Below are positions 1 to 64,000 of a stretch of DNA of 64,000 nt, piece after piece (within the stretch, counting starts at the first letter, position 1; the number at the start of each line of letters is the position of its first letter). The position numbers were made by a program, and so were the translations under genes. The notes beneath the pieces are model-generated. The model saw nothing but the letters and a program-made list of their open reading frames with translations. It made no database searches and had not been told where the DNA came from. This DNA is from an uncultured Eubacteriales bacterium (GTDB lineage Bacteria > Bacillota > Clostridia > Lachnospirales > Lachnospiraceae), in assembly GCA_900319795.1 (NCBI GenBank), contig ONPU01000009.1:1-64000 (forward strand), written 5' to 3'.

Positions 1-102
1 GCCGGCATTCTGGCGGTCTTCTTTTTATACCTTCATTTCAACCTGTATAAAATTTTCAAAGAACATCATTTCAGCCTTGACTTTTTATTTGCAGGCTACT
101 GA
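1..102 (+). CDS. C-terminal end of an unidentified membrane protein (partial)
   Basis: Frame 1 is open from the window edge to a TGA at 100-102 and encodes 33 residues. They begin with a strongly hydrophobic stretch (AGILAVFFLYLHFNLYKI) followed by a short mixed tail, which fits the last transmembrane helix and cytoplasmic end of a membrane protein. It converges on the histidine kinase gene that ends at 130 on the other strand. Too little is present to name a family. Because only one hydrophobic segment supports it, chance translation cannot be excluded. Confidence 0.45.
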   Translation, partial: AGILAVFFLYLHFNLYKIFKEHHFSLDFLFAGY

Positions 103-129
103 GGATGGGGGAATTCTTGCTATGTTATG

Positions 130-1449
130 TTAAAGATCCTTAAGCGGGATCATCACTTTTACGCGGAACCAGCCGTTTTCGGTACTGTAGTTCGCCGTTC
201 CGCCGTATTTTTCGGCAATCGAGCGGATGCTGCGGGTGCCGTATCCGTGATTCCGGGCATCCGCTTTATCCGTTACCGGCAGTCCGTCACGGATAACCGG
301 CGTCCCGGCACACCTGTTCTCGGAAACAATCAGCAGAAACCCTTTCTTTCGCTCTATCGTCAGGTTGATGAGGCGCTCTTCCTTTGAGGGCAGCTTCAGC
401 ACCGCTTCCACGGCGTTGTCCAGAAGATTCCCGAAGAGCGCGGCCTGATCCATGCCGTCCATGAACGAAGCGGCGGCCCCGTCCGCGATACAGACAATGC
501 TGATGTCCTCCTTTTTCCAGGCGAGGCGCTTTGACATCAGGATCGTGTCCAGAACTTCATTTCCGGTATCCGCCTGGGCTTCGAAGTCGGCAATCTCCTG
601 CTCCATCTGTTCGAGCGCCTCCCGGCCTTCCGGCTTCGCGGCTTCCTTTTTCAGGTACAGAATCTGATGCTTCAGGTCGTGATATTTTTCAGATACAAGC
701 TCCACGGACTCTTTGGAAATCCGGTAATTCTCCTGCATCTGACGCATGGTCTCGCGCAGCATTTCCGCCTGGAGCTGGTCACTGTAGCCCTTCTTCGCCA
801 CATGAAAAAGGTACATCGCCAGGGCGCCCGCCAGGTCAATTGCCGTCCGGAGCCTGAAGACCTGCATCGGATCCGCGGCTGAAAATACCGAATCCTGATA
901 GACGTTGCTGATATTGCTTACAAGGAAAATAATTGCCGCCAGTACAAAAACCTGCACGAGATCCCGGCGGTTCACCTCCATCTCCCTGTGATAGCTCCGA
1001 AAAGGACGGTAAAGCATCCATGTGATCAGAAATATCAGAAGATACACGGATATGAAAAAGGGAATCCGGATCTGAGGAATGTCCGCCACCGAGCGGATCC
1101 GCGTTCCGAAGTAGTAGGCCTGCCACTCCAGCGCCGTCGTAAATTCCGCGTAGATGAAAGCGAACGGCAGAAAGTAGAGGCACTTGTGCGGAGACTCTTT
1201 CATACACAGGAACATCAGCCCGAAGGTAAGGCCGAGGAACATGAAAAAGCGTGGAAAATAAAAGCGCAGATCCGGCGATTCAATCGCGTTCGCGAGTGCA
1301 ACAAGAAGGGCTGTTCCGCACACTTCGATCAGGATGGTGACCGCGGCCGAAAAGCGCCTCCGGTTCATCCATACGAAAAGGCAGCCGAAAAGCTGGTATG
1401 AAAATGTGATAATCTGACCCGGCGCACTGACCGCATACAAGTCCTTCAT
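130..1449 (-). CDS. GHKL-type sensor histidine kinase (AgrC/VirS-like)
   Basis: This is a membrane sensor kinase that should autophosphorylate and pass phosphate to the LytTR regulator encoded just upstream. About six hydrophobic segments occupy residues 10-215, followed by a coiled-coil region. The phospho-acceptor motif KYHDLKHQ places the acceptor at His257. The N box (LFGNLLDNAVEA) and the glycine-rich G box (HGYGTRSIRSIAEKYGG) mark the GHKL ATPase domain. At 439 residues it has the usual length for this class. It is the last gene of the BMP-like, regulator, kinase operon, 13 bases after the regulator. The signal is unknown. AgrC-type kinases sense peptides, but no agrB or agrD lies beside it, and the BMP-like partner suggests a small-molecule input instead. 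Confidence 0.9.
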   Translation of the reverse strand: MKDLYAVSAPGQIITFSYQLFGCLFVWMNRRRFSAAVTILIEVCGTALLVALANAIESPDLRFYFPRFFMFLGLTFGLMFLCMKESPHKCLYFLPFAFIYAEFTTALEWQAYYFGTRIRSVADIPQIRIPFFISVYLLIFLITWMLYRPFRSYHREMEVNRRDLVQVFVLAAIIFLVSNISNVYQDSVFSAADPMQVFRLRTAIDLAGALAMYLFHVAKKGYSDQLQAEMLRETMRQMQENYRISKESVELVSEKYHDLKHQILYLKKEAAKPEGREALEQMEQEIADFEAQADTGNEVLDTILMSKRLAWKKEDISIVCIADGAAASFMDGMDQAALFGNLLDNAVEAVLKLPSKEERLINLTIERKKGFLLIVSENRCAGTPVIRDGLPVTDKADARNHGYGTRSIRSIAEKYGGTANYSTENGWFRVKVMIPLKDL

Positions 1450-1462
1450 CGGAGCCCCCCTG

Positions 1463-2158
1463 TTAAAGCATTTCCGTCAGGCAGTCCATAAACTCCGTCC
1501 TCCGTCTCCTTGAGACCGGAATCTTCTCCCCGCCGATCAGGCAGTCGGATTCGATCATGCCATCCACTTCGCGCATATTGACAAGAAAGCCTTTATTGCA
1601 CCGGAAAAAACCGCATCCGGAAAGCTGCTCTTCAAGTTCGTTCATCTTCGCGTAGGTCCGGAATTCCCCGTCCTTCGTCCGGATCCGCATCTGATGTCCG
1701 ATGCTCTCAATATACAGAATTTCCCGCGAATCCACCCTGTTTTCGGAGAAGCCTTCCTTAAACGTGACATAGACAACGGTATCCTCCTCGATGTGCATGC
1801 GGGCCCGATCCGTTTTTGCGGAAAATGTCTCATAACTCACAGGCTTCATCACATAGTCGAGTGCCTGCACTTCATACCCTTTGATCGCGAAACCCGCTTC
1901 ATTGGTAATGAAAATGAGCACCACGCGGCTGTCCTTCTCCCGGATCTTTTTCGCCGCGTCCATACCGTTCATAAAGCGCATGCGGATATCCAGAAAAATA
2001 ATGTCGAAATCCGCCCTGTAATCCTCCGTAATGTCCTCTCCGTCTCCGAAGCTGCTCACAGTGATGGGGATCTGTCTCTCTTCTCCGTAGCGTTTCAGAT
2101 ATCCGAGGAGCTGCTCCATATAGAGTTCTTCATCTTCCACTACCGCGATCTTCAGCAT
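1463..2158 (-). CDS. LytTR-family response regulator
   Basis: This 231-residue cytoplasmic regulator has an N-terminal receiver domain with the acidic pair at residues 8-10 and phospho-acceptor Asp57 (FDIIFLDIRM). A C-terminal LytTR DNA-binding domain covers about residues 128-231, with the typical region around FFRCNKGFLVNM. It is cotranscribed with the GHKL kinase 13 bases downstream, and it starts 35 bases after the BMP-like gene ends. Regulators of this class bind paired direct repeats upstream of target promoters, and no clear LytTR site was recognised here. The same regulator-kinase order recurs at 11.6-13.7 kb, so the two systems are paralogous. Confidence 0.92.
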   Translation of the reverse strand: MLKIAVVEDEELYMEQLLGYLKRYGEERQIPITVSSFGDGEDITEDYRADFDIIFLDIRMRFMNGMDAAKKIREKDSRVVLIFITNEAGFAIKGYEVQALDYVMKPVSYETFSAKTDRARMHIEEDTVVYVTFKEGFSENRVDSREILYIESIGHQMRIRTKDGEFRTYAKMNELEEQLSGCGFFRCNKGFLVNMREVDGMIESDCLIGGEKIPVSRRRRTEFMDCLTEML

Positions 2159-2193
2159 ATTGTCATGTTCTCCTGCTCTATTCCCCGGTCTTT

Positions 2194-4146
2194 TCAGACC
2201 CTGATCCCATTGACATCCACGCTTTTCTTTACATCGTCCCGAATCTCTTCCGCTTCGGGGATTCTGCCGATCACGTTGTCGGCAAGCCAGTTCATCGTGA
2301 TAACCTCTTCGTAACTGAGCCGCGGCGTGCCGGCTCCTTTGATTACGCCGCTCTGGGAATGCAGCTCTCCTTCAAACGGATTCAGGGTTTCATCCATAAG
2401 ACCCTTTTTCAGAAGTTCGATCAGTTTTTTCGTCTGGTAGCTGAGATGATCCGAAAGCTTGACGTCGATCACGCCGGCGGACATGCCCCACCAGTAGCTG
2501 ACCGGTTTTCCCTCCGGCTCCGGTGCGTCGGTCCTCCAGCTGCCGTTCAGTACGGAGCGGATGATCAGCTTGTAATAGAGGCCCCAGTTGCAGACCGGGG
2601 ACGCGATATGTTCCATTTTCCCGCTTTCCGTATACCGGTAGATCCCGAATTCCCGCGACCGTTCCTCAGGCCGCACGAAATCCGGTCCGGAGAAAACCCG
2701 GATATCCTGCTCCCGCATCCAGGCCCGCCAGTCGGTATCCTTCTGGGATCTCCAGGCAAGATAGACCTCCGCCTGCGGGTCAATGAGAGCGGCACCGATC
2801 GCGAACGCGTTGATGCCCGCCAGTGTCCCGTACAGCGGCGCGTGCTCGATATATCCGATCTTATGGTTTTCCGCCTGCGTGGCCGCGATACAGCCCATGA
2901 GGAATTTCGCTTCGAAAAGCCTTCCCGAATAGGTTCTTACCGAAGACCTGGGAAGGTTTACGGAGCAGTTCAGGAAGCGGATCTTCGGATGGCGGACCGC
3001 CTGGCGCAGAATCTCCGGCATCTGGGACGGGGATGTCGTAATGATGACCTCATCCTCATCCGCGGCAGCCGCTTCCACGGCTTTCCGGATTTCCTCATCC
3101 GTATCGCAGTTCTCGAACTCCAGCGTTTCCACGACTCCTTCAAATACCTCGTCCAGATACTTCCGCCCCTCGTTATGCGCATAGGTCCAGTTGGACGTTT
3201 CACAGTTCTTCTCCTGGATAAATGCGATCCGAAGCGGATGGTCCGCGGTATATTTCGGACCGGTACTGATGAGGGACCTGAGCCCGCCGAATACGCTTCC
3301 ATGGGCGTCAGCAGCACTGTTTTTTGCCGAAAGGTCCCCCGGTTCATAGGCTACGACCGTTTCTACCTCGGGATTGGCGGAAACCAGCTCGCTCCAGATA
3401 CCGTCTATGCGTTTTTTCAGAAGCTCCTCCGGTTCGTTGACCAGGGAGTCCAGCCGGAAAATCCTCGTATAGATGAAGAAGGCGTCCGAGACACCGACAC
3501 CGATCTTCTCTCCGCCGTGAGCCTTGAAAAGCGTTTCAAACTGCCGGAACGCGGACCGAAGTGTCATAACGGCTTCCTCGGGCCACGGATTCTCAAGATC
3601 CTGTCCCATCATGGCCGCCGTCTCCCGGTAGCAGCCGGGTTCCGTATACTGAAATTCGTACAGGGGCGCCACTTTGTAAAAGTCCATGAACTCATAGTAC
3701 ACACGGACTTCCTTTTCCTCGGAATACTTCGGGACCAGCCGCACGACGTCCGCCAGAACCTCCGGCATGTCGAGGTACTTGAGGACCGAGACTCTCTTGT
3801 TGCCCTCCTCGACATAGAAGTGCCACATATATTCGTACACCTTCACCGGATCGCGGATTCCCTCGCTCATCTGCGCGCGGTAAAGGCTGTTCCATTTAAA
3901 CGCAAGCTCCGTCTCCGGGCCCAGGATCGGCTTAAAGGATCTTGAAAATACATTGCTCCGCCCGACCGTCTTCGTCCCGACTACCATCGAAAGCGGAATC
4001 TCTGTAAGGCCGACCGGCATCTGCGCAAGCTGCCCCGTCTGCTCCAGGAAATAGTCCAGTGCCGGAAGATAGGGATATTCTCCGCGGGACACCGCTTCCC
4101 TGACTTCCTTTTCACCCATTTTTTTCGCTTTGCTGTATATATCCAT
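2194..4146 (-). CDS. Cytosolic BMP/PnrA-like binding-fold protein with a ParB-like N-terminal region
   Basis: The 650-residue product has no signal peptide and no lipobox, although its C-terminal half (about 310-590) resembles basic membrane protein/PnrA ligand-binding domains. Visible traits are an alternating beta/alpha pattern, a segment ending VIITTSPSQMPE and the later YIEHAPLYGTLAGINAFAIGA. The N-terminal third carries an EEGNKRVSVLKYL segment like the conserved motif of ParB/Srx-type domains. BMP proteins are normally lipid-anchored nucleoside receptors, so a soluble version cotranscribed with a LytTR/GHKL pair suggests a sensory or accessory role. The start has an AGAGG site. A terminator lies upstream at 4272-4323, so this gene begins the operon. 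Confidence 0.75.
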   Translation of the reverse strand: MDIYSKAKKMGEKEVREAVSRGEYPYLPALDYFLEQTGQLAQMPVGLTEIPLSMVVGTKTVGRSNVFSRSFKPILGPETELAFKWNSLYRAQMSEGIRDPVKVYEYMWHFYVEEGNKRVSVLKYLDMPEVLADVVRLVPKYSEEKEVRVYYEFMDFYKVAPLYEFQYTEPGCYRETAAMMGQDLENPWPEEAVMTLRSAFRQFETLFKAHGGEKIGVGVSDAFFIYTRIFRLDSLVNEPEELLKKRIDGIWSELVSANPEVETVVAYEPGDLSAKNSAADAHGSVFGGLRSLISTGPKYTADHPLRIAFIQEKNCETSNWTYAHNEGRKYLDEVFEGVVETLEFENCDTDEEIRKAVEAAAADEDEVIITTSPSQMPEILRQAVRHPKIRFLNCSVNLPRSSVRTYSGRLFEAKFLMGCIAATQAENHKIGYIEHAPLYGTLAGINAFAIGAALIDPQAEVYLAWRSQKDTDWRAWMREQDIRVFSGPDFVRPEERSREFGIYRYTESGKMEHIASPVCNWGLYYKLIIRSVLNGSWRTDAPEPEGKPVSYWWGMSAGVIDVKLSDHLSYQTKKLIELLKKGLMDETLNPFEGELHSQSGVIKGAGTPRLSYEEVITMNWLADNVIGRIPEAEEIRDDVKKSVDVNGIRV

Positions 4147-4239
4147 TACAAACCTCTTGCTGTTTCTATTAAAGTGTCAGTGCCCGGCTTTCCGGACCCT
4201 CTGATGCCCCGGGATGAGGACACAATGAGCAACATCAAA

Positions 4240-4248
4240 ATCATACCA
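4240..4248 (-). promoter_or_regulatory. Candidate extended -10 promoter of the BMP-regulator-kinase operon
   Basis: On the minus strand TGGTATGAT gives a TGn extension followed by a TATGAT -10 hexamer, about 94 bases upstream of the BMP-like start. The expected -35 position is poor, as is common for extended -10 promoters. It lies between the terminator at 4272-4323 and the gene. The call comes only from sequence resemblance. Confidence 0.4.
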
Positions 4249-4271
4249 TATTCTGCATTTCTTTGCCGAAC

Positions 4272-4323
4272 AAAAAGCACCGGAACGGTCCTTCTCACGT
4301 ATGAGATGAACCGTTCCGGTGCA
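4272..4323 (-). terminator. Rho-independent terminator after the GPH transporter
   Basis: A 13-bp perfect stem (GCACCGGAACGGT with its complement) is followed on the minus strand by TTTTTG. It sits 17 bases past the stop of the GPH transporter gene and separates that operon from the BMP-regulator-kinase operon. Confidence 0.9.
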
Positions 4324-4339
4324 CTTATTGTGTTATGGA

Positions 4340-6097
4340 TTAACCGAGCAGTTTCCCTATGAAACTGTTCTTTCTCTTTTCTTTCGCTTCCTGATATTTG
4401 CGTTCTTCCTCTTCGAAGTTGAGACCCTGCTTCTCGCACTTGGCCTTCAGCTCACGGATCCGCTCCTCTTCCGCTTCGCGGTCTGCCTGTTCCTGTTCGA
4501 GACGGGCACGCTCCTCGGGATCGACCCAGGTGCCGCCTTCGGCCAGAACAGCCTGCTTCTGGTGCTCGAGGATGGCCTTGCGGTCATCATCAGCGTATTT
4601 CTCAACATCCAGTTTCCAAAGAAGGATGATGGATACGGCAAATGTAATCACGTCAATTGCGAGATAAACAAATGCCAGAACCTGTTCCGTGCCGCCCATC
4701 TGGCGGTAAATGATATTTCCTGTCCAGTTCGCGACATCGTCGATCAGAGTGACTGTCGCTGGATCCACAGCATGGCCTGTATTGACATAGCCTGAGAAGG
4801 AAAGCATCGCGTTGATGATGCCGATTCCGAGGCCGCCGAGGCCAACCATAATCGCACTGTAGAGGGACATCGTGAAACCGTCCGAACGGAATCCGTTCTT
4901 CGCTTCAAGATGATCCAGAATATCGGAGATCAGCGCCAGCATGACGTACTGTGCCGGGACAATGCCGATACCCTTTAAGATCACGGCTGCGCAGACGATC
5001 GGGAAGCTGTTGACATTGATAAAGCCTACCAGACCACCCGCGATCGCGAAGATAAGACCCATCACTATCGCACGCTTCTTACCGAGTTTATTGGCCAGCG
5101 GCCAGGCAACGACCATTCCGACTACGGCAGGGAGACCGCCGACAAGTCCGAGCGTGGACATCATCGTCGCGGAAGTCGCCTCCGGATTGGACGAATTCAT
5201 GACGTTATCGAACATCCATCTGGCGTAAAAGCTCATGGAGCCGTTCTTGCAGAGCTGTCCGAACTGGAATACCAGGACGAAAAGGATGACCATCCACCAG
5301 TACTTGTCCTTCGTGCAGGCATCGATATGCTTCTTCATTGGAAGCTTCTCTTCTTTGATTCCGAGCGCGATGGCCTCTTCCGTGATACGTTCTCTCGTAA
5401 AATAATACTCAAAGATCACGCCCGCTGCCGAAACCAGTGCCAGCGCAATCGCGAGGATTCTCCAGTTGGCATAGGAGGCATCCACATCGAGGCTCCCGTC
5501 CGCGCCTGTCACGAACATAAACGGCTGCAGAAGAACCGGGACAATGATGCTCGCTCCGATACCGGCCGCAGCGACAGTCGATGCATTGGACAGGGTTGCG
5601 AGAAGACCTCTCTGGTTTGCGTTTCTTGTGGAAAGGGAAACCATCGAGCTGTGAGCCGTATAGTAGCAGGGATATGCAAGCGCGTAATAGAGGTTATACG
5701 TCACGGCAATCCAGATCATCTGAATTCCGTTCGCTCCGCTTCTCGGAGTCATGAACATAAGGAGAATCGCGACCGCGATCAGCGGGATCGAGATCAGCAG
5801 GTAAGGACGGGCCTTGCCCGCCGGTGTTCTCGTATTGTCAATCCACTGGCCGACCATGATGTTGCCGAGAATCACGAGAATCGAAGACAGCATCGGAAGC
5901 AGTGTCGCAAATGCGCCGAACTTCGTCCACCCCAGAACGTCCACATAGTAGCGGTTCAGGTAGGAGCCGAAGATCGCGTTCGAAATCATCGCGCAGAACG
6001 GAGCGAGCAGGTAGCCGAACGCCATCTCCTGGATTTTGACGCTGGATGATTTGATTCTGGTCTTTAAAGCGGGGTTTTCAAAGAATTTTGTATTCAT
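4340..6097 (-). CDS. GPH (MelB-type) sugar-cation symporter, long C-terminal tail
   Basis: This is an integral membrane carrier of the glycoside-pentoside-hexuronide family within the major facilitator superfamily, with about twelve hydrophobic segments over residues 25-495. The loop GQWIDNTRTPAGKARPYLL matches the family's conserved loop after helix 2. At 585 residues it is longer than the usual 450-480. The extra length includes a charged, probably helical tail of roughly 80 residues rich in Glu, Arg and Lys, which could be a regulatory or partner-binding element. It follows GH2 and GH5 genes on the same strand, so it probably imports the oligosaccharide or glycoside they act on. A strong terminator follows. 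The substrate cannot be read from the sequence. Confidence 0.85.
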   Translation of the reverse strand: MNTKFFENPALKTRIKSSSVKIQEMAFGYLLAPFCAMISNAIFGSYLNRYYVDVLGWTKFGAFATLLPMLSSILVILGNIMVGQWIDNTRTPAGKARPYLLISIPLIAVAILLMFMTPRSGANGIQMIWIAVTYNLYYALAYPCYYTAHSSMVSLSTRNANQRGLLATLSNASTVAAAGIGASIIVPVLLQPFMFVTGADGSLDVDASYANWRILAIALALVSAAGVIFEYYFTRERITEEAIALGIKEEKLPMKKHIDACTKDKYWWMVILFVLVFQFGQLCKNGSMSFYARWMFDNVMNSSNPEATSATMMSTLGLVGGLPAVVGMVVAWPLANKLGKKRAIVMGLIFAIAGGLVGFINVNSFPIVCAAVILKGIGIVPAQYVMLALISDILDHLEAKNGFRSDGFTMSLYSAIMVGLGGLGIGIINAMLSFSGYVNTGHAVDPATVTLIDDVANWTGNIIYRQMGGTEQVLAFVYLAIDVITFAVSIILLWKLDVEKYADDDRKAILEHQKQAVLAEGGTWVDPEERARLEQEQADREAEEERIRELKAKCEKQGLNFEEEERKYQEAKEKRKNSFIGKLLG

Positions 6098-6213
6098 CCT
6101 GATTTCCCTTCATTAGAATAGATTAGAATAGATTCAATCTGTCTGTTACAGGAACTTTCGTGTCTCGTATGATATCGCCTCGGAAGCTCCTTAAGAAATG
6201 TGCATCAGGCAAA

Positions 6214-7395
6214 TTATTCGCCGAATTTTTTCTCGTAGAATTTCCCAATATAGGTTTTCCGGGCATTCTCCGTCACCACAGAACGGTAAGTCTCGGCAAT
6301 CTCGTCAAATGTCGCGGTACTTAAATCCACCTGCGGAATATTCAGAACGTAAAGTCCCCAATCACGGCCCGCATGCTCTTCCTTCCATGGTCCGTACTTA
6401 TACGGCTGCTCGTTGGCTTTGTAAGCCCAGGAGGACCAGGACCAGCCGAGCTTATTGAAGTAATCCACTGTCTTCGACCAGTCGGATACCTTCGTCCAGG
6501 CGTTGAATTCGCCGATATAGACCGGAACCTTCGTATTGCCGGAGACAAGGTGCATGGCACGGATACCGCGCAGGCAGTTGAGCTGGGAGACCGGTGCCAG
6601 ATTGTAGATGTGATACTCGACGCAGACATTTTTCCAATGCGGGAAATGCTTAATGCCGACGCCGTGAATCGGGAACGTGAAGTATTCGATGATAATCAGA
6701 TGGTTGGGATCCACTTCACGCACGGCCTTGTAGAGCTCATCGTAAAATTCGGAGTTGATCTTTCCGCCGAACTTGCCGAAGGCTTTCCGGCACTCGTTGA
6801 GGAGGTCATAGCCCGCCACGACCGTGCGGTCCTTATAGCGGTCTGCGATGATCTTCCAAAGCTCGATCGTCTTTCTGCGGTTCTCGGGATTTCCGTAGAG
6901 ATCAAAGTGAGCGTCATCTCCCGAGTGGAAGTCCTGATTCTGGGAACCGATCGCGCCGTGGAGGTCGAGGACTGCCCAGAAACCGTATTTTTCGCACATA
7001 TCCAGTGCCCAGTCAATATAGTGGAACGCGTTTTCTCTCAGCGTAATGCCGTCCGTAGTCAGATCCCTCCAGGTAAACGGAATGCGCACCAGATTGAGGC
7101 CGGCCTTCTGAATCCGCTCGAAGTCCCTTTCGGTAATGTAGTTGTCCATATAGATTTTGTAAAGTTCCTCAATCTGCTCGTCGGTCAGGTTGGGGTTGGC
7201 TTTCATCGCTTCGACGCCGCGCTCGATCGTGTATACACCCGTGTCAAAGTTTCCGACGCTCTGGACGCCCATGTAGTTTTCGGGGACAAACCAGCCGCCT
7301 AAGTTGACGCCGTGAAGACGGACTTCCTTGCCGCTGCCGTCTACGAGTTTTGTGCCTTCCGCGTGTAAGAAGCCTTCCGGAACAAATTTGCTCAT
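6214..7395 (-). CDS. Glycoside hydrolase family 5, exo-beta-glucanase-like
   Basis: The 393-residue TIM-barrel enzyme should hydrolyse beta-glucosidic bonds with retention. The LHGVNLGGWFVPE opening and the DLHGAIGSQN segment resemble exo-1,3-beta-glucanase-type GH5 proteins. The acid/base is Glu201 in YDLLNECR, and the nucleophile is Glu296 in YIGEFNAW. There is no signal peptide, so it works inside the cell on imported substrate, which fits the GPH transporter gene downstream and the GH2 gene upstream. A tandem ATTCTAAT-type repeat lies in the gap to the transporter gene (about 6110-6135). The exact linkage specificity and subfamily are inferred from local motifs only. Confidence 0.88.
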   Translation of the reverse strand: MSKFVPEGFLHAEGTKLVDGSGKEVRLHGVNLGGWFVPENYMGVQSVGNFDTGVYTIERGVEAMKANPNLTDEQIEELYKIYMDNYITERDFERIQKAGLNLVRIPFTWRDLTTDGITLRENAFHYIDWALDMCEKYGFWAVLDLHGAIGSQNQDFHSGDDAHFDLYGNPENRRKTIELWKIIADRYKDRTVVAGYDLLNECRKAFGKFGGKINSEFYDELYKAVREVDPNHLIIIEYFTFPIHGVGIKHFPHWKNVCVEYHIYNLAPVSQLNCLRGIRAMHLVSGNTKVPVYIGEFNAWTKVSDWSKTVDYFNKLGWSWSSWAYKANEQPYKYGPWKEEHAGRDWGLYVLNIPQVDLSTATFDEIAETYRSVVTENARKTYIGKFYEKKFGE

Positions 7396-7490
7396 TGTTT
7401 TTCTCCTCCTCTTTTAATAGTAGCCCTCCGCAGCTCTCCGCCTCAGGAAGCGCTGCTCAGTGTTTCTCTGTCTGCAAATTCCCAGATAAA

Positions 7491-9920
7491 TTACGCTTCA
7501 CTAATCGGGATCTCGACGGTGTGATCACCTTCCTCATCCGTTACTGTAACGCGGACGCTGCCGCTTTCGCCAGCACGGACAACGGCCATTGCCTCGCCGA
7601 AGTAAGTACGGACTTCGTCGGATGTATAGTTGCCCTTGACGTATGGATTCGCGCTGCCAAGGCCCAGAAGCTCGCCGTTTTCGACGGAGACCTTCAGGTT
7701 GTGGATCCCCTGCGGCTGCCAGATTCCGGCATCGTCCGTATACTGAAGGCGGACGAAGCTGAGGCTGCCGGCTTTTACGCTTTCCTCTTCCGGTGTAACA
7801 CGGAGGGATGACTCCTCACCTGCGGTATAAAGTGAATACCGTCCGATCTCCGCACCGGAAGCATCGTAGGATACGGCCATAATCTCGCCGTCCTCGTAAG
7901 TGGTCTTGAAACGGTACATGCAGCCGTTCACCGCGCGTTTCTTTCTGCCGACGCTTACACCATTGACGAAGAGTTCGACGGATGCCGCCCGCGCGTAGAC
8001 TTCCACATACGCGGGCTTTCCATTGCAGCCTCTCCAGGACCAGCTTTCGACGGCTTTCGTCAGCTGCCAGCCCGTAAGCGTGAGCTTTTCATCCTCATAA
8101 ACCGGGAAAACACCGATCAGCGGGCCCTGCTCGCGTTCAAGAGCGACGCGTGTATAGGCAGCTTCCGCGCGGGGCTTTCCGAGGAGGTCGATCCGGCCGT
8201 TTCCGCCGGTCATATGGCTCTCGTCTTCGGGCAGATAATAGTCTTTATATTCCGTAGCACCGATGCCGGTTTCACCGATATAGTCCATGCCGGCCCAGAC
8301 AAAGTCGCCGATGATATTCGGATTGTCGCGCGCGATCTCCCAGAAGAGATACGCGTCCTTGCAGAAGGTCTCGCTGCCGAGGATCAGGCGTGCCGGATAC
8401 TTCTTCAGATCGTGCTTGTAACGCCAGATGCCGTAGTTGTAACCCGCGATGTCCATCTGCGCGAAACCGCCTCTTGTCTTCCAGTCCGACGGAGGAAGCG
8501 TCGCTCCGAATTTCATGAAGCGGTCGCCCATGAGGCAGGCCAGAGTATTGTAGAATTCGCTTCCGACCGGCTTTTTCTTCTGGCCTCCGTCCGCGACTTT
8601 CTGTGCCTTGGCCTCTTCTTTTTCGGCCTTGTCGTCGGAATAGACGCCGAAGCCCATCGAATAGAGGAAATTGAAGAAAATGTTGACGCCGCAGGTCACC
8701 GGGCGGGATCTGTCAAGGGCGTGCAGATAGCGTGTCATTTCCCCGGTAAGGTGAATGCCGCGTTCTTCGGAGGTCTCGGCGACTTCATTTCCCGTAGAAT
8801 ACATGATGACTGAGGGATGATTGTAGTCTTTTTCAACGAGCGACTTCAGGTCTTCCTGCCACCAGGCGGCATGAATGCCCGCGTAGTCATACTTCGTCTT
8901 GTGGATATACCAGCAGTCCGTAAACTCGTCCATCATCAGCATACCGAGGCGGTCGCAGGACTCCAGCATCGTCTTCGAAACCGGGTTGTGGGCGGAACGG
9001 ATCGCGTTGTAGCCGTTTTCCATCAGGATCCGCACGCGGCGTTCTTCCGCTTCCGGATAGGCGCAGGCGCCGAGGATTCCGTTGTCATGATGGATGCACG
9101 CGCCGCGGAGGATGACGCGCTCGCCGTTGATGGTCATGCCCTTGCCGGGTGCCCATTCAAGGCCGCGGATGCCGAATGTCTCTTCGACTGAGTCGTTGCC
9201 GAACAGGACGCGGGCCGTGTAGAGATTCGGAGATTCGGGACTCCAGAGTTTTCCTTCCTTCACCCTGAGGCAGAAAGTCACTTCGCCGTTTTCCGTATTC
9301 TTCGTGTAAGAGGAGATCAGACGTTCCTCATCACTTCTTCCGTCAAAATTCGCCTTCTCGCCTTCGAGAATCTTAAGCTGTGCGGTGCCGTCGCCGGATG
9401 TTTTCACCGTTACGAGGATCTTTCTCGCTTCATAATCCAGTGTCCTGATCCTCACCCCGTTGATCAGGATGTACTCGTCTTTTCCTTCCCAGAGCCATAC
9501 CGGCCTGTAGATGCCCGTGCCGGAATACCAGCGGGAATTCGGCTGGTCGGAATTCGTCACTTTGACGAGGACTTCATTTTCTTCACCATATTTCAGAAAT
9601 CCGCTCAGATCCGCGTAGAAATTCGAATAGCCGTACGGACGTTCCGCTGCTTTTTCTCCGTTCACGTAAACTTCCGCGTTGTGATAGACGCCTTCGAACT
9701 CCAGCAGCATCGCCTTCCCTTCCGCGTCGGCCGGAACGAAAAAGTTCTTGCGGTACTCATAGTCGTAGCCCGCGAAGAATCCGATATTTCCCTCGCCGAT
9801 ACTCTCCGCAATCCTCGGCTCACCGATCATCGCGTCGTGGGGTATCGAAACGCTCTTATAGTCGCTGTCCGTTGTCACGCAGCGAACTTCCCAGCCCGTA
9901 TTAAAATCCAGCCTTTTCAT
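7491..9920 (-). CDS. Glycoside hydrolase family 2 (beta-galactosidase/beta-glucuronidase type)
   Basis: The 809-residue enzyme shows GH2 order: a jelly-roll sugar-binding domain (1-150), an immunoglobulin-like domain (155-255), a TIM barrel (260-560) and C-terminal beta domains typical of DUF4982-containing members. The acid/base is Glu379 in YSTGNEVAE, and the nucleophile is Glu517 in ILGSETF. The RGACIHHDNGILGA and NAIRSAHNP signatures are clear. It lacks a secretion signal and so acts in the cytoplasm. A GGAAAGGAG site precedes the ATG. It begins the GH2-GH5-GPH cluster, so it may trim the sugar released or imported there. Galactosidase, glucuronidase or glucosidase activity cannot be separated by eye. 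Confidence 0.9.
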   Translation of the reverse strand: MKRLDFNTGWEVRCVTTDSDYKSVSIPHDAMIGEPRIAESIGEGNIGFFAGYDYEYRKNFFVPADAEGKAMLLEFEGVYHNAEVYVNGEKAAERPYGYSNFYADLSGFLKYGEENEVLVKVTNSDQPNSRWYSGTGIYRPVWLWEGKDEYILINGVRIRTLDYEARKILVTVKTSGDGTAQLKILEGEKANFDGRSDEERLISSYTKNTENGEVTFCLRVKEGKLWSPESPNLYTARVLFGNDSVEETFGIRGLEWAPGKGMTINGERVILRGACIHHDNGILGACAYPEAEERRVRILMENGYNAIRSAHNPVSKTMLESCDRLGMLMMDEFTDCWYIHKTKYDYAGIHAAWWQEDLKSLVEKDYNHPSVIMYSTGNEVAETSEERGIHLTGEMTRYLHALDRSRPVTCGVNIFFNFLYSMGFGVYSDDKAEKEEAKAQKVADGGQKKKPVGSEFYNTLACLMGDRFMKFGATLPPSDWKTRGGFAQMDIAGYNYGIWRYKHDLKKYPARLILGSETFCKDAYLFWEIARDNPNIIGDFVWAGMDYIGETGIGATEYKDYYLPEDESHMTGGNGRIDLLGKPRAEAAYTRVALEREQGPLIGVFPVYEDEKLTLTGWQLTKAVESWSWRGCNGKPAYVEVYARAASVELFVNGVSVGRKKRAVNGCMYRFKTTYEDGEIMAVSYDASGAEIGRYSLYTAGEESSLRVTPEEESVKAGSLSFVRLQYTDDAGIWQPQGIHNLKVSVENGELLGLGSANPYVKGNYTSDEVRTYFGEAMAVVRAGESGSVRVTVTDEEGDHTVEIPISEA

Positions 9921-9982
9921 TCACAGCTCCTTTCCAGTTTTTAAACATATTTCACGATCATGGATGATCCCATTATAAACAA

Positions 9983-10012
9983 ACGAACAGGAGGACTGAT
10001 CCTCCTGTTCGT
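9983..10012 (-). terminator. Hairpin between radical SAM gene and GH2 gene
   Basis: A stem of about 13 bp (ACGAACAGGAGGA and its complement) with a four-base loop is followed on the minus strand by TTTGTTTATAAT, a T-rich but interrupted tract. It lies 75 bases after the radical SAM stop and 60 bases before the GH2 start, so it probably ends the radical SAM transcript. Confidence 0.6.
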
Positions 10013-10053
10013 AAACGGTCATCTTCTGTTCGTAATCAGGTGCTGCCGGTTCC

Positions 10054-10084
10054 TGCACCACAGGTGCCTGACCCCTCTGGTGCA
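10054..10084 (+). repeat. REP-like 31-bp palindromic element, copy 1
   Basis: The element begins TGCACCACAGGTGCC and ends CTCTGGTGCA, with outer arms TGCACCA/TGGTGCA and an inner GGTGCC...ACC region. It lies just after the radical SAM stop codon. It is one of six intergenic copies in the window and has the same orientation as the copy at 23961. Confidence 0.85.
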
Positions 10085-10087
10085 CTT

Positions 10088-11452
10088 TCAGTGCTGACTC
10101 GCCCAGATCACCTCTGCCGGGCCTTCCCAGGCCTTGGCGTAGTCGGCGCATTTGTCGCAGAGTTCGTCTGCTTCTTCCGGGGCTTCCATATTGGTCTGGT
10201 GCGCGCCTGTTTTGTGAACCATTTCCCTTAATTTCTCCGGATTCTCCAGCATCGGGCAGGGGCGCAGATGGTTCTTATTGAACGGCTGGCCGTCGTGATA
10301 TGCCATGAAGAGGGGACTCTGAAGCATTTCCAGAATCGAATTGTCATGGATATTCGTATCCGAATAGTGAATGAATACGCACGGCTCGGCGTCTCCGTTG
10401 GCATTGATATGGAAATAGTTCCGTCCGCCGGCGATGCAGCCGCCCACATATTCTCCGTCGTTCTGGAAATCCATGGGCAGGAACGGGATCGTGCACTCGG
10501 AAGATCTGAAATAGCGGATTCTCCGGATCATTTCCTTTCTCTGTTCCGGTGTCGGAAGAAGGTCCGTCACCGCGTTTTTGCCGACCGGCATATAGTGGAA
10601 ATAGAACCCGAAATGAGCCCCCTTCGATGCGAGCATCGTAAGGAACTCCTCGGAAGTGACGGCTTCTATATTCTTTCTTGTATAGCAGATGGAGGTTCCG
10701 AAGATCAGACCGTTCTCCCGGAGCAGGTCCATGGCCTTCATGACTGCTTCGTAATGTCCTTCACCTCTGCGTCCGTCATTCGTCTCCTTATTGCCTTCGA
10801 TCGAGAGCATGAGAATCAGGTTGCCCAGTCTCTTCATCTCATCGCAGAAGGCCTGGTCGACCAGCGTGGAATTCGTATACGCGGCGAACTGGCAGTCGGA
10901 GTGGATCTCCATAAGCTTCAGAAGATCGGCTTTTCTCACGAGCGGCTCTCCGCCGGTAAGCATATAGAGATGGACGCCCAGCTCCTTCCCCTGTGTCACG
11001 ATTTTATCCATATCCTCGAAACTCAGGTTGCTCTTATGTCCGTAGGTTCCGCTCCAGCATCCGGCGCAGTGCATGTTGCATGCCTGGGTCGGGTCAAAGA
11101 GAATCAGCCAGGGAACATTGCAGTTGTAGATTTCCCGGTTTTTCCTGATCGTCTTCGTTCCTCTTAAAAAGGATTCATAACCCAGATTGAGCAATGTCTG
11201 CTTTGCGACATTCCTGTCCGCGTGTTCGAGGATGTCGTCCAGCAGATTGAACCAGCGGTGGTACGGATTCGCCATGGCCTCCTTTACTTTTTTCAGAGTT
11301 TCCGGCGACAGCTCCTTCAGTCCGACTTTGCCGATCAAGTCCACGATCTCAATATAGGCTTTCCGTCTGTCATCTGCCTTGTCCAGCTTATTCAACGCCG
11401 CATTCACCGCTACTTCAAATGCTTTTCTTTCAATTGTGTGCTTTACATCCAT
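10088..11452 (-). CDS. Radical SAM protein with SPASM-like C-terminus
   Basis: The protein binds S-adenosylmethionine through a CX3CX2C [4Fe-4S] motif (Cys125, Cys129, Cys132 in ACNMHCAGC). A further Cys set near the C-terminus (GGCIAGG, AEPCVF, RPCPML, CDKCADY) resembles auxiliary-cluster SPASM domains. A helical extension of about 110 residues precedes the radical SAM domain. The start is placed at the ATG at 11452 (MDVKHTIERKAF), because the frame's earlier TTG at 11506 has no ribosome site and the helical domain begins here. The protein has 454 residues. No modified peptide or partner gene is adjacent, so the substrate is unknown. It is followed by a REP element and a hairpin. Confidence 0.82.
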   Translation of the reverse strand: MDVKHTIERKAFEVAVNAALNKLDKADDRRKAYIEIVDLIGKVGLKELSPETLKKVKEAMANPYHRWFNLLDDILEHADRNVAKQTLLNLGYESFLRGTKTIRKNREIYNCNVPWLILFDPTQACNMHCAGCWSGTYGHKSNLSFEDMDKIVTQGKELGVHLYMLTGGEPLVRKADLLKLMEIHSDCQFAAYTNSTLVDQAFCDEMKRLGNLILMLSIEGNKETNDGRRGEGHYEAVMKAMDLLRENGLIFGTSICYTRKNIEAVTSEEFLTMLASKGAHFGFYFHYMPVGKNAVTDLLPTPEQRKEMIRRIRYFRSSECTIPFLPMDFQNDGEYVGGCIAGGRNYFHINANGDAEPCVFIHYSDTNIHDNSILEMLQSPLFMAYHDGQPFNKNHLRPCPMLENPEKLREMVHKTGAHQTNMEAPEEADELCDKCADYAKAWEGPAEVIWASQH

Positions 11453-11616
11453 TTCTGAAAACCCAAATACGAATTTTCTTCCTGTCATGTAAACGGTTGT
11501 TCTCAAACAACGGTTTATATGGCAAGAAGACTCCCTTTCTTAATGATCTTTAATTTAGACTATTATTATAACCTTTTTTTTATAAGTTGCAAGTCTTTAA
11601 CCGAAACCGTCCGGCG

Positions 11617-12945
11617 TCATCCCTGCGGTATCGGTATCAAAATATTGAGCGTAAACCAACCATCCTCGGTCTCGACCTCGAGAATCCCGTCATACGACTC
11701 TGTAATCGCCCGGATACTCCTGACGCCGAAGCCGTGATACCCAGCCTCCTCTGTTTTGGTGGTCACCGGGAAGCCGTCCTGAATCGTCAGATCTTCGGCA
11801 CAGCGGTTCTCCTCCGCAATCTTCAAAAACCCCTGTTTCCCGGCAACGATCAGCCGAAGGAGCCTCTCCCCTTCCGGCACTTTCTGAAGGGCCTCAATCG
11901 CGTTGTCCAGGATGTTTCCGAACAGGGCGCTGATATCCGTTTTCTTTAAAAATGAAATCGCTTCTCCGTCCGCCACAATGTGGAACTCGATTCCCGCTTC
12001 CTGACACCGGAGGCCTTTCGACGCCAGAATCGCGTCCAGGACCTCATTGCCCGTCCGGTTCTGGCTTTCGAAGACGCGCACCTCTTCCTCCATCTGATCG
12101 AGGTATTTTCTCCGCTCTTCATCGCTCGTGCTGTTCTTTAAGAACTCGATCTGGTGCTTCAGGTCGTGATATTTTCTGTTTACAAGATCCATGCTTTCAG
12201 AGGAAATGCGGTAGCTTTCGTGCTGCATTTCCAGAATCTGCTTCATCTTTTCGGCTTCCATGCGGGCGCTCATTTCACAGATCGCGAGATGGAAAATATA
12301 ACTGATGCCGCAGCCTGCCAGATCCGCGAGCGTGCGGATGATGAACAGCTCCTGAGCATTGGATGTCGTAAATGGCGTGTCCCTAAGGACGTAACTGATA
12401 TTGCTGATGATATAAGTCAGAAAAAGGATAAAGAACAGCATCCCCACCAGTCTGGGCGTCAGATCCGGCTGCCTTCCGGACCGGACAACCTGTCCTTCCA
12501 GATACCAGGTGATCCCGAAAACGAGTGTCCAGGTCGGGATCTGGATCATCAGGTTTACCCAGAGAGCGAGCGGCAGGCGCGGAACTGTCAGAACATAATA
12601 AAAAAGCTGCCAGTGAAACGCGGCTGCCAGTTCTCCTACCATAAAAGCGCGGATGGAAATATACCACAGCTGCAGCATGTTCACTTCCAGGCCAAATGCA
12701 ATATTCAGCGCCACCAGTGAGAAATCCAGCAAAACACACAGCGGGAAGAGCCCTTTCGGCACATCGCGGCTGACGGTCATGAAAACCGAAAGCACCACGA
12801 GAATCCCCAGCTGCCTCACTATAACGGCCGCGCCCTTCTTGTGCCAGGGCCGCAGGTAGATAAAGATCATACTGCTGATCCAGTAAGCCAGCGCGTAATA
12901 GATGCCGGGCGTATTGAATAAGTCCACTCTCTCCTCTATTAACAC
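11617..12945 (-). CDS. GHKL-type sensor histidine kinase, second copy
   Basis: The 442-residue membrane kinase has six to seven hydrophobic segments over residues 15-220, then a helical linker and the motif KYHDLKHQ with acceptor His260. The N box (LFGNILDNAIEAL) and the G box (YHGFGVRSIRAITESYDG) complete the GHKL domain. It starts four bases after the LytTR regulator gene ends, so the two are cotranslated. It shares architecture and motif spacing with the kinase at 130-1449 (the same EKYHDLKHQI-like block and NRTGNEVLDAIL versus ADTGNEVLDTIL), which indicates duplication. The ligand is unknown and there is no adjacent autoinducer gene. Confidence 0.9.
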   Translation of the reverse strand: MLIEERVDLFNTPGIYYALAYWISSMIFIYLRPWHKKGAAVIVRQLGILVVLSVFMTVSRDVPKGLFPLCVLLDFSLVALNIAFGLEVNMLQLWYISIRAFMVGELAAAFHWQLFYYVLTVPRLPLALWVNLMIQIPTWTLVFGITWYLEGQVVRSGRQPDLTPRLVGMLFFILFLTYIISNISYVLRDTPFTTSNAQELFIIRTLADLAGCGISYIFHLAICEMSARMEAEKMKQILEMQHESYRISSESMDLVNRKYHDLKHQIEFLKNSTSDEERRKYLDQMEEEVRVFESQNRTGNEVLDAILASKGLRCQEAGIEFHIVADGEAISFLKKTDISALFGNILDNAIEALQKVPEGERLLRLIVAGKQGFLKIAEENRCAEDLTIQDGFPVTTKTEEAGYHGFGVRSIRAITESYDGILEVETEDGWFTLNILIPIPQG

Positions 12946-12949
12946 CGCT

Positions 12950-13660
12950 TCAAATCCCCTTTTCCGTCATATAGCGGTTGATCGCCTCAAGCAGTTCTTT
13001 TTTTCTCGAACGGCTGACGGGAATTCGGTCATCTCCGACGAAGAGATCATTGCCCTGCATCCCGTCCACATAGGCGAGATTGACCAGATAAGCCTTATTG
13101 CACTGGAAAAACGGTTCGTCCTTCAGCTCCTCCGCCGCGTCGCGGATTGACGCCTTGGTCGTGAGCTCGCCGTCCGTCGTATGATAGCAGAGATAGTGAT
13201 CCAGAACATCGATATAGCGGATTCTGGAGACATCCACTTTCGCGACTCCGTTTCGGATCCTGACGCTGATATAGTGCTTTTCTCCGGGCTTCAGAAACCG
13301 GAGTGCCCGTCCTACCGCCTGGGAAAACGCGAAATAGTTGATCGGCTTCAGCACATAGTCCATAGCCTCGACCTTATAGCCGCGGATCGCGTAATTCGGA
13401 TTATTCGTGATGAAAATGATTTTGACATCGGGATCTTTTTTGCGGATTTCCTCCGCCGCTGACATCCCATCGAGCAAAGGGAGCTCGATATCCATCAGAA
13501 GCAGGTCATATCCGAGCCTGTAGTGCTCCACAATTTCGTCCCCGTCCGTAAATTCCCGGATCCGGAACTGAACACCCTCTTCCCTTTCGAAGCGTTCTAG
13601 ATACTGCCTCACCTGCTCCCGGTATCGCGGCTCATCCTCCAATATGGCTACCTGAATCAC
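12950..13660 (-). CDS. LytTR-family response regulator, second copy
   Basis: A receiver domain with phospho-acceptor Asp57 (YDLLLMDIEL) is followed by a LytTR DNA-binding domain containing FFQCNKAYLVNLAYVDGM. The start is placed at the GTG at 13660, because GAGGGAG sits seven bases before it. The ATG farther upstream at 13687 has no such site and would add nine residues. The product is 236 residues. A REP-like element lies upstream at 13713-13743. It is paired with the GHKL kinase and is paralogous to the regulator at 1463-2158. A role controlling one of the nearby sugar or efflux operons is possible but unsupported. Confidence 0.9.
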   Translation of the reverse strand: MIQVAILEDEPRYREQVRQYLERFEREEGVQFRIREFTDGDEIVEHYRLGYDLLLMDIELPLLDGMSAAEEIRKKDPDVKIIFITNNPNYAIRGYKVEAMDYVLKPINYFAFSQAVGRALRFLKPGEKHYISVRIRNGVAKVDVSRIRYIDVLDHYLCYHTTDGELTTKASIRDAAEELKDEPFFQCNKAYLVNLAYVDGMQGNDLFVGDDRIPVSRSRKKELLEAINRYMTEKGI

Positions 13661-13712
13661 AACCGTCTCCCTCTTCACGTACCGCATAAGTCATCTGCCG
13701 CCGGGGCACTTG

Positions 13713-13743
13713 TGCACCACCGGGGTCTGGCACCTTTGGTGCA
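13713..13743 (-). repeat. REP-like 31-bp palindromic element, copy 2
   Basis: TGCACCACCGGGGTCTGG continues to CACCTTTGGTGCA. This is the reverse orientation relative to the copy at 10054. It lies between the second LytTR regulator and the alpha/beta hydrolase stop. Confidence 0.8.
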
Positions 13744-13753
13744 CATTATTATA

Positions 13754-14521
13754 TCATAATGCGACTTTTCCTGCACGAATGCCGTTCGCTTTTATGAAAC
13801 GGATCATTTCTCCGGCCGCATGTTCCTCATCTGCCCCGTAGAATCCATGTTCCGCCCCTTCAAGGAGGACCAGTTGCGCCGAGGGAAACAGCTTCGCCGC
13901 CTCTTCCGACCATGTATACGAAACCAGTTCATCCCGCGTCCCATGGAGGATCAATACTCTCCCCTCATATCCCGGCATCAGGCTCTGTATATCAATCGGA
14001 TACGCATCGTCGATATAGACCTTCCCGACCCGGGTGCCGAGGTACGGATACGTTTCACGAACCCGGCGGTGACTCCCCCATGACATGAGTACATAGTCTT
14101 TCAGGTTAAAAGCGGGATAGCACAGAATCAGCCCTTTTATGTCCCCGGGACGTTTCGAAGCTGCAAGCAGGGATACATAGCCGCCCTGGCTCTGTCCCAT
14201 CAGGAAAATGTTTTCTCTGTCCACTTCCGCTCTTTCCATTAAAGTGTCAATCACCATATTGAGATCGGCTTCTTCCGTCCGCACGGACATCTCCGTCAGT
14301 TTCCCGTCACTTCGGATCTGCTCACCGCCGCCGAAAAAATCGAACGCGAACGCGTGAATTCCGGCTTCTGCCATCTTCACGGCATATGGCTCGGTCTCCG
14401 ACATGTTGGCGTTGAAGCCGTGGCAAAGGATCACAAGCGGCCGCGGGCCGGCTCCTTCAGCCTTATGAAACCGCCCGTAAAGCAGATGTCCTTCCTCTCC
14501 GATTCTCAGTTCTTCCACCAT
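13754..14521 (-). CDS. Alpha/beta hydrolase, cinnamoyl-esterase-like
   Basis: This is a 255-residue serine hydrolase. The oxyanion motif is HGF at 34-36, the nucleophile elbow GQSQG gives Ser111, and the other triad members are probably Asp197 (HGTRDELV) and His225 (GAEHGF). Overall layout and the wording around these motifs resemble intestinal bacterial cinnamoyl/feruloyl esterases, which free hydroxycinnamates from plant conjugates. That activity is inferred, and other acyl esterase or peptidase activities are possible. No signal peptide is present. An AGAGGGG site precedes the ATG. The gene is divergent from the FGGY kinase gene and shares its 273-base upstream region. Confidence 0.8.
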   Translation of the reverse strand: MVEELRIGEEGHLLYGRFHKAEGAGPRPLVILCHGFNANMSETEPYAVKMAEAGIHAFAFDFFGGGEQIRSDGKLTEMSVRTEEADLNMVIDTLMERAEVDRENIFLMGQSQGGYVSLLAASKRPGDIKGLILCYPAFNLKDYVLMSWGSHRRVRETYPYLGTRVGKVYIDDAYPIDIQSLMPGYEGRVLILHGTRDELVSYTWSEEAAKLFPSAQLVLLEGAEHGFYGADEEHAAGEMIRFIKANGIRAGKVAL

Positions 14522-14579
14522 TGTTGCCCCTCTATTCCTGATCAGTCTTCTCTGTAGAATGCCCCACCGTATGATTGTA

Positions 14580-14634
14580 CGCCAAAAGTTTACTCTGAGA
14601 TCATCGGATCAACAATTCAGACGTACTTTTGGCG
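14580..14634. promoter_or_regulatory. Inverted repeat in the hydrolase/kinase divergent region
   Basis: CGCCAAAAGT at 14580-14589 is matched by ACTTTTGGCG at 14625-14634 with a 35-base spacer. It lies between two divergent starts and has no T-tract, so an operator is more likely than a terminator. A separate AAGAGGTCAGAAA motif follows at 14675-14687, which resembles sites near other genes in the window. Confidence 0.4.
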
Positions 14635-14794
14635 GGTGCATCGTATTCTTCATTATATACCTTAAGAGCGACAAAAGAGGTCAGAAACATATAGAAACAA
14701 GGACGAAAAGTTCCTATTTTCACGGTTGAAAAAACTTTAAAATAGAAAAAAATCAAGGAACAGATCATTCCTCAAGTTCATAAAGGAGAATATC

Positions 14795-16366
14795 ATGAGT
14801 CTGTCACAAAACTATCTGATCGGTATGGACCTCGGTACCACTAACGTGAAAGCGATCCTCATCAACGAAGAGGGAGACGCTGTCGCCTCCGCCTCCCGGG
14901 AAAACCACCTGATCTTCCCCGGACCGAATATGGTGGAGCAGGACGCGAACGAATGGTGGAGCAATGCTGCCGAAGTGTTCCGGGAAGTCGCCGAAAAAGC
15001 CGGCCCCGAGATCGTATCCCGGATCCGCGGCATTTCCATAAGCTCGCAGACCGTGACCATGCTTCCTGTTGACAGGGACGGCAACCCGCTCCGCGGAGCC
15101 CTGATCTGGATGGACAGCCGTTCGTCGAAGGAGATGCATTACATTTCCCTTGAAGTCGGACATGAGCACTTCGTCGAGCTCGTCGGAGGCCAGCCGGACG
15201 TCGCGTTCCTGCCGAACAAGATTCTCTGGTTTAAAAATAATGAACCGGAGCTCTTCGCGAAGACCTACAAGATTCTGCAGGCCAGCTCCTATATCAATTA
15301 CAAATTGTCAGGCGTCATGTCCGCCGATATGGACCAGGCCGCGAGGACGCAGTGCCTCAATATCCATACCCTCCGCTATGAGCAGGAGATCGGCGACGCG
15401 ATCGGGATCAAACTGACGGATTACCTGCCGGATCCGTGCCAGCCGACCGACATCGTCGGCTACGTGACGGAAGAAGCGGCTCGTGAAACGGGCCTCATCA
15501 GCGGCATACCGGTTGTCGCCGGAGCAAGCGACGCCATGACCTCGATGTACGCGACCGGCCTTACGCAGCTCGGGGAAGCGAGTGAATCCTCCGGAACTTC
15601 CTCGCTGGTATTCGTCGGTTCCGATCAGCCGAGCGCCTGCGACATCCCGGTTGTCACAAAGCCCTGCGCTTTAAAAGATGTCCCGTATGTCTTCGACGCT
15701 CCGATCAGTTCCTCCGGCGCCGCGCTCAAGTGGTATCTGGATTCCATGGGCGCGATTGACCGCATCGAGGCCCAAAAGCTGGGTAAAAATGTCTATACCT
15801 ATATCAATGAAGTGGCAGCTGAAGTTCCCGCGGGCAGCAATGGCGTCATGTTCTTCCCGTATCTGCACGGAGAACGCGCGCCTTTATGGAATTCCCACGC
15901 CAGGGGCATGTTCATCGGAATGACGCTCTCCACCGTCCACGCGGACTTCACGCGCGCGGTTTTCGAGGGCACCGCCTTTGCGCTCCGCCACGTTCTTACG
16001 ACCATCCGTGAAGCCGGCGGGCGTGCCGATTCCCTCCGCATCACAGGCGGCGGCTCCAAGTCCCGCGAATGGTCCCAGATCAAAGCGTCCATGCTGAATA
16101 TGCCGGTCCTCATCCTGGATGAAAAATCCGGAGAAGTTCCGTTTGGCGATGGCCTTATCGCCGGCCACGCGGTAGGGCTCTATCCCGACCTGACCAAGGT
16201 TGTGAAGGAGCTCATCAAGGTGAAGGAAGTGATTCAGCCGAAGGAAAAGGACTCGATCCTCTACGACAAGCTCTATCCCTACTATGTGGATCTTTACAAG
16301 GATCTGGATTATGACCTCCGGAAGCTCCGCAACAGCTGGATGACGCTCTCCAAGCAGGGCTTCTGA
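14795..16366 (+). CDS. FGGY-family sugar kinase (xylulokinase-like)
   Basis: The 523-residue cytoplasmic kinase phosphorylates a ketose or polyol with ATP. The N-terminal phosphate-binding motif GMDLGTTNVKAI, the WMDSRSSKEM region and the C-terminal ITGGGSKSREWSQIKA signature define the FGGY fold of two actin-like domains. A strong AAGGAG precedes the ATG. Closest resemblance by motif is to xylulokinase, which would fit pentose released by the GH43 enzyme at 24.0 kb, but erythrulose, ribulose or other sugar substrates cannot be excluded. It is a single-gene unit ended by a strong bidirectional terminator. Confidence 0.88.
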   Translation: MSLSQNYLIGMDLGTTNVKAILINEEGDAVASASRENHLIFPGPNMVEQDANEWWSNAAEVFREVAEKAGPEIVSRIRGISISSQTVTMLPVDRDGNPLRGALIWMDSRSSKEMHYISLEVGHEHFVELVGGQPDVAFLPNKILWFKNNEPELFAKTYKILQASSYINYKLSGVMSADMDQAARTQCLNIHTLRYEQEIGDAIGIKLTDYLPDPCQPTDIVGYVTEEAARETGLISGIPVVAGASDAMTSMYATGLTQLGEASESSGTSSLVFVGSDQPSACDIPVVTKPCALKDVPYVFDAPISSSGAALKWYLDSMGAIDRIEAQKLGKNVYTYINEVAAEVPAGSNGVMFFPYLHGERAPLWNSHARGMFIGMTLSTVHADFTRAVFEGTAFALRHVLTTIREAGGRADSLRITGGGSKSREWSQIKASMLNMPVLILDEKSGEVPFGDGLIAGHAVGLYPDLTKVVKELIKVKEVIQPKEKDSILYDKLYPYYVDLYKDLDYDLRKLRNSWMTLSKQGF

Positions 16367-16394
16367 GTAAGCTTGCGATTCGTCACCAATATAG

Positions 16395-16425
16395 AAAAGA
16401 TCCGGCCGCGGCCGGATCTTTTCTT
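16395..16425. terminator. Bidirectional terminator between sugar kinase and GPH transporter
   Basis: AAAAGATCCGGC pairs with GCCGGATCTTTT around a CGCG loop. T-tracts occur on both sides, so it can end the kinase transcript on the plus strand and the GPH transporter transcript on the minus strand. Confidence 0.92.
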
Positions 16426-16449
16426 TTTGTCATTGTATCATTGCGGGGA

Positions 16450-17838
16450 TTACTTATCCCATGCGTGCTTTCCGGCTTCCAGGTCTTCGCGGATCTCGGA
16501 AACTCTCTTATCGGAAAGCTTGTACCAGATCAGCGGGATGCAGCTTACGAGCGCGAGGATCGCGGGCAGCATGTTGACCATGAAGTTGATACCCATCTTT
16601 GTGGACGCAGTCTGTTCCATATTCGGAACATAGCCGACAGCTTCAAGAAGAAGGACAACCGGTGCGCAGATCGCCGTAGCAAGCTTGACGCCGAAGCTCA
16701 GCATGGATGCTGCAAGACCTTCCTGACGTTTTCCGAGTTTCCAGTCGCCGTATTCCAGAGAATCGCCGACCATGCCGTAGCAGATTGCCGGAGCGCCGAA
16801 GCCAAGGGAGCCGATGAAAGAAGCGCCAATCAGGAATACCGGGTTGTTGGTCGGATTGAGGAACAGAGCCACGAATCCGGCTGCCATCACGACGTTCATG
16901 ATGATCATGTAGTTCTTCTTGCCGAACATCTTTGTTCCCCACGGAACTGTCAGTGTACCGACCAGCTGGCCGACTGTCATGGCTGTGAACATGGTTGCGA
17001 TGTACTGCGGTCCGCCGACGACGTAGATGACATGGTAAACCAGAATTCCGTAGCGGCCCGTTACGCAGATCGTACCGATAACGGTTGCGATGACGACGAT
17101 GAGCAGCTGATCGTTCTGGATGAGGCCCTTCATGTTTTCAATGAATCCGGCCTTCTCTGCCGGAGCATTGCTGTGAAGTTTGTCCGTATAAGTTTCCTTG
17201 CAGATCGTTGCGCAGGTCCAGAAAACCGGGATCAGGATCAGGGAGAAGATCACTGTCGCGACAAAGTAGCCGTGGCCGTCCGCCATCTTTTCGCCGGCTT
17301 CATTGGTAGCGGAGCTGAAGCGAAGAATGAGCGGCATAGCGACCATCGAAAGGATGATGCCGATGATGGAAGCGCCGGTGCTGCGGGCAGTTGCCAGAAG
17401 CTGACGGATGCGGGAATCGACCGCGATAACATTGAGAAGTGCCTGATAAGCAATGGAGCAGGCTGTATAAGCCATACCGGCTCCGATGTAGCAGACGCCG
17501 CAGAGAATGACTTTCGCCATGCCCTGTACCGGGAATACCGTAAAGGTCAGGATATTGAACAGAGCGAGGAACGGCGGTGCGAAATAAAGATAGGGACGGA
17601 ATTTGCCCCAGCGGGAATTTGTGCGGTCCGCGATCTGGCCCATCATCGGGTCATTGATTGCGTCCCAGATACGTGCGATCAGAACGATCGCTGAAATTGC
17701 GGCACCTGACAGACCTACTACGTCCGTGTAGAAAATGTTCAGGTAGTTGTTGATCATGTACCAGCTCATCTGGCACGCGACTTCTCCGAGACCGTATCCG
17801 ACTAACAGCTTCGGACTGGCTTTTTCATTGGATGCCAT
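16450..17838 (-). CDS. GPH (MelB-type) glycoside transporter
   Basis: The 462-residue membrane symporter has about twelve hydrophobic segments and the family loop ADRTNSRWGKFRPYL, preceded by WDAINDPMMGQI. It is the third gene of an operon that starts with C-glycoside deglycosidase alpha and beta subunit genes (19226 to 17898), 59 bases after the beta gene. This makes a C-glycoside or its freed sugar the likely cargo. It is closely similar along its length to the transporter at 36423-37820 (shared NYLNIFYTDVV/NYLMLFYTDVV and NILTFTVFPVQG blocks), so the two are recent paralogues. Substrate assignment is inferred from context. Confidence 0.87.
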   Translation of the reverse strand: MASNEKASPKLLVGYGLGEVACQMSWYMINNYLNIFYTDVVGLSGAAISAIVLIARIWDAINDPMMGQIADRTNSRWGKFRPYLYFAPPFLALFNILTFTVFPVQGMAKVILCGVCYIGAGMAYTACSIAYQALLNVIAVDSRIRQLLATARSTGASIIGIILSMVAMPLILRFSSATNEAGEKMADGHGYFVATVIFSLILIPVFWTCATICKETYTDKLHSNAPAEKAGFIENMKGLIQNDQLLIVVIATVIGTICVTGRYGILVYHVIYVVGGPQYIATMFTAMTVGQLVGTLTVPWGTKMFGKKNYMIIMNVVMAAGFVALFLNPTNNPVFLIGASFIGSLGFGAPAICYGMVGDSLEYGDWKLGKRQEGLAASMLSFGVKLATAICAPVVLLLEAVGYVPNMEQTASTKMGINFMVNMLPAILALVSCIPLIWYKLSDKRVSEIREDLEAGKHAWDK

Positions 17839-17897
17839 TTACTAAACCCTCCTTAAAAATGATTCCGGGACATTTCCCCGTATGCTTAAAATGATAA

Positions 17898-18341
17898 TCA
17901 GACGATCAGCATTCTCCGCTCATTGACATGGTGGCCGAACTCCGGCATGAATACGAAACTCTCCTCATCCGGATCCAGATGATCCTGAATGGCCGGCGGC
18001 ATATAGGAAGAAGTAAAGCAGAAGCCGTACTTCAGATCGTGATATCCCTGCGCAAGACCGCCCGGTTTCTCAACCTTGAGCACAGCCGGGCACGTAACTG
18101 CCCAGTGGGTCTGGAAATCAACTGCCATCTCTTCATTCGTGAAGTCTTCGCCTTTGATATTCCATGTGATTTTGTCCTTCTCAATTTTCTCGCCGTCGAT
18201 ATAGAGCGTACCCGGGCGAAGCTGGGAAAGGAACACGCCTCTGTAATAAGGAAGCCGGACCTTGAACTGAAAACCTGTGATATTGCCGTTTTCGTCCTTA
18301 ATGTTTCTGAATCCTACAGACTGGATAACCTGTTTTTCCAT
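17898..18341 (-). CDS. C-glycoside deglycosidase beta subunit (DUF6379 type)
   Basis: The 147-residue beta-sandwich protein belongs to the small partner family of C-glycoside deglycosidases. Its signature GFQFKVRLPYYRGVFLS and the later KPGGLAQGYH recur in the beta gene at 53938 and in the N-terminus of the fusion at 51338 (pattern G-F-x-F-x6-Y-R-G-x2-L-S and K-x-G-G-[LI]-A-x-G-x-H). In characterised systems this subunit assembles with a metal-dependent TIM-barrel alpha subunit and shapes the active site. The GGAGG site and ATG lie 12 bases after the alpha gene stop, consistent with a 1:1 complex. There is no signal peptide. Family membership rests on recognised sequence pattern and pairing. 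Confidence 0.85.
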   Translation of the reverse strand: MEKQVIQSVGFRNIKDENGNITGFQFKVRLPYYRGVFLSQLRPGTLYIDGEKIEKDKITWNIKGEDFTNEEMAVDFQTHWAVTCPAVLKVEKPGGLAQGYHDLKYGFCFTSSYMPPAIQDHLDPDEESFVFMPEFGHHVNERRMLIV

Positions 18342-18353
18342 TTGCGCACCTCC

Positions 18354-19226
18354 TTAGTCACCAAGCAGATTCTTCAGCATGATGTGATGCTTTCTGAGTG
18401 TCTGCCCTACTTCGTATCCGTCGTCGTACTTGTCGGCACCTTCGTATTCGCTCAGCAGATAGCCGTCGTATCCGTTCTCCTGCATCACCTTGATGATTTC
18501 CGGATACGGGATGGTCGTCTCATGGAAATCGTCGCTCATGTTGATGAACTTGGCATGGCAGCAATAGATATACGGCAGCAGCGGGATCAGGTCCTCCGGT
18601 ACGTTCGGCGTATATTCGGGGCTTACGTACTCGCCTTCCGAAAAGCCTGTGCGGAATACCGAGAAGTCAATGTTGAGGCCGAAATTCTTTGTGCCCGTCT
18701 TCTTAATGAAATCGACAAAATCCGTCACAAGCTTGCCCTTCAGATTGGACGGCGTATGGATCTCGGGGCACATCTTAATGCCGAGTTCCTCAGCCAGCGG
18801 AAGCGCGCCTTCGATAATCTCTCTCCAGTTGAGAACCGGCTCCAGTTTGTCGTTAATGACCGGCATCTTGGTTCTCATAACCGTAAATCCGAGACGGTGC
18901 GCAAGGCGGATATCTCTTTTCAGCATCTCGACGGATTCTTCCGTCGTGAGATCCCTGTCTCCGAGGACATGAGAATCGATCCAGTTGCCGTACTCTACCG
19001 GAATGATCTCGTACTTGTCGCAGAGTCTCCACCACTTTTCGACCCATTCATCCGTCGGATAAGGATAATTTTCAATATGGGTATTAGCCAGGATTTCGAT
19101 TCCGTGAGCCCCCATATCATAGATGTCTTCGAAGCAGTCTTCCAGTGTCTTTGTCAGCCCGAATTCAGCGGAATAGCTGTAAAGTGCAATACCGCGCTTC
19201 GGACCTTTCCTGTCGTACTTGTACAT
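18354..19226 (-). CDS. C-glycoside deglycosidase alpha subunit (xylose-isomerase-like TIM barrel)
   Basis: The 290-residue TIM barrel of the sugar phosphate isomerase/epimerase superfamily has candidate metal ligands Glu155 (CPEIHTP), Asp187 (NIDFSVF), His224 (CCHAKF) and Glu260 (LLSEYEG). The E-x-H, D-F, H-x-K-F and E-[YF]-E series is repeated in the other two deglycosidases of the window. In studied enzymes this subunit, with a divalent metal and the beta partner, eliminates the aglycone from a 3-keto C-glycoside. An AAAGGAG site precedes the ATG. It heads the alpha, beta, GPH operon. A plain sugar isomerase is the alternative, but the adjacent beta gene argues against it. Confidence 0.83.
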
Positions 19227-19687
19227 GTCCGTCCACTCCTTTCTGAACCGCTGTTATCGTGTACGTTTTTACGTTACTTCTCTATGGTAGTGATTCTACC
19301 GGAAATGAAGACCTTTTGCTTTCTCAGCTTCCCGATCTCTCCGCTTTTGCGCTCAAACAGAAGAACTAACTGAAAGTATATGCGTTCATGCATCCGCTTT
19401 CTTTCAAACTGAGGACTTCTTTTTGCTCTCATTGGAACCATCTTTATTCGCCGGACGTCCGAAAGTTTCCATGCGCAACGAATAAAGGTCATTTCTTGCA
19501 TATTAATAGTCAAAAACCGTATCTTCTGCGCAAAAGTCAATAAAATGCAAAAAATGAGACATCTGAAGAAAAGGCATCTTCTTCCCGTTCCTGTATACTG
19601 ATATTCATAATCCGGGAACAGCTCGGTATGCGTTTTATGATCAGAGTTTTTCCCTTTCAAGACACATTTTACGAAGGAGACGCGGCG
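19227..19687. promoter_or_regulatory. Divergent control region between deglycosidase operon and GH106-like gene
   Basis: This 461-base region holds no convincing gene. It contains TTTATTCG at 19443-19450 and CGAATAAA at 19479-19486 as an inverted repeat that encloses the perfect palindrome CGGACGTCCG (19452-19461). AAAGGTCATTT overlaps its right arm at 19484. A TATACT hexamer at 19594-19599 could be a -10 for the plus-strand gene, but no good -35 accompanies it. The size and palindromes suggest regulated divergent promoters. Which regulator binds is unknown. Confidence 0.45.
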
Positions 19688-22288
19688 ATGAAAGAAAACC
19701 ATATTCTCCCGTTCCTGTGGATGCGCGGAGAATCAGAAGACATCCTGAGAACCGAACTTAAAAAGATCCGGGAAGCCGGCATCCGATCGGTATGCCTTGA
19801 AGCGAGGCCTCACCCGGATTACGCGGGCGAAGGATGGTGGCACGACGTCGACATTGTGATTGACGAGGCCAAAAAGCACGATATGCAGATCTGGATTCTG
19901 GACGACGCCCATTTCCCGACCGGTATGGCGAACGGCAGCATGCCTGCCCATCCCGAAAAGGCCAGAAGATTTCTCTATACCAACTTTGTGGATGCGACCG
20001 GACCGCTGCCCGCGGCTCAGTTTGACGTGGATACGCTGCTGACAAAGCAGGTGACCTGGATGGACCTGGGAAAACCAGTCTCCACACCGCTCTTCGATGA
20101 GACGAAGCTCCTGTCCGTTACGGCCTCCCGTATCTCAGACGGCGATACGGTCGAAGGAGAAATCCTTGACCTCACTTCCTCCGTCAGCGACGGTTACCTT
20201 ACATGGGATGTCCCGGAAGGGGTCTGGAGAATCAACGTCAATTTCTCGACGACCGCGATCGGCCCGAAGCCGGATTATATCAACTATATCGACGAAGACT
20301 CCGTCCGTGTTCTCATTGACGAAGTCTATGAAAAGCACTATGCCCGGTATAAGGATCTGTTTGGAACGATCATCCAGGGATTCTTCTCCGACGAGCCCGG
20401 CTTCTACAACAGAGATACCTATGACGAGTTTTCCGACCTCGGACGCTTCGATACCCTGCCGTGGGGCTCTGAAATGAACATCCTTCTTCACAATATCTAC
20501 GAAGGCGATCTGTACAGGGATCTGCCTCTCCTCTTCGCCAATGAGAAGAACGGCGCGCACCGCGCCGTCCGCTACGCGTATATGGACGCTGTCAGCCACC
20601 TCTACAGCAAGAACTTCAGCTGCCAGCTTGGCGAATGGTGCCGCGCGCACGGTGTCCGTTACATCGGCCACATCGTAGAGGACAATTATGCCTATAAACG
20701 GCTCGGAGCAGGTGTCGGACATTACTTCCGCGCCATGGCCGGCCAGGATATCGCGGGCATCGACAATATCGGATACCAGCTGATGCCCGGCAATGACGTG
20801 GCCATCCGTCACACGGGAGCCCAGGATATCTCCCCGGAATTCTATCATTACGGAATCGGCAGACTCGGCGCGTCCGCTGCCGCCATCGATCCTTTGAAAA
20901 AGGGCCGTCTGATGTGCGAGAATTTCGGCGCCTACGGCTGGCGCCTCGGCGTTCGCGACATGAAATGGCTGGCGGACTACCTGATCGCGCAGGGCGTCAA
21001 CTATTTCGTTCCGCACGCGTTTTCCATGGCCGAATATCCGGATTCCGACTGCCCGCCCCATTTCCATGCGCGCGGAAACAACCCCGAGTATCCGTATTTC
21101 TGCGACCTGATGCGCTATACGGACCGTCTCTCAAATCTGTTTTCGGATGGTCAGAGCGTTCCCGGAGCCGCTGTGCTCTTTGAAGCGGAAGCGGACTGGA
21201 CCGGAAAGGCCATGCACGGATGCACGGTCGGAAAGGAACTGATCACACACCAGGTCGATTTCTTCTTTATCCCGGCGGATGTATTTGCGGATCCCGATTA
21301 TTACGGCTGTGAAGTATCCGACGGCAAACTGATCGTGAACGGATACTCCATGAACGCGTTTGTCGTTCCGGAATGCGAATTCATTCCGGCAAAAGCCGCT
21401 TCGTTCATCGCGGATCATCCGGATCTGCCGGTCTTCTACGTCAATCATTTCCCGGAGGGAATTGCAGGACCCTGTGAAAATGCGGAAGAGCTTCTTAAAA
21501 ACGCGCTCAGAAACCGGACCTGCGTTCCGCTTCCGGAACTCGGCGACGTTCTGAGAGGGGAAGGCTGCGCGGACGAACTCTTCACCGAAAGAAGCGTCCC
21601 TTGTCTCCGCCAGTATCACTACAGAAAAGACGGAAGAGATTTCTGGATGCTGATGAATACTTCCCTGAGCCTCAATGTCGAGGAAACGTTCCATCTGCCC
21701 AAAGCCGCGTCCTTCGGAATTTATGACGCGATGAAGGATCAGACGACGGCGCTTTCCGTATCGGACGGCACGGCATCTCTTCGGATCGCGCCCTATGAGT
21801 CCCTGATTCTTGTAACGAATCCGGAACATGCGAAACCGGCCGAACCGAAGTATCAGTTATGCGGGCAGCTGTCCCTTCAGACTTTCGATCTGACATTGGT
21901 TCCGATCGGATCCGGAGAGGAAGAAGTCATAAAAGGTTTCGATCCGAAGCCGGTCTCTTCCATAAGAAGAGATTTCTCCGGCACCATAATCTACCGGACG
22001 AAATTCCTTATATCCGAACTCCCGAAGAAGGCGGTTCTCAACGCGGAATATGTATTTGAATGCATGAGTGTGGAACTCAACGGCAAAACGCTTCCGAACG
22101 TCATTGCGCCGCCTTACACGGCCGACCTGACAGAGGCGCTTAAAGAAGGCGCGAATGAGCTCTGTATCCGTGTCGCCACCACTCCGCTTCGGGACGCGAA
22201 CACAAAGCCCGGAATCTTCGGAAAGGAAAGAACCGTTATTGAGCCGACCGGCATGTTCGGACAGATCCGGATTGACCTGTTCCTCTGA
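19688..22288 (+). CDS. Glycoside hydrolase, GH106 alpha-L-rhamnosidase-like
   Basis: The 866-residue protein opens with a barrel segment (LPFLWMRGE, then LEARPHPDYAGEGWW and WILDDAHFPTGMANG) typical of the large GH106-related hydrolase group. A C-terminal galactose-binding-like domain (about 770-866, around VELNGKTLPN) follows. Acidic candidates include GFFSDEPGFYN and HIVEDN, but no catalytic pair is assigned. The start is the ATG at 19688, eight bases after GAAGGAG. The upstream ATG at 19628 has no site. It lacks a signal peptide. Rhamnosyl or other deoxysugar removal from plant glycosides fits the setting, but the substrate is inferred. It is first in a plus-strand block of hydrolase and flavoprotein genes. 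Confidence 0.72.
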   Translation: MKENHILPFLWMRGESEDILRTELKKIREAGIRSVCLEARPHPDYAGEGWWHDVDIVIDEAKKHDMQIWILDDAHFPTGMANGSMPAHPEKARRFLYTNFVDATGPLPAAQFDVDTLLTKQVTWMDLGKPVSTPLFDETKLLSVTASRISDGDTVEGEILDLTSSVSDGYLTWDVPEGVWRINVNFSTTAIGPKPDYINYIDEDSVRVLIDEVYEKHYARYKDLFGTIIQGFFSDEPGFYNRDTYDEFSDLGRFDTLPWGSEMNILLHNIYEGDLYRDLPLLFANEKNGAHRAVRYAYMDAVSHLYSKNFSCQLGEWCRAHGVRYIGHIVEDNYAYKRLGAGVGHYFRAMAGQDIAGIDNIGYQLMPGNDVAIRHTGAQDISPEFYHYGIGRLGASAAAIDPLKKGRLMCENFGAYGWRLGVRDMKWLADYLIAQGVNYFVPHAFSMAEYPDSDCPPHFHARGNNPEYPYFCDLMRYTDRLSNLFSDGQSVPGAAVLFEAEADWTGKAMHGCTVGKELITHQVDFFFIPADVFADPDYYGCEVSDGKLIVNGYSMNAFVVPECEFIPAKAASFIADHPDLPVFYVNHFPEGIAGPCENAEELLKNALRNRTCVPLPELGDVLRGEGCADELFTERSVPCLRQYHYRKDGRDFWMLMNTSLSLNVEETFHLPKAASFGIYDAMKDQTTALSVSDGTASLRIAPYESLILVTNPEHAKPAEPKYQLCGQLSLQTFDLTLVPIGSGEEEVIKGFDPKPVSSIRRDFSGTIIYRTKFLISELPKKAVLNAEYVFECMSVELNGKTLPNVIAPPYTADLTEALKEGANELCIRVATTPLRDANTKPGIFGKERTVIEPTGMFGQIRIDLFL

Positions 22289-22383
22289 AAAAGGAACCGG
22301 CAGACAAATCAGTATTTAATTTTTTGAAATAAACCACTTTAAAGACATTTCAAGTAACTGCACAAACAAAAGGAGGAACACAA

Positions 22384-23337
22384 ATGGCAAAAGTTGTAGC
22401 ATTTTCATTCGGAAGAAAGATGTCCAACACAGAAGTGATGCTGAAGGAAGTCCTGAAAAAATGTCAGGAAGCGGGACATGAAATTCAGTTCATCCGTCCG
22501 GACGATCTCGACATCAAGCCCTGCACCGGCTGCTGCGGCTGCGTTGTCGGCATCCTTACCGGCCGCACAAACGGGACATGTATCCATAAAGACGATTTCC
22601 ACATTGTGGAAGAGGCTTATTATTCCGCGGACGCCATCATCGTCGGCTCTCCGGTTTACGAGACTTCTCCGAGCGGCACATTTAAGACCTTCTGCGACCG
22701 CCTTGGCCCGTCCCACGATATCGCGTTCCTGACCGAAGCGAAAAAAGACCGTCTGGCTTCCGGCGACCCGAACGTCCTCCTTCCGGACGAGATCGTATTC
22801 AAACCGCGTGTAGGCGCTCTTGTGGGCGTAGGCGGAGCCAGAACCGAAAACTGGACCATCTTTACCGTTCCGATCATGTATGAAAGCATGATGTCCGCCG
22901 GCGTCGACGTCATCGACACCCATACCTATTTCGGCGCCATGAACGTCCAGCACGTCCTCGGCGTTCCGGAACAGATGGAACGTATGGATAAAATGGCGCA
23001 GAACATCATCGACGCTCTTGCCGCCGAAACCGAAGAAGAACGCACAAAGTGGAGAGGAGAAACCGACGGCGCATGCCCGGTCTGCCACCAGAGCATGTTC
23101 CGCGTACACGAAGGCTCCGACCTTGTGGAATGCGCGATCTGCGGCATCAACGGAACCGTCGGCCTTGTGGACGGAAAGATCACATATAAGTTCTCGAAGG
23201 AAGAACAGATGAGAAGCCGTCTGAAATATGCCGGCAAGCTGGAACACAGAAATGAGATCGCCGACGGCGCGATGACCCAGAAGAAGGTCGAAAACCTCGC
23301 GGAACTCAAGAAGCCGTACCTGCACATCGGGGAATAA
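22384..23337 (+). CDS. Iron-sulfur flavoprotein of the NADPH-dependent FMN reductase type, with zinc ribbon
   Basis: The 317-residue protein has a flavodoxin-like FMN fold (residues 1-210; VGSPVYETSPSGTFKTFCDR is the flavin loop). The Cys47, Cys50, Cys53 plus Cys66 set fits a [4Fe-4S] cluster as in Isf proteins. It also has a C-terminal CX2C...CX2C pair (Cys231, 234, 250, 253) that resembles a zinc ribbon. It should move electrons between pyridine nucleotide or ferredoxin and an organic acceptor. Two paralogues with the same extra module lie at 27759 and 46568. AAAGGAGG precedes the ATG. The nitroreductase gene follows 48 bases later. The acceptor is unknown. A keto-sugar, quinone or polyphenol is suggested only by neighbours. 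Confidence 0.82.
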   Translation: MAKVVAFSFGRKMSNTEVMLKEVLKKCQEAGHEIQFIRPDDLDIKPCTGCCGCVVGILTGRTNGTCIHKDDFHIVEEAYYSADAIIVGSPVYETSPSGTFKTFCDRLGPSHDIAFLTEAKKDRLASGDPNVLLPDEIVFKPRVGALVGVGGARTENWTIFTVPIMYESMMSAGVDVIDTHTYFGAMNVQHVLGVPEQMERMDKMAQNIIDALAAETEEERTKWRGETDGACPVCHQSMFRVHEGSDLVECAICGINGTVGLVDGKITYKFSKEEQMRSRLKYAGKLEHRNEIADGAMTQKKVENLAELKKPYLHIGE

Positions 23338-23385
23338 TAAATCAGGCAGCACTGCAATATAGTTTTCAATAAAAAGGAGCCGGTT

Positions 23386-23916
23386 ATGAGAGAAACACTT
23401 ACGGATCTGAAGATGAGACGCAGCGTCAGAGAGTACAAACAGGAACAGATTACCGACGAAGAGCTTCAGGAAGTGCTTGAAGCAGGGATGAACGCCTCCT
23501 CCGGAGGCAACCGCCAGAGCGCGGTCTTCGTGGTCGTACAGAACCGCGAATGGATTGACAAACTCTGCGCCCTGAACGCTCAGATCGCAGGAGCCCCCAA
23601 AGGATTTGATGTCTTTTACGGAGCCCCGACCGTAATCGTCGTCGCGGCGGATAAAAGTACTCCGGACGCGGTCAAAGACGGCTCCCTTTGTATCGGCAAT
23701 ATGCTGAATGCCGCATATGCTCTGGGTCTTGGCGGCCGCTGGATCAACCGTGCCGACGGCATGCTGGAAGACGAACTCGGAAAGGCACTGATGAAAGAAG
23801 CCGGCTATGACCCGGAGCAGTATATCGGCGTCGGCAACGTGATCCTCGGCTATCCCGCCAACGGATTCCCGGAACCGCTCGCTCATAAAGACAATTACTA
23901 CAGCATCATTCGGTAA
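23386..23916 (+). CDS. Nitroreductase-family FMN oxidoreductase
   Basis: The 176-residue protein has the nitroreductase opening (MRRSVREYKQEQITDEEL), the NASSGGNRQSAVFVV flavin contact and a C-terminal VGNVILGYPA segment. Such enzymes bind FMN as dimers and reduce nitro, quinone or ene compounds with NAD(P)H. Here it follows an iron-sulfur flavoprotein gene by 48 bases and ends at a strong terminator, so the pair forms the end of one transcript. AAAAGGAG precedes the ATG. The length is near the short end of the family, with no obvious truncation. The physiological acceptor is not known. Confidence 0.87.
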   Translation: MRETLTDLKMRRSVREYKQEQITDEELQEVLEAGMNASSGGNRQSAVFVVVQNREWIDKLCALNAQIAGAPKGFDVFYGAPTVIVVAADKSTPDAVKDGSLCIGNMLNAAYALGLGGRWINRADGMLEDELGKALMKEAGYDPEQYIGVGNVILGYPANGFPEPLAHKDNYYSIIR

Positions 23917-23929
23917 ACTGCCGAAATAT

Positions 23930-23954
23930 AAGGGGCGTCAAAAAGCGCCCCTTT
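23930..23954 (+). terminator. Terminator after nitroreductase
   Basis: AAGGGGCG pairs with CGCCCCTT around a short A-rich loop, followed by TTCTC. It lies 14 bases past the stop. A REP-like element follows directly. Confidence 0.82.
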
Positions 23955-23960
23955 CTCTAT

Positions 23961-23991
23961 TGCACCACAGGTGCCTGACCCCTTTGGTGCA
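23961..23991 (+). repeat. REP-like 31-bp palindromic element, copy 3
   Basis: It begins TGCACCACAGGTGCC and ends CCTTTGGTGCA. It differs from copy 1 at one base. It sits between the nitroreductase terminator and the GH43 ribosome site. Confidence 0.85.
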
Positions 23992-24015
23992 CTTACATCT
24001 ACAAGGAGGAGCAAC

Positions 24016-25632
24016 ATGTCCAAAATTCAAAATCCCATCATCCCCGGATTTTATCCGGATCCCAGCATCTGCCGCGTCGGTGATGACTACTATATCGCCT
24101 GCTCCAGTTTTGAACTTTACCCGGGCATCCCGATCTTCCACAGCCGTGACCTCATTCACTGGACGCAGATCGGACATGCGGTCGGGCCGGAAAACGCATT
24201 TCACATGGAAGCGAACTGCGGCGTCGGCGGTATGATGGCCCCGACACTCCGCTATCACGACGGCACGTTCTATATCCTGTGCTGCAACTTTGCGGACCGA
24301 GGAAACTTCATGGTCACCGCGAAGGATCCGGCCGGTCCCTGGTCGGAAATCCACTGGCTGGACGACATCCCGGGGATTGACGCCTCTTTCTTCTTTGACA
24401 ATGACGGACAGTGCTATGTCATGGGCACGGGAAATGTCTGGGACAACGGCGCCGGCGTCATGGAGCGCGGCATCTGGCTTGCCAAATATGACATCGAACA
24501 TTTCAAAATGGACGGCGAACCGTTCACGATCTGGAACAGCGCCCTTCGTGTCGCCTCTTCTCCGGAAGCTCCGCATCTCTACCATATCGGAGACTATTAC
24601 TATCTGATGATCGCCGAAGGCGGGACGGAACATTTCCATTCCGTGGCAGTCGCACGGAGCAAAGAACTGTTTTCATTTTTCGAAGGATACGCGGGCAATC
24701 CGGTTCTGACACACCGCCATATGGGCTGGCACGCGCCGATCATCAATGTCGGACATGCCGATTTCGTGGAACTTCCGGACGGATCCTGGTACGCGGTATT
24801 CCTCGGAAGCCGGCTGATTGAGGGCGAATGCAAGAACCTCGGACGCGAAACGTTCATCTGCCCGGTGATCTGGGAACGCGACTGGCCGATCTTCTCCCCG
24901 GAAACCGGCAAGGTGGAGTGGGAATATGACGCTCCGAAGTGCCTTCCGGAAGAAACAGCAGTTCCGGAGCCCACAAGGGATGAATTTGACAGTGATGAAC
25001 TGCCCCTTTATTGGACTTTCTGGGGAACGCCCTACGAAAAATACTATGAGATCAAAGACTCGAAGCTCTCCCTTCGCTGCATCCCGCAGAGCGCGGACGA
25101 CGAGGTGAAGGCAATGGGTTTTGAACCTTCATTAGACAAAAACGCATTTGTCGCATATGTGGCAAGGCGTCAGCGACAGCCGAAGACCCGGGTGACAACG
25201 AAGATGAGCTTCATGCCCAAGGGAAATGAAACGGCCGGACTCATTCTCGTGCAGGCAATGAACTTCCAGCTTCATATCGTGCGCTGCGAAGAAAACGGGA
25301 AGCAGCTTCTCCGCGTGATCTCCGTTACTTCGGATTTCATTACTCCTCCGTATTTTCCGGGCTTTTCCAGCCATACCGAGAAGAATACCGTCGCCGAAGT
25401 ATCGTATGACGCCGAGGACGTCGTTCTTCGCCTCAGTATGGACGGTGAGGACTGGAAGATCTCTTACGGCTCTTCCGAAGATGACCTGAAAGAGCTTTGC
25501 GACTTTGACGGCCACATCATCAATCCGGAAAAAGTCGGCTGCATGATCGGAACCATGCTCGGTATGTACGCGAGCGGAAACGGAACGGAAAGCAGCAACA
25601 GAGCGGAATTCGATTTCTTTGAACTTATTTAA
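24016..25632 (+). CDS. Glycoside hydrolase family 43 (beta-xylosidase/arabinofuranosidase)
   Basis: The 538-residue enzyme has a five-bladed propeller followed by a C-terminal beta-sandwich of about 200 residues, the layout of GH43 beta-xylosidases. Probable catalytic residues are Asp15 (GFYPDPSI, base), Asp122 (GIDASFFFDNDG, pKa modulator) and Glu184 (SPEAPHLY, acid). The start is the ATG at 24016 after AAGGAGG. An upstream GTG-type extension is not supported. There is no secretion signal. It would release xylose or arabinose from imported glycosides, and the FGGY kinase at 14.8 kb could use the pentose after isomerisation. The Gfo/Idh/MocA gene follows 13 bases later in the same operon. Confidence 0.9.
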   Translation: MSKIQNPIIPGFYPDPSICRVGDDYYIACSSFELYPGIPIFHSRDLIHWTQIGHAVGPENAFHMEANCGVGGMMAPTLRYHDGTFYILCCNFADRGNFMVTAKDPAGPWSEIHWLDDIPGIDASFFFDNDGQCYVMGTGNVWDNGAGVMERGIWLAKYDIEHFKMDGEPFTIWNSALRVASSPEAPHLYHIGDYYYLMIAEGGTEHFHSVAVARSKELFSFFEGYAGNPVLTHRHMGWHAPIINVGHADFVELPDGSWYAVFLGSRLIEGECKNLGRETFICPVIWERDWPIFSPETGKVEWEYDAPKCLPEETAVPEPTRDEFDSDELPLYWTFWGTPYEKYYEIKDSKLSLRCIPQSADDEVKAMGFEPSLDKNAFVAYVARRQRQPKTRVTTKMSFMPKGNETAGLILVQAMNFQLHIVRCEENGKQLLRVISVTSDFITPPYFPGFSSHTEKNTVAEVSYDAEDVVLRLSMDGEDWKISYGSSEDDLKELCDFDGHIINPEKVGCMIGTMLGMYASGNGTESSNRAEFDFFELI

Positions 25633-25645
25633 AAAGGAGAAAGCC

Positions 25646-26725
25646 TTGACCAGGAAGCGCAAACTGAAAATAGGCGTAATCGGCTGCGGCGCGATCGCGC
25701 AAAGACGCCATCTTCCGGAATATGCCGCTCATGAAGACGTGGAAATATGCGCGCTTTACAACCGTACCAGAGTAAGGGCCGAGGAGGCGCAGAAGCAATT
25801 CGGAGGCGTCATCTGCGACAGCGTGGAAGAGCTCGTCGCCATGGATCTGGACGCCGTGAGCGTTTGTACCGCCAACGCCAGGCATGCCCATGACAGCATC
25901 CGGGCACTTCGGGCCGGGAAACACGTGCTCTGTGAAAAGCCCATGGATGTCTCGATTGAGAAATGCATCGCCATGACGGAAGAGGCAAAAAAGGCCGGAA
26001 AACTCCTGATGATCGCTCAAAATCAGCGCTTCTCTTCCGCCCACGCGGGAGCCCGCAAGCTTATTGCGGAAGGCGCGATCGGGAGAATTCTGTCTTTCGA
26101 AACCAAGTTCGGCCACCCCGGACCGGAACGCTGGACCGGTACCGACGCCACCTGGTTTTTCCGGAAAAATGAAGCCGGCATGGGCGCCCTCGCGGATCTC
26201 GGCATTCACAAAACCGACCTGATCCATTACCTGACGGGCGAAGCCATCACACAGGTCTACGCCGTGACATCGACACTGGATAAACGCTATCCGGACGGAT
26301 CGCTCATCGACGTCGAAGACAACGCATGGTGCATTTACCGGATGGACAGCGGCACTACAGGCACCATGCACGTCAGCTGGACGGATTACGGCCAGGAGTA
26401 CAACTCCATCGTCGTTCACGGCACCGAAGGCACGATCCGCTGCTACGACGACCGGGAATACAGCCTGATTCTCGAAACGAAGGACGGCCGCACCAACTTC
26501 CTTTCCACGGAAGGCATGCTGACCAATGCCGACCAGACGGTCGGAACCGGCAAGAATCAGAACTCGGGCGTCATCGACGAATTTGTCGACTGCGTCCTCA
26601 CGGGCAGGGAGTGCCGCTGCCCGGCCGAAGAGGCGCTGAAGGCCATGAGGGTTATATTTGCCGCCACCGCTTCCGCGGAAATCGGCAGCATCATCACCAT
26701 AGCGGAAAACCGGAAACTCAGATAA
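25646..26725 (+). CDS. Gfo/Idh/MocA-family oxidoreductase, candidate glycoside 3-dehydrogenase
   Basis: The 359-residue NAD(P)-dependent enzyme has a Rossmann motif GVIGCGAIAQ, a CEKP motif with Lys98 and a conserved DLGIHKTDL segment with His188. The start is assigned to the TTG at 25646, six bases after AAAAGGAG. The in-frame ATG at 25619 lies inside the GH43 end and has no site. In known C-glycoside pathways a member of this family oxidises the sugar C3 hydroxyl to the 3-keto form that the alpha-beta deglycosidase cleaves. It is the only such gene in the window, so it is the natural candidate. Other sugar or inositol substrates remain possible. A REP element follows the stop. Confidence 0.82.
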   Translation: MTRKRKLKIGVIGCGAIAQRRHLPEYAAHEDVEICALYNRTRVRAEEAQKQFGGVICDSVEELVAMDLDAVSVCTANARHAHDSIRALRAGKHVLCEKPMDVSIEKCIAMTEEAKKAGKLLMIAQNQRFSSAHAGARKLIAEGAIGRILSFETKFGHPGPERWTGTDATWFFRKNEAGMGALADLGIHKTDLIHYLTGEAITQVYAVTSTLDKRYPDGSLIDVEDNAWCIYRMDSGTTGTMHVSWTDYGQEYNSIVVHGTEGTIRCYDDREYSLILETKDGRTNFLSTEGMLTNADQTVGTGKNQNSGVIDEFVDCVLTGRECRCPAEEALKAMRVIFAATASAEIGSIITIAENRKLR

Positions 26726-26729
26726 AAAG

Positions 26730-26760
26730 TGCACCACAGGGGTCAGGCACCTGTGGTGCA
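26730..26760 (-). repeat. REP-like 31-bp palindromic element, copy 4
   Basis: TGCACCACAGGGGTC continues to AGGCACCTGTGGTGCA, the reverse orientation of copies 1 and 3. It starts five bases after the oxidoreductase stop. Confidence 0.85.
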
Positions 26761-26853
26761 CTTCTCTTTTTGAGAAGTCAATCCGCAGCAGCGGAAAGGT
26801 CAAAAAACCGATATAAAAAAGACTGAAAACATAAGAAGATAGGATAAAGAGAA

Positions 26854-26891
26854 AAGGGCTTTTCTGCATTTAAGAAAAGCTCTTCGTTTTT
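26854..26891 (+). terminator. Terminator or leader hairpin before the duplicated-barrel gene
   Basis: AAGGGCTTTTCT pairs with AGAAAAGCTCTT (one G-T position), followed by CGTTTTT. It lies 128 bases after the oxidoreductase stop and 39 before the next start. An AAAGGTCAAAAAA motif lies upstream at about 26796. It may end the previous transcript or act as a leader attenuator. Confidence 0.65.
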
Positions 26892-26929
26892 AAGACCATA
26901 AAAATCAATTCTGCATGGAGGACCTGCGT

Positions 26930-27688
26930 ATGAGCGAACTGTTTCCCGTAAGAACCATGGCACTTGAAGTATTCCACTGCACGGATGAAAAGCGGATGTC
27001 CGAATTCAACGTCTGGTATGACAAGACCTGCGTCCCGGCGTACAGGCAGATTCCGGGCGTCGTAAGCGTCCACCGCTACATCGCGAGGGATTTCGATTAC
27101 GGCGAAGTCACACCGGGCTTTTTCAAAGCGTTCTGGGAAAAACCGGTTCGGATGATGACCATGTTCCGCATCAATGCGGATGATCCGCAGGCCGTATGCG
27201 AAGCCATTAAGGCGAAGGACGAAGAACTCGTTCACGAATGTATCGAACGCCTTGAATTCAAACTTCTGGACTTTTATGCCGTACGACGTCGTATCGGCGC
27301 GCTCGAGAGATATCCCGAGACGAATCTTCCGGACGGCATGCCGAACATGTTCCTGATGATCCCGAATATGAACTATCCGAAGGACCGCGAGGCTCTGGAC
27401 GACTGGTGGCTCTACACCCATGCCCACGACCTGATGGAATATCCGGGTTATGTGGAGTGCTCCCGCTATCATAATATCTCCGCGGATTACACCGTCGGCG
27501 ATCCTCTGGCCATCAACTTTTATGAAATTGATTCGGACGATCCGGTCGGTCTTCAGATTAAAAATATCACCGAAGACGGCGGCCGCGCCAAAGAGGGCCG
27601 GATCTGGGGCCATTTCGAGAACCCGCCTGCCCATCCGACCAATCTGATCGGTATTTTCGAACATTGGGACATCATGAGCGCGCTCTGA
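26930..27688 (+). CDS. Unrecognised protein, two tandem dimeric alpha/beta-barrel (EthD-like) domains
   Basis: The 252-residue soluble protein shows an internal repeat. NVWYDKTCVPAYRQIPGVVSVHRY in the first half (split here across residues 23-46) corresponds to DDWWLYTHAHDLMEYPGYVECSRYH in the second (about 156-180). This W-Y-x-x-H/C-V-P...PG-V...-R-Y pattern is that of ferredoxin-like alpha+beta barrel subunits (EthD, DUF1330 and related groups) that bind small aromatic or polyketide molecules. No enzyme class can be named. The start is the ATG at 26930, eight bases after GGAGG, not the ATG at 26915 that overlaps that site. It lies between the oxidoreductase and a flavoprotein gene, which suggests a role with an aromatic or keto intermediate. 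Confidence 0.72.
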   Translation: MSELFPVRTMALEVFHCTDEKRMSEFNVWYDKTCVPAYRQIPGVVSVHRYIARDFDYGEVTPGFFKAFWEKPVRMMTMFRINADDPQAVCEAIKAKDEELVHECIERLEFKLLDFYAVRRRIGALERYPETNLPDGMPNMFLMIPNMNYPKDREALDDWWLYTHAHDLMEYPGYVECSRYHNISADYTVGDPLAINFYEIDSDDPVGLQIKNITEDGGRAKEGRIWGHFENPPAHPTNLIGIFEHWDIMSAL

Positions 27689-27758
27689 TTTCCCTCGAAT
27701 ATATGCAATTCCATCAGTAACCGTGAATAATCCATATGACTACGGAAAGGAGCACCAC

Positions 27759-28709
27759 ATGAAAATTCTCGGAATTGTAGCAGGCCGTCACGGCGGCAAC
27801 AGTGAAATCCTTGTCAAAGAGGCTCTTCTGGCCGCACAGGAAAAAGGCGCCGAATGCAAGATGATCAACCTCTTCGACTATCACATTCTGCACTGCACCG
27901 GCTGCGAAAGCTGTACCATGCAGATGGGTGAAGTAGCCATGGATCCGACAAAGAAATACAAGGGCTGCGTCTTAAAGGACAAAGACGACATGGATAAAAT
28001 CGTCAACGAGATGCAGACCTGCCAGGGCGTCATTATTGGCGTTCCGACTTATGATCTCACACCCAGCGCTCTCTATCTGACATTCGCGCAGCGCTTCCTC
28101 GCCTATGAGCTGTCTTTCCGTCTGGAAATCGGAGATGTCAAGGAAGATCCGCACACAATCGCGGGCCTCATCGCGGTCGGCGGCTCCTGCCACGACTGGC
28201 AGACGCTCACTCTGGAAGCAATGGGCGCGACCATGTTCACTCAGTCCGTCATCGTCGTCGATCAGATGATGGCAACGAGAAACGGCCGTCCCGGCAATGT
28301 CCTCCTCCGTCCCGAGCAGTTAGAGCGAGCTCACAAGATGGGTGAAAACATTTATGAAGCTGCCGCTACTCCGGTTGAAGAACGCAAGTGGATGGGCGAC
28401 CCGGATCAGGGCCTGTGTCCGAACTGCCACTCCGCCCTCGTCTTCAAAGGCGAAGAACATTGGGATGGCCTGAAATACCCGTTCGAATGCGCGGTCTGCG
28501 GCGCCGGCGGTGATCTCGTCCGCGATGAAAACGGCGAAGTCCGCTTCGTCCTTGCGGAAAATGGTCTCGCCCGCGACAGAAATATCAACGAGTCCAGAGC
28601 GCTGCACTTAAAGGAAATCATCGAAACGAGAATTGATTTCATGAAGCGTCAGGGAGAAATTCAGGAGCTGAAGAAGCACTATAAAGACATCACGTTCCCG
28701 GCGATCTGA
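27759..28709 (+). CDS. Iron-sulfur flavoprotein with zinc ribbon, second copy
   Basis: The 316-residue protein combines a flavodoxin-like fold (IVAGRHGGNSEILVKEAL at the start; VGVPTYDLTPSALY-like flavin loop), Cys46, Cys49 and Cys52 with a later Cys for a [4Fe-4S] cluster, and a C-terminal CPNC...CAVC pair. It is paralogous to the genes at 22384 and 46568 but has a longer spacer before the fourth cluster Cys. The start is the ATG at 27759, six bases after GGAAAGGAG. The ATG at 27723 is unsupported. It follows the duplicated-barrel gene by 70 bases and ends at a strong terminator. Expected role: two-electron or one-electron transfer to an unidentified organic acceptor. Confidence 0.82.
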   Translation: MKILGIVAGRHGGNSEILVKEALLAAQEKGAECKMINLFDYHILHCTGCESCTMQMGEVAMDPTKKYKGCVLKDKDDMDKIVNEMQTCQGVIIGVPTYDLTPSALYLTFAQRFLAYELSFRLEIGDVKEDPHTIAGLIAVGGSCHDWQTLTLEAMGATMFTQSVIVVDQMMATRNGRPGNVLLRPEQLERAHKMGENIYEAAATPVEERKWMGDPDQGLCPNCHSALVFKGEEHWDGLKYPFECAVCGAGGDLVRDENGEVRFVLAENGLARDRNINESRALHLKEIIETRIDFMKRQGEIQELKKHYKDITFPAI

Positions 28710-28731
28710 GCGCCATTTACAGACATAAACA

Positions 28732-28773
28732 AAAAGCACATTTCCCAAACCCAAGGAAATGTGCTTTTATTTT
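28732..28773. terminator. Bidirectional terminator between flavoprotein and MATE genes
   Basis: AAAAGCACATTTCC pairs with GGAAATGTGCTTTT, with T-tracts on both sides. It serves convergent genes ending at 28709 and 28782. Confidence 0.92.
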
Positions 28774-28781
28774 TATGTCTT

Positions 28782-30155
28782 TTATACCAGCGCTTTCTTC
28801 TTCCAGTTTCCTTTTCGATAGAAGAACACCGTAATCAGCATACCGATCGTCCAGGCGATCAGCATCGACGCGAAGAGCATCTCCGGCCGTCCCTGCGGAT
28901 ATTCGGGGCTCTTTGTCATGTTGACCATCAGATATGCCAGCGGCACACGCAGGAAGAACGTCTGGATAATGGAGATCCACATCGGTGTCGTGGTGTCCCC
29001 GGCGCCGCGCATGATTCCCGAAAGGCTCTGAAGAACCGCCATAACAATATAACCGGCTGCCAGAATCCGCATCATCCGCATCGCGAGTTCGACCAGATCT
29101 TCTGTTTCCGTGAAAATTCCCATCAGCTGTTTTCCGAAAATGAGGATCAGGGCTGTCAGGAACGTCGTAATTCCTGCAGCGAGAAGTGTGCCCTGCTTTG
29201 CGCCTTTCTGAACGCGGTCCATTTTCCCGGCACCGACATTCTGGCCGGCATAGGTCGTCATTGCCGTACCGAAGGAGAAGTTCGGAAGCATGGCAAAACC
29301 GTCCACCCTCTGCACGATGACGTTCGCGGCAATAAGGGTCGGTCCGAACGTATTGGTCAGGGACTGCACCAGGATCATGGACATGGAGATAATACCCTGC
29401 GTGACGCCGGAGGGAAGCCCCAAAAGGAGAATCCTGTTCGCGTAGCGCGGTTTCCATTTCAGGAAACGAAGACCGAAATCGAACAGATTGCTCATCCGGC
29501 GAAGACGGTTCAGACAGAGAAGTGCCGAAATAGCCTGTGCGATAATGGTAGCCCATGCTACGCCGTCCACTCCCATATGGAACTGTGCCACGAAGAGGAT
29601 ATCCAGGACAATGTTGATACCCGTGGCAAAAAGCAGATAAACCAGCGCCGGTACCGCATCGCCGATTCCGCGGAGTACGCCGCTTAAAATATTGTAGAAT
29701 CCCATGCCGATGCTTCCGAGGAACAGTATTCTCAGATAGGACTCACACCAGTCGATGATCTCATCAGGTGTGCCGAGAACCTCCAGAAGAGGACGGGCAA
29801 GAAGAATTCCGAGTACTGTCATCAGGACCGAGGCCAGAAGGATCAGTGTAATGCAATTGCCGACCGCATAGGAAAGTCCTTCGCGGTCCCGCGCGCCGAA
29901 AAACTGCGAGCACATAATACTCGCACCCATACTGACCCCGATAAAGAGAACCAGAAGCAGGTTCAGGATCGGCCCCGCACTTCCGACTGCCGCCAGCGCG
30001 TTGTCTCCCACATAGCGGCCGACAACGATACTGTCTACGGTATTGTACAGCTGCTGGGCAATATTCCCGAGCAGCATCGGCAGTGTGAAAATGAGAATTT
30101 TCTGCCACGGCTCACCGGTCGTCATATCCACTGTCTGAAACAATTTTTTCAGCAT
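28782..30155 (-). CDS. MATE-family efflux transporter
   Basis: The 457-residue membrane protein has about twelve hydrophobic helices in two homologous halves. It carries MATE hallmarks such as LFTLPMLLGNIAQQLYNTVDSIVVGRYVG near the N-terminus (residues 21-50) and a matching GVTQGIISMSMILVQSL segment near the start of the second half. These sodium- or proton-driven pumps export cationic drugs, flavonoids or other metabolites. It follows a second MATE gene by 34 bases in the same operon. Export of aglycones released by the local hydrolases is possible. The cargo cannot be read from sequence. Confidence 0.88.
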   Translation of the reverse strand: MLKKLFQTVDMTTGEPWQKILIFTLPMLLGNIAQQLYNTVDSIVVGRYVGDNALAAVGSAGPILNLLLVLFIGVSMGASIMCSQFFGARDREGLSYAVGNCITLILLASVLMTVLGILLARPLLEVLGTPDEIIDWCESYLRILFLGSIGMGFYNILSGVLRGIGDAVPALVYLLFATGINIVLDILFVAQFHMGVDGVAWATIIAQAISALLCLNRLRRMSNLFDFGLRFLKWKPRYANRILLLGLPSGVTQGIISMSMILVQSLTNTFGPTLIAANVIVQRVDGFAMLPNFSFGTAMTTYAGQNVGAGKMDRVQKGAKQGTLLAAGITTFLTALILIFGKQLMGIFTETEDLVELAMRMMRILAAGYIVMAVLQSLSGIMRGAGDTTTPMWISIIQTFFLRVPLAYLMVNMTKSPEYPQGRPEMLFASMLIAWTIGMLITVFFYRKGNWKKKALV

Positions 30156-30189
30156 TTAGGAGTCTCCTTTTTTGTATTGAAAGAAACCT

Positions 30190-31551
30190 TCAGGCGGCTT
30201 CTGTTTGCTCGCTTTTTACATACGCTTTCCATTTGCCGGAACGATAGCGCAGGATTCCGATCAGAAGAGACAGACTCCAGCCGATCGGCGTTGCCCACCA
30301 GATCCCGTAATAGCCGAACCGGGACGCCAGCACGTATGGCAAAAGGCCCCTGGAAAAGATCTCGGCACCGCTCATATAGATCGTCGGACGGACATCCGAG
30401 ACAGAGCGCAGGAAGTGCTGGAAAATGAACAGAATGCCCAGAACCGGCGCGAAGCAGGCCGTAATCCGTACGATTCCGCTTCCGATACTGATGACATCCG
30501 GGTCGGTTGTGAAAAGCCCGACGATATATTTTCCGCAGAAAAATAATACGACAGCCATCACCAGATGATAGATGAGACTGATTTTAATTCCCGTAAATAA
30601 GCCCTCGCGAACACGGTCCAGCCGGCCCGCGCCCATATTCTGACCGCAGAATACGCCGGTAGCCATGCCCGTCGCGTAGCTTAAGGCGAAGCAGATATTC
30701 TCCGATTTGTTGGCGGTCGTGTAGGCGGCCATAACCGTAGACCCGTAACCGTTGACGGCCCTCTGGATAAACATGACCGACATGGTGACGACCACTGTGG
30801 AAAGCGCCGCGGGAAGTCCGATCCGGAGGGTTTCCTTCGCCACGGCCGGGTCAAATTCAATCTCCTTCAGACGGATCTTCAGCTCCGGAATATTGAGATT
30901 GACATAGACGAGACAGTAAAATCCGGAAAGGGCCTGAGACATCACCGTTGCCACGGCCACCCCCATCACGCCCATATGAAAGACGATCACGAAGACAAGG
31001 TCCAGCACAATATTCGTGCAGGACGCCACCACCAGCGCGATCAGAGGGGTTCTGGAATTTCCGACTGCCCGAAGAAACGCGGCCATCGAATTGTACAGAG
31101 CCGTCGCCAGGATCCCCGCCGCCATCCAGCTTAGATAGACGGTCGAATCCGCGATGACATCGGCCGGAGTATGAAGAATCTCCAGCAGAGGACGAGCGAG
31201 GAGAATACCGATGCCGCTTAAGAATACAGCACTGACCATAATGAGGATAAACGCGCTGTAGTAACATTTGCGGATCTTGACCCGGTCTCCGTTCCCGAAG
31301 GCCTGCGCCAGCAGGACGGACCCGCCGTTCGTAAAACCGAGAACCAGAGCCAGTGTCAGATTATAACTTGAAGAGGCTCCGCCGACAGCCGCCAGTGCCT
31401 GCGGGCCCACAAACCGCCCCACCACCACGGCGTCCACCATGTTGTAGAGCATCTGGAAAATATTCCCGATAAACAAAGGAAGCGCGAAGGTTAAAATCAA
31501 CCTTCCCGGCTTCCCTTTTGTCATATCAACTGTTCTTTTTTTGTCTGCCAC
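30190..31551 (-). CDS. MATE-family efflux transporter, tandem paralogue
   Basis: The 453-residue membrane protein shares the twelve-helix, two-half MATE layout with its downstream neighbour, and both begin DMT(T/K)G(E/K)P followed by an IFTLPM- or LTFALPL-like helix. Its later loops differ, so it is a diverged duplicate and not a recent copy. It has an AAGGAGG site. A 188-base gap separates it from the small peptide gene upstream on the same strand. Within that gap a TATAAT hexamer on the minus strand (about 31649-31654) could supply its own promoter. The transported compound is unknown. Confidence 0.88.
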   Translation of the reverse strand: MADKKRTVDMTKGKPGRLILTFALPLFIGNIFQMLYNMVDAVVVGRFVGPQALAAVGGASSSYNLTLALVLGFTNGGSVLLAQAFGNGDRVKIRKCYYSAFILIMVSAVFLSGIGILLARPLLEILHTPADVIADSTVYLSWMAAGILATALYNSMAAFLRAVGNSRTPLIALVVASCTNIVLDLVFVIVFHMGVMGVAVATVMSQALSGFYCLVYVNLNIPELKIRLKEIEFDPAVAKETLRIGLPAALSTVVVTMSVMFIQRAVNGYGSTVMAAYTTANKSENICFALSYATGMATGVFCGQNMGAGRLDRVREGLFTGIKISLIYHLVMAVVLFFCGKYIVGLFTTDPDVISIGSGIVRITACFAPVLGILFIFQHFLRSVSDVRPTIYMSGAEIFSRGLLPYVLASRFGYYGIWWATPIGWSLSLLIGILRYRSGKWKAYVKSEQTEAA

Positions 31552-31739
31552 GGCGTGCCTCCTTTCCGGGAACTGGACTTTCTTTTCCCATTAAGCTCAG
31601 GCAACTCCCGTCAGACAGGCATCCATACAAGCTTCTGTTCATTTGGAGGCTATTATAAACCATAACAACAGATCAGCATATATGTATTTTGACCTTTTTT
31701 TCCGTGATCAAGCTTTTTTTAAGCATTTCCCCGACATTT

Positions 31740-31874
31740 TTATTTTTCTTTGTTCATTTCTTCGATTGAAGGAGCAAGATATTTGAAAAACTCGTACTGG
31801 GATCCGCTCATCGCACATGCTGCGCCAACAAAAAACAGAGCATTTTCCTTTATATAATCCATAAATTTCTTCAT
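31740..31874 (-). CDS. 44-residue peptide, AgrD-like layout (candidate)
   Basis: The short frame starts at the ATG at 31874, seven bases after AGAAGGTG, and ends in TAA. Its N-terminus (MKKFMDYIKENALFF) would form an amphipathic helix, a single Cys20 lies in the hydrophobic middle (VGAACAMSG), and the C-terminus is charged (SIEEMNKEK). That order resembles cyclic-lactone autoinducer precursors. However, no agrB protease gene is adjacent, the residues after the Cys are not typical of the ring, and a small membrane-associated peptide of other function is possible. It precedes two MATE genes on the same strand. Ribosome site and codon flow support that it is translated. Confidence 0.5.
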   Translation of the reverse strand: MKKFMDYIKENALFFVGAACAMSGSQYEFFKYLAPSIEEMNKEK

Positions 31875-32090
31875 AATAAACACCTTCTTTTCTGAAATAG
31901 TTCTTTTTTGTTTTTCTCTGCCACAGGCCCCTTTCCGGCAGCACCCTTGTATCGGATGTTTGCCTCTCCCTGTGACAGCTATAAGGATACCCCTTTCAAA
32001 GTTCTCATTTAAGCTTGTTTATTGACCAGTTTTATGTCATTATTGACATGAAGTACCTGTTTGGAGCTGTTTTTCGAGGAGTTTTAGGAT

Positions 32091-32948
32091 ATGGCAGACG
32101 CATTTACCAGAATTCACAAGCAATTTCTCGCTCAGAACGAACTGATCTCAGTCGAATTTCTGACGGACAGGGGAAGTTACCATGCCGCGCAGTTCTCCAA
32201 GAGGCTGGAAATGATCTACCTCCTGAACGGAAATGCCGGCCTCATTCTCGACGGAACCGAAATGAAACTGATTCAGGGCGAATTTGTCGTAGTCGACGCG
32301 CGCCGGATCTGCGAATTCCAGTGCAAAGAGAGCTTCATGCAGATCCGTATCAGCGTGGACCGGAGTTTTCTGGCGGAAAAGCTCCGGGCAAATGCGGGAG
32401 CGAAACCATCGGCCCGGATGTATGTCTGCAGCCGCGAGGACCTGACGCGTGAGCAGCTCCCGGTCTTTCTCAAAATGTGCGACCTCTTTAAGGAGCTGGT
32501 GCCTCTCTATATTAACGAACCGGAGGGCTACCGCCTCCGGACGGAATCGATCGTGCTGGAACTCCTGTATCTTCTGGCAGGACATTTTTCAATTCCTCTT
32601 GTAAAAGAAGACCTCCCCGAAGGGGAGGCGGAGCCACTGAGGATCCAGGAGATTCTGGCATATATCGAGGCGCACTACGCCGAGCCCCTCACTCTTGAAA
32701 CCGTCTCCGCTGAATTCGGACTCAGCCGCGAGTACTTCAGCCGCCTCTTCCATAAAAGTGTCGGCATCACCTTCCTGCAGCATCTGAACCGCGTCCGGAT
32801 CGCGCACCTCTATGACGATCTCGTCCATACCGATGATGGCATCATGAATCTCTGCGAACGCCACGGTTTGACCAACTATAAGCTGTTCAGCCGCCTCTTC
32901 AAGGAGATTTACGGCTGCACACCCCGTGAAATCCGCCGGCGGATCTGA
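32091..32948 (+). CDS. AraC-family transcriptional regulator
   Basis: The 285-residue regulator has an N-terminal cupin-like ligand domain (about 20-100) and a C-terminal pair of helix-turn-helix motifs (190-285; EFGLSREYFSRLFHKSVG and CERHGLTNYKLFSRLFKEIYG). AraC proteins of this size usually activate sugar or stress genes on ligand binding. It begins with a GAGGAG site and ends 110 bases before the MFS gene on the same strand, which is a likely target or cotranscribed partner. It is also divergent from the peptide and MATE genes, so it could control those. The effector is unknown. Confidence 0.9.
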   Translation: MADAFTRIHKQFLAQNELISVEFLTDRGSYHAAQFSKRLEMIYLLNGNAGLILDGTEMKLIQGEFVVVDARRICEFQCKESFMQIRISVDRSFLAEKLRANAGAKPSARMYVCSREDLTREQLPVFLKMCDLFKELVPLYINEPEGYRLRTESIVLELLYLLAGHFSIPLVKEDLPEGEAEPLRIQEILAYIEAHYAEPLTLETVSAEFGLSREYFSRLFHKSVGITFLQHLNRVRIAHLYDDLVHTDDGIMNLCERHGLTNYKLFSRLFKEIYGCTPREIRRRI

Positions 32949-33058
32949 GAAAGGGCATAAATAAAGCCTCCTTACGTCAGAATCCCGCTTTTTTTCATGT
33001 TTGTGAAATGCTAGGCTTATAAAGGTAAAAAGCTGTTTTCTACGAGAGGAGAACCCCG

Positions 33059-34270
33059 ATGGACCTGATGAAAAAAAGATGGCTGATACTGATCGCAAGC
33101 TGCTTCGTGACACTGTGCGTAGGATCTCTGTACGCCTGGAGCGTTTTTGCTTCTCCGATGTCCGCCTACTTAAGTGAACTGAGCGGAAAAGAGATCGCCT
33201 CCCTTGCGATCGTCTTTACCGTAGCCAACTCGGTCGGACCGATCACCATGATCGGCGGCGGCTTCGTCAATGACCGCATCGGCCCCAAGTGGGTACTCGT
33301 GGCAGCCGGCGTCCTTTTCGGACTCGGCATGATCGGATCCGGCTTCGCCACTTCCGTTCCGATGCTGATCCTGACCTATGGCCTTGGCGTGGGTCTCGGC
33401 TGCGGAATGGCCTACGGCACGATCGTATCCAACGCCGTCAAGTTTTTCCCGGACAAGAGCGGCCTTGCCGGAGGACTGACAACCGCCTGCTACGGCGGCA
33501 GCTCCATTATCATCCCGATTATCGCCAGCGCCATGCTGCGTACCATGCATGTCACCACGGCATTCCGTATTCTCGGAGCGGTGATGGGCCTCATTATCAT
33601 CGCGTCCGCGTTCGTCATCGAAGCGGCGCCTGCCGGATTTACCGCCGGAATGAAAGTGTCCTCCAACGCGCAGGCCCCTTCCAATGATGTGGACTGGCGC
33701 GGCATGCTGCAGGAACGTTCTTTCTACTTAATGCTTATGACGCTGACCTGCGGCGCTTTCGCCGGAATGATGATCATCTCCCAGGCCTCCCCGATCGCCC
33801 AGCAGATGATGGGCTTCTCGCCTGAGAAGGCTGCGGCTGTCGTATCCCTTCTGGCGCTCTTCAACATGCTCGGCCGTCTTGCGTCCGGCATGCTCTCGGA
33901 CCGCCTCGGAGCACTCGGCACCATGCGGCTTACGTTCGGCATTTCCATTATCGCAGGAATTATGCTCTTCTTCTGTACCGATCAGAGCCCGGCGATCTTC
34001 TATGTCGGTCTTGCCTTTGCCGGCTTCGGCTTCGGAAGCATTATGGGTATCTATCCCGGATTTACCGCACAGAAATTCGGCAGAAAATACAACAGCGTCA
34101 ATTACGGCATTATGTTCATCGGCTTCGCGCTGGCCGGTTTCCTCGGCCCGATGATCATGAACACCTTAAAGGGAATCACCGGACGCTATCAGCCTGCTTT
34201 CCTTGTCGCGGCAGCACTTGGCGTCGTCGGAGAACTTCTGATTCTCGCGCTTGGAAAGAGCGACAAATAA
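33059..34270 (+). CDS. MFS transporter, oxalate/formate antiporter (OFA)-like
   Basis: The 403-residue membrane protein has about twelve helices. Its opening LIASCFVTLCVGSLYAWSVF, GGGFVNDRIGPKW in loop 2-3 and GLGVGLGCGMAYGTIVSNAVKFFPDK are typical of OFA-family carriers, which exchange small mono- or dicarboxylates. GAGAGGAG precedes the ATG. It follows the AraC gene and is followed 19 bases later by the BglG/LicR-like regulator. Residues coded at 33644-33711 are exactly duplicated as a non-coding fragment at 37912-37979. The substrate is inferred only at family level. Confidence 0.85.
   Translation: MDLMKKRWLILIASCFVTLCVGSLYAWSVFASPMSAYLSELSGKEIASLAIVFTVANSVGPITMIGGGFVNDRIGPKWVLVAAGVLFGLGMIGSGFATSVPMLILTYGLGVGLGCGMAYGTIVSNAVKFFPDKSGLAGGLTTACYGGSSIIIPIIASAMLRTMHVTTAFRILGAVMGLIIIASAFVIEAAPAGFTAGMKVSSNAQAPSNDVDWRGMLQERSFYLMLMTLTCGAFAGMMIISQASPIAQQMMGFSPEKAAAVVSLLALFNMLGRLASGMLSDRLGALGTMRLTFGISIIAGIMLFFCTDQSPAIFYVGLAFAGFGFGSIMGIYPGFTAQKFGRKYNSVNYGIMFIGFALAGFLGPMIMNTLKGITGRYQPAFLVAAALGVVGELLILALGKSDK
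33644..33711 (+). repeat. 68-bp direct repeat, coding copy inside MFS gene
   Basis: This stretch begins GCCGGAATGAAAGTGTCC and ends GGCGCGGCATGCTGCA, and it encodes the central loop of the MFS carrier. An identical 68-base copy in the same orientation lies at 37912-37979. The bases on either side differ between copies. Confidence 0.95.
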
Positions 34271-34289
34271 AATATATCCGGAGGCGGCT

Positions 34290-36281
34290 ATGGAAAAGTC
34301 TGCCAAAACGATAGAGCTTTCGCGCCGTCAGCGAAAGCTCTTCCATATTCTGAAATACAGCTCCGGTTTTCTGACCGGAGCCGAACTTGCACGTCGGCTG
34401 AACGTCTCGGAGCGTACAATCCGCTATGATATCGAAGCCATCAACCGCTCCTTTTGTTCGGGCAATGCCTGTATTCAATCCGTTCGCAGCAAAGGGTTTC
34501 GCTTTCTGGAATCCCCGGCTCCGGAAATGGAAATCCAGACCGGAAGCGGCGACTACACCGGTGATGACCGGATCCGGCATCTGGTTATGAAACTGTGCCT
34601 GGCTGTAAGCCCGATCCTTCCGGAGGATCTGGAGGAAGATTTTCATATCAGCAGGCCGACTCTGGACAGCGACCTGCGTCTTCTGAGGCACCGCTATTGT
34701 CACGGCTATCCTTACCTGACATTTATCAGGGATAACTCAGGAATCCGTTTTGCGCCGGAAGAGCAGAAAATCCGTGAAACGATGAACCGCCTGCTGATGT
34801 CCGGCTGGGACTATGCCGCAGACCGGAATCCCTATTATTCCTTTCCGATTTTTGAAAAACAAAAGGCAGAATTCGCAAAGACGGCTGTATCCCGTCGCCT
34901 GCGGGAAGCGGGAATCACCATCGACGATCCCTCCAAGGTCTCGCTGACCTTTGCCCTTGTCATCATGGATCTCAGAGTCCGCGCGGGCTTTGTTCTTCCC
35001 GATTTTCCGGCTCTGCCCCCGGGATATGAACGCGCTTACGGCGCTGTCTGTGCGATTTTTCAGGATCTGGAAAATGAATGGCGCGCTTCTTTCGGCCGGT
35101 CTGAAAAAGATTATATCTGCCTGAAAGTCCTTTCCGGCCAGCTGCCTTCTTATCCCGATCCGGCTTCGCCGGACCTGCCGACAGACAGTCCGGTGAACCT
35201 CAGGGATATTGCCGGAGAGTTTCTGAAGAACATCCGCGATTGCTTTGGTCTGGATTTTTCCGCGGATGTCAATTTCCTGAATATCCTTCTCCACTACATT
35301 TATCAGCTTTCGCTTCCGGTTTCACCTGCCATGGCCGAAGAGGACAGTGATCAGGTCAAGATCCGTCTTCTGATCGAGTACGAGATCGCCGGTCTTTTTG
35401 AAGAGCTTTCCGAATCCTACTTTCACCGCTGCCTGAGCAGCAGGGAGCTGTACCTTCTGTCTTCATGCGTCCACGGAGCTCTGGAAAAACTTCAGGATAC
35501 ACACCCGGATCGAAAGATCCGGACTGTCCTGTGCTGCCACAGGAACATGCCGGCTGCCTGGGTCATTCAGAAACGAATTCTGGCGGTATTCAAAAGCTAT
35601 CTGCTTCTGACCGAAGTACTTCCGGTCAATCTGGCGAACTCCTATGATTTCAGTCATACAGAACTGCTTCTTTGTACCGTCGACCGTCCTGTTACGACAC
35701 AGCCGGGCCTCAAAACCATATTTCTCTCTTCACCGGATACCTATGCTGATTATCCAAAGATCTCCTCCTACATACGGAGCAAACAGCTGCACAGTATCTG
35801 TACGGTGCCGGGCGTCAATCCGCAGGACCTGATGGAGACCGCATTCTGGCACGAAAAATGCTCCTTCCGCAGTTCCCAATCCGTGATCGGCACCTGCGCT
35901 GAGGATTTCATACACACCGGGCTTGTCCCCGAAGAATTTGCCGCGGATATCCGAAAGCGGGAACGCATTTCTTCCGCTGCGTTAAGAAGCGGCATTGTCT
36001 TCCTGTATTCACTGGTCCCGTCCAAAGAGACCAGGCTGTCCGTGATGCTCCTGGAAAAACCTGTATCCTGGAATACCCATAAAATTCATATCGCCGTCAC
36101 AGCCGCGTTCCGTCCGGAGCACAGGCGGCTTCTGTTTCTTCTCCTGAACATTTTTTATCATGAGCACCTTGATCCGGCAGATATGAAACAAATCCGGACT
36201 AAAGAGGACTTTTGCGAGCTGTTCCGGTATCTGCTTCAGCGCGATGCTGACAGTCGTATGGATCGCGGTTTTTCGGAATAA
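34290..36281 (+). CDS. BglG/LicR-like multidomain transcriptional regulator
   Basis: The 663-residue protein starts with a helix-turn-helix domain (SSGFLTGAELARRLNVSERTIRY, residues 17-45) and a second DNA-binding region. A central part resembles PRD domains. A segment near 405-470 (VLCCHRNMPAAWVIQKRI) is like PTS EIIB, and the C-terminal part may be EIIA-like. Such activators are controlled by PTS phosphorylation, but the key His and Cys residues cannot be assigned with confidence. The start is the ATG at 34290 after GGAGG. The ATG at 34251 overlaps the MFS end and lacks a site. It probably controls the GPH transporter gene downstream or the MFS gene upstream. No PTS genes are nearby. Confidence 0.75.
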   Translation: MEKSAKTIELSRRQRKLFHILKYSSGFLTGAELARRLNVSERTIRYDIEAINRSFCSGNACIQSVRSKGFRFLESPAPEMEIQTGSGDYTGDDRIRHLVMKLCLAVSPILPEDLEEDFHISRPTLDSDLRLLRHRYCHGYPYLTFIRDNSGIRFAPEEQKIRETMNRLLMSGWDYAADRNPYYSFPIFEKQKAEFAKTAVSRRLREAGITIDDPSKVSLTFALVIMDLRVRAGFVLPDFPALPPGYERAYGAVCAIFQDLENEWRASFGRSEKDYICLKVLSGQLPSYPDPASPDLPTDSPVNLRDIAGEFLKNIRDCFGLDFSADVNFLNILLHYIYQLSLPVSPAMAEEDSDQVKIRLLIEYEIAGLFEELSESYFHRCLSSRELYLLSSCVHGALEKLQDTHPDRKIRTVLCCHRNMPAAWVIQKRILAVFKSYLLLTEVLPVNLANSYDFSHTELLLCTVDRPVTTQPGLKTIFLSSPDTYADYPKISSYIRSKQLHSICTVPGVNPQDLMETAFWHEKCSFRSSQSVIGTCAEDFIHTGLVPEEFAADIRKRERISSAALRSGIVFLYSLVPSKETRLSVMLLEKPVSWNTHKIHIAVTAAFRPEHRRLLFLLLNIFYHEHLDPADMKQIRTKEDFCELFRYLLQRDADSRMDRGFSE

Positions 36282-36307
36282 AAACAGCACTTTCTATATA
36301 GCCTGAT

Positions 36308-36388
36308 TTGCCGAAAGGAAACGGCAATAGTCCATTTGAATCCGCTCTGTCGGTAATGCTACATTAATATAAGAAACTTCATTTCTTA
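36308..36388 (+). promoter_or_regulatory. Candidate promoter and operators of the third GPH transporter
   Basis: TTGAAT (36336-36341) and TACATT (36360-36365) are spaced 18 bases and could be -35 and -10. Inverted repeat TTGCCG-N8-CGGCAA (36308-36327) lies just upstream. TAAGAAA-N5-TTTCTTA (36370-36388) overlaps the likely transcription start. The arrangement suggests an activator site and an operator. Confidence 0.4.
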
Positions 36389-36422
36389 CATTAACTTTAT
36401 TTCTGACGAGGAGGAATCTGTA

Positions 36423-37820
36423 ATGTCCAAAGTCAACAATGCTGTTGAAAAAACCGATCCAAAGCTTGCTCTATGTTACGCGTTCGGTGAAGTTGGAAGC
36501 AACATGAGCTGGTACATGATCAACAACTATCTGATGCTTTTCTATACGGATGTGGTAACGCTCTCCGCGGGCGCCATTTCCATGATCATGCTGATCGCCC
36601 GTGTCTGGGACGCGATCAACGACCCGATGATGGGCAACATCGCGGACCGTACAAACACGAGATGGGGCAAATTCCGTCCCTATCTGTTCTTCGTTCCGCC
36701 GTTCCTTGCCATTTTCAATATCCTGACTTTCACGGTTTTCCCGGTCCAGGGATTTGCGAAAGTCGCCCTTTGCTTCATCTGCTATGTCGGCACCGGAATG
36801 GCCTATACAGCCGTCAATATTTCTTATCAGGCTCTTCAGAACGTTTGCGCGCTGGACTCCCAGGTTCGTATGAACCTCGCTACCGCTAAAGGAATCGGCT
36901 CTTCCGTCATCGGTATTGTCCTTTCCATCGTAGCAGCACCCGCCCTTCTGAAATTCTCTAATCCCGGCGCTCAGGCGGCTGATGCCAGAGGGTATTTCAT
37001 CTTTGCGGTGATCATTTCCATTGCCATCATTCCCTGCTTCTGGATCTGTGGTTTTGGCTGCAAGGAAAAATACACCAAGCATCTCCACAGTGATGATGAA
37101 GCGGCCGGCAAGAAGAGAGGCTTCCTGGAAAGCATAAAGCTCATCAGCAAAAACGACCAGCTCCTTATGGTTGTCGCATCTACGATCCTCGGCACCATCT
37201 GCGTAACCGGACGTATGGGCCTCCTGACCTACTATATTATCTACGTGGTCGGTGATTTCGCGCATATCGCAACGGTATTCACGGTGATGACTGTCATGCA
37301 GCTTGTCGGTACGCTGACTCTTCCGATCATGACGAAGAAGCTGACCAAGAGAAATTCCCTGATTTTCCTGCAAATGCTGATGAACGTCTCCTTCCTGCTG
37401 ATGTTCCTCTTCACAAAACAGGGAATCGGCGTCGTTCTTGTTCTTTCCGCCATCAGTGGTTTCTGCAACTGCGCAGCCAATATCTGCTTCGGCCTTGTCG
37501 GCGACTCTCTTGAGTACGGTGCATGGAAAACCGGTGCCAGAATGGAAGGGATTGCTGCTTCCATGCTTAGTTTCGGCGCCAAGATCTCCACTGCTTTCTG
37601 CGGCGCTGTAGGCGTCCTCCTCCTGTCCGCTGTCGGTTATGTAGCAGGCGCAGAACAGACTGCAAGTACACAGCAGGGTATCAACGTCATCGTCAACCTG
37701 ATTCCTCTGGTCGTCGGTATGCTTTCGGTTATCCCGATGCTCTTCTATAAGCTGACGCCTCAGAAGATCAGTGAAATTCGTTCTGATCTTGAAGCAAGAT
37801 CTGCTCATCCGGCGGAATAA
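36423..37820 (+). CDS. GPH (MelB-type) glycoside transporter, paralogue
   Basis: The 465-residue membrane symporter is very similar to the transporter at 16450-17838, with the shared segments DAINDPMMGNIADRTNTRW and PFLAIFNILTFTVFPVQG. The family cytoplasmic loop and about twelve helices are present. GAGGAGG precedes the ATG. It is a single-gene unit between the BglG/LicR-like regulator and a strong terminator, with its own candidate promoter and operators. By similarity to the carrier encoded with the deglycosidase operon, it may also carry a plant glycoside. This is an inference from paralogy. Confidence 0.87.
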   Translation: MSKVNNAVEKTDPKLALCYAFGEVGSNMSWYMINNYLMLFYTDVVTLSAGAISMIMLIARVWDAINDPMMGNIADRTNTRWGKFRPYLFFVPPFLAIFNILTFTVFPVQGFAKVALCFICYVGTGMAYTAVNISYQALQNVCALDSQVRMNLATAKGIGSSVIGIVLSIVAAPALLKFSNPGAQAADARGYFIFAVIISIAIIPCFWICGFGCKEKYTKHLHSDDEAAGKKRGFLESIKLISKNDQLLMVVASTILGTICVTGRMGLLTYYIIYVVGDFAHIATVFTVMTVMQLVGTLTLPIMTKKLTKRNSLIFLQMLMNVSFLLMFLFTKQGIGVVLVLSAISGFCNCAANICFGLVGDSLEYGAWKTGARMEGIAASMLSFGAKISTAFCGAVGVLLLSAVGYVAGAEQTASTQQGINVIVNLIPLVVGMLSVIPMLFYKLTPQKISEIRSDLEARSAHPAE

Positions 37821-37842
37821 TCCGATTCTATAAGCTGAAAAA

Positions 37843-37885
37843 AGGGCGTGTGAAAAAACGAAAGTTTTTTCACACGCCCTTTCTT
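37843..37885 (+). terminator. Terminator after third GPH transporter
   Basis: A 17-bp stem starting AGGGCGTGTGAAAAAAC closes around a four-base loop and is followed by TTCTTC. It is 23 bases past the stop. Confidence 0.92.
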
Positions 37886-37911
37886 CATTCGTATCAATGC
37901 TTCTTGTACTT

Positions 37912-37979
37912 GCCGGAATGAAAGTGTCCTCCAACGCGCAGGCCCCTTCCAATGATGTGGACTGGCGCGGCATGCTGCA
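37912..37979 (+). repeat. 68-bp direct repeat, non-coding copy
   Basis: This is an exact copy of 33644-33711 from inside the MFS gene, in the same orientation. It sits between two convergent terminators where it has no reading frame context. Two flanking bases on each side differ from the coding copy, and no target-site duplication is visible. Confidence 0.95.
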
Positions 37980-38002
37980 CTTTGTCCCTGTAAGAAACAC
38001 AA

Positions 38003-38040
38003 AAACAAGGGTGCAGTCGCTCTTATGCGACCGCACCCTT
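38003..38040 (-). terminator. Terminator after orphan solute-binding lipoprotein
   Basis: AAGGGTGC-A-GTCGC pairs with GCGAC-C-GCACCCTT with one mismatch, followed on the minus strand by GTTTTTGT. It lies 41 bases past the lipoprotein stop. Confidence 0.88.
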
Positions 38041-38080
38041 ACATATTTTACGAAAGAATCCTATTAAGATTCATCCTGGT

Positions 38081-39742
38081 TTATTGAGCTGCGAGCCATG
38101 CATCCAGCTGCTTCTGATATTCGTTGATGATATCCTGCATACCAGCCGCATCCATCTCCGAAATCATAGCCTCAACTGTTCCGTCTACATCTTCATAGAT
38201 GCCTGCGCCAAGACCCGGCTTATACTTATCTACTACATTTTTCACAGCCACGATCTGCGAATCTACCGGAGCAGAATCAACCGAGAAACCGAAGTACGGA
38301 GACATCTCCATCGCTTCATTGGCTGCAGCCTGTCTTTCGCGAATGTCAGCGCCGTCACCTTCCCAGGGAGTAATGGCAAGCTTGTTTCCATAGAGGAAAT
38401 CGGAAGTATGATACAGTCCTTGTCCGTTTGATCCCTCCGGAAATGCAGCGGTTCCGTCATCCTTCTTCACCCAGTCTGTTCCTTCAACGCCCCAGGTCAA
38501 AGTATCCATAAACTCCTGATCCGACCACAGAAGGTTCAGCACCTTTATAGCGGCTTCCGGATCATCCGACATAACAGGAACACCGAATCCGAATTTCTGG
38601 AATGCTCTTGTGGCAATCAGACCATCTGTAATGTCAACTTCTACATCCGGGAATCCGGTAGCGGCTGACTGAATCGTTTCATTGCCCATCTCAACCTGGT
38701 GAGCCATGGCAAATCCCACTTCATTCTGAATCAGAATTGCGCCATACTCATTTGCAGTTGCAGCATCTTTATAGATCAGTCCTTCATCGTAGAATTTCCT
38801 GGTCATACGAGCAGTCTGAAGGAATTTCTCACTTGCGAAGTAATTCTTCACCTTATTATCAGCCATATCCGCGTACACATACTGGTATCCGTCTCCGACG
38901 GTATCAACCCATTCTGCATTGCTGAAATCTCCTTCTCCCAGCAGGAACGGCTGAGGAAGAAGTACACCGCCTTCGGCATCGCTGTTGATCAGTCCGTTCA
39001 GATCTGTGTTCTCAGTCACCTTCTTCAGAATCTCTTCAATATCATCAAATGACTTAGCGTTTCTTGCCGCATCTGTCAGACCAAGCTCCTCAAGCACATC
39101 TCCACGCATATCTATCGCAACCTTGGCGTCCAGAACGGGCATATTTCCAACTCCGTAGACCCGGTCGTCTCTGGAAGTTGCCTTCAGATAGTCTTTCATC
39201 TGAGCCATAATATCCTGGCCGTATTCGTCCAGATAATCTGTGATATCCATAAGCTGACGCTGGTTCATAAAAGACTGATAGCTGGTCGCCGGCATAGGTG
39301 TGAACATAATGAGGTCCAACGCTTCGCCACTCTGCAGCATCATCGGAACCTGGGACATGTAGTTCGCGGCATCCATCCATGTGATGTCCACAGTCACATT
39401 CAGCTTGCTTTGGGTGATCTCATTTAAAGCTTTTTCGACATGCTCTGATACACCTTCATCAATTGGTGAGAGGCACATAACCACAGCACTGATTTCCGCC
39501 TCTTCATCCTCTTCGTCGTCTTCTGCTTCTGTTGTTTCCGCTTCTTCCGTTGCCTCCGCTTCTTCTGTTGCCTCCGCTTCTTCTGTTGTTGCTGTTTCTT
39601 CCGTTACTTCCGCTTCCTCTGTAACGCCGCTTTCAGCAGCAGCCGGAGTTTCAGCAGCTTTTTCTTCGCTTGCTCCGCATCCGGCAATCAGACTCATTGA
39701 CATTAATGCAGCAAGAATAAGTGCAGTTGTCTTTCTCTTCAT
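38081..39742 (-). CDS. Solute-binding lipoprotein of a sugar ABC importer, orphan
   Basis: The 553-residue protein has a lipoprotein signal with lipobox LIAGC (Cys about residue 21), then a long acidic, Thr/Glu/Ala-rich linker made of TEEAEA-type repeats, then a family-1-like binding domain. The motif block VPMMLQSGEALDLIMFTP and the DUF3502-like C-terminus match the second lipoprotein (57652-59421) along the whole length. The start is the ATG at 39742, six to seven bases after AAAGGAG. No permease gene adjoins it, so it probably works with the permeases at 55.3-57.6 kb or with distant ones. It ends in a terminator. Its ligand is unknown, but a glycoside is likely. Confidence 0.88.
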   Translation of the reverse strand: MKRKTTALILAALMSMSLIAGCGASEEKAAETPAAAESGVTEEAEVTEETATTEEAEATEEAEATEEAETTEAEDDEEDEEAEISAVVMCLSPIDEGVSEHVEKALNEITQSKLNVTVDITWMDAANYMSQVPMMLQSGEALDLIMFTPMPATSYQSFMNQRQLMDITDYLDEYGQDIMAQMKDYLKATSRDDRVYGVGNMPVLDAKVAIDMRGDVLEELGLTDAARNAKSFDDIEEILKKVTENTDLNGLINSDAEGGVLLPQPFLLGEGDFSNAEWVDTVGDGYQYVYADMADNKVKNYFASEKFLQTARMTRKFYDEGLIYKDAATANEYGAILIQNEVGFAMAHQVEMGNETIQSAATGFPDVEVDITDGLIATRAFQKFGFGVPVMSDDPEAAIKVLNLLWSDQEFMDTLTWGVEGTDWVKKDDGTAAFPEGSNGQGLYHTSDFLYGNKLAITPWEGDGADIRERQAAANEAMEMSPYFGFSVDSAPVDSQIVAVKNVVDKYKPGLGAGIYEDVDGTVEAMISEMDAAGMQDIINEYQKQLDAWLAAQ

Positions 39743-39990
39743 CAATAATCTCCTTTCTGAGTATGATAGGTTTCTGGTTCTGGAATTGTTTACACTGATT
39801 GTTTTGATAAATTAATTCATCAACTTGCTCTGATCAGAAGCACTGGCTGTAATTAAGTATATAAAAACATGGCGCCCCATGCGCTCGGTTCATTAATCAT
39901 TGATCCCCTCTGAAAGAAAAAGGTTTTCAATTTTGGAATATTTGTCTGATATCATTTTTACAGATACCGCTTTGTTATACAGTTTTCATT

Positions 39991-41178
39991 TCAGTGCTTC
40001 TTAAACTTCCCTACTTTTGTCAGTCTCGACGGCAGTTTCGGAAGCTTGCCGGCAGTGAGGACAATCGCTTCCTCTTCGCAGGCTTCCACGCACTTGCCGC
40101 ACTTCGTGCACTCGAACTCATCGATCATATGGATGAACTTCGCCTTGCCTTCGATGCAGCCCTCCGGACATACATCCGCGCAGTCGCAGCAGCCGGTACA
40201 CTTCAATGGGTCGATATAGATGTGGACAAATGCCGCGCAGACACCCGCCGGGCACTTGTTCTTCTTCATATGCGCTTCATACTCGCTTCCGAACTTGCTG
40301 ATTGCGGAGAGCGCGATATTCGCCGATACCTGTCCGACTGTGCAGAGGCACTGATCGCCCATCGCCTCACCGATCTCCTTCGTAAGATCGAGGAAGTTCG
40401 TCTTGCCGCGGGCCTGGGTCGTTTCCTTCTGCATGTACTCGAGCTGGATCAGGCCTTCACGGCAGAATACGCAGCGTCCGCAGCTGGCGCATCTGTCCTT
40501 CTGCAGCACTTTCTGTGTCTCGCAGACAATGCAGTCCTTCTCTGTAAGAACGCGGATGACAGCATTTGTCGCATCCTTTGCGCAAAGATCAGCCGCTTCT
40601 TCCGGTGTGTAATACTGATAGCCCATGTAAATGGCCTTTGCTCCATCAAGGGAAACAAGGTCCGCTACCTTCGTATCAGCCGCGACTTTCTTCGGCGCCT
40701 CTCCCGGAAGAGCTACATACGCGCCCGCTTCGTACTTGCCGTCAACAAGATCGGCAAGATCCTTCGCTGTTGCCAGATGGAGCACCAGATCTCCTTCCGA
40801 CTCGCGCACATTGATAATATCATTGACAATCACAAGACCGTATTCCTCGGCCTTCGCGCGGATTTCTTCGGTCAGCTCCTTCTCCCATTCCGGCAGGTAC
40901 AGGAACTTGGCTGCCGCGCCGACGAGCATTCCGCCGATGCAGATTCCGGAAAATACCGCGTCCGCATCTGTCTTTAAAAGTCCGAGCAGCGCTCCGTCCA
41001 CATCCGCATTGTTAAGCCCCGCATGGACAAATACGTCGCCCTCTTTCGCACAGGCCGTATAGATCAGCCCTTCAACAGCTTCTGTCTTTAATCCGTAGTT
41101 GTGCAGGTCCGCTCCTTTGATTTTTTCAAGGAGTGCTGCATATCCCAATGCCTTAGCGGCTTCAAATGTATTCGTCAT
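39991..41178 (-). CDS. NuoF-like iron-sulfur protein with ferredoxin domain
   Basis: The 395-residue protein keeps the NuoF/HydB-type cluster region (CGRCVFCREG and later CLCTVGQ) and a C-terminal two-[4Fe-4S] ferredoxin domain (CTGCCDCADVCPEGC and CTKCGKCVEACEE). It lacks the glycine-rich NADH- and FMN-binding loops expected in the first 150 residues. It is therefore more likely an electron-transfer subunit than a full NADH dehydrogenase. It begins three bases after the GltD-like gene stops and is the last gene of the FAD reductase operon. The complex would carry electrons from NAD(P)H to the reductase. Direction of electron flow cannot be read from sequence. Confidence 0.8.
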   Translation of the reverse strand: MTNTFEAAKALGYAALLEKIKGADLHNYGLKTEAVEGLIYTACAKEGDVFVHAGLNNADVDGALLGLLKTDADAVFSGICIGGMLVGAAAKFLYLPEWEKELTEEIRAKAEEYGLVIVNDIINVRESEGDLVLHLATAKDLADLVDGKYEAGAYVALPGEAPKKVAADTKVADLVSLDGAKAIYMGYQYYTPEEAADLCAKDATNAVIRVLTEKDCIVCETQKVLQKDRCASCGRCVFCREGLIQLEYMQKETTQARGKTNFLDLTKEIGEAMGDQCLCTVGQVSANIALSAISKFGSEYEAHMKKNKCPAGVCAAFVHIYIDPLKCTGCCDCADVCPEGCIEGKAKFIHMIDEFECTKCGKCVEACEEEAIVLTAGKLPKLPSRLTKVGKFKKH

Positions 41179-41181
41179 GCC

Positions 41182-43305
41182 TTAAGCCTCCTTTGAAAAA
41201 TCACCCCAGGTTCTCGGTGCGGAAATGCACAGTCTCAGATCGCACTGGAGGCAGCGTTCCGCTTCGCACTTTGCCTTCTTCTCGTCAAATCCGTTGTCCA
41301 TCGGTCCGCAGGTCTTCCAGTCTGTCACGCGCTCCGGTGCCGGAACCACGTTCGGTTCGGTACGCGGAATCTGCGCGAATCCGTCGATGATGCCGATATA
41401 CGGATCCTTCTTCTGCTCCGGAGCCAGGCTCTCGTCGATGTTTCCGTCGCCGCCGAGATAGATATCAATCGCGGAAATGGCGTCTCTCGCTCCCGCGATA
41501 CCCTTGATAACGGAAGTGGTACCGGTCAGCGAGTCGCCCGCTGCCCAGATGCCCTCTACGGATGTCTCGCCGTTCGGGCCTTTTCCCGCGACATAATTGC
41601 CGTGTGTCAGTTCCAGTCCGAATGCTTCCGGATCCATCGGGATCGTCGGCCTCTGGCCGGTCGCGAAAATCACGGTATCCGCCGGAAGAATCTCCTCTGT
41701 TCCGTCCAGAACATCGAACATCATACGGCCGTTTTCCTTGCGGAAATTGCCCACGCTCTTGATCTCGACACCGGTCACATGTCCGTTTTCACCCAGAATC
41801 TGCGGGAAGGTCTTGGAATTGTGAAGTACTACGCCTTCTTCCACAGCCCAGGCTCTCTCTTCGTCCGTCGCAGTCATCGCGTCATAGGCTTCAAGACAGG
41901 CCATATCGACTGTCTTCGCGCCAAGACGGAATGCTGCTCCGGCGCAGTCGATCGCGACGTTGCCGCCGCCGAGGATCACGACCTTTTCTCCGACCGTGGC
42001 AGTTCCCTCTTCAAAAGCTCTCAGGAAGTCTGTGTTGACCTGAACGCCTTCGAGGTCATTGCCCGGAAGCGGAAGTCTTGCGCCCTGATGAGTACCGACG
42101 GCTACAAATACAGCGTCAAATCCCTCTTTCAGCAGTGTCGGGACATGCTCAACCTTCGTTCCGGTCTTCACCGTGATATCTCCTGCTTCGAGGATATCCG
42201 CGATTTCCTGATCCAGAACCTCACGCGGCAGACGATAGGACGGAATGCCGTAACGAAGCTGTCCGCCGAGTTTTTCGGCTCCTTCGAAGATTGTTACGGA
42301 ATGGCCGAGTTTCGCGCCGAAATAGGCCGCGGTAAGGCCGGCCGGGCCGCCGCCCACGACGGCGATCTTCTTGCCGGTTGCCGGTTTGTGGAATGCCTTT
42401 GCCTTCCATGCGCCGTCATCATGTTCCGCCGCGAATCTCTTCAGATTGCGGATGGAAACCGGTTCATTCAGATACTGATGCTTGCACTCTGTCTCGCAGT
42501 TGTGTACGCAGATATAGCCGAGGCAGTGCGGGAACGGAACCTTCTCACGGACAGTTGCGTTCGCCGAAGCATAGTCGCCCTGATTGATAAAGCGGATATA
42601 GCGCGGTACATCAATATGCGCCGGACATCCTACGCGGCAGGGCACCACATAATCTTCTTTGCGAACTTCGGAAGAAGCCAGCTTGTCGCGGATCGTTCCG
42701 GTCGGACATACTTCCGCGCAGGCCTGGCAGAAACGGCAGTTCGCGTCGGTAAGGAGCTTGTTGTGAAGCGCTCCGGTATATACTTCCAGATCCTCTCTCT
42801 TGTTATACTGCAGTACATGAACTCCGCGGAGATCATTGCAGGCACGTACGCAGCGTCCGCAGAGGATGCAGCGGTTCATATCATGAAGAAGAAGCGGATT
42901 TTCTTCATTTACGGCAAATCCCTTTGTACGATATTTCAGGCGTCCGGTCTTCGGTCCGATATACTGGATCAGCATCTGAAGTTCGCAGTTGCCGTACTTC
43001 GGACATGTGGAGCAGTCTTCGGGATGACCTGCCAGAAGCAGTTCCAGTGCCAGCATTCTGAGGCGCTTTACTTCCTCTGTCTGTGTCTCGATGACAAGTC
43101 CGTCTTTTGCCTGAAGCTTGCAGGACGGTACCGGCTTCTCCTCACCTTCGACCTCAACGATGCACATGCGGCAGGAGCCTAAGGGAGCGAGATCCTTGTG
43201 ATGGCACAGATGCGGAATGTAAATGCCCGCGTCCAGTGCGCATTCCAGTACATTTTTACCGTCCGGCACTTCGAGTTTTCTTCCGTCAATTGTAATGACA
43301 GCCAT
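41182..43305 (-). CDS. GltD-like NAD(P)H oxidoreductase fused to NuoG/HydA-type iron-sulfur domains
   Basis: In order, the 707 residues hold a [2Fe-2S] domain (Cys34, 45, 48, 62), a His94-Cys98-Cys101-Cys107 cluster region, two [4Fe-4S] sets (Cys146, 149, 152, 156, then CRFCQACAEVCP), and a glutamate-synthase small-subunit-like FAD/NAD(P) domain (about 315-680; VVGGGPAGLTAAYFGAKLG and VVILGGGNVAIDCA). The start is the ATG at 43305, eight bases after GGAGG. The frame's upstream extension to 43377 crosses an inverted repeat and is not used. It links pyridine nucleotide oxidation to the iron-sulfur chain of the next gene. Bifurcation is possible, but there is no direct evidence for it. Confidence 0.85.
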   Translation of the reverse strand: MAVITIDGRKLEVPDGKNVLECALDAGIYIPHLCHHKDLAPLGSCRMCIVEVEGEEKPVPSCKLQAKDGLVIETQTEEVKRLRMLALELLLAGHPEDCSTCPKYGNCELQMLIQYIGPKTGRLKYRTKGFAVNEENPLLLHDMNRCILCGRCVRACNDLRGVHVLQYNKREDLEVYTGALHNKLLTDANCRFCQACAEVCPTGTIRDKLASSEVRKEDYVVPCRVGCPAHIDVPRYIRFINQGDYASANATVREKVPFPHCLGYICVHNCETECKHQYLNEPVSIRNLKRFAAEHDDGAWKAKAFHKPATGKKIAVVGGGPAGLTAAYFGAKLGHSVTIFEGAEKLGGQLRYGIPSYRLPREVLDQEIADILEAGDITVKTGTKVEHVPTLLKEGFDAVFVAVGTHQGARLPLPGNDLEGVQVNTDFLRAFEEGTATVGEKVVILGGGNVAIDCAGAAFRLGAKTVDMACLEAYDAMTATDEERAWAVEEGVVLHNSKTFPQILGENGHVTGVEIKSVGNFRKENGRMMFDVLDGTEEILPADTVIFATGQRPTIPMDPEAFGLELTHGNYVAGKGPNGETSVEGIWAAGDSLTGTTSVIKGIAGARDAISAIDIYLGGDGNIDESLAPEQKKDPYIGIIDGFAQIPRTEPNVVPAPERVTDWKTCGPMDNGFDEKKAKCEAERCLQCDLRLCISAPRTWGDFSKEA

Positions 43306-43339
43306 ATGCGTTTTCCTCCAAAGTCGCCATTTTATGAAC

Positions 43340-43377
43340 TTGTCACAGGCAGACCCGACCGGATCCGCCTGTGACAA
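43340..43377. promoter_or_regulatory. Inverted repeat between FAD reductase and GltD-like genes
   Basis: TTGTCACAGGC (43340-43350) and GCCTGTGACAA (43367-43377) form an 11-bp perfect stem with a 16-base loop. No T-tract follows on the minus strand. It lies 23 bases past the reductase stop and 35 before the next start, so it may set relative expression or mRNA stability within the operon. Confidence 0.55.
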
Positions 43378-43399
43378 TATTTACGGTTTTTTACAGTTA

Positions 43400-44854
43400 T
43401 CAGTCTTCGTCTTCGATGTATTCCGCAGCTTCCATGCCCGCGATACGGCCGCTGTTGACCGCAAAGCCCATGGAGTTGCCCGGAAGCAGGAAGATGTAAG
43501 AGTCGTCATAGAGGTTGCAGGCATCTGCGCCGGCTGCGTAGAGGCCCGGAATCGGCATGAAGTCATCATCACAGCATTCGCAGTTCTCGTTGATGCGGAT
43601 GCCGCCGACTGTGCCGTATCCGCCCGGACGGATCGCTGCCGCATAGTACGGTCCCTTTGTCAGCGGACGGAGATACTTCTTTCTCTTGAAGAACTCTTCA
43701 TCGTATCCGTCGCAATAGTCATTGTAATCATCGACTGTCTCCTGAAGCGCTTCCGGATCAATGCCCAGCTTCTCAGCCAGTTCTTCGATCGTATCGGCTT
43801 TGAAGAGGCCCTTGTTGCCGGTCTTCTCAGCGATCTCAACGCCTTCGAAGAAATCGGAAACATCCGGATTCATACGGACAAGGCAGATTTCATCGACGCC
43901 ATTGCGGATATAGTCCTTGACGATGGAAGTATCAACAATGCTGAAGAGCACACGGTCCTTCTGATGTGCGCAGGCATTGCCGAGGAATGTCGTATTCTGC
44001 ATCTGCTCTTCGTCCATGACGCGCTTTCCGAACTTGTTGACGAGGAGGTTCGGCTGTGTCAGAACGTTCGGTACGGCTGTCGGAAGTTCATCGATGCCTT
44101 CAAAGTTCGCCGCCTGCTCGATACGGACCGGAAGCTTGGCCGCGCCCGCTTCCCAGGCCATCTTGATGCCGTCGCCGACATTGCCCGGAATCGCGAAGTT
44201 GAACAGGTCTTTTCCGAATGTGAATCCGGTCTCCTCCTTGATGAACTCCGGATTGGCACCGGCGCCGCCGCAGCAGATGATGGCTGCCTTGCAGGCGATG
44301 GTGATTTCCTTGCCGTCCTTGTCCACTGCCAGAACGCCGCAGACCTTACCTTCATCGTCCTTGAGGATCTTCTTGCCGGCTGTCTCAAGCATGAACTCTA
44401 CGCCGAGTTCCTGAGCTCTCGCAAACAGAGCCTTGTTCATGAAGGAAGCCGCGCGCGGTCCGATACCCTGATCGGTCTTGACGATATGCCATGTGGCTTC
44501 GGACTTTGTGAAGTACTTGAAAGCGCCTTCGAATTCCACGCCCATATCTTCGAGCCATTCAATCGTCTCCGCGGACTGATCGAAATATCTCTTAACCAGT
44601 CTGCCGTCGATATTGTAATGTGTATACTCCATAAACAACTTCAGGCACTTCTCGACCGTGACGTCGATCATCTGGCGCTGCTGATATTTAGTTCCGATCG
44701 CCAGAGGGCCCATGCCCATGTTGGCCGCGCCGCCGACTGCCGCGTTCTTCTCGATCAGTATGACATCCGCGCCATCCTCTGCTGCCTGTACCGCTGCGGA
44801 AAGTCCTGCCGGTCCGCCTGCAATTACTACAATCTGAGTCTCAAAATCTGCCAT
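43400..44854 (-). CDS. FAD-dependent reductase of the fumarate/urocanate reductase flavoprotein family
   Basis: The 484-residue soluble protein has an N-terminal FAD-binding motif (IVVIAGGPAGLSAAVQAAEDG), a GGAANMGMG segment, and a C-terminal FAD contact (PGLYAAGADACNLYDDSY and NSMGFAVNSGRIAG). It has no heme domain, FMN-binding domain or Tat signal, all of which occur in the periplasmic relatives. It should therefore act in the cytoplasm, with electrons supplied by the two downstream iron-sulfur proteins. Members reduce activated C=C bonds of acids such as fumarate or urocanate. Here an aromatic enoate or polyphenol is an inferred candidate. AAGGAG precedes the ATG. Confidence 0.83.
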   Translation of the reverse strand: MADFETQIVVIAGGPAGLSAAVQAAEDGADVILIEKNAAVGGAANMGMGPLAIGTKYQQRQMIDVTVEKCLKLFMEYTHYNIDGRLVKRYFDQSAETIEWLEDMGVEFEGAFKYFTKSEATWHIVKTDQGIGPRAASFMNKALFARAQELGVEFMLETAGKKILKDDEGKVCGVLAVDKDGKEITIACKAAIICCGGAGANPEFIKEETGFTFGKDLFNFAIPGNVGDGIKMAWEAGAAKLPVRIEQAANFEGIDELPTAVPNVLTQPNLLVNKFGKRVMDEEQMQNTTFLGNACAHQKDRVLFSIVDTSIVKDYIRNGVDEICLVRMNPDVSDFFEGVEIAEKTGNKGLFKADTIEELAEKLGIDPEALQETVDDYNDYCDGYDEEFFKRKKYLRPLTKGPYYAAAIRPGGYGTVGGIRINENCECCDDDFMPIPGLYAAGADACNLYDDSYIFLLPGNSMGFAVNSGRIAGMEAAEYIEDED

Positions 44855-45115
44855 ATGCTCTCCTTCTTTCCCCGGTATTCCCGGATACTTGTGTTGACGG
44901 TTCCTTTTTCGTTTAACCGTCCGCCTCCGTTTTTGCTGACATACAAAACCGTCAGCGACCGGTCGCCATATATCACATTATAAAATAGAGCGGCCTTCTA
45001 TGACTTTTCACTGAGTTACCATTATTTTGAATCAATCTCAGCCTGTGGAAAAAAGCCACTCCCAAGAGGTCAAAAATGATATCCGAAATTGACCTTCCCC
45101 GCCTGCTTTTCAGCC
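44855..45115 (-). promoter_or_regulatory. Control region of the FAD reductase operon
   Basis: With the adjoining repeats, this is a gap of over 300 bases without a gene. On the minus strand TATAAT (plus 44978-44983) lies 124 bases before the start, with a weak -35. Just downstream are the perfect palindrome GCGACCGGTCGC (44955-44966), the inverted repeat GCTGAC/GTCAGC (44935-44940, 44951-44956) and a third, GACGGTT/AACCGTC (44896-44902, 44914-44920). Upstream, AAGAGGTCAAAAAT (45064-45077) is followed by TTGACCT, so AGGTCAA/TTGACCT form an inverted pair. Confidence 0.45.
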
Positions 45116-45180
45116 TGCACCAGAGGTGCCTGGCACCTTTGGTGCACTTTGCACCACAGGGGTCTGGCACCTCTGGTGCA
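45116..45180. repeat. REP-like palindromic elements, copies 5 and 6, head to head
   Basis: Two 31-bp elements occupy 45116-45146 and 45150-45180 with a three-base spacer and opposite orientation. The first starts TGCACCAGAGGTGCC, the second TGCACCACAGGGGTC. They abut the stop of the acetyltransferase gene, which makes this the only paired array of the family in the window. Confidence 0.88.
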
Positions 45181-45181
45181 C

Positions 45182-45784
45182 CTATCTCCTCAGGCTGTCT
45201 TCTTCCGTAATGGGACGGATGACTCTGCAGGGATTCCCGGCCGCAAAGCTCATCGGCGGAATGTCCCTTGTGACCACACTGCCCGCGCCGATCACACAGC
45301 CTTCTCCGATCGTGACGCCCGGGCAGATCACCACATTGGCGCCGAACCACGAGTGGCTGCCGATCTTCACCGGCTTTGCCCAGCAGAGTCTCTTCTCCAC
45401 GCCGTCCTCATCGGGAAACTTCTCCCGTTCATCCGGCAGCATGGGATGGCATGGCGTGACGATCGTCACATTCGGCCCGAAATCGCAGTGATCGCCGATT
45501 TCGACCAGAGCGTCATCCTGTACCGTAAAATTGAAATTGATAAATACATGATGGCCGATCTTCGTATGACAGCCGTAGTGGAACGTGATCGGCCCCTGCA
45601 GGAACGTGCCTTCGCCGATTTCGCCGAGCAGTTCGGACAGAATCTCCTGCCTCGCCGCCGTCTCATCTTCATAGAGGCGGTTGTAGTCCTGGCTCAGCTT
45701 ATGCGCTTTTCTCTTCAGTTCCTTCAGTTCCGGATCGCCGGGGCAGAACAGCTTCCCGGCAAAAATCTTCTCCTCTTCCCGCAT
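45182..45784 (-). CDS. Maltose/galactoside O-acetyltransferase-like protein
   Basis: The 200-residue protein has an N-terminal helical cap followed by left-handed hexapeptide repeats with the family signatures HVFINFNFTVQDDA, VTIVTPCHP and WFGANVVICPGVTIG, and a C-terminal AAGNPCRVIRPI. The likely catalytic histidine lies in the TPCHP segment. It should form a trimer and transfer acetyl from acetyl-CoA to a sugar, perhaps to detoxify surplus sugar or glycoside. An AAAGG-type site precedes the ATG. REP copies 5 and 6 touch its stop codon, and a long gene-free region lies upstream. The acceptor is unknown. Confidence 0.88.
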   Translation of the reverse strand: MREEEKIFAGKLFCPGDPELKELKRKAHKLSQDYNRLYEDETAARQEILSELLGEIGEGTFLQGPITFHYGCHTKIGHHVFINFNFTVQDDALVEIGDHCDFGPNVTIVTPCHPMLPDEREKFPDEDGVEKRLCWAKPVKIGSHSWFGANVVICPGVTIGEGCVIGAGSVVTRDIPPMSFAAGNPCRVIRPITEEDSLRR

Positions 45785-45833
45785 GGCATTATCCTTTCTT
45801 CACCTGTTTTTGAATTTTAGCTAAGCTGTCACC

Positions 45834-46033
45834 GGGGATGCAGATCTGTCTGAGGACGGCTGCGGCTTCGCAGTTTTCTAAGGTGCTCAGAACCTGCTAA
45901 GGGCAGATTGCTTCGAAATCAGGGTTGTATGTGAAATTATAATGGAGCTGATTTCGAAGCAATCAACGCAGAACCTGACCACCTAACAAAACTGTCGAAA
46001 CCTGTAGATGTCCTCAGACAGATCCGCATCCCC
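45834..46033. repeat. Large imperfect inverted repeat 1
   Basis: Arms of about 87-89 bases face each other around a 25-base loop. The tip is a perfect 17-bp stem (GATTGCTTCGAAATCAG at 45906-45922 with its complement at 45948-45964), and the base starts GGGGATGC-GATCTGTCTGAGGAC on both arms, with internal mismatches between. It resembles a small palindromic mobile repeat or a long RNA hairpin. The left arm shares an ACGGCTGCG...CGCAG...TTTCTAAGG core with repeat 2. Confidence 0.75.
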
Positions 46034-46158
46034 AGCTCGTGAACACAAGTATTCATGTCCGATATGCGGACAATTATCCTGTTAGGGCAGCATGATGATC
46101 ATTATAATAAGGGCATAATTTTACCTGTTATTTATGCCTTCCTTCGTGAAGCCGGCAG

Positions 46159-46303
46159 CACAGAGCTTTTGGGAATATCTACAGCCGACACAGTTTTCTT
46201 AGGCTCACGGCTTTGACGTTGTCCGGCTTTCGAGAAACGACCCCTTGCCTATTTATGAGCCTTAGAAACCCTGCGAGGCGCAGCCGTTCCCAAAAGCTCT
46301 GTG
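46159..46303. repeat. Large imperfect inverted repeat 2
   Basis: The outer stem is a perfect 17 bp (CACAGAGCTTTTGGGAA at 46159-46175 and its complement at 46287-46303). Inside, TTCTTAGGCTCA pairs with TGAGCCTTAGAA. The right arm, read on the minus strand, carries ACGGCTGCGCCTCGCAG and TTTCTAAGG, which match the left arm of repeat 1, so both appear to belong to one family. Confidence 0.7.
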
Positions 46304-46426
46304 GTGACGGCGTCCGTGCAGCTAAAAAAAGTTTTTAGTGACGACGATCGCGCAGCTGAAAACGAAAATCACCCGAACATCGGTCCGTGCTTCGCCACCA
46401 GCGCCATCAGCAGTCATTTTTAGAAA

Positions 46427-46458
46427 GAACGCGGCATGGCATAGAGCCTGCCGCGTTC
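46427..46458 (-). terminator. Hairpin after third iron-sulfur flavoprotein
   Basis: GAACGCGGCA pairs with TGCCGCGTTC, with an inner GGC/GCC extension. On the minus strand it is followed by TTTCTAAAAA, an imperfect T-tract. It lies 110 bases past the flavoprotein stop at 46568. A longer T-tract exists on the plus strand, where no gene ends. Confidence 0.55.
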
Positions 46459-46567
46459 CGTGTATTCTTTTTTTGTTTCTTATTTCATGAACTTTTCCGC
46501 ATAGTGGCAGGCTGCGGAATGGCCGGGTAAGGTTCCTTGTTTAAAATGTATCAGCTCACATTCAGGC

Positions 46568-47554
46568 TTACGGATTTCCGATCGCCTTGTCAAATTCACG
46601 GATCCGCTCTTTCATCAGCGTATCCAGCTTTTCTTTGTTCGCCATGATCTTCGGTCCGCAGATCGCGCCGAATCCCTGAATCTCCACAGTATGCTCACGA
46701 AGTCCCGCAAATGTGCCGCGTGCGCGTGCCACCTGGGCTTCCGGGAAGTCCACTTCAATGGCGCCGTCAACGATGGAAAGCTGTCCTTCGATACCGCAGA
46801 CCGGGCACTCGACCTTTGTGGTTCCGGGCAGGATCGTGATCAGTCTCTGATGGCAGAACGGGCAGACGCCTTTCGGCTTGTTGGACGGCTCAAAGAACTC
46901 GACGGAATCATCGTTGAGGCCCTTGACCGTACGGCGGCCCAGTTCATGCATATTCTCGATGAGCTGATCGTCAAGATACGGATTGCCGATTGTACCCATG
47001 CTGTTCGCGTTGTAGTTGCCCATAACCTTCATCATTGCGGACATTGCGAATGTCTGAAGGAGCGGCGTGCCGAACGATGTCCAGTTATCTGTGGAAGCGC
47101 CGCCGACAGAGATGAATCCTACGGTTCTCTTTCTGAGTCTTTCCATCGGGAAGTCGTCCGGATCTCCCGGCATCTCTCCGCTGCGTCTCTTATCCAGTAC
47201 CCAGTTGATCGCGGATACGTCATGTCTGCAGGAGAAGCGGTCCACGAAATCCTTGAACTGTCCCGTCGGTGTCAGCGTGTAGACCGGAGCGGAAACAATG
47301 ATCGCGTCAGCCCAGCGGACTTCATCTTCCAGAGCCTGGAAATCGTCCTTGAAGATGCACACATTGTCCTTGCCCTTTTCAAGAGCGGTGGAACATGCCC
47401 CGCATCCGCGGCAGCGGCCGATATTCATATTGATGGTATTGACAAACCGAATCTCGGCATTCGGATCCGCTTCGCGGCATCCGAAAAGTGCTTCTTTACA
47501 TACGATGTCACAATTTGAATTCTTTCTCCCGAAGGAAATTCCTAAAATGTTCAT
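46568..47554 (-). CDS. Iron-sulfur flavoprotein with zinc ribbon, third copy
   Basis: The 328-residue protein matches the genes at 22384 and 27759. It has a flavodoxin-like FMN fold (ILGISFGRKNSNCDIV, later VSAPVYTLTPTGQFKDFVDRF), cluster Cys48, Cys51, Cys54 plus a later VCIFKDD Cys, and a C-terminal CPFC...CPVC pair. Its sequence is closer to the first copy (shared FGRK start and KDDF after the fourth Cys). The start is the ATG at 47554 with GGGAG eight bases upstream. It is a single-gene unit with an AGAGGTCAAAAA motif 130 bases upstream. It probably serves the same redox chemistry as the other two. Confidence 0.82.
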   Translation of the reverse strand: MNILGISFGRKNSNCDIVCKEALFGCREADPNAEIRFVNTINMNIGRCRGCGACSTALEKGKDNVCIFKDDFQALEDEVRWADAIIVSAPVYTLTPTGQFKDFVDRFSCRHDVSAINWVLDKRRSGEMPGDPDDFPMERLRKRTVGFISVGGASTDNWTSFGTPLLQTFAMSAMMKVMGNYNANSMGTIGNPYLDDQLIENMHELGRRTVKGLNDDSVEFFEPSNKPKGVCPFCHQRLITILPGTTKVECPVCGIEGQLSIVDGAIEVDFPEAQVARARGTFAGLREHTVEIQGFGAICGPKIMANKEKLDTLMKERIREFDKAIGNP

Positions 47555-47677
47555 AGTCCTCACTCCCGTTCTTCAAGCGGTATTGGCCTGTTTCATATGT
47601 CCATTCTAACGAAATCGCCCCCCCGTCGCTTTTCAATAGGCTACAAATAATAGTCCTCGGTTTCACTTTTCAGAAAA

Positions 47678-47720
47678 AAGAGGTCAAAAACTGGTAAAAA
47701 TGACCTCTCGTTTTTGACCT
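47678..47720 (-). promoter_or_regulatory. AGAGGTCA inverted repeat: operator of the flavoprotein gene or terminator of the esterase
   Basis: AGAGGTCA (47679-47686) faces TGACCTCT (47701-47708), and AGGTCAAAAAC (47681-47691) faces GTTTTTGACCT (47710-47720). On the minus strand the second pairing is followed by CTTTTTTC, so it could end the esterase transcript. Equally, the motif recurs upstream of other genes here. Confidence 0.5.
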
Positions 47721-47748
47721 TCTGAAATCTCAGTCTGTTTTATTTAAT

Positions 47749-49070
47749 TCATTTGAAGATTTTTACAAAAGTCTCCTTTTTCGTACACGGCCTCCACGAA
47801 CCGCCTTCGGGTCCGTTCGGATCACCGCATTTCATAAAGTCCGTCCAGGCCCGGACCATCTCTTCACTGAGCGCGTAGTCTTCTTCTTTCATCGGTCTCC
47901 AGCATCTTCCCAGCGTTCCGAATGTATACCAAAGTTCCGCAGAGTGAAATGCCGTCTCCTGCCCTGTTTCAGTCGGCAGATCATGTTTGAACTCATAGCA
48001 GTAGGCCGGGGGATTATTGAGTTCATCCTGACGGATACACCACTCACGGTCGCTTCTGGCCAGCATTCCGGGGTCTCCCTTTGCCCTGTCCTCATCCGTT
48101 GTTCCCAGATCGCTCTCCACCGTACATTCTTTCTCAGAAGATAACCGTCCGCATTCGGAACGATCCGAAGGAAGTCTCCTCCGTCCGTATCCTTGCCGGT
48201 CATAATTAACCGCATGATTTCCATATCGAACTGATCTTTAGCCTGCATCAGTTCCTCAGCCGGCATGGCTCTCAATTCGGCCAGATCGGAAGCACCGGTA
48301 ATCTTTACGATCCTTTGACCATATTCCGCCTCTTTCTCCAAAGTCGGTGTAGCCAGGAATGGCTCCGTGGCCTGCACCCCGCTTTGCAGAATCGCTTTAC
48401 TGATCATATTTCCGGTCAGTTCTGACGAAATCAGCACCTGCGTGCTCATGCAGCCCGCAGATTGCCCGAATACCGTTATATTTTCCGGATCACCGCCGAA
48501 AACAGCTATATTGTTATATACCCATTCCAAAGCCGCGATCTGGTCAAAGATCCCGTAATTTCCGGAAATGCCTCTTTCGCTTTCCGCGCTCAGCCAGGGA
48601 TGGGCAAGGAAGCCGAATACACCGCAGCGATAGTTGATCGTCACGAGGACAACGCCCTTCTTCGCGTAGGCCTCTCCGTCAAATTCCATTTCCGAGCTGT
48701 ATCCGCCGCCGAAGCCTCCTCCGTGGATATAGAAGGCAACAGGCAGTTTCTCCTCAGGACTTTCGGCAGGAGTCCATACATTAAGATAGAGACAGTCTTC
48801 GCTCATCGGCGGGATAAATTCCGGATTATTATAGAATTCCTTTTTGAAGTTCACGCCCCACTCGTCACTGTCTGCCGGCATCCGCTGCATTGCCATATTT
48901 CCGAACGTATCCGCTTTCCGGACGCCTTCCCACGACTCCGGTTTTACCGGCATCTTCCACCTCAGATCACCCACGGGCGGTTTCGCATAAGGGATGCCTT
49001 TGAAAATGGAATATCCGTTTCCGGCAACACCTTCCAAGGCTCCGTATTGTGTATTTGTTTTTAAGATCAT
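47749..49070 (-). pseudogene. Type-B carboxylesterase, frameshifted
   Basis: The N-terminal part (residues 1 to about 330 from the ATG at 49070, after GAGGA) has family motifs SEDCLYLNVWTP, YIHGGGFGGG and the nucleophile elbow FGQSAG with Ser204. After DGYLLRK, at about 48115-48145, the frame changes. The remainder, including the HSAELWYTFGTLGRCWRPM block and the C-terminus, continues in another frame to 47749. By comparison with the family's usual spacing, roughly ten residues also seem to be missing there, so a small frame-shifting deletion is likely, and it would remove the acidic triad region. An assembly error is the alternative. It ends the GH3 operon, 20 bases after GH3. Confidence 0.75.
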
Positions 49071-49090
49071 GGCCTGTTCCTCTTTTTTTG

Positions 49091-51295
49091 TCAAAATTTG
49101 AGCGAGATCTCTTCTGACAGGCATTCTCTTGAACTGCCGCCGGCGTAGATCCGGAACAGACCGTCTTCCAGGAGATAGTTCCCTTCATTGTCACAGAATC
49201 CGAGTTCATTTTTCGGAAGCGCGAAATACACGCTCTTCTTCTCACCCGCAGCCAGAGCCACCTTCTCAAAGCGCTTCAGTTCCTTCACCGGACGCACAAG
49301 CGAAGCCGCCACATCCTGTGTATAGAGCTGCACCGTCTCGCGGCCGTCCCTGTCTCCGGTATTGGCGACATCCACGCAGATGTTCAGCACATCCCCGTCT
49401 TCCTCCACCTTGAGATTCGAGAACTCATAAGTGGTATAGCTGAGGCCATAGCCGAACGGATAGAGGCTGTCAAGCGGAGCATCGAGATAACGCGATGTGA
49501 ATTTGCTCTTGGATCCCGGACGTCCGGTATTCATATGGTTGTAGTAGACCGGGCACATTCCCGTCAGAGCCGGGAACGAAGAGGCAAGTCTTCCTTCCGG
49601 ATTCACCGCGCCGGACAGCACGCGGGCAAGCGCGTTTCCGGCCTGAATGCCCGGATGCCAGGCTTCGACGATCGCGGGAACGAATTCTTCTTCCCACGAC
49701 AGAGCCAGCGGACGTCCGTTCATAAGGACCAAGACCACCGGTTTTCCGGTCTCCATCAGGATCTCAAGCAGTTCTCTCTGTCTTCCCGGAATCGTAATGT
49801 CGGCTCTCGACGAGGCCTCGCCGGACATGGCGGCCGTCTCACCAAGCACCGCTACGATCACATCACCGTAGTCACCCGCCCGGATCGCTTCATTTCTGTC
49901 GATATCCCCCTCGGGGCCTCCGCACGGGAAATATTTCACATGTTCAAACTCCGCCTTCATGCCGTCCAGAATGCTGACGCAGTCCTTTTCCTGCCAGCTC
50001 ATGGCCCAGGCGCCGATGATCTCTTCCCTGCTCTCTGCCAGCGTACCCACAAGGGCAATCTTCCGGTCCTTCGCGATCGGAAGGATGCGGTCCTTATTCT
50101 TCAAAAGGACAATCGACTTTTCAGCCGCTTCCCTGGCGAGATCCGTATGCTCTTTCGGAAGCGTCTCATAGCGCTTCATCGTCTCTTCGCTGACATACGG
50201 ATTGTCGAACAGACCCAGCCACATCTTGACCGTCAGGATCCTGCGTACGGCTTCGTCAATCACGGCCATCGGCACTTTTCCGGATTCCACGGATTCTTTC
50301 AGTGTCTTCGCGTAAATCTCCGTACCCATATCCATGTCCATACCCGCGATGGCGGCTTTGATTCCCGCATCGACTTCATCTTCGGCGATTCCGTGGACGA
50401 CGCATTCCCTGATCGCATTGGCATCGCTGACCACGAAACCCGGGAACCCGAGCGATTCCTTCAGGATCTTCCGAAGGAGGAATTCGTTGACCGTGCACGG
50501 CACCCCGTTCAGATCATTGAAAGCGGCCATGACGGTCATGGCACCTTCATCCACCGCTGCCGCAAAGGGCTTCAAATAATTGTTATAAAAAAGATGCATC
50601 GCCATGCTGACAGTATTGTAGTCCCGTCCGGACTCAACCGCACCATAGCCGACATAGTGTTTCAGGCAGGCCGCCACATAGTTGTCGGTCGAACTGTGGT
50701 CATTCTGCAGTCCGCGGATCTTCGCGCGGGCAAACTCCGATCCGAGATACGGATCTTCGCCCGGTCCTTCCGATACACGGCCCCATCTGGCATCTCTGGC
50801 CACATCCAGCATCGGCGCAAAATGCCACGCAACGCCGGCCGCTCTCGACTCCTTCGCGGCCATCCTTGCCGTCCGTTCAAACAGGTCTGTGTCAAATGCG
50901 CCGGCCTCCGCTATCGCGATCGGATAGACCGAACGAAAACCGTGAATGACATCCAGACCGAAGATCAGCGGAATTCCGAGTCTCGACTCTTCAACGGCGA
51001 TCTTCTGAAGCTCGTTGACCTTCACCGGATCCTGCACCATCAATGAGCCGACGCCGCCCTTCCGGATTTCGTCTTCATGGAAATCCTGTGTCGCCGAGGC
51101 CATGATCTTGCCGAATTCTTCCTTCGTAATCCGCCCGTCGGTCATCATTTCGATCAGTTCCTCGAACGGCACGTCAAATCCGCCTACGATCGAGGGGGAC
51201 TCCTGGTTCATCTGGCCGATTTTCTCATCCAGGGTCATTTCCTGAAGCAGCGCTTCCACTTTGGCTGCCTGTTGTTCCGTCAGAATATTTTTCAT
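49091..51295 (-). CDS. Glycoside hydrolase family 3 beta-glucosidase
   Basis: The 734-residue enzyme has the GH3 barrel, alpha/beta sandwich and C-terminal fibronectin-like domain order. The nucleophile is Asp291 in GFVVSDANAI. The CLKHYVGYGAVESGRDYN segment gives the conserved Lys-His pair. DVARDARWGRVSEGPGEDP and YPFGYGLSYTTYEF are standard signatures. It lacks a signal peptide, so it works in the cytoplasm on imported beta-glucosides or xylosides. It lies 42 bases after the fused deglycosidase gene and 20 bases before the esterase, within the same minus-strand operon, so it may remove O-linked sugars from the same imported molecules. Confidence 0.93.
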   Translation of the reverse strand: MKNILTEQQAAKVEALLQEMTLDEKIGQMNQESPSIVGGFDVPFEELIEMMTDGRITKEEFGKIMASATQDFHEDEIRKGGVGSLMVQDPVKVNELQKIAVEESRLGIPLIFGLDVIHGFRSVYPIAIAEAGAFDTDLFERTARMAAKESRAAGVAWHFAPMLDVARDARWGRVSEGPGEDPYLGSEFARAKIRGLQNDHSSTDNYVAACLKHYVGYGAVESGRDYNTVSMAMHLFYNNYLKPFAAAVDEGAMTVMAAFNDLNGVPCTVNEFLLRKILKESLGFPGFVVSDANAIRECVVHGIAEDEVDAGIKAAIAGMDMDMGTEIYAKTLKESVESGKVPMAVIDEAVRRILTVKMWLGLFDNPYVSEETMKRYETLPKEHTDLAREAAEKSIVLLKNKDRILPIAKDRKIALVGTLAESREEIIGAWAMSWQEKDCVSILDGMKAEFEHVKYFPCGGPEGDIDRNEAIRAGDYGDVIVAVLGETAAMSGEASSRADITIPGRQRELLEILMETGKPVVLVLMNGRPLALSWEEEFVPAIVEAWHPGIQAGNALARVLSGAVNPEGRLASSFPALTGMCPVYYNHMNTGRPGSKSKFTSRYLDAPLDSLYPFGYGLSYTTYEFSNLKVEEDGDVLNICVDVANTGDRDGRETVQLYTQDVAASLVRPVKELKRFEKVALAAGEKKSVYFALPKNELGFCDNEGNYLLEDGLFRIYAGGSSRECLSEEISLKF

Positions 51296-51337
51296 CTTGT
51301 CTCCTTTTTTAAATCCAGTATCCTGTCATCCTGCTGC

Positions 51338-52789
51338 TTACTCCAGAACTTTTCGCTCGAGTGAAAGCATCTTCCGCGTAAAGTCATATCCTCCGCAGAA
51401 CAGTTCGTCTTCGTATTCGCAGATCAGCCATCCGTCAAATCCCTCTTCTTTTACGATCGGAAGGATCTTTTCATACGGAATGCTCGGTTCGAGACCGTCT
51501 TCTCCGAGATAGTGGAACTTGCAGTGAATCTCGAAGGTATAGGGCAGAATATAGCGCAGTTCATCAAGGAGGCGCGGCAGCTCATCCGGATTGGTGAACT
51601 GGACAAAACCGTACATGCCGGCCACAGCGGTCATAATGGCCGGATGTGCGCCGAGCTCTCCAAGCTTCTCCATCGTCTCTTCCTGAGATTTTCCCGCCGC
51701 GCGCATTTGAGCCGCGATCTCAAGATGCTCCTCTTTCACTCCCGCTTTAATAGCTTTCAGCCATTGCGGCTTATTGGGATGGATCGCAAGGAACCCGAAG
51801 TCCGTTACAAAGCCGAGGTATTTTGATCCGAGGCGGTCAATCACCTTCACATACTCCTGAATGGCAGCCGTCTTCGGCGTCTCCGGATTGTGAATCTCGA
51901 TGCCGCACTTGACATCGAAAAGCTTTGCGTAAGGCTCCAGCTTCTCAAAGGCCGTCGCGGGCATCATGTACTGGACACGCATCGTATGGCAGCCGAGTTT
52001 ATTGGCCGTCTTCAGATCGATGATCGCGTCCGCCACCATCTCGTCATCCGTGAGGTTTCTGTCCGGGCGCATGCCCTTGTCCTGATTCGCGCCGTAGCCG
52101 ACGGGGCCGATCCCGTATTTTGCCTTCAAAGATGCCACCAGGCCGAGGAATTCATCCGAAACATTCGGGTATTCCGGAATCATCTGGCTGCCGACGATCT
52201 CATATCCTTTCGCTCCGGCCAGATACGCTTCGCGTACACAGTCCTCAAAATCATACTTGTACTGCGCGTATTCCGTTGTGTAGCAAAACAGCGTCGCGCC
52301 AAGCTTTGCTCCTTTTACTTCCGGGGCGTACGATGCGGGGATTTCCCTTGCTTCCTCTTCGGGAAGCGTGACCTTCACTTTTTCTCCGGCATCCAGAGGC
52401 ATATATGTATGCCCCGGTCCGATCTGCATATAGGGAATCCTGAGCATCAGCTTCAGCTCCAGCTCGTGTTCTCCCGGAGCAATGCCGCCCTCTTTTATCA
52501 CGCGGATCTTTGCGGGCTCCACCTGACTCCAGAATTCCGTCGTCGCCCATTTGATGCGGTAGACCGGCATCTCCTTGCCTTTCAGTTCGAACGTCATATC
52601 CGTCTCCGGTATCTGTTCGCCGTCCAACCATACCTCGAATACCTCTATGCAGGACAGATAATGCCCGCGGTAATACGCCAGTTGAATGTCAAATTCGAAC
52701 CCGTTCTTTCTGCCGTTAATGTAATAGCTTTTGAATGTACTTTTTTTAATAATCTCGTCATTCAGTTTAAAACGCATAGCAAATGCCAT
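51338..52789 (-). CDS. Single-chain C-glycoside deglycosidase: beta domain fused to alpha TIM barrel
   Basis: Residues 1-150 match the beta subunit family (GFEFDIQLAYYRGHYLS at 30-46 and KEGGIAPGEH at 99-108). Residues 160-483 form the alpha-type TIM barrel with candidate metal ligands Glu298 (GIEIHNPE), Asp330 (VTDFGF), His422 (EIHCKF) and Glu458 (ICEYED). AAGGAGG lies seven bases before the ATG and the frame is continuous, so this is one protein. The 483 residues equal a beta plus an alpha subunit. It follows the separate beta and alpha genes by 84 bases, so the operon encodes two deglycosidases, perhaps for different aglycones or steps. Family assignment is by shared motifs. Confidence 0.82.
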   Translation of the reverse strand: MAFAMRFKLNDEIIKKSTFKSYYINGRKNGFEFDIQLAYYRGHYLSCIEVFEVWLDGEQIPETDMTFELKGKEMPVYRIKWATTEFWSQVEPAKIRVIKEGGIAPGEHELELKLMLRIPYMQIGPGHTYMPLDAGEKVKVTLPEEEAREIPASYAPEVKGAKLGATLFCYTTEYAQYKYDFEDCVREAYLAGAKGYEIVGSQMIPEYPNVSDEFLGLVASLKAKYGIGPVGYGANQDKGMRPDRNLTDDEMVADAIIDLKTANKLGCHTMRVQYMMPATAFEKLEPYAKLFDVKCGIEIHNPETPKTAAIQEYVKVIDRLGSKYLGFVTDFGFLAIHPNKPQWLKAIKAGVKEEHLEIAAQMRAAGKSQEETMEKLGELGAHPAIMTAVAGMYGFVQFTNPDELPRLLDELRYILPYTFEIHCKFHYLGEDGLEPSIPYEKILPIVKEEGFDGWLICEYEDELFCGGYDFTRKMLSLERKVLE

Positions 52790-52873
52790 CGGACTTCCTC
52801 CTTGCCGCCCTCTCCTTAAGGATCCTCTTTAAAAATGAGGGCGCCTCAACGACGCACTTATCATGGTTTCTTT

Positions 52874-53938
52874 TCAGTCGGCTTCTCCGCAAAGTCTCTT
52901 CAGCATCTCGTGATGACGTCTGACCTGTTCCACTTCATCCACAAGATACTCTACACCGCGATCCTGCTGGTCTCTCTGGCCTTCGAATTCGGAATCGATA
53001 TAGCCGTCGAAACCGCCTTCCAGCAGATATTTGATCGGCGTCGCGTAGTCAATGCACTTATCCTCGTACTGTCCCGGCTTGCCCGGAATCTCGGTCATGT
53101 TGTAGAACTTGCCGTGAATACTGATGATGTACGGAATGATATCCTTGATGTCTTCAGGCTGGCAGCAGGGTTTATGCAGCGCGAGGCGGTCGATGCTGTT
53201 CACCGGAATGCCGTGTCCCGGGAACTTCTCGTCCACGACATCGATCAATTCGTCGTGCTTGTATTCCGGAGCGTGCTCGAGGATGAAATCGACCGCGTCC
53301 TGGTTATGGCAGTGTCTGCGGATATACTCGATCGACACTTCAGACGGAGCAAACTGGAAAATACCGAAATCCGGAACGAGGCCGACATACGGGCTGCCGG
53401 TTCTTAGGCGAAGCTCCAGCATCTCGTCCACGGCATTGAAGTTAATTCCGGCCGCCATGCCTTTGGTCGCCTTATCGTGTACAGTGCCCGGCTTGATCGG
53501 CCACGGCGCATGAATCTCCTTGCCGATGCGGACGTCATATTTTTCCGCTTCCGGAATGCACATCTCGATGACTTCAATCGGAACGAGAACGAGGCAGCGG
53601 ACATTTTTAAAGCCCATCTTCGCGGCCAGGCGGATATCATTTTTCAGATGTTCCGCTGCTTCGCGATAATTCATGACATGATCCCGGAACTGGTGAACAT
53701 CCAGATAGACATCCATCGTCACGGCGTTCATATTGTAACGGGCGAGGTAATTTCTCCAATCATAGATAAACTGCTCCGACGGGAACGGATAGTCCCGGAT
53801 CAGCTGCTGGTTGATAATCTCGATTCCGTCTGTTCCGAGTCCTTCGCGAACTTCGCGGACCTGGGCTTTCCAGTCCATCTTTCCGAAGAACTGGGCCTGC
53901 TGATAGCTGTATAAGGATACACCTCTCTTAATTGCCAT
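52874..53938 (-). CDS. C-glycoside deglycosidase alpha subunit, second set
   Basis: The 354-residue TIM barrel has the same ligand series as the other two sets: Glu141 (GKEIHAPW), Asp190 (LVPDFGIF), His275 (SIHGKFYNM) and Glu317 (IDSEFEG). It is about 60 residues longer than the alpha subunit at 18354. Part of the excess is an insert after the DFG segment (about 200-265) that could alter substrate access. Its ATG overlaps the beta stop by one base, a sign of translational coupling and a stoichiometric complex. No signal peptide. It needs a 3-keto substrate if the known mechanism applies, and no oxidoreductase gene is in this operon. Confidence 0.83.
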   Translation of the reverse strand: MAIKRGVSLYSYQQAQFFGKMDWKAQVREVREGLGTDGIEIINQQLIRDYPFPSEQFIYDWRNYLARYNMNAVTMDVYLDVHQFRDHVMNYREAAEHLKNDIRLAAKMGFKNVRCLVLVPIEVIEMCIPEAEKYDVRIGKEIHAPWPIKPGTVHDKATKGMAAGINFNAVDEMLELRLRTGSPYVGLVPDFGIFQFAPSEVSIEYIRRHCHNQDAVDFILEHAPEYKHDELIDVVDEKFPGHGIPVNSIDRLALHKPCCQPEDIKDIIPYIISIHGKFYNMTEIPGKPGQYEDKCIDYATPIKYLLEGGFDGYIDSEFEGQRDQQDRGVEYLVDEVEQVRRHHEMLKRLCGEAD

Positions 53939-54414
53939 TACGCGTTGCCTCCTTCCTGAAGTTCGAGATCAAATTCGCTGACCGTCTCCGTCTTGCCGCC
54001 GCCTTCCGCGCTTCCCGGCTTCGGTACGGGCGGGTTCTTTACCCACTCTTCATCCCATGGCATATAGCCGTACTGGGCCAGAATGCTCTGCAGAATTCCG
54101 ATCTTATGCCTTCCGGGAGCAAGGCCTCCCTCTTTTTTCACATGGACGATGCCCGCGTCGTCATAGTTCCAGTGTTCCCAGACACAGGTCTTCAGTTCTT
54201 CATAAGTACGCGGCGCTTTCCCGTTGATCTCGAAGGTTTGAAGTTCACGGCCGTATTCCGTTCCGTCCACGTTGATGTAATAGCCGTTTACCAGAGACAG
54301 GAAGCACCCGCGGTAATCCGCTATACGCACCGCGAACTGGAATCCGATCGCTTTCCCGTCCGCGTCATAATCATTCCTCAGACTGTCCGGTTTGATGAGA
54401 AACGCATCAAACAT
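53938..54414 (-). CDS. C-glycoside deglycosidase beta subunit, second set
   Basis: The 158-residue protein shares the GFQFAVRIADYRGCFLS and KKEGGLAPGRH signatures with the beta gene at 17898 and the fused N-terminus. It ends with a Pro- and Gly-rich tail (about 126-158) absent from the other two. AAGGAGG lies nine bases before the ATG. Its stop overlaps the alpha start. It begins the catalytic part of the operon, 79 bases after the YesL gene, with an AT-rich gap that could hold a secondary promoter. Confidence 0.85.
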   Translation of the reverse strand: MFDAFLIKPDSLRNDYDADGKAIGFQFAVRIADYRGCFLSLVNGYYINVDGTEYGRELQTFEINGKAPRTYEELKTCVWEHWNYDDAGIVHVKKEGGLAPGRHKIGILQSILAQYGYMPWDEEWVKNPPVPKPGSAEGGGKTETVSEFDLELQEGGNA

Positions 54415-54493
54415 TCTTCATTTCCTCCTTCTCTTCGTAAATCTGTAATAGTTAGATGATTGTTACGTCATTTTCGTTTTAGAAAATGTATTC

Positions 54494-55189
54494 TCAATGA
54501 CTGCCATTGTCTTCGCCCGTCTGCTCTTCCTGATCGTAGTCGTTCTTCCACTCCATATTCCGCTCATCCTCTTCCCTGCGCTGTTCCGGTGTCATATTTC
54601 TCCGAAATGCGCGTTCGATGAGTTCACTCGAAAGCCACATGGCGACTCCCGGCATAAGGAGCACCAGCGGTGGCATCAGCCAGATCACGAACGCGGCCCC
54701 CGCGAAAGCCAGAAGGATCAGAATATCAAAAGGAAGATTGCCGGCTGTCAGGTACAGGGCATTTTTCATCATACGACCCGTCGTATTCTCAAACCGGGCC
54801 ACGCACGCGAAAACCCAGATCGCATAGAGCCCGATCAGGATCAGTACGGCACGGATCAGAATTTCCAGACCTCCGACGGCTTTGCCGGCAGCCACAAGTG
54901 TTCTCACTGCCCCGATGTTCAATACGAGCACGATGATCATGGCAAGCAAAATCAGCCAGATCTTAGTCGCCTGACTGAAGTTTCTTTTAAAGCTTTCCCA
55001 AAATGAAGACACTGTATAACCGCGGCTGTATTTCAGGTTTTTCTGAATCGTATAGTAAAATGCCGCTGTGGACGCCCCCGCCGTAAATACGGGTACTGAG
55101 AACAGAAGCCACAAAAATGTAACGACGATCAGCGACCCGAGCTTCATAACGCCCGACATCAGGGGACTGTCAAAACTGAATAATTTCAT
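54494..55189 (-). CDS. YesL/DUF624 membrane protein
   Basis: The 231-residue protein has about five hydrophobic helices and the typical start FSFDSPLMSGVMKLGSLIVVTFLW, GASTAAFYYTIQK and a charged C-terminal tail. The start is the ATG at 55189, where family homology begins, not the GTG at 55228. The nearest GGAG is farther away than usual, and a hairpin at 55216-55255 lies just upstream, so translation may be weak or regulated. YesL-type genes commonly accompany sugar ABC importer genes, as here, but the molecular role is not established. It lies between the second permease gene and the deglycosidase genes. Confidence 0.8.
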   Translation of the reverse strand: MKLFSFDSPLMSGVMKLGSLIVVTFLWLLFSVPVFTAGASTAAFYYTIQKNLKYSRGYTVSSFWESFKRNFSQATKIWLILLAMIIVLVLNIGAVRTLVAAGKAVGGLEILIRAVLILIGLYAIWVFACVARFENTTGRMMKNALYLTAGNLPFDILILLAFAGAAFVIWLMPPLVLLMPGVAMWLSSELIERAFRRNMTPEQRREEDERNMEWKNDYDQEEQTGEDNGSH

Positions 55190-55215
55190 CCGATGAATAC
55201 GTCTCCAAATAAACA

Positions 55216-55255
55216 ACAGAAGCCACAAAGGGCATCCTCCCCTTGTGACTTCTGT
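55216..55255 (-). promoter_or_regulatory. Intra-operon hairpin between permease and YesL genes
   Basis: ACAGAAG-C-CACAA pairs with TTGTG-A-CTTCTGT, with an inner GGG/CCC step. On the minus strand it is followed by TGTTTATTT, a weak T-tract. It could attenuate transcription into the YesL and deglycosidase genes. Confidence 0.6.
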
Positions 55256-55267
55256 AACAGAATCCGA

Positions 55268-56179
55268 TTATTCCTTCACGCCGCCAAGAGCGATACCTGC
55301 AATAAAGGCCTTCTGGAAGAAGGGGTACAATACCATGATCGGGATGACGCCGATCACAGCCATCGCCATACGGATGGAGGAACCCGGCATCTTCGCGGAC
55401 TGCGCCGCGGCTTCCGCCGATGCGGAGGCAAGTGATGCCAGCGTACTGATGTTATCAATGATGCTCTTCAAATACTGCTGCAGAGCATAGAGTTTCATAT
55501 CCGTGATATAGTACAGACCGTTGGTCCAGTCGTTCCAGTAGCCGAGACCTACCATGAGGCCGATCGTCGCCAGAATCGGAAGGGACAGCGGGAGCACGAT
55601 CTTGAAGTAGATATAGAGCTCGCCGGCGCCGTCAATCTTCGCAGCCTCCACAAGGGCCGGATGGATGTTCGACGCAAAGTTGTTCTTGTACAAAATGATA
55701 TAGAAACCGTTAAAGAGCAGCGTCGGAATCAGCAGTGCCAGAATACTGTTCTTCATATGGAAGAGCTGCGTATACATGATGTAGCTCGGCACAATACCGC
55801 CGTTGAACAGCATCGTGAAGAATACCAGGAAGGTCAGAAGTCTGCCTCTCTTATAGTCTGCGCGGCTCATAACCCATCCGAGCATCGGGCCGATCAGAAG
55901 TGAAACCGTTGTGCCCACGATCGTGATAAAGAATGTAATTCCGTACGACCTCAACACCTGCTTGCCGTTGGATTTGAAGAGGTACTCATACGCATAGGCA
56001 GAGAACTTTCTCGGCCAGAAGTTGTACCCCTCACGGAGCAGTGTACTCTCTTCCGTAAGCGATGAGGAAACAAGAAGGATAAAAGGTACAATCGCGCAGA
56101 ATGCGAAAATCGCCAGAATAATAATGATAATTGCCTGATAAGTACGGTCAGCCGGGGATTTTACACTAGAATCTTCCAT
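55268..56179 (-). CDS. Carbohydrate ABC importer permease, LplC/MalG-like
   Basis: The 303-residue inner membrane permease has six hydrophobic helices and the EAA loop EAAKIDGAGELYIYFKIVLPL that contacts the ATPase. The ATG at 56179 is preferred, because AGGAGG lies eight bases upstream. The ATG two codons earlier at 56185 is only two bases from that site. It follows the larger permease gene by 21 bases. As in other systems of this class, no ATPase gene is present, so a shared MsmK-type ATPase elsewhere is expected. Together with the lipoprotein at 57652 it should import an oligosaccharide or glycoside for the deglycosidases. Confidence 0.88.
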   Translation of the reverse strand: MEDSSVKSPADRTYQAIIIIILAIFAFCAIVPFILLVSSSLTEESTLLREGYNFWPRKFSAYAYEYLFKSNGKQVLRSYGITFFITIVGTTVSLLIGPMLGWVMSRADYKRGRLLTFLVFFTMLFNGGIVPSYIMYTQLFHMKNSILALLIPTLLFNGFYIILYKNNFASNIHPALVEAAKIDGAGELYIYFKIVLPLSLPILATIGLMVGLGYWNDWTNGLYYITDMKLYALQQYLKSIIDNISTLASLASASAEAAAQSAKMPGSSIRMAMAVIGVIPIMVLYPFFQKAFIAGIALGGVKE

Positions 56180-56200
56180 ATTCATGTCCTCCTTTCCTTC

Positions 56201-57571
56201 TTAGAATAATGCGTTCTGCTCATCGACCCTGCGGACGATGGAGTTGACAACCATGACCAGGATAAATCCGACGATCGCCTGATAGGTCGATGCAGCGGAA
56301 GACACGCCGATGTTGTTCATGGTCATGAGGAAACGGTACACATAGGTATCAATCGTATCCGTCACGGATCTCAGTGCGCCGGAATCCAGCGGGACCTGAT
56401 AGAAAAGACCGAAGTCCGAATACATGATACGGCCGACCTGAAGCATAAACAGAGTCATGATTGTGGGCTTTAAAAGCGGCAGCGTGATGAACTTGATTTT
56501 CTGCCATCTGGTTGCGCCGTCGATCGAAGCCGCTTCATAGATGCTCTTGTCGATGCCGACGATCGAAGACAGGAAGATAATTCCGTTGTAACCGGCCATC
56601 TTCCAGATGTTGATAAAGATCAGCACGAACGGCCAGTACTTCGGTTCACTGTAGAAGTTGATGTTTGTTCCGAGTACGTGGTTGACAAGACCCGCGTCAT
56701 TGGAGAAGAACGCATAGACGATGTAGGCCACAATAACGTAACTGATCAGCTGCGGCAGCAGAATGCTCGTCTGGAAGAACTTCTGCAGAATGCTGCTCAT
56801 GATGTCCGAAAGGCAGATGCCCACGACCACGCCGACGATGATGCCGAGCACGATGAACGCAATATTGTAGAGCAATGTGTTCTTCGTAATCTTGAAAGCA
56901 TCCGATGCCAGAATTCCTCCCGATGCCGAAACGAACAGGGGTTTGAAATTGTTAAGGCCGTTCCACGGGCTCTTGAAGATACCGACGCTGTAGTCGATCT
57001 TCTTGAACGCAATCATAATACCAGCCATCGGAATATAGTTGTTGATGAAGAAGTAAAGCATGCCGGGCACTGCCATGAAATCCAGTGCGGAGAGAACTTT
57101 CATCTTCCACAGCGCCCACAGAGTCCAGATCAGAACCAGGAATCCGCATATAAGAGCGATAATGCTGCCCACGGAAACCGTGATGTTCTTGCCTTTCGAA
57201 ATCTGTCCGGAGATAGAAGACGCAAAGAACATATTGCAGGCAAGCGAAACAATTGAAGCTGCGGCTGCAATCAGCATGCCCTTATCCGCTGAAAAAACAC
57301 TGCACAGAACACCTGCCAGAATGATTGCGACCGCAGCCACAAGCATCAGGATTACCGGTACGCTCGGCGTCAGAACAACTTTTCCTCCACAGATCGTTTT
57401 ACCGCTGATCAGCGACATACCTGACAGCGTATATCGTGCTTTTTTATAGGTATATCCCACAAACGGAAGGAAAGTCATGACCCCCATGACAAGGCCTGCC
57501 AGAATCAGTTCGATTCTAAGCGACTTTTCTCCTGCTTCAGGAATACGCATTAGAGAAGACTTTTTGTCCAC
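56201..57571 (-). CDS. Carbohydrate ABC importer permease, LplB-like, with extra N-terminal membrane domain
   Basis: The C-terminal 290 residues are a normal permease with the EAA loop EAASIDGATRWQKIKFITLPL. Before them, residues 1-165 add four to five extra hydrophobic helices that are not part of the usual fold (standard length is about 300). The start is the GTG at 57571, eight bases after AAGGGAGG. An ATG at 57643 would begin inside a strong hairpin region and lacks a site. The role of the added domain is unknown. It could aid assembly, lipoprotein docking or sensing. It is the second gene of the importer operon, after the lipoprotein. Confidence 0.85.
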   Translation of the reverse strand: MDKKSSLMRIPEAGEKSLRIELILAGLVMGVMTFLPFVGYTYKKARYTLSGMSLISGKTICGGKVVLTPSVPVILMLVAAVAIILAGVLCSVFSADKGMLIAAAASIVSLACNMFFASSISGQISKGKNITVSVGSIIALICGFLVLIWTLWALWKMKVLSALDFMAVPGMLYFFINNYIPMAGIMIAFKKIDYSVGIFKSPWNGLNNFKPLFVSASGGILASDAFKITKNTLLYNIAFIVLGIIVGVVVGICLSDIMSSILQKFFQTSILLPQLISYVIVAYIVYAFFSNDAGLVNHVLGTNINFYSEPKYWPFVLIFINIWKMAGYNGIIFLSSIVGIDKSIYEAASIDGATRWQKIKFITLPLLKPTIMTLFMLQVGRIMYSDFGLFYQVPLDSGALRSVTDTIDTYVYRFLMTMNNIGVSSAASTYQAIVGFILVMVVNSIVRRVDEQNALF

Positions 57572-57604
57572 TTCAGATACCTCCCTTGCCGGATTTGAAT
57601 CAGT

Positions 57605-57628
57605 AAGGAGCGCGCGGGCGCGCCCCTT
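57605..57628 (-). promoter_or_regulatory. GC-rich hairpin between lipoprotein and permease genes
   Basis: AAGGAGCGCG pairs with CGCGCCCCTT (one mismatch) around a four-base loop, 24 bases after the lipoprotein stop. No T-tract follows. Hairpins at this place protect the 3' end of binding-protein mRNA and reduce permease output in other ABC operons. Confidence 0.65.
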
Positions 57629-57651
57629 CTGTACTTTAATCATTCCGTAAT

Positions 57652-59421
57652 TTACTTAGATGCAAGCCATTCATCCAGCTGTGCCTGATAGGTATCAAGC
57701 AATGTCTGCATGCCGGCGCCGTACAGTTCGCTGACGAATTTCTCAAGCTGAGCATCCGTATCGGAAACCGTACCTGCGCTGAGCGGCGGATAATAAGTAT
57801 CGACAACGTTCTTGACCGCCGCTACCGTATCAGCCACATCCGTTGCGTCTACAGCAAAGCCGAAGTACTTGGAAACTTCCAGTTCCGCATTCGCGGCCTT
57901 CTGGCGTTCACGAAGAGTTTCCGCATCATCAGAATCCCACGGAATCGTTTCCAGACGGTTGCCATAGAGGAAGTCTGCCGTATGATAAGCGTTTTGTTCA
58001 TTCATGCCTTCTGCGTAAGTTGCGGTACCCTTGTCTGTTCTGACCCAGTCAACGCCTTCCACACCCCAGGCGATGGTATCTCTGTATTCCGGATCATCCC
58101 AGATGAGGTTCAGAAGGGCTACTGCGCGGTCCTGGTCAACCGTTGTGACCGGTACACACATACCGAACTTGGTGAAGGAAGCCGTATTGACCTTGCACGG
58201 AGTGATGTCAACCTGGATATCCGGGAATCCTGTCTGAGACTCAACAAGCGCCTGGTTGCCCATCTCGACCGCGTGCATCATGCCCATACCGACCTGGTTC
58301 TTGATCAGAGTCGAGCCATAGTCCTGAGCCGTCTGTGCATCTTTGTAGATGAGGCCGGCATCATACCAGTCTTTGACCATGCGGATGCCATCCTGCCATT
58401 TTTCATTTTCAAAATAGCACTTGACCTTATCGTCTGCCGGATCAATGTAGATATACTGATAGCTGTCACCGCCGCAGTCAAGCCATTCCGCATCGGCGAA
58501 GCTGCCGTTGCCTACAGCATAAGGCTGAGGAGTCAGAACCGTGCCCTGGTTGTCCATGTTGACGAATCCGTTGATATCCGGATTTGCTTCCACAGCCTTC
58601 GCGACCGCTTCCTTGACTTCATCAAAGCTGGTCGCATTCTTGATGGCATCCGCCACACCGGCTGCTTCCATGAGGTCGCCTCTGATATCAATCGAGCATG
58701 TTCCGGACATATCCTGCAGAACGCCGACGCCGTAGACACCGCCGTCTCTGGAAGTCGCTTCCAGATAGTCGGTATCCGCATCCGGTCTCATATACTTCAG
58801 GATGCCCTGGCCATATTCTTCGAGAGATTCAGAAATGTCGCAAAGCTGCTTCTGATTCATGAAGGACTGATAGCCGGCTGCCGGGATCGGTGTGAACATG
58901 ACGAGGTCAAGCTGTTCGCCGCCCTGAAGCATCATAGGAACCTGTGTGATATAGGAGCCGCCGTCGAACCAGGTATAGTCGACTGTCGCATTGATTTTTG
59001 CAAGAGAGATCTCATTGAGTTTTTCTTCGATATGGTCTGTAATATCCGACGGGATCGGGCCGAGGGCCATCAGCGCAACCTTCAGTTCCACCGGGTCATC
59101 GTCAAAATCGATGTCGCCGACCGGGGCTGATTCTTCTGCCGCTTCAGCTTCTTCTGCCGGAGCTTCTTCCGCTGCTTCCTCTTCAGCCGGTGCTTCTTCT
59201 TCAACAGCTTCTTCCGCCGGGGCTTCTTCTTCAGCCGCTGCTTCTTCTTCAACCGCTGCTTCTTCTTCAGCCGGAGCTTCCTCTTCAGCCGGAGCTTCCT
59301 CCTCAGCTGCCGCCTCCGTTGCCGCTTCTCCTGCCGGTGCGGCTTCCTCTGCACCGCAGCCTGCAAGGAGGGACATTCCCATTGCTGCAGTCAAAAGCAG
59401 TGCTACGATCTTTTTCTTCAT
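57652..59421 (-). CDS. Solute-binding lipoprotein of the C-glycoside-linked ABC importer
   Basis: The 589-residue protein has a signal with lipobox LLAGC, then a low-complexity acidic linker of about 80 residues (EEEAPAEEEA-type repeats), then a solute-binding domain with QVPMMLQGGEQLDLVMFTP and a DUF3502-like end. The start is the ATG at 59421, six bases after AAAGGAG. Earlier in-frame starts give no signal peptide. It is closely related to the lipoprotein at 38081. It heads an importer, YesL, deglycosidase and GH3 series, so a plant C- or O-glycoside is the likely ligand. The long linker could lift the domain through the cell wall. Confidence 0.9.
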   Translation of the reverse strand: MKKKIVALLLTAAMGMSLLAGCGAEEAAPAGEAATEAAAEEEAPAEEEAPAEEEAAVEEEAAAEEEAPAEEAVEEEAPAEEEAAEEAPAEEAEAAEESAPVGDIDFDDDPVELKVALMALGPIPSDITDHIEEKLNEISLAKINATVDYTWFDGGSYITQVPMMLQGGEQLDLVMFTPIPAAGYQSFMNQKQLCDISESLEEYGQGILKYMRPDADTDYLEATSRDGGVYGVGVLQDMSGTCSIDIRGDLMEAAGVADAIKNATSFDEVKEAVAKAVEANPDINGFVNMDNQGTVLTPQPYAVGNGSFADAEWLDCGGDSYQYIYIDPADDKVKCYFENEKWQDGIRMVKDWYDAGLIYKDAQTAQDYGSTLIKNQVGMGMMHAVEMGNQALVESQTGFPDIQVDITPCKVNTASFTKFGMCVPVTTVDQDRAVALLNLIWDDPEYRDTIAWGVEGVDWVRTDKGTATYAEGMNEQNAYHTADFLYGNRLETIPWDSDDAETLRERQKAANAELEVSKYFGFAVDATDVADTVAAVKNVVDTYYPPLSAGTVSDTDAQLEKFVSELYGAGMQTLLDTYQAQLDEWLASK

Positions 59422-59655
59422 GTTTTCTCCTTTCTTATGAAACAATTTCATATGCCGGACACGCTCCGACACAGTTTCCGATACTGCTGTAAGTGTTATT
59501 GTATCAATCCGGTCACAAATTGACACGCATCCCATTTTTCATAAATAAGTTAAAAAATGACCTGTTTGTTTGTCCCAGAGTCAAAGCGTCACGGTCTGCA
59601 ATTATTTTGACCTCTTCATAGCTAATAAAAGATCTTTCAGGAGCCTTAAGCTTCT
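59422..59655 (-). promoter_or_regulatory. Upstream region of the importer operon with two AGGTCA half-sites
   Basis: On the minus strand AGAGGTCAAAA (core at 59608-59613) and CAGGTCATTTT (core at 59558-59563) occur in the same orientation exactly 50 bases apart, about five helical turns. A TACAAT hexamer occurs nearer the gene but its -35 is poor. This arrangement suits an AraC-type activator such as the one encoded next door. Confidence 0.4.
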
Positions 59656-62058
59656 TTAGGCACCGTAAAAGATACGCATCAGCGTGATTTCATTAGGAAG
59701 AAGGTTCTCTTCGATCAGCAGTTCACCGTCCCGGCTTTCCATTTTCTGGATCATCATATTCGGCTGACTTGCCCGGCGGATATAGTGAAGGTCATTTCTG
59801 GACAATTCCTCTTCATAGCCGAGGTCATCCCAGATCTTCATTACACTGCCGAGCTGGTCATTGATCCGGTACACCTTCACGCGGTAGGTTCCGTTTGTAA
59901 CCCCTTCCAGCTTGATCCGAAGATGAAGGGTCTTCCTTCCCTCGTAGTATTTCCACATGGCGGAGCGTTCCATCTCTGTTTCCGCCGTCAGATAATAGTT
60001 ATAATTGAGAATCTGCTGGTTATGGCAGACAATCGCGTAATTGTCGTGAAGGTCCGACGTAATCAGGCAGTTCCCGTCATGTCCTATGTAATAAGGGAAC
60101 AGGCGGCTCAGGAAATTGAACGCGAAGGCCGCCGGCTTCATGACGGTATCTTTTGTCAAAAGTCCCGTACCTCCGAAGAGAAGCTCCGGCGTATCGTAAC
60201 TGGCATACTGCAGGTCACTTCCCGCGCCATAGGCCGCGTCCGAAACCTTTCCGTAGATATCCAGCATATTCTTGATGATATAGGCACCTTTAAACGTGGT
60301 GTCATTGACGTAATTCCTGACGCTCGGCGTCAGGTTCCACTCTGTAAGATACAGGGGAAGATCCCACATGCCGGCTTCCGTCATCAGCGCCTTTTCACGT
60401 GTCAGAAGATGCAGCAGTGCTTCGTTGTCGGTATTTCGTTTCGCGAAACGATCAATTCCGTCCTCCCGTCTCTCATAGGCATAGAATCCGACGGAAAGAA
60501 AATCCGGACGATAGGAACTGTCATTCCATTTTTTCAGAACCTGAAGCCGCTTTTCATGTCCGATGTCCATGCGGATGCCGTATCCGCCCACCTGGATCCG
60601 GTCGTTGCACTTCTTAATTGCCTGACGGGTCACGCGGAACAGCTGAAGATACCGGTCGGTATTGCCGTTGAGATCCGCGTTTACGCGCCAGCTTTCATCA
60701 AACCACAGCTCGAAGCGCCAGTCATCCAGAAGGTTCTGTCCGTAGCGTTTGGAAAGGTGGCGCATAAAAGCCTGCATCAGTTCTTCCCAGCGCTCCGTCG
60801 TATAGTCGTCCATCGAGATCTGCTTGTGCTCTTTTGTATTGCCTACCGTGTAATGGATCATCCGGGGCTTCAATCCCAGCTCAATATGGGGTTTCATTCC
60901 GAGTTCCAGGATATAGTCGAGCACCGAATCGATCTGTCCGAAATTCCATGTCTCCTGATTCGGGGAAATAAAGAACTCTTCCGTAAAAAGTCCCCAGAAG
61001 CGGACATATTCAAATCCGAGAGAGTTGTGAAGTAAAGAGAGATGCTCTCTTACGGCAGAGTGGAGCAGATTCGCGGCATCTCCGAAATTGATCGTATGGC
61101 CCCAGGTACTCTTCAGAGCATCGTAAAACTGAACGGAGAACTCTCCGCCGGCCTCGAGGACTTCCCGTTCGGCCTCTTCCGGCAGAAGCTTTTTCTCCAG
61201 CATCTGTTCCAGACGCTTTTCCAGTTCCTGCTGATGAGCCGGATCGCTGTTTTCCGCGTTTTTCAGTGCTCTCTTACGGAATTCCGAGGGCGTCTGTCCG
61301 TAGACCTTCTTAAACACTTTGTTGAAAAGTGCCGCCGACGTAAATCCGTTGTTATAGGCAATTCTGGTAATCGGTTCATCGGAATAGAGAAGGTCATCCG
61401 CCGCGTGAAGCGTCCTCACGTTCGTCAGATAACCGGCGAAGCTCATTCCGTAATTCTTTTTGAAGAAGCGGGAAAGATATCCGTTGGAAAGATAGAGTTT
61501 TTCCGAGAGATCCTTCATGCTGATCGGCTGATCATAATTGTTGTAGATATAATTGTCGATCTGGCGGAGGCGGTCTTCATAGCGGTCCCCTTCGTCACTT
61601 TTCCGCATGTCTCCGACGCGGAGCATAAAGTGGGCGATGAGATAATCCAGAATCCCGTAGCAGTCGGCAAGATAGCCCAGGGATTCCTCGTATTCCCTGT
61701 TCTCGATATAGTGCTGGAGCATAGCCCGAAGAAGCTTCCGGAGTCGTTCGTACTTGTCACTGTCAAGCGTTGAAGAATCGCACCAGAAGATCGCTTCACC
61801 GATATCGGAATTTTCCGTTACAAGTTTATAGTTGATCAGAAGACGCAGCCAGAACAGTCCGTGTGTATTCCTGTAGACATGCTTTCTGTTGGCGTTGATC
61901 ACACAGACATCCCCGTCCTTCAGCCGGGAAACGCGTCCTTCAATATCCACGTCCATGGCCCCTTCCAGGACATAGATCAATTCCACGTTCTGATGAAAAT
62001 GTTCCCCCTCTTTGACCTCATCCAGTATTTCCAGTCTGAAATGTTCTTTTTTGACCAT
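59656..62058 (-). CDS. AraC-family regulator fused to a GH39-like domain
   Basis: The 800-residue protein has a cupin domain (1-90), an AraC helix-turn-helix pair (about 165-265; LSEKLYLSNGYLSRFFKKNYG and IAYNNGFTSAALFNKVFKKVYG) and a C-terminal beta-xylosidase-like GH39 barrel (about 310-700) with a further beta domain. In GH39 enzymes the acid/base lies in a WNEP motif. Here it reads WFDES (452-456), with Asp454 at the Glu position. The nucleophile region LTEWN (Glu573) is kept. This suggests a ligand sensor with reduced or no catalysis. It lies directly upstream of the importer operon on the same strand and is the likely activator of it. GAGG precedes the ATG. Confidence 0.87.
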   Translation of the reverse strand: MVKKEHFRLEILDEVKEGEHFHQNVELIYVLEGAMDVDIEGRVSRLKDGDVCVINANRKHVYRNTHGLFWLRLLINYKLVTENSDIGEAIFWCDSSTLDSDKYERLRKLLRAMLQHYIENREYEESLGYLADCYGILDYLIAHFMLRVGDMRKSDEGDRYEDRLRQIDNYIYNNYDQPISMKDLSEKLYLSNGYLSRFFKKNYGMSFAGYLTNVRTLHAADDLLYSDEPITRIAYNNGFTSAALFNKVFKKVYGQTPSEFRKRALKNAENSDPAHQQELEKRLEQMLEKKLLPEEAEREVLEAGGEFSVQFYDALKSTWGHTINFGDAANLLHSAVREHLSLLHNSLGFEYVRFWGLFTEEFFISPNQETWNFGQIDSVLDYILELGMKPHIELGLKPRMIHYTVGNTKEHKQISMDDYTTERWEELMQAFMRHLSKRYGQNLLDDWRFELWFDESWRVNADLNGNTDRYLQLFRVTRQAIKKCNDRIQVGGYGIRMDIGHEKRLQVLKKWNDSSYRPDFLSVGFYAYERREDGIDRFAKRNTDNEALLHLLTREKALMTEAGMWDLPLYLTEWNLTPSVRNYVNDTTFKGAYIIKNMLDIYGKVSDAAYGAGSDLQYASYDTPELLFGGTGLLTKDTVMKPAAFAFNFLSRLFPYYIGHDGNCLITSDLHDNYAIVCHNQQILNYNYYLTAETEMERSAMWKYYEGRKTLHLRIKLEGVTNGTYRVKVYRINDQLGSVMKIWDDLGYEEELSRNDLHYIRRASQPNMMIQKMESRDGELLIEENLLPNEITLMRIFYGA

Positions 62059-62231
62059 TTAAACCTCGCGCTCTTAAAGTATTCTTCGGACATTTCCCTT
62101 AGAAACAGTAATTCTTCCCTTTCTATCTATTATGATCATCACGCCGGTTTTCAGGGCTTATTATTTACTTATTATCTGCTGATATAAGCGCATTTTTTAA
62201 TTAGTTTCAATTATTTTCGTTATAAACATTC

Positions 62232-62260
62232 AAAAGAGAAGGCCAAAGCCTTCTCTTTTT
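62232..62260. terminator. Terminator after pta
   Basis: AAAAGAGAAGGC pairs with GCCTTCTCTTTT around a four-base loop, with T-tracts in both directions. It lies 29 bases past the pta stop on the minus strand. Confidence 0.92.
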
Positions 62261-62288
62261 GAAAAACCGGATCTGTTTGGGTGATGAC

Positions 62289-63281
62289 TTACGCGCCGGC
62301 ACGGATAATGAGCATGGCCACGTTGCCGAGCATTTCCTCAACAGGTGCCGATCTGGAGAAATCGCAGACAGGCTGAGCGAAGCCCTGAAGCACCGGGCCG
62401 TACGCGTTGGCATGTCCGAAGATCTGTATAAGCTTGACGCCGATGTTGCCCGCGTGAAGATTCGGGAAAATGATGATATTGGCCTTGCCCGCCACTTCGC
62501 TTTCTCTCTTCACCTTATGCTCCGCAACCGCCGGGATGATCGCCGAATCCAGCTGGAATTCGCCGTCACACTTGATGTCGGGACGCTTCTCATGAACGAT
62601 TCCCACCGCTTCGCGGACGACGTCGATCGTCTCGTGCTCTGCGGATCCGGTCGTAGAGAATGCCAGCAGCGCTACTCTCGGTTCCCAGTCCAGAAGTGTC
62701 TTGACGGTATCGGCGGAAGCAATCGCGATACCTGCAAGTTCCTCCGCGTTCGGCCATGCGGTAATCGCGCAGTCCGCGAGACCCAGCATTTCTCCCTGAG
62801 GTCCGTCAAAGCCCGGAATTTCCGCAATTCCGAGAGACGACGGCGATGTCACGCCTTCCTGCATGCCGATCACGCTCATTGTCTCGACGATCACGTCGCC
62901 GGTGGAGCATTCCTTGCCGGCTGCGACGCAGTCCACGCGGCCGAGCTTCAGAAGCATCATGGCGCATCTTAAGTTCAGAACCAGCTTTTTGCGGATGATC
63001 TTCTCCTTGCTGCCGATCTTCTCCATGTATTCCGCCACAAATGCCGCGATCGACTCTTCATCGTTATTGTCAAAATATTCGAAGCCTTCCGTATTCACGC
63101 CGTTCTCGGCCGCAAGAGCCTTAATGGTCTCGGGATTGCCCACCAGCACCGGAGTGCCGATCTTTTCTTCCACCACTCTGGCGCAGCACTGAAGAACCGG
63201 TACGCTTTCGCTTTCCGGGAACGCCACCCTCTTGGGATTCTTGCGGGCTTTCTCTGTCATTTTGAAAATAAAATCACTCAT
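62289..63281 (-). CDS. pta: Phosphate acetyltransferase
   Basis: The 330-residue cytoplasmic enzyme converts acetyl-CoA and phosphate to acetyl phosphate. Family motifs include RVAFPESES near the start, KECSTGDVIVETMSVIG, CDGEFQLDSAI and the C-terminal ANIIIFPNLHAGNIGVKLIQ. The start is the ATG at 63281, six bases after AAGGAG. The in-frame upstream extension to 63362 is not used. Length fits the short bacterial Pta form. It is 25 bases downstream of an MFS gene and ends in a strong terminator. No ackA gene is visible beside it. It feeds acetate and ATP formation from sugars released by the hydrolases in the window. Confidence 0.92.
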   Translation of the reverse strand: MSDFIFKMTEKARKNPKRVAFPESESVPVLQCCARVVEEKIGTPVLVGNPETIKALAAENGVNTEGFEYFDNNDEESIAAFVAEYMEKIGSKEKIIRKKLVLNLRCAMMLLKLGRVDCVAAGKECSTGDVIVETMSVIGMQEGVTSPSSLGIAEIPGFDGPQGEMLGLADCAITAWPNAEELAGIAIASADTVKTLLDWEPRVALLAFSTTGSAEHETIDVVREAVGIVHEKRPDIKCDGEFQLDSAIIPAVAEHKVKRESEVAGKANIIIFPNLHAGNIGVKLIQIFGHANAYGPVLQGFAQPVCDFSRSAPVEEMLGNVAMLIIRAGA

Positions 63282-63306
63282 GTTCGTCTCCTTATAAATA
63301 GAATTA

Positions 63307-64000
63307 TTATTGAGTCTTCCCCTGCCTGAGCATGATGAAAGCCGCCAGTGCCGCCGAAACAAGCATGCCCACCACGTCGATCATAAAGACGTGCGTCGTT
63401 GTGGAGGACCCCAGAACCGTTCCGGCCACCGTGTTCAAAAACAGAGGGGAAATCACCTGGCCGATGCAGGTGGCGCAGGTGAAAACGCCTGATGCCATTG
63501 CCGCCGCGACAGGAGGCACCGCGTTGGAAACCTCGACCATCGCCGTGGGAACAAACGCTCCCTGTGAAAAGCCGCAGAGCAGCGACCCGGCTCCCAGAAG
63601 GATAAAATTGTCCGGGAACAGAACCAGCAAAAGCGCGCCCGCCGCAAAAGAGAGCATGGCCGTACTCAAAGTCAGCTTCCTGGTGATTTTCGTCAGGAAT
63701 CCGAGAAGAAGGCCGATAATGATCTGCGCGATTGAAAACAGGCTTGTCAGATTTCCCGCCGCGGAAGAGTTTCCGGCCAGATCGCCCTGAAGATGCATCG
63801 CGATATTCGTCGTATAACTGATCAGGAAGACATATTCCAGAAATCCGAGAAACGCGACCTGGAACACCCGCGGATTCAGACGCACCTGATTATCGCCTTC
63901 GGGTCTCGACGCTCCCGTATCGGGAAGACAGATCAGGATCAGGATAAAACTGATCGCGCCGATAATATTGATAAAATAGGAATTCGTGAAATCAACCGCT
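63307..64000 (-). CDS. MFS transporter, cut by the window edge
   Basis: The minus-strand frame is open from the right edge to a stop at 63307, giving 230 residues of the C-terminal part of a transporter. About seven hydrophobic helices are visible, starting with INIIGAISFILILICL, then a polar loop (DTGASRPEGDNQVRLNPRV) typical of the central cytoplasmic loop of twelve-helix MFS proteins. The GTG at 63885 lies inside this loop and is not the start. It precedes pta by 25 bases, so both may share a transcript. The substrate cannot be inferred. Confidence 0.83.
   Translation of the reverse strand, partial: AVDFTNSYFINIIGAISFILILICLPDTGASRPEGDNQVRLNPRVFQVAFLGFLEYVFLISYTTNIAMHLQGDLAGNSSAAGNLTSLFSIAQIIIGLLLGFLTKITRKLTLSTAMLSFAAGALLLVLFPDNFILLGAGSLLCGFSQGAFVPTAMVEVSNAVPPVAAAMASGVFTCATCIGQVISPLFLNTVAGTVLGSSTTTHVFMIDVVGMLVSAALAAFIMLRQGKTQ

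Follow-up and report, generated by a model that had tools for sequence, protein, structure and literature searches.

Gene content of the locus

The window, i.e. the entire stretch of 64,000 nucleotides that was analysed, carries three putative C-glycoside deglycosidase (CGD) units, referred to here as pair A, unit B and pair C, together with genes for transport, glycoside hydrolysis and redox reactions. The following features were assigned:

16450-17838 (-): GPH-family sugar:cation symporter, downstream of pair A (TIGR00792 349 bits, cut-off 231; MFS_2 308 bits)
17898-18341 (-): CGD beta subunit of pair A (PF19906 124.5 bits)
18354-19226 (-): CGD alpha subunit of pair A, EuCGD/DfgA-like (625 bits full length to 7BVS_A)
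22384-23337 (+): flavone-reductase-like FMN protein (FMN_red 62 bits)
25619-26725 (+): Gfo/Idh/MocA oxidoreductase, not a clear DgpA
27723-28709 (+): flavone-reductase-like FMN protein (FLR 95.7 bits, sole PDB match at E up to 0.001)
39991-41178 (-): NuoF C-terminal/Fer4 protein, 3 bases to the next gene
41182-43377 (-): NuoG-like plus GltD-like NAD(P)H oxidoreductase
43400-44854 (-): FAD_binding_2 reductase (nearest model vinyl phenol reductase VprA, 318.6 bits, below the cut-off of 600)
46568-47563 (-): flavone-reductase-like FMN protein (FLR 126.9 bits, sole PDB match at E up to 0.001)
47889-49124 (-): carboxylesterase (COesterase 274 bits)
49091-51295 (-): GH3 glycosidase (PF00933, PF01915, PF14310)
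51338-52789 (-): unit B, CGD beta-alpha fusion of 483 aa (PF19906 and PF01261)
52874-53938 (-): CGD alpha subunit of pair C (153 bits to 8QVC_A; key residues 7/7)
53938-54414 (-): CGD beta subunit of pair C (PF19906 117.9 bits)
54494-55228 (-): DUF624 membrane protein within the run of importer genes
55268-56185 (-): ABC sugar permease
56201-57643 (-): ABC sugar permease
57652-59535 (-): ABC binding protein with DUF3502
59656-62058 (-): AraC-type regulator with a fused GH39 domain

The first-pass annotation had placed a GPH carrier beside pair A, and an ABC importer and GH3 beside the other two units. The carrier was borne out by its TIGR00792 score (349 bits), and GH3, two ABC permeases and the binding protein with DUF3502 were all recovered, the gene of the latter (57652-59535) reaching slightly past the end that had been drawn for the region. 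A GH106 match of 19628-22288 was below the cut-off and was set aside.

Membership in the C-glycoside deglycosidase family

All three beta segments of the window matched PF19906, a profile whose present name is C-glycoside deglycosidase beta subunit, with 115.6-124.5 bits at a cut-off of 27.6 (E-values of 2.3e-36 for 17898-18341(-), 1.3e-33 for residues 10-120 of 51338-52789(-) and 2.5e-34 for 53938-54414(-)), and none of 14 control genomes yielded a match in the same profile search. The alpha segments (18354-19226, residues 187-461 of 51338-52789, and 52874-53938) matched PF01261, and the best PDB match of each of them in a sequence search was a CGD chain. The positions E141/H143, D173, H263/K265 and E299/E301 of PuCGD could be aligned with all three and were kept throughout. 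In alignments to PuCGD, these seven positions are complete in all five alphas of the genome, where the metal ligands Glu, Asp, His, Lys and Glu are present at the level of sequence, as are equivalents of the catalytic His and the supporting Glu, roles which H143 and E301 have in PuCGD (PMC8563793). The reaction, the metal and the residue roles are established for related CGDs (PMC8563793). Furthermore, an alpha was found beside or fused to the PF19906 unit in 62 of 62 units from 25 genomes of the same family, the present one included (a count that leaves out G012, with an E-value of 9.8e-4 below the cut-off, and two duplicate partial frames). That the three units are C-glycoside deglycosidases of the DgpBC/DfgAB family is, jointly with the pathway proposed below, given a probability of about 0.9.

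The coordinates first given for the units were right in all three cases. The beta pattern described with them occurs in every window unit; of the two further units in the genome, the fourth has it and the fifth lacks it. The alpha series E-x-H, D, H-x-K, E-x-E coincides with the ligand and catalytic positions of PuCGD. Neither a missing profile match nor a loss of ligands was encountered at the level of sequence. The initial count of three was incomplete, though all three are real, as the genome holds five units: a fourth (unit D, C8:67816-69285), which starts 3.8 kb to the right of the window, and a fifth on contig C5. Four of the five lie within 51.4 kb of a 2.0 Mb assembly, for which uniform placement gives a chance of approximately 3e-4, in a test posed once the clustering had been noticed. 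Completeness of the assembly is 82%, and the host is a bacterium related to gut species. Several CGDs per genome are known from the dgpBC sets of Catenibacillus, with 4 in C. scindens and 6 in C. decagia as counted by the authors of PMC11170127. In G067, which is probably C. scindens, 14 matches are spread over nine contigs, in contrast to the four of five within 51 kb observed here.

The three window alphas share only 25-36% pairwise identity and fall into three separate clades of the tree, a divergence that would fit a specialisation of the units for several aglycones. The alpha of pair A is 88.6% identical to that of EuCGD (DfgA-DfgB of Eubacterium cellulosolvens, PDB 7BVS/7EXB/7DRE), with 7/7 key residues; like the alpha of pair A, that of EuCGD has 290 aa, contains no lid insert and carries the same residues. 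EuCGD acts on C6-glycosylated compounds (PMC8563793). Unlike EuCGD, pair A adjoins a GPH carrier, and no gene of the window was identified as dfgC, D or E.

Unit B and the origins of fused deglycosidases

Unit B had been claimed to be a fusion, and the presence of PF19906 and PF01261 in one frame supports this. It matches 9M3A with 381.5 bits to chain 9M3A_A and 161 bits to 9M3A_B. An AlphaFold2 model (pLDDT 91.1, pTM 0.90) has 9M3A and 7BVR as its top fold matches, and four helices at 340-393 of this model are taken as a lid of the PuCGD type. The alpha part is 43.7% identical to PuCGD (DgpB-DgpC of strain PUE, 7BVR/7EXZ/7XRF) and 53.8% identical to DgpB2/C2 of W974-1 (9M3A), sharing residues and fold with both, but unit B is a single polypeptide whereas these two solved enzymes consist of two chains. 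The CGD of Microbacterium testaceum (8QRZ/8UN2) is likewise a natural beta-alpha fusion in a single chain; it is, however, only 24% identical in the fold alignment, and the two alphas belong to different clades. As superposition of the unit B model on 8QRZ (491 columns) gave 22.8 Å rmsd, the two fusions may differ in the placement of beta and alpha or by a chain swap.

An assembly or sequencing artefact that joined two genes might be suspected, as the genome assembly is fragmented and the closest relatives of unit B in the tree (identity of up to 67%) have the two subunits on separate genes. Such an origin is extremely improbable, given the single open frame with its linker in frame, an intact fused homologue from a different MAG record (L138, 78% identity) and a further, interrupted copy that is also fused (L139). 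Together with the confident two-domain model these homologues led to its rejection, and unit B is regarded as a genuine fusion.

On a quick tree, CGD fusions appear to have arisen at least four times and in both domain orders. One origin, with the five fused alphas as one clade, was rejected (p-AU 1.5e-6), as were a single clade of the three beta-alpha fusions (p-AU 2.8e-4) and one of the two G110 fusions (p-AU 0.0086). These tests relied on this quick tree, used groups defined with a first tree already known, and omitted G015 and one short row; G110_C69_34389 forms a long branch.

Pair C and unit D

In pair C, the TAA stop of beta and the ATG of alpha overlap by one base. This pair has no close solved relative; by sequence, the nearest is the CGD of Deinococcus aerius (8QVC), which is nevertheless placed in a different clade than the pair C alpha. 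The alphas of pair C and unit D are 29-33% identical to PuCGD/EuCGD, and epimerases of the same superfamily are among the weaker fold matches of the unit B model, both of which could indicate that C and D retain the fold but have come to catalyse a different reaction of sugar ketones, as an epimerase, isomerase or hydratase. This appears improbable, as all seven key positions are kept, a beta subunit adjoins each of the two, and such a heterocomplex is not formed by other sugar isomerases (PMC8563793). Considered as deglycosidases, units C and D represent clades without a close solved relative.

Sugar oxidation and aglycone reduction

The Gfo/Idh gene noted at 25646 had been proposed as a possible sugar oxidase, a role for which it is the weaker candidate. 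The gene (25619-26725) is not an evident DgpA, having its best match in the aldose-aldose oxidoreductase 5A02 with 118 bits, and 108 bits to DgpA in a comparison set of solved Gfo/Idh/MocA enzymes without DfgE, the partner oxidase of EuCGD, and tblastn found no match to it near EuCGD-like pairs in 8 stretches of 4 other genomes. By sequence, C8:74388-75446, located 10 kb to the right of the window, is the better candidate for the 3-oxidase: it has 430 bits to DgpA2 (9M37; next chain 203 bits), and is 53.2% identical to DgpA2 solved with isoorientin. Relatives of this oxidase occur at 33 of 78 named CGD loci. None of the three gene runs (A, B, C) was found to contain an oxidase; we infer that C8:74388-75446 serves all three units.

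A single query identified four flavone-reductase-like genes in the genome, all on the window's contig. Like FLR of gut bacteria (7D38-7D3B; PMC7862272), the three window proteins combine an FMN domain with a C-terminal part. W149, H271 and I275 of FLR are retained in all four, including 22384-23337, whose relatives (50-58% identity) adjoin CGD pairs at 7 loci of other genomes. Identity to FLR is 30-35%, and of its other residues G106 is found in 2/4, E91 in 1/4 and M10/S14/N15 (FMN phosphate) in 0/4. The NuoF C-terminal/Fer4 protein (39991-41178) is a possible electron supply.

Proposed pathway and substrates

A plant C-glycoside would be taken up via the GPH carrier or the ABC importer, and its sugar C3 hydroxyl would be oxidised by a Gfo/Idh/MocA dehydrogenase. 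The CGD alpha barrel, with a divalent metal on Glu, Asp, His, Lys and Glu and a His base, would then remove the C2 proton and, by beta-elimination, break the bond between C1 and the aryl group, with the beta domain giving the aglycone pocket its shape; unit B would carry out this step as one polypeptide. The aglycone could subsequently be reduced by the flavone-reductase-like and VprA-like enzymes. Family, residues and gene order are observed, the fold of the fusion is predicted, and the substrates and downstream steps are our suggestions.

The natural substrate may instead be an O-glycoside, as PuCGD (the CGE of strain PUE) cleaves 3-keto O-glucosides as well as 3-keto C-glucosides, and a generalist role has been suggested for it (PMC10628242). 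The units would then chiefly be O-glycoside eliminases, acting on abundant plant O-glucosides by 3-oxidation and beta-elimination, with C-glycoside cleavage as a side activity. Pair C and unit D lack a close characterised relative, and nearby GH3, GH43 and GH39 genes point to O-glycosides; yet these hydrolases would already cover O-glycosides, and the alpha of pair A is 88.6% identical to an enzyme characterised on C6-glycosides. A chief role on O-glycosides is rather unlikely, and C-glycoside cleavage is the preferred reading.

C-glycosides are among the plant compounds that are hardest to split, the carbon-carbon bond that joins a sugar to a plant flavonoid being very stable, and the bacteria that split them decide on aglycone availability. 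Genomes with many CGD copies have been described, and 8QRZ is a solved structure of a naturally fused enzyme, so that novelty at the enzyme level is low. New are the two extra units of the genome, the repeated fusion origins in both orders, the linkage to flavone-reductase-like genes and a conserved thiolase module. Three divergent CGDs are available from one organism, and the single-chain form should ease expression and assay. The recurrent neighbours provide candidates for enzymes that process the sugar product, reduce the aglycone and perhaps cleave the flavonoid skeleton with a gain of energy.

A thiolase module in the unit D operon

Unit D forms one operon (C8:62289-69285) with the thiolase module, in the order CGD beta-alpha-thiolase-DUF35-ACP-kinase-MFS-Pta:

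62289-63362 (-): phosphotransacylase-like, last gene of the series (TIGR00651 pta 257.9 bits, below the cut-off of 311)
63307-64000 (-), on to C8:64533 beyond the window: MFS carrier
C8:64601-65710, upstream, outside the window: butyrate kinase-like
C8:65724-65963, outside the window: ACP
C8:66056-66472, outside the window: DUF35
C8:66490-67815, outside the window: thiolase
C8:67816-68877, outside the window: CGD alpha of unit D
C8:68893-69285, outside the window: CGD beta of unit D

The module core (thiolase, DUF35, ACP and phosphotransacylase) is conserved in seven other genomes, and at L204 a module of the same kind precedes a CGD; most clade-D CGDs of other genomes have no thiolase in the flanks covered. 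From the gene order and the L204 module it might tentatively be proposed, although this is rather doubtful, that the island encodes a catabolic route on which the flavonoid skeleton, once freed of its sugar, is cleaved in a way that conserves energy. Following an ene-reduction, thiolase-DUF35 would load the small ACP (or CoA) with the acyl half of an aglycone of the (dihydro)chalcone type, the Pta-like enzyme would convert the thioester to an acyl phosphate and the butyrate-kinase-like enzyme would then make ATP.

Phloretin hydrolase conserves none of the energy of aglycone cleavage, and the proposed route, if true, would be an alternative to it. That the module replaces this hydrolase is favoured by 0 matches of PF18089 in this 82%-complete genome; it is left as the weaker reading, as 5 of 10 thiolase-bearing genomes contain PF18089 as well and the two are thus not mutually exclusive. 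Among the literature matches listed, titles and opening lines of abstracts describe no such module in flavonoid breakdown. Judged from sequence, the module may run in either direction, making or breaking an acyl-phenol. The best PDB match of the thiolase is an acetyl-CoA acetyltransferase (110 bits); benzoylsuccinyl-CoA thiolase scores 73 bits and PhlC 58 bits.

C-glycoside deglycosidase units and their conserved residues

The three beta segments listed in the first-pass annotation matched the profile PF19906, each far above the cut-off of 27.6, whereas the same search of 14 control genomes yielded no match. The current Pfam name of this family is C-glycoside deglycosidase (CGD) beta subunit. 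The AP_endonuc_2 TIM barrel of the alpha subunits was matched by 18354-19226, 52874-53938 and the C-terminal part of 51338-52789. The earlier observation is thus confirmed and correct in its central interpretation, the window's enzymes being new members of the known CGD family. Searching the assembly (2.0 Mb, 23 contigs, 82% complete) with PF19906 revealed five CGD units, three in the window (bases 1-64000 of contig C8, which has 117,957 bases), one further right on C8 and one on contig C5.

CGD units of the genome and associated genes (C8 positions)
16450-17838: GPH carrier (MFS_2), downstream of pair A
17898-18341, minus: pair A beta (PF19906, 124.5 bits)
starts 22384 and 27723: flavone-reductase-like genes
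39991-44854, minus: VprA-like FAD reductase, NuoG/GltD-like and NuoF-like genes
46568-47563, minus: flavone-reductase-like gene
51338-52789, minus: fusion B, beta part N-terminal (PF19906, 115.6 bits)
53938-54414, minus: pair C beta (PF19906, 117.9 bits)
59656-62058, minus: AraC-type DNA-binding regulator fused to GH39
67816-69285, minus: unit D, 3.8 kb beyond the right edge of the window
contig C5: unit E

For all three alphas of the window, CGD chains were the best solved match: 7BVS (EuCGD, DfgA) for pair A (625 bits; identity to EuCGD 88.6%), 9M3A for fusion B (381.5 bits, 53.8%; PuCGD 284 bits, 43.7%) and 8QVC for pair C (153 bits). The alphas of C and D are more distant from PuCGD, EuCGD and 9M3A, with identities of at most 33.3% and 30.9%, respectively. 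In an alignment to these three references, the five metal ligands, base His and supporting Glu described by Mori et al. (PMC8563793) are kept in all five alphas of the genome.

Several CGDs per genome are already known: PMC11170127 gives, by its authors' criteria, four DgpBC for Catenibacillus scindens and six for C. decagia. Genome G067, probably C. scindens, had 14 PF19906 matches, so the published figure of four looks low. Four features go beyond a routine family extension: the density of the island, fusions that recur in either domain order, the linkage to flavone-reductase-like genes and a thiolase module. Beside unit E lies an odd element (C5:67520-70200; L007:9521-12201). Its 278-aa ORF, which matches no Pfam family, has on either side an array of 53-bp tandem repeats (ten to twelve copies), the two arrays being inverted relative to each other and enclosed by a further, outer pair of inverted arms (91% across 189 bases).

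Fusion of beta and alpha subunits

The AlphaFold2 model of fusion B (mean pLDDT 91.1, pTM 0.90) had 9M3A and 7BVR as top fold matches, with TM-scores to 9M3A, by target length, of 0.96 (alpha) and 0.84-0.86 (beta). As a natural beta-alpha fusion, 8QRZ from Microbacterium testaceum, has been solved, unit B represents no new kind of protein. Whole-chain superposition of 8QRZ with the model is poor (22.8 Å), so the two may differ in how beta and alpha are placed.

Of 299 same-family genomes, 26 had a PF19906 match, which exceeded the cut-off in 25; these 25 gave 62 distinct units, G012, below the cut-off, being excluded. An alpha adjoined or was fused to the beta in all 62. Five units, from three genomes, are fused: unit B and two of G110 in beta-alpha order, and two of G067 in alpha-beta order. 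Both G067 fusions lie on its contig C6, 3.6 kb apart. Unit B nests within a split-pair clade (SH-aLRT 99, four rows) in a quick tree that combines 63 genome rows with five solved chains. One-clade tests rejected a common origin of all five fusions, a single origin of the three beta-alpha fusions and a shared origin of the two in G110. Four separate fusion events are therefore the simplest reading of this tree, in which groups were chosen after a first tree and G110_C69_34389 is long-branched. A scan of named genomes, covering 78 CGD loci, added a relative of unit B that is likewise fused and intact, in the uncultured Lachnospiraceae MAG RUG11217 (L138; 78% identity, one 484-aa frame), another fused one with an interrupted frame (L139), and a third frame with both domains (313 aa, alpha partial) in Microbacterium elymi (L215).

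Gene neighbourhood and putative sugar oxidation

A minus-strand run from 62058 to 47889, in which neighbouring genes are spaced by -34 to 120 bases, begins with the AraC-GH39 gene and goes on with an ABC importer, pair C, fusion B, GH3 and a carboxylesterase. AraC-GH39 relatives occur in 17 of the 78 named loci, and a second such fusion was seen at L006:11917-14304. Contig C67 of genome G036 (L216, L217) shows, within 33 kb, gene company much like that of pair A and unit B: an EuCGD-like pair is accompanied by a GPH carrier (61%), GH3 (68%), two flavone-reductase-like genes (60 and 65%) and AraC-GH39 relatives. The window also holds three GPH-type MFS_2 carriers (4340-6097, 16450-17838, 36423-37820), two GHKL kinase/LytTR regulator pairs (130-2158, 11617-13687) and, near these, a radical SAM/SPASM protein (10088-11506). 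A nickel insertion protein (PF01969, 445 bits) is encoded elsewhere on C8 (102308-103642; L046:4309-5643).

The Gfo/Idh gene at 25619-26725, earlier proposed to supply the 3-oxidation of the sugar, was nearest to aldose-aldose oxidoreductase (118 bits), followed by DgpA (108), and had relatives in one of the 78 named loci (best query, at least 35% identity and at least 100 bits). The genome yielded four Gfo/Idh genes, of which C8:74388-75446, outside the window, matched DgpA2, a structure solved with isoorientin, with 430 bits and 53.2% identity (next chain 203 bits) and had relatives in 33 loci. Given this match and recurrence, C8:74388-75446 is preferred over 25619-26725 as the putative 3-oxidase. 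The adjoining isomerase-like gene (C8:75592-76512), likewise with relatives in 33 of 78 loci, may process the sugar product.

Flavone-reductase-like genes

A single query retrieved four flavone-reductase-like genes from this assembly, and C8 carries all of them; the one at 46568-47563 continues the strand of the importer run. The proteins are 30-35% identical to FLR, the gut enzyme described in PMC7862272. Each keeps W149, H271 and I275 of FLR, whereas M10, S14 and N15 are kept in none. Relatives of the 22384 gene (50-58%) adjoin CGD pairs in seven loci of other genomes, and flavone-reductase-like genes occur in 10 of the 78 named loci (union of three lists).

Thiolase module of unit D

Unit D heads a minus-strand series (C8:62289-69285, of which 62289-64000 lies in the window) in the order beta, alpha, thiolase, DUF35, ACP (79 aa), butyrate-kinase-like, MFS and Pta-like, with no gap between alpha and thiolase and 17 bases between thiolase and DUF35. 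The kinase exceeds the butyrate kinase cut-off (362 vs 289), whereas the Pta-like protein falls under that for Pta (258 vs 311). A Pta over the cut-off is encoded at C8:92128-93933, and contig C11 carries a Pta-like gene beside a distant kinase relative, taken for the housekeeping pair.

The thiolase (E up to 1e-60) occurred in 10 of 299 genomes. PF19906 matches were present in eight of these 10 and in 18 of the remaining 289 (Fisher test, one-sided, 4e-8; no clean probability as the genomes are kin). Seven other genomes have a 69-89% identical thiolase with DUF35, ACP and Pta-like gene adjoining, and four of them also have a kinase. The ACP came from a search in six of the seven and from inspection of the gap between genes in the other one. 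The ACP serine was seen by eye in 12 of 12 sequences inspected. In genome G154 a flavone-reductase-like gene lies directly upstream of the thiolase. In three of the 78 named loci the flanks fetched contained a thiolase-type set, which in L204 was the complete thiolase-DUF35-ACP-Pta-kinase series.

A tentative and rather unlikely reading is that the module cleaves an acyl-phenol aglycone, forming a thioester and gaining ATP; instead of cleaving, it may work in the making direction. Phloretin-hydrolase-family matches were found in 5 of the 10 thiolase genomes and none in this 82% complete genome. A second ACP-thiolase-DUF35 set, at 82.6-84.7 kb on C8, is adjoined by a phosphopantetheinyl transferase-like gene (C8:81958-84693; L045:1959-4694).
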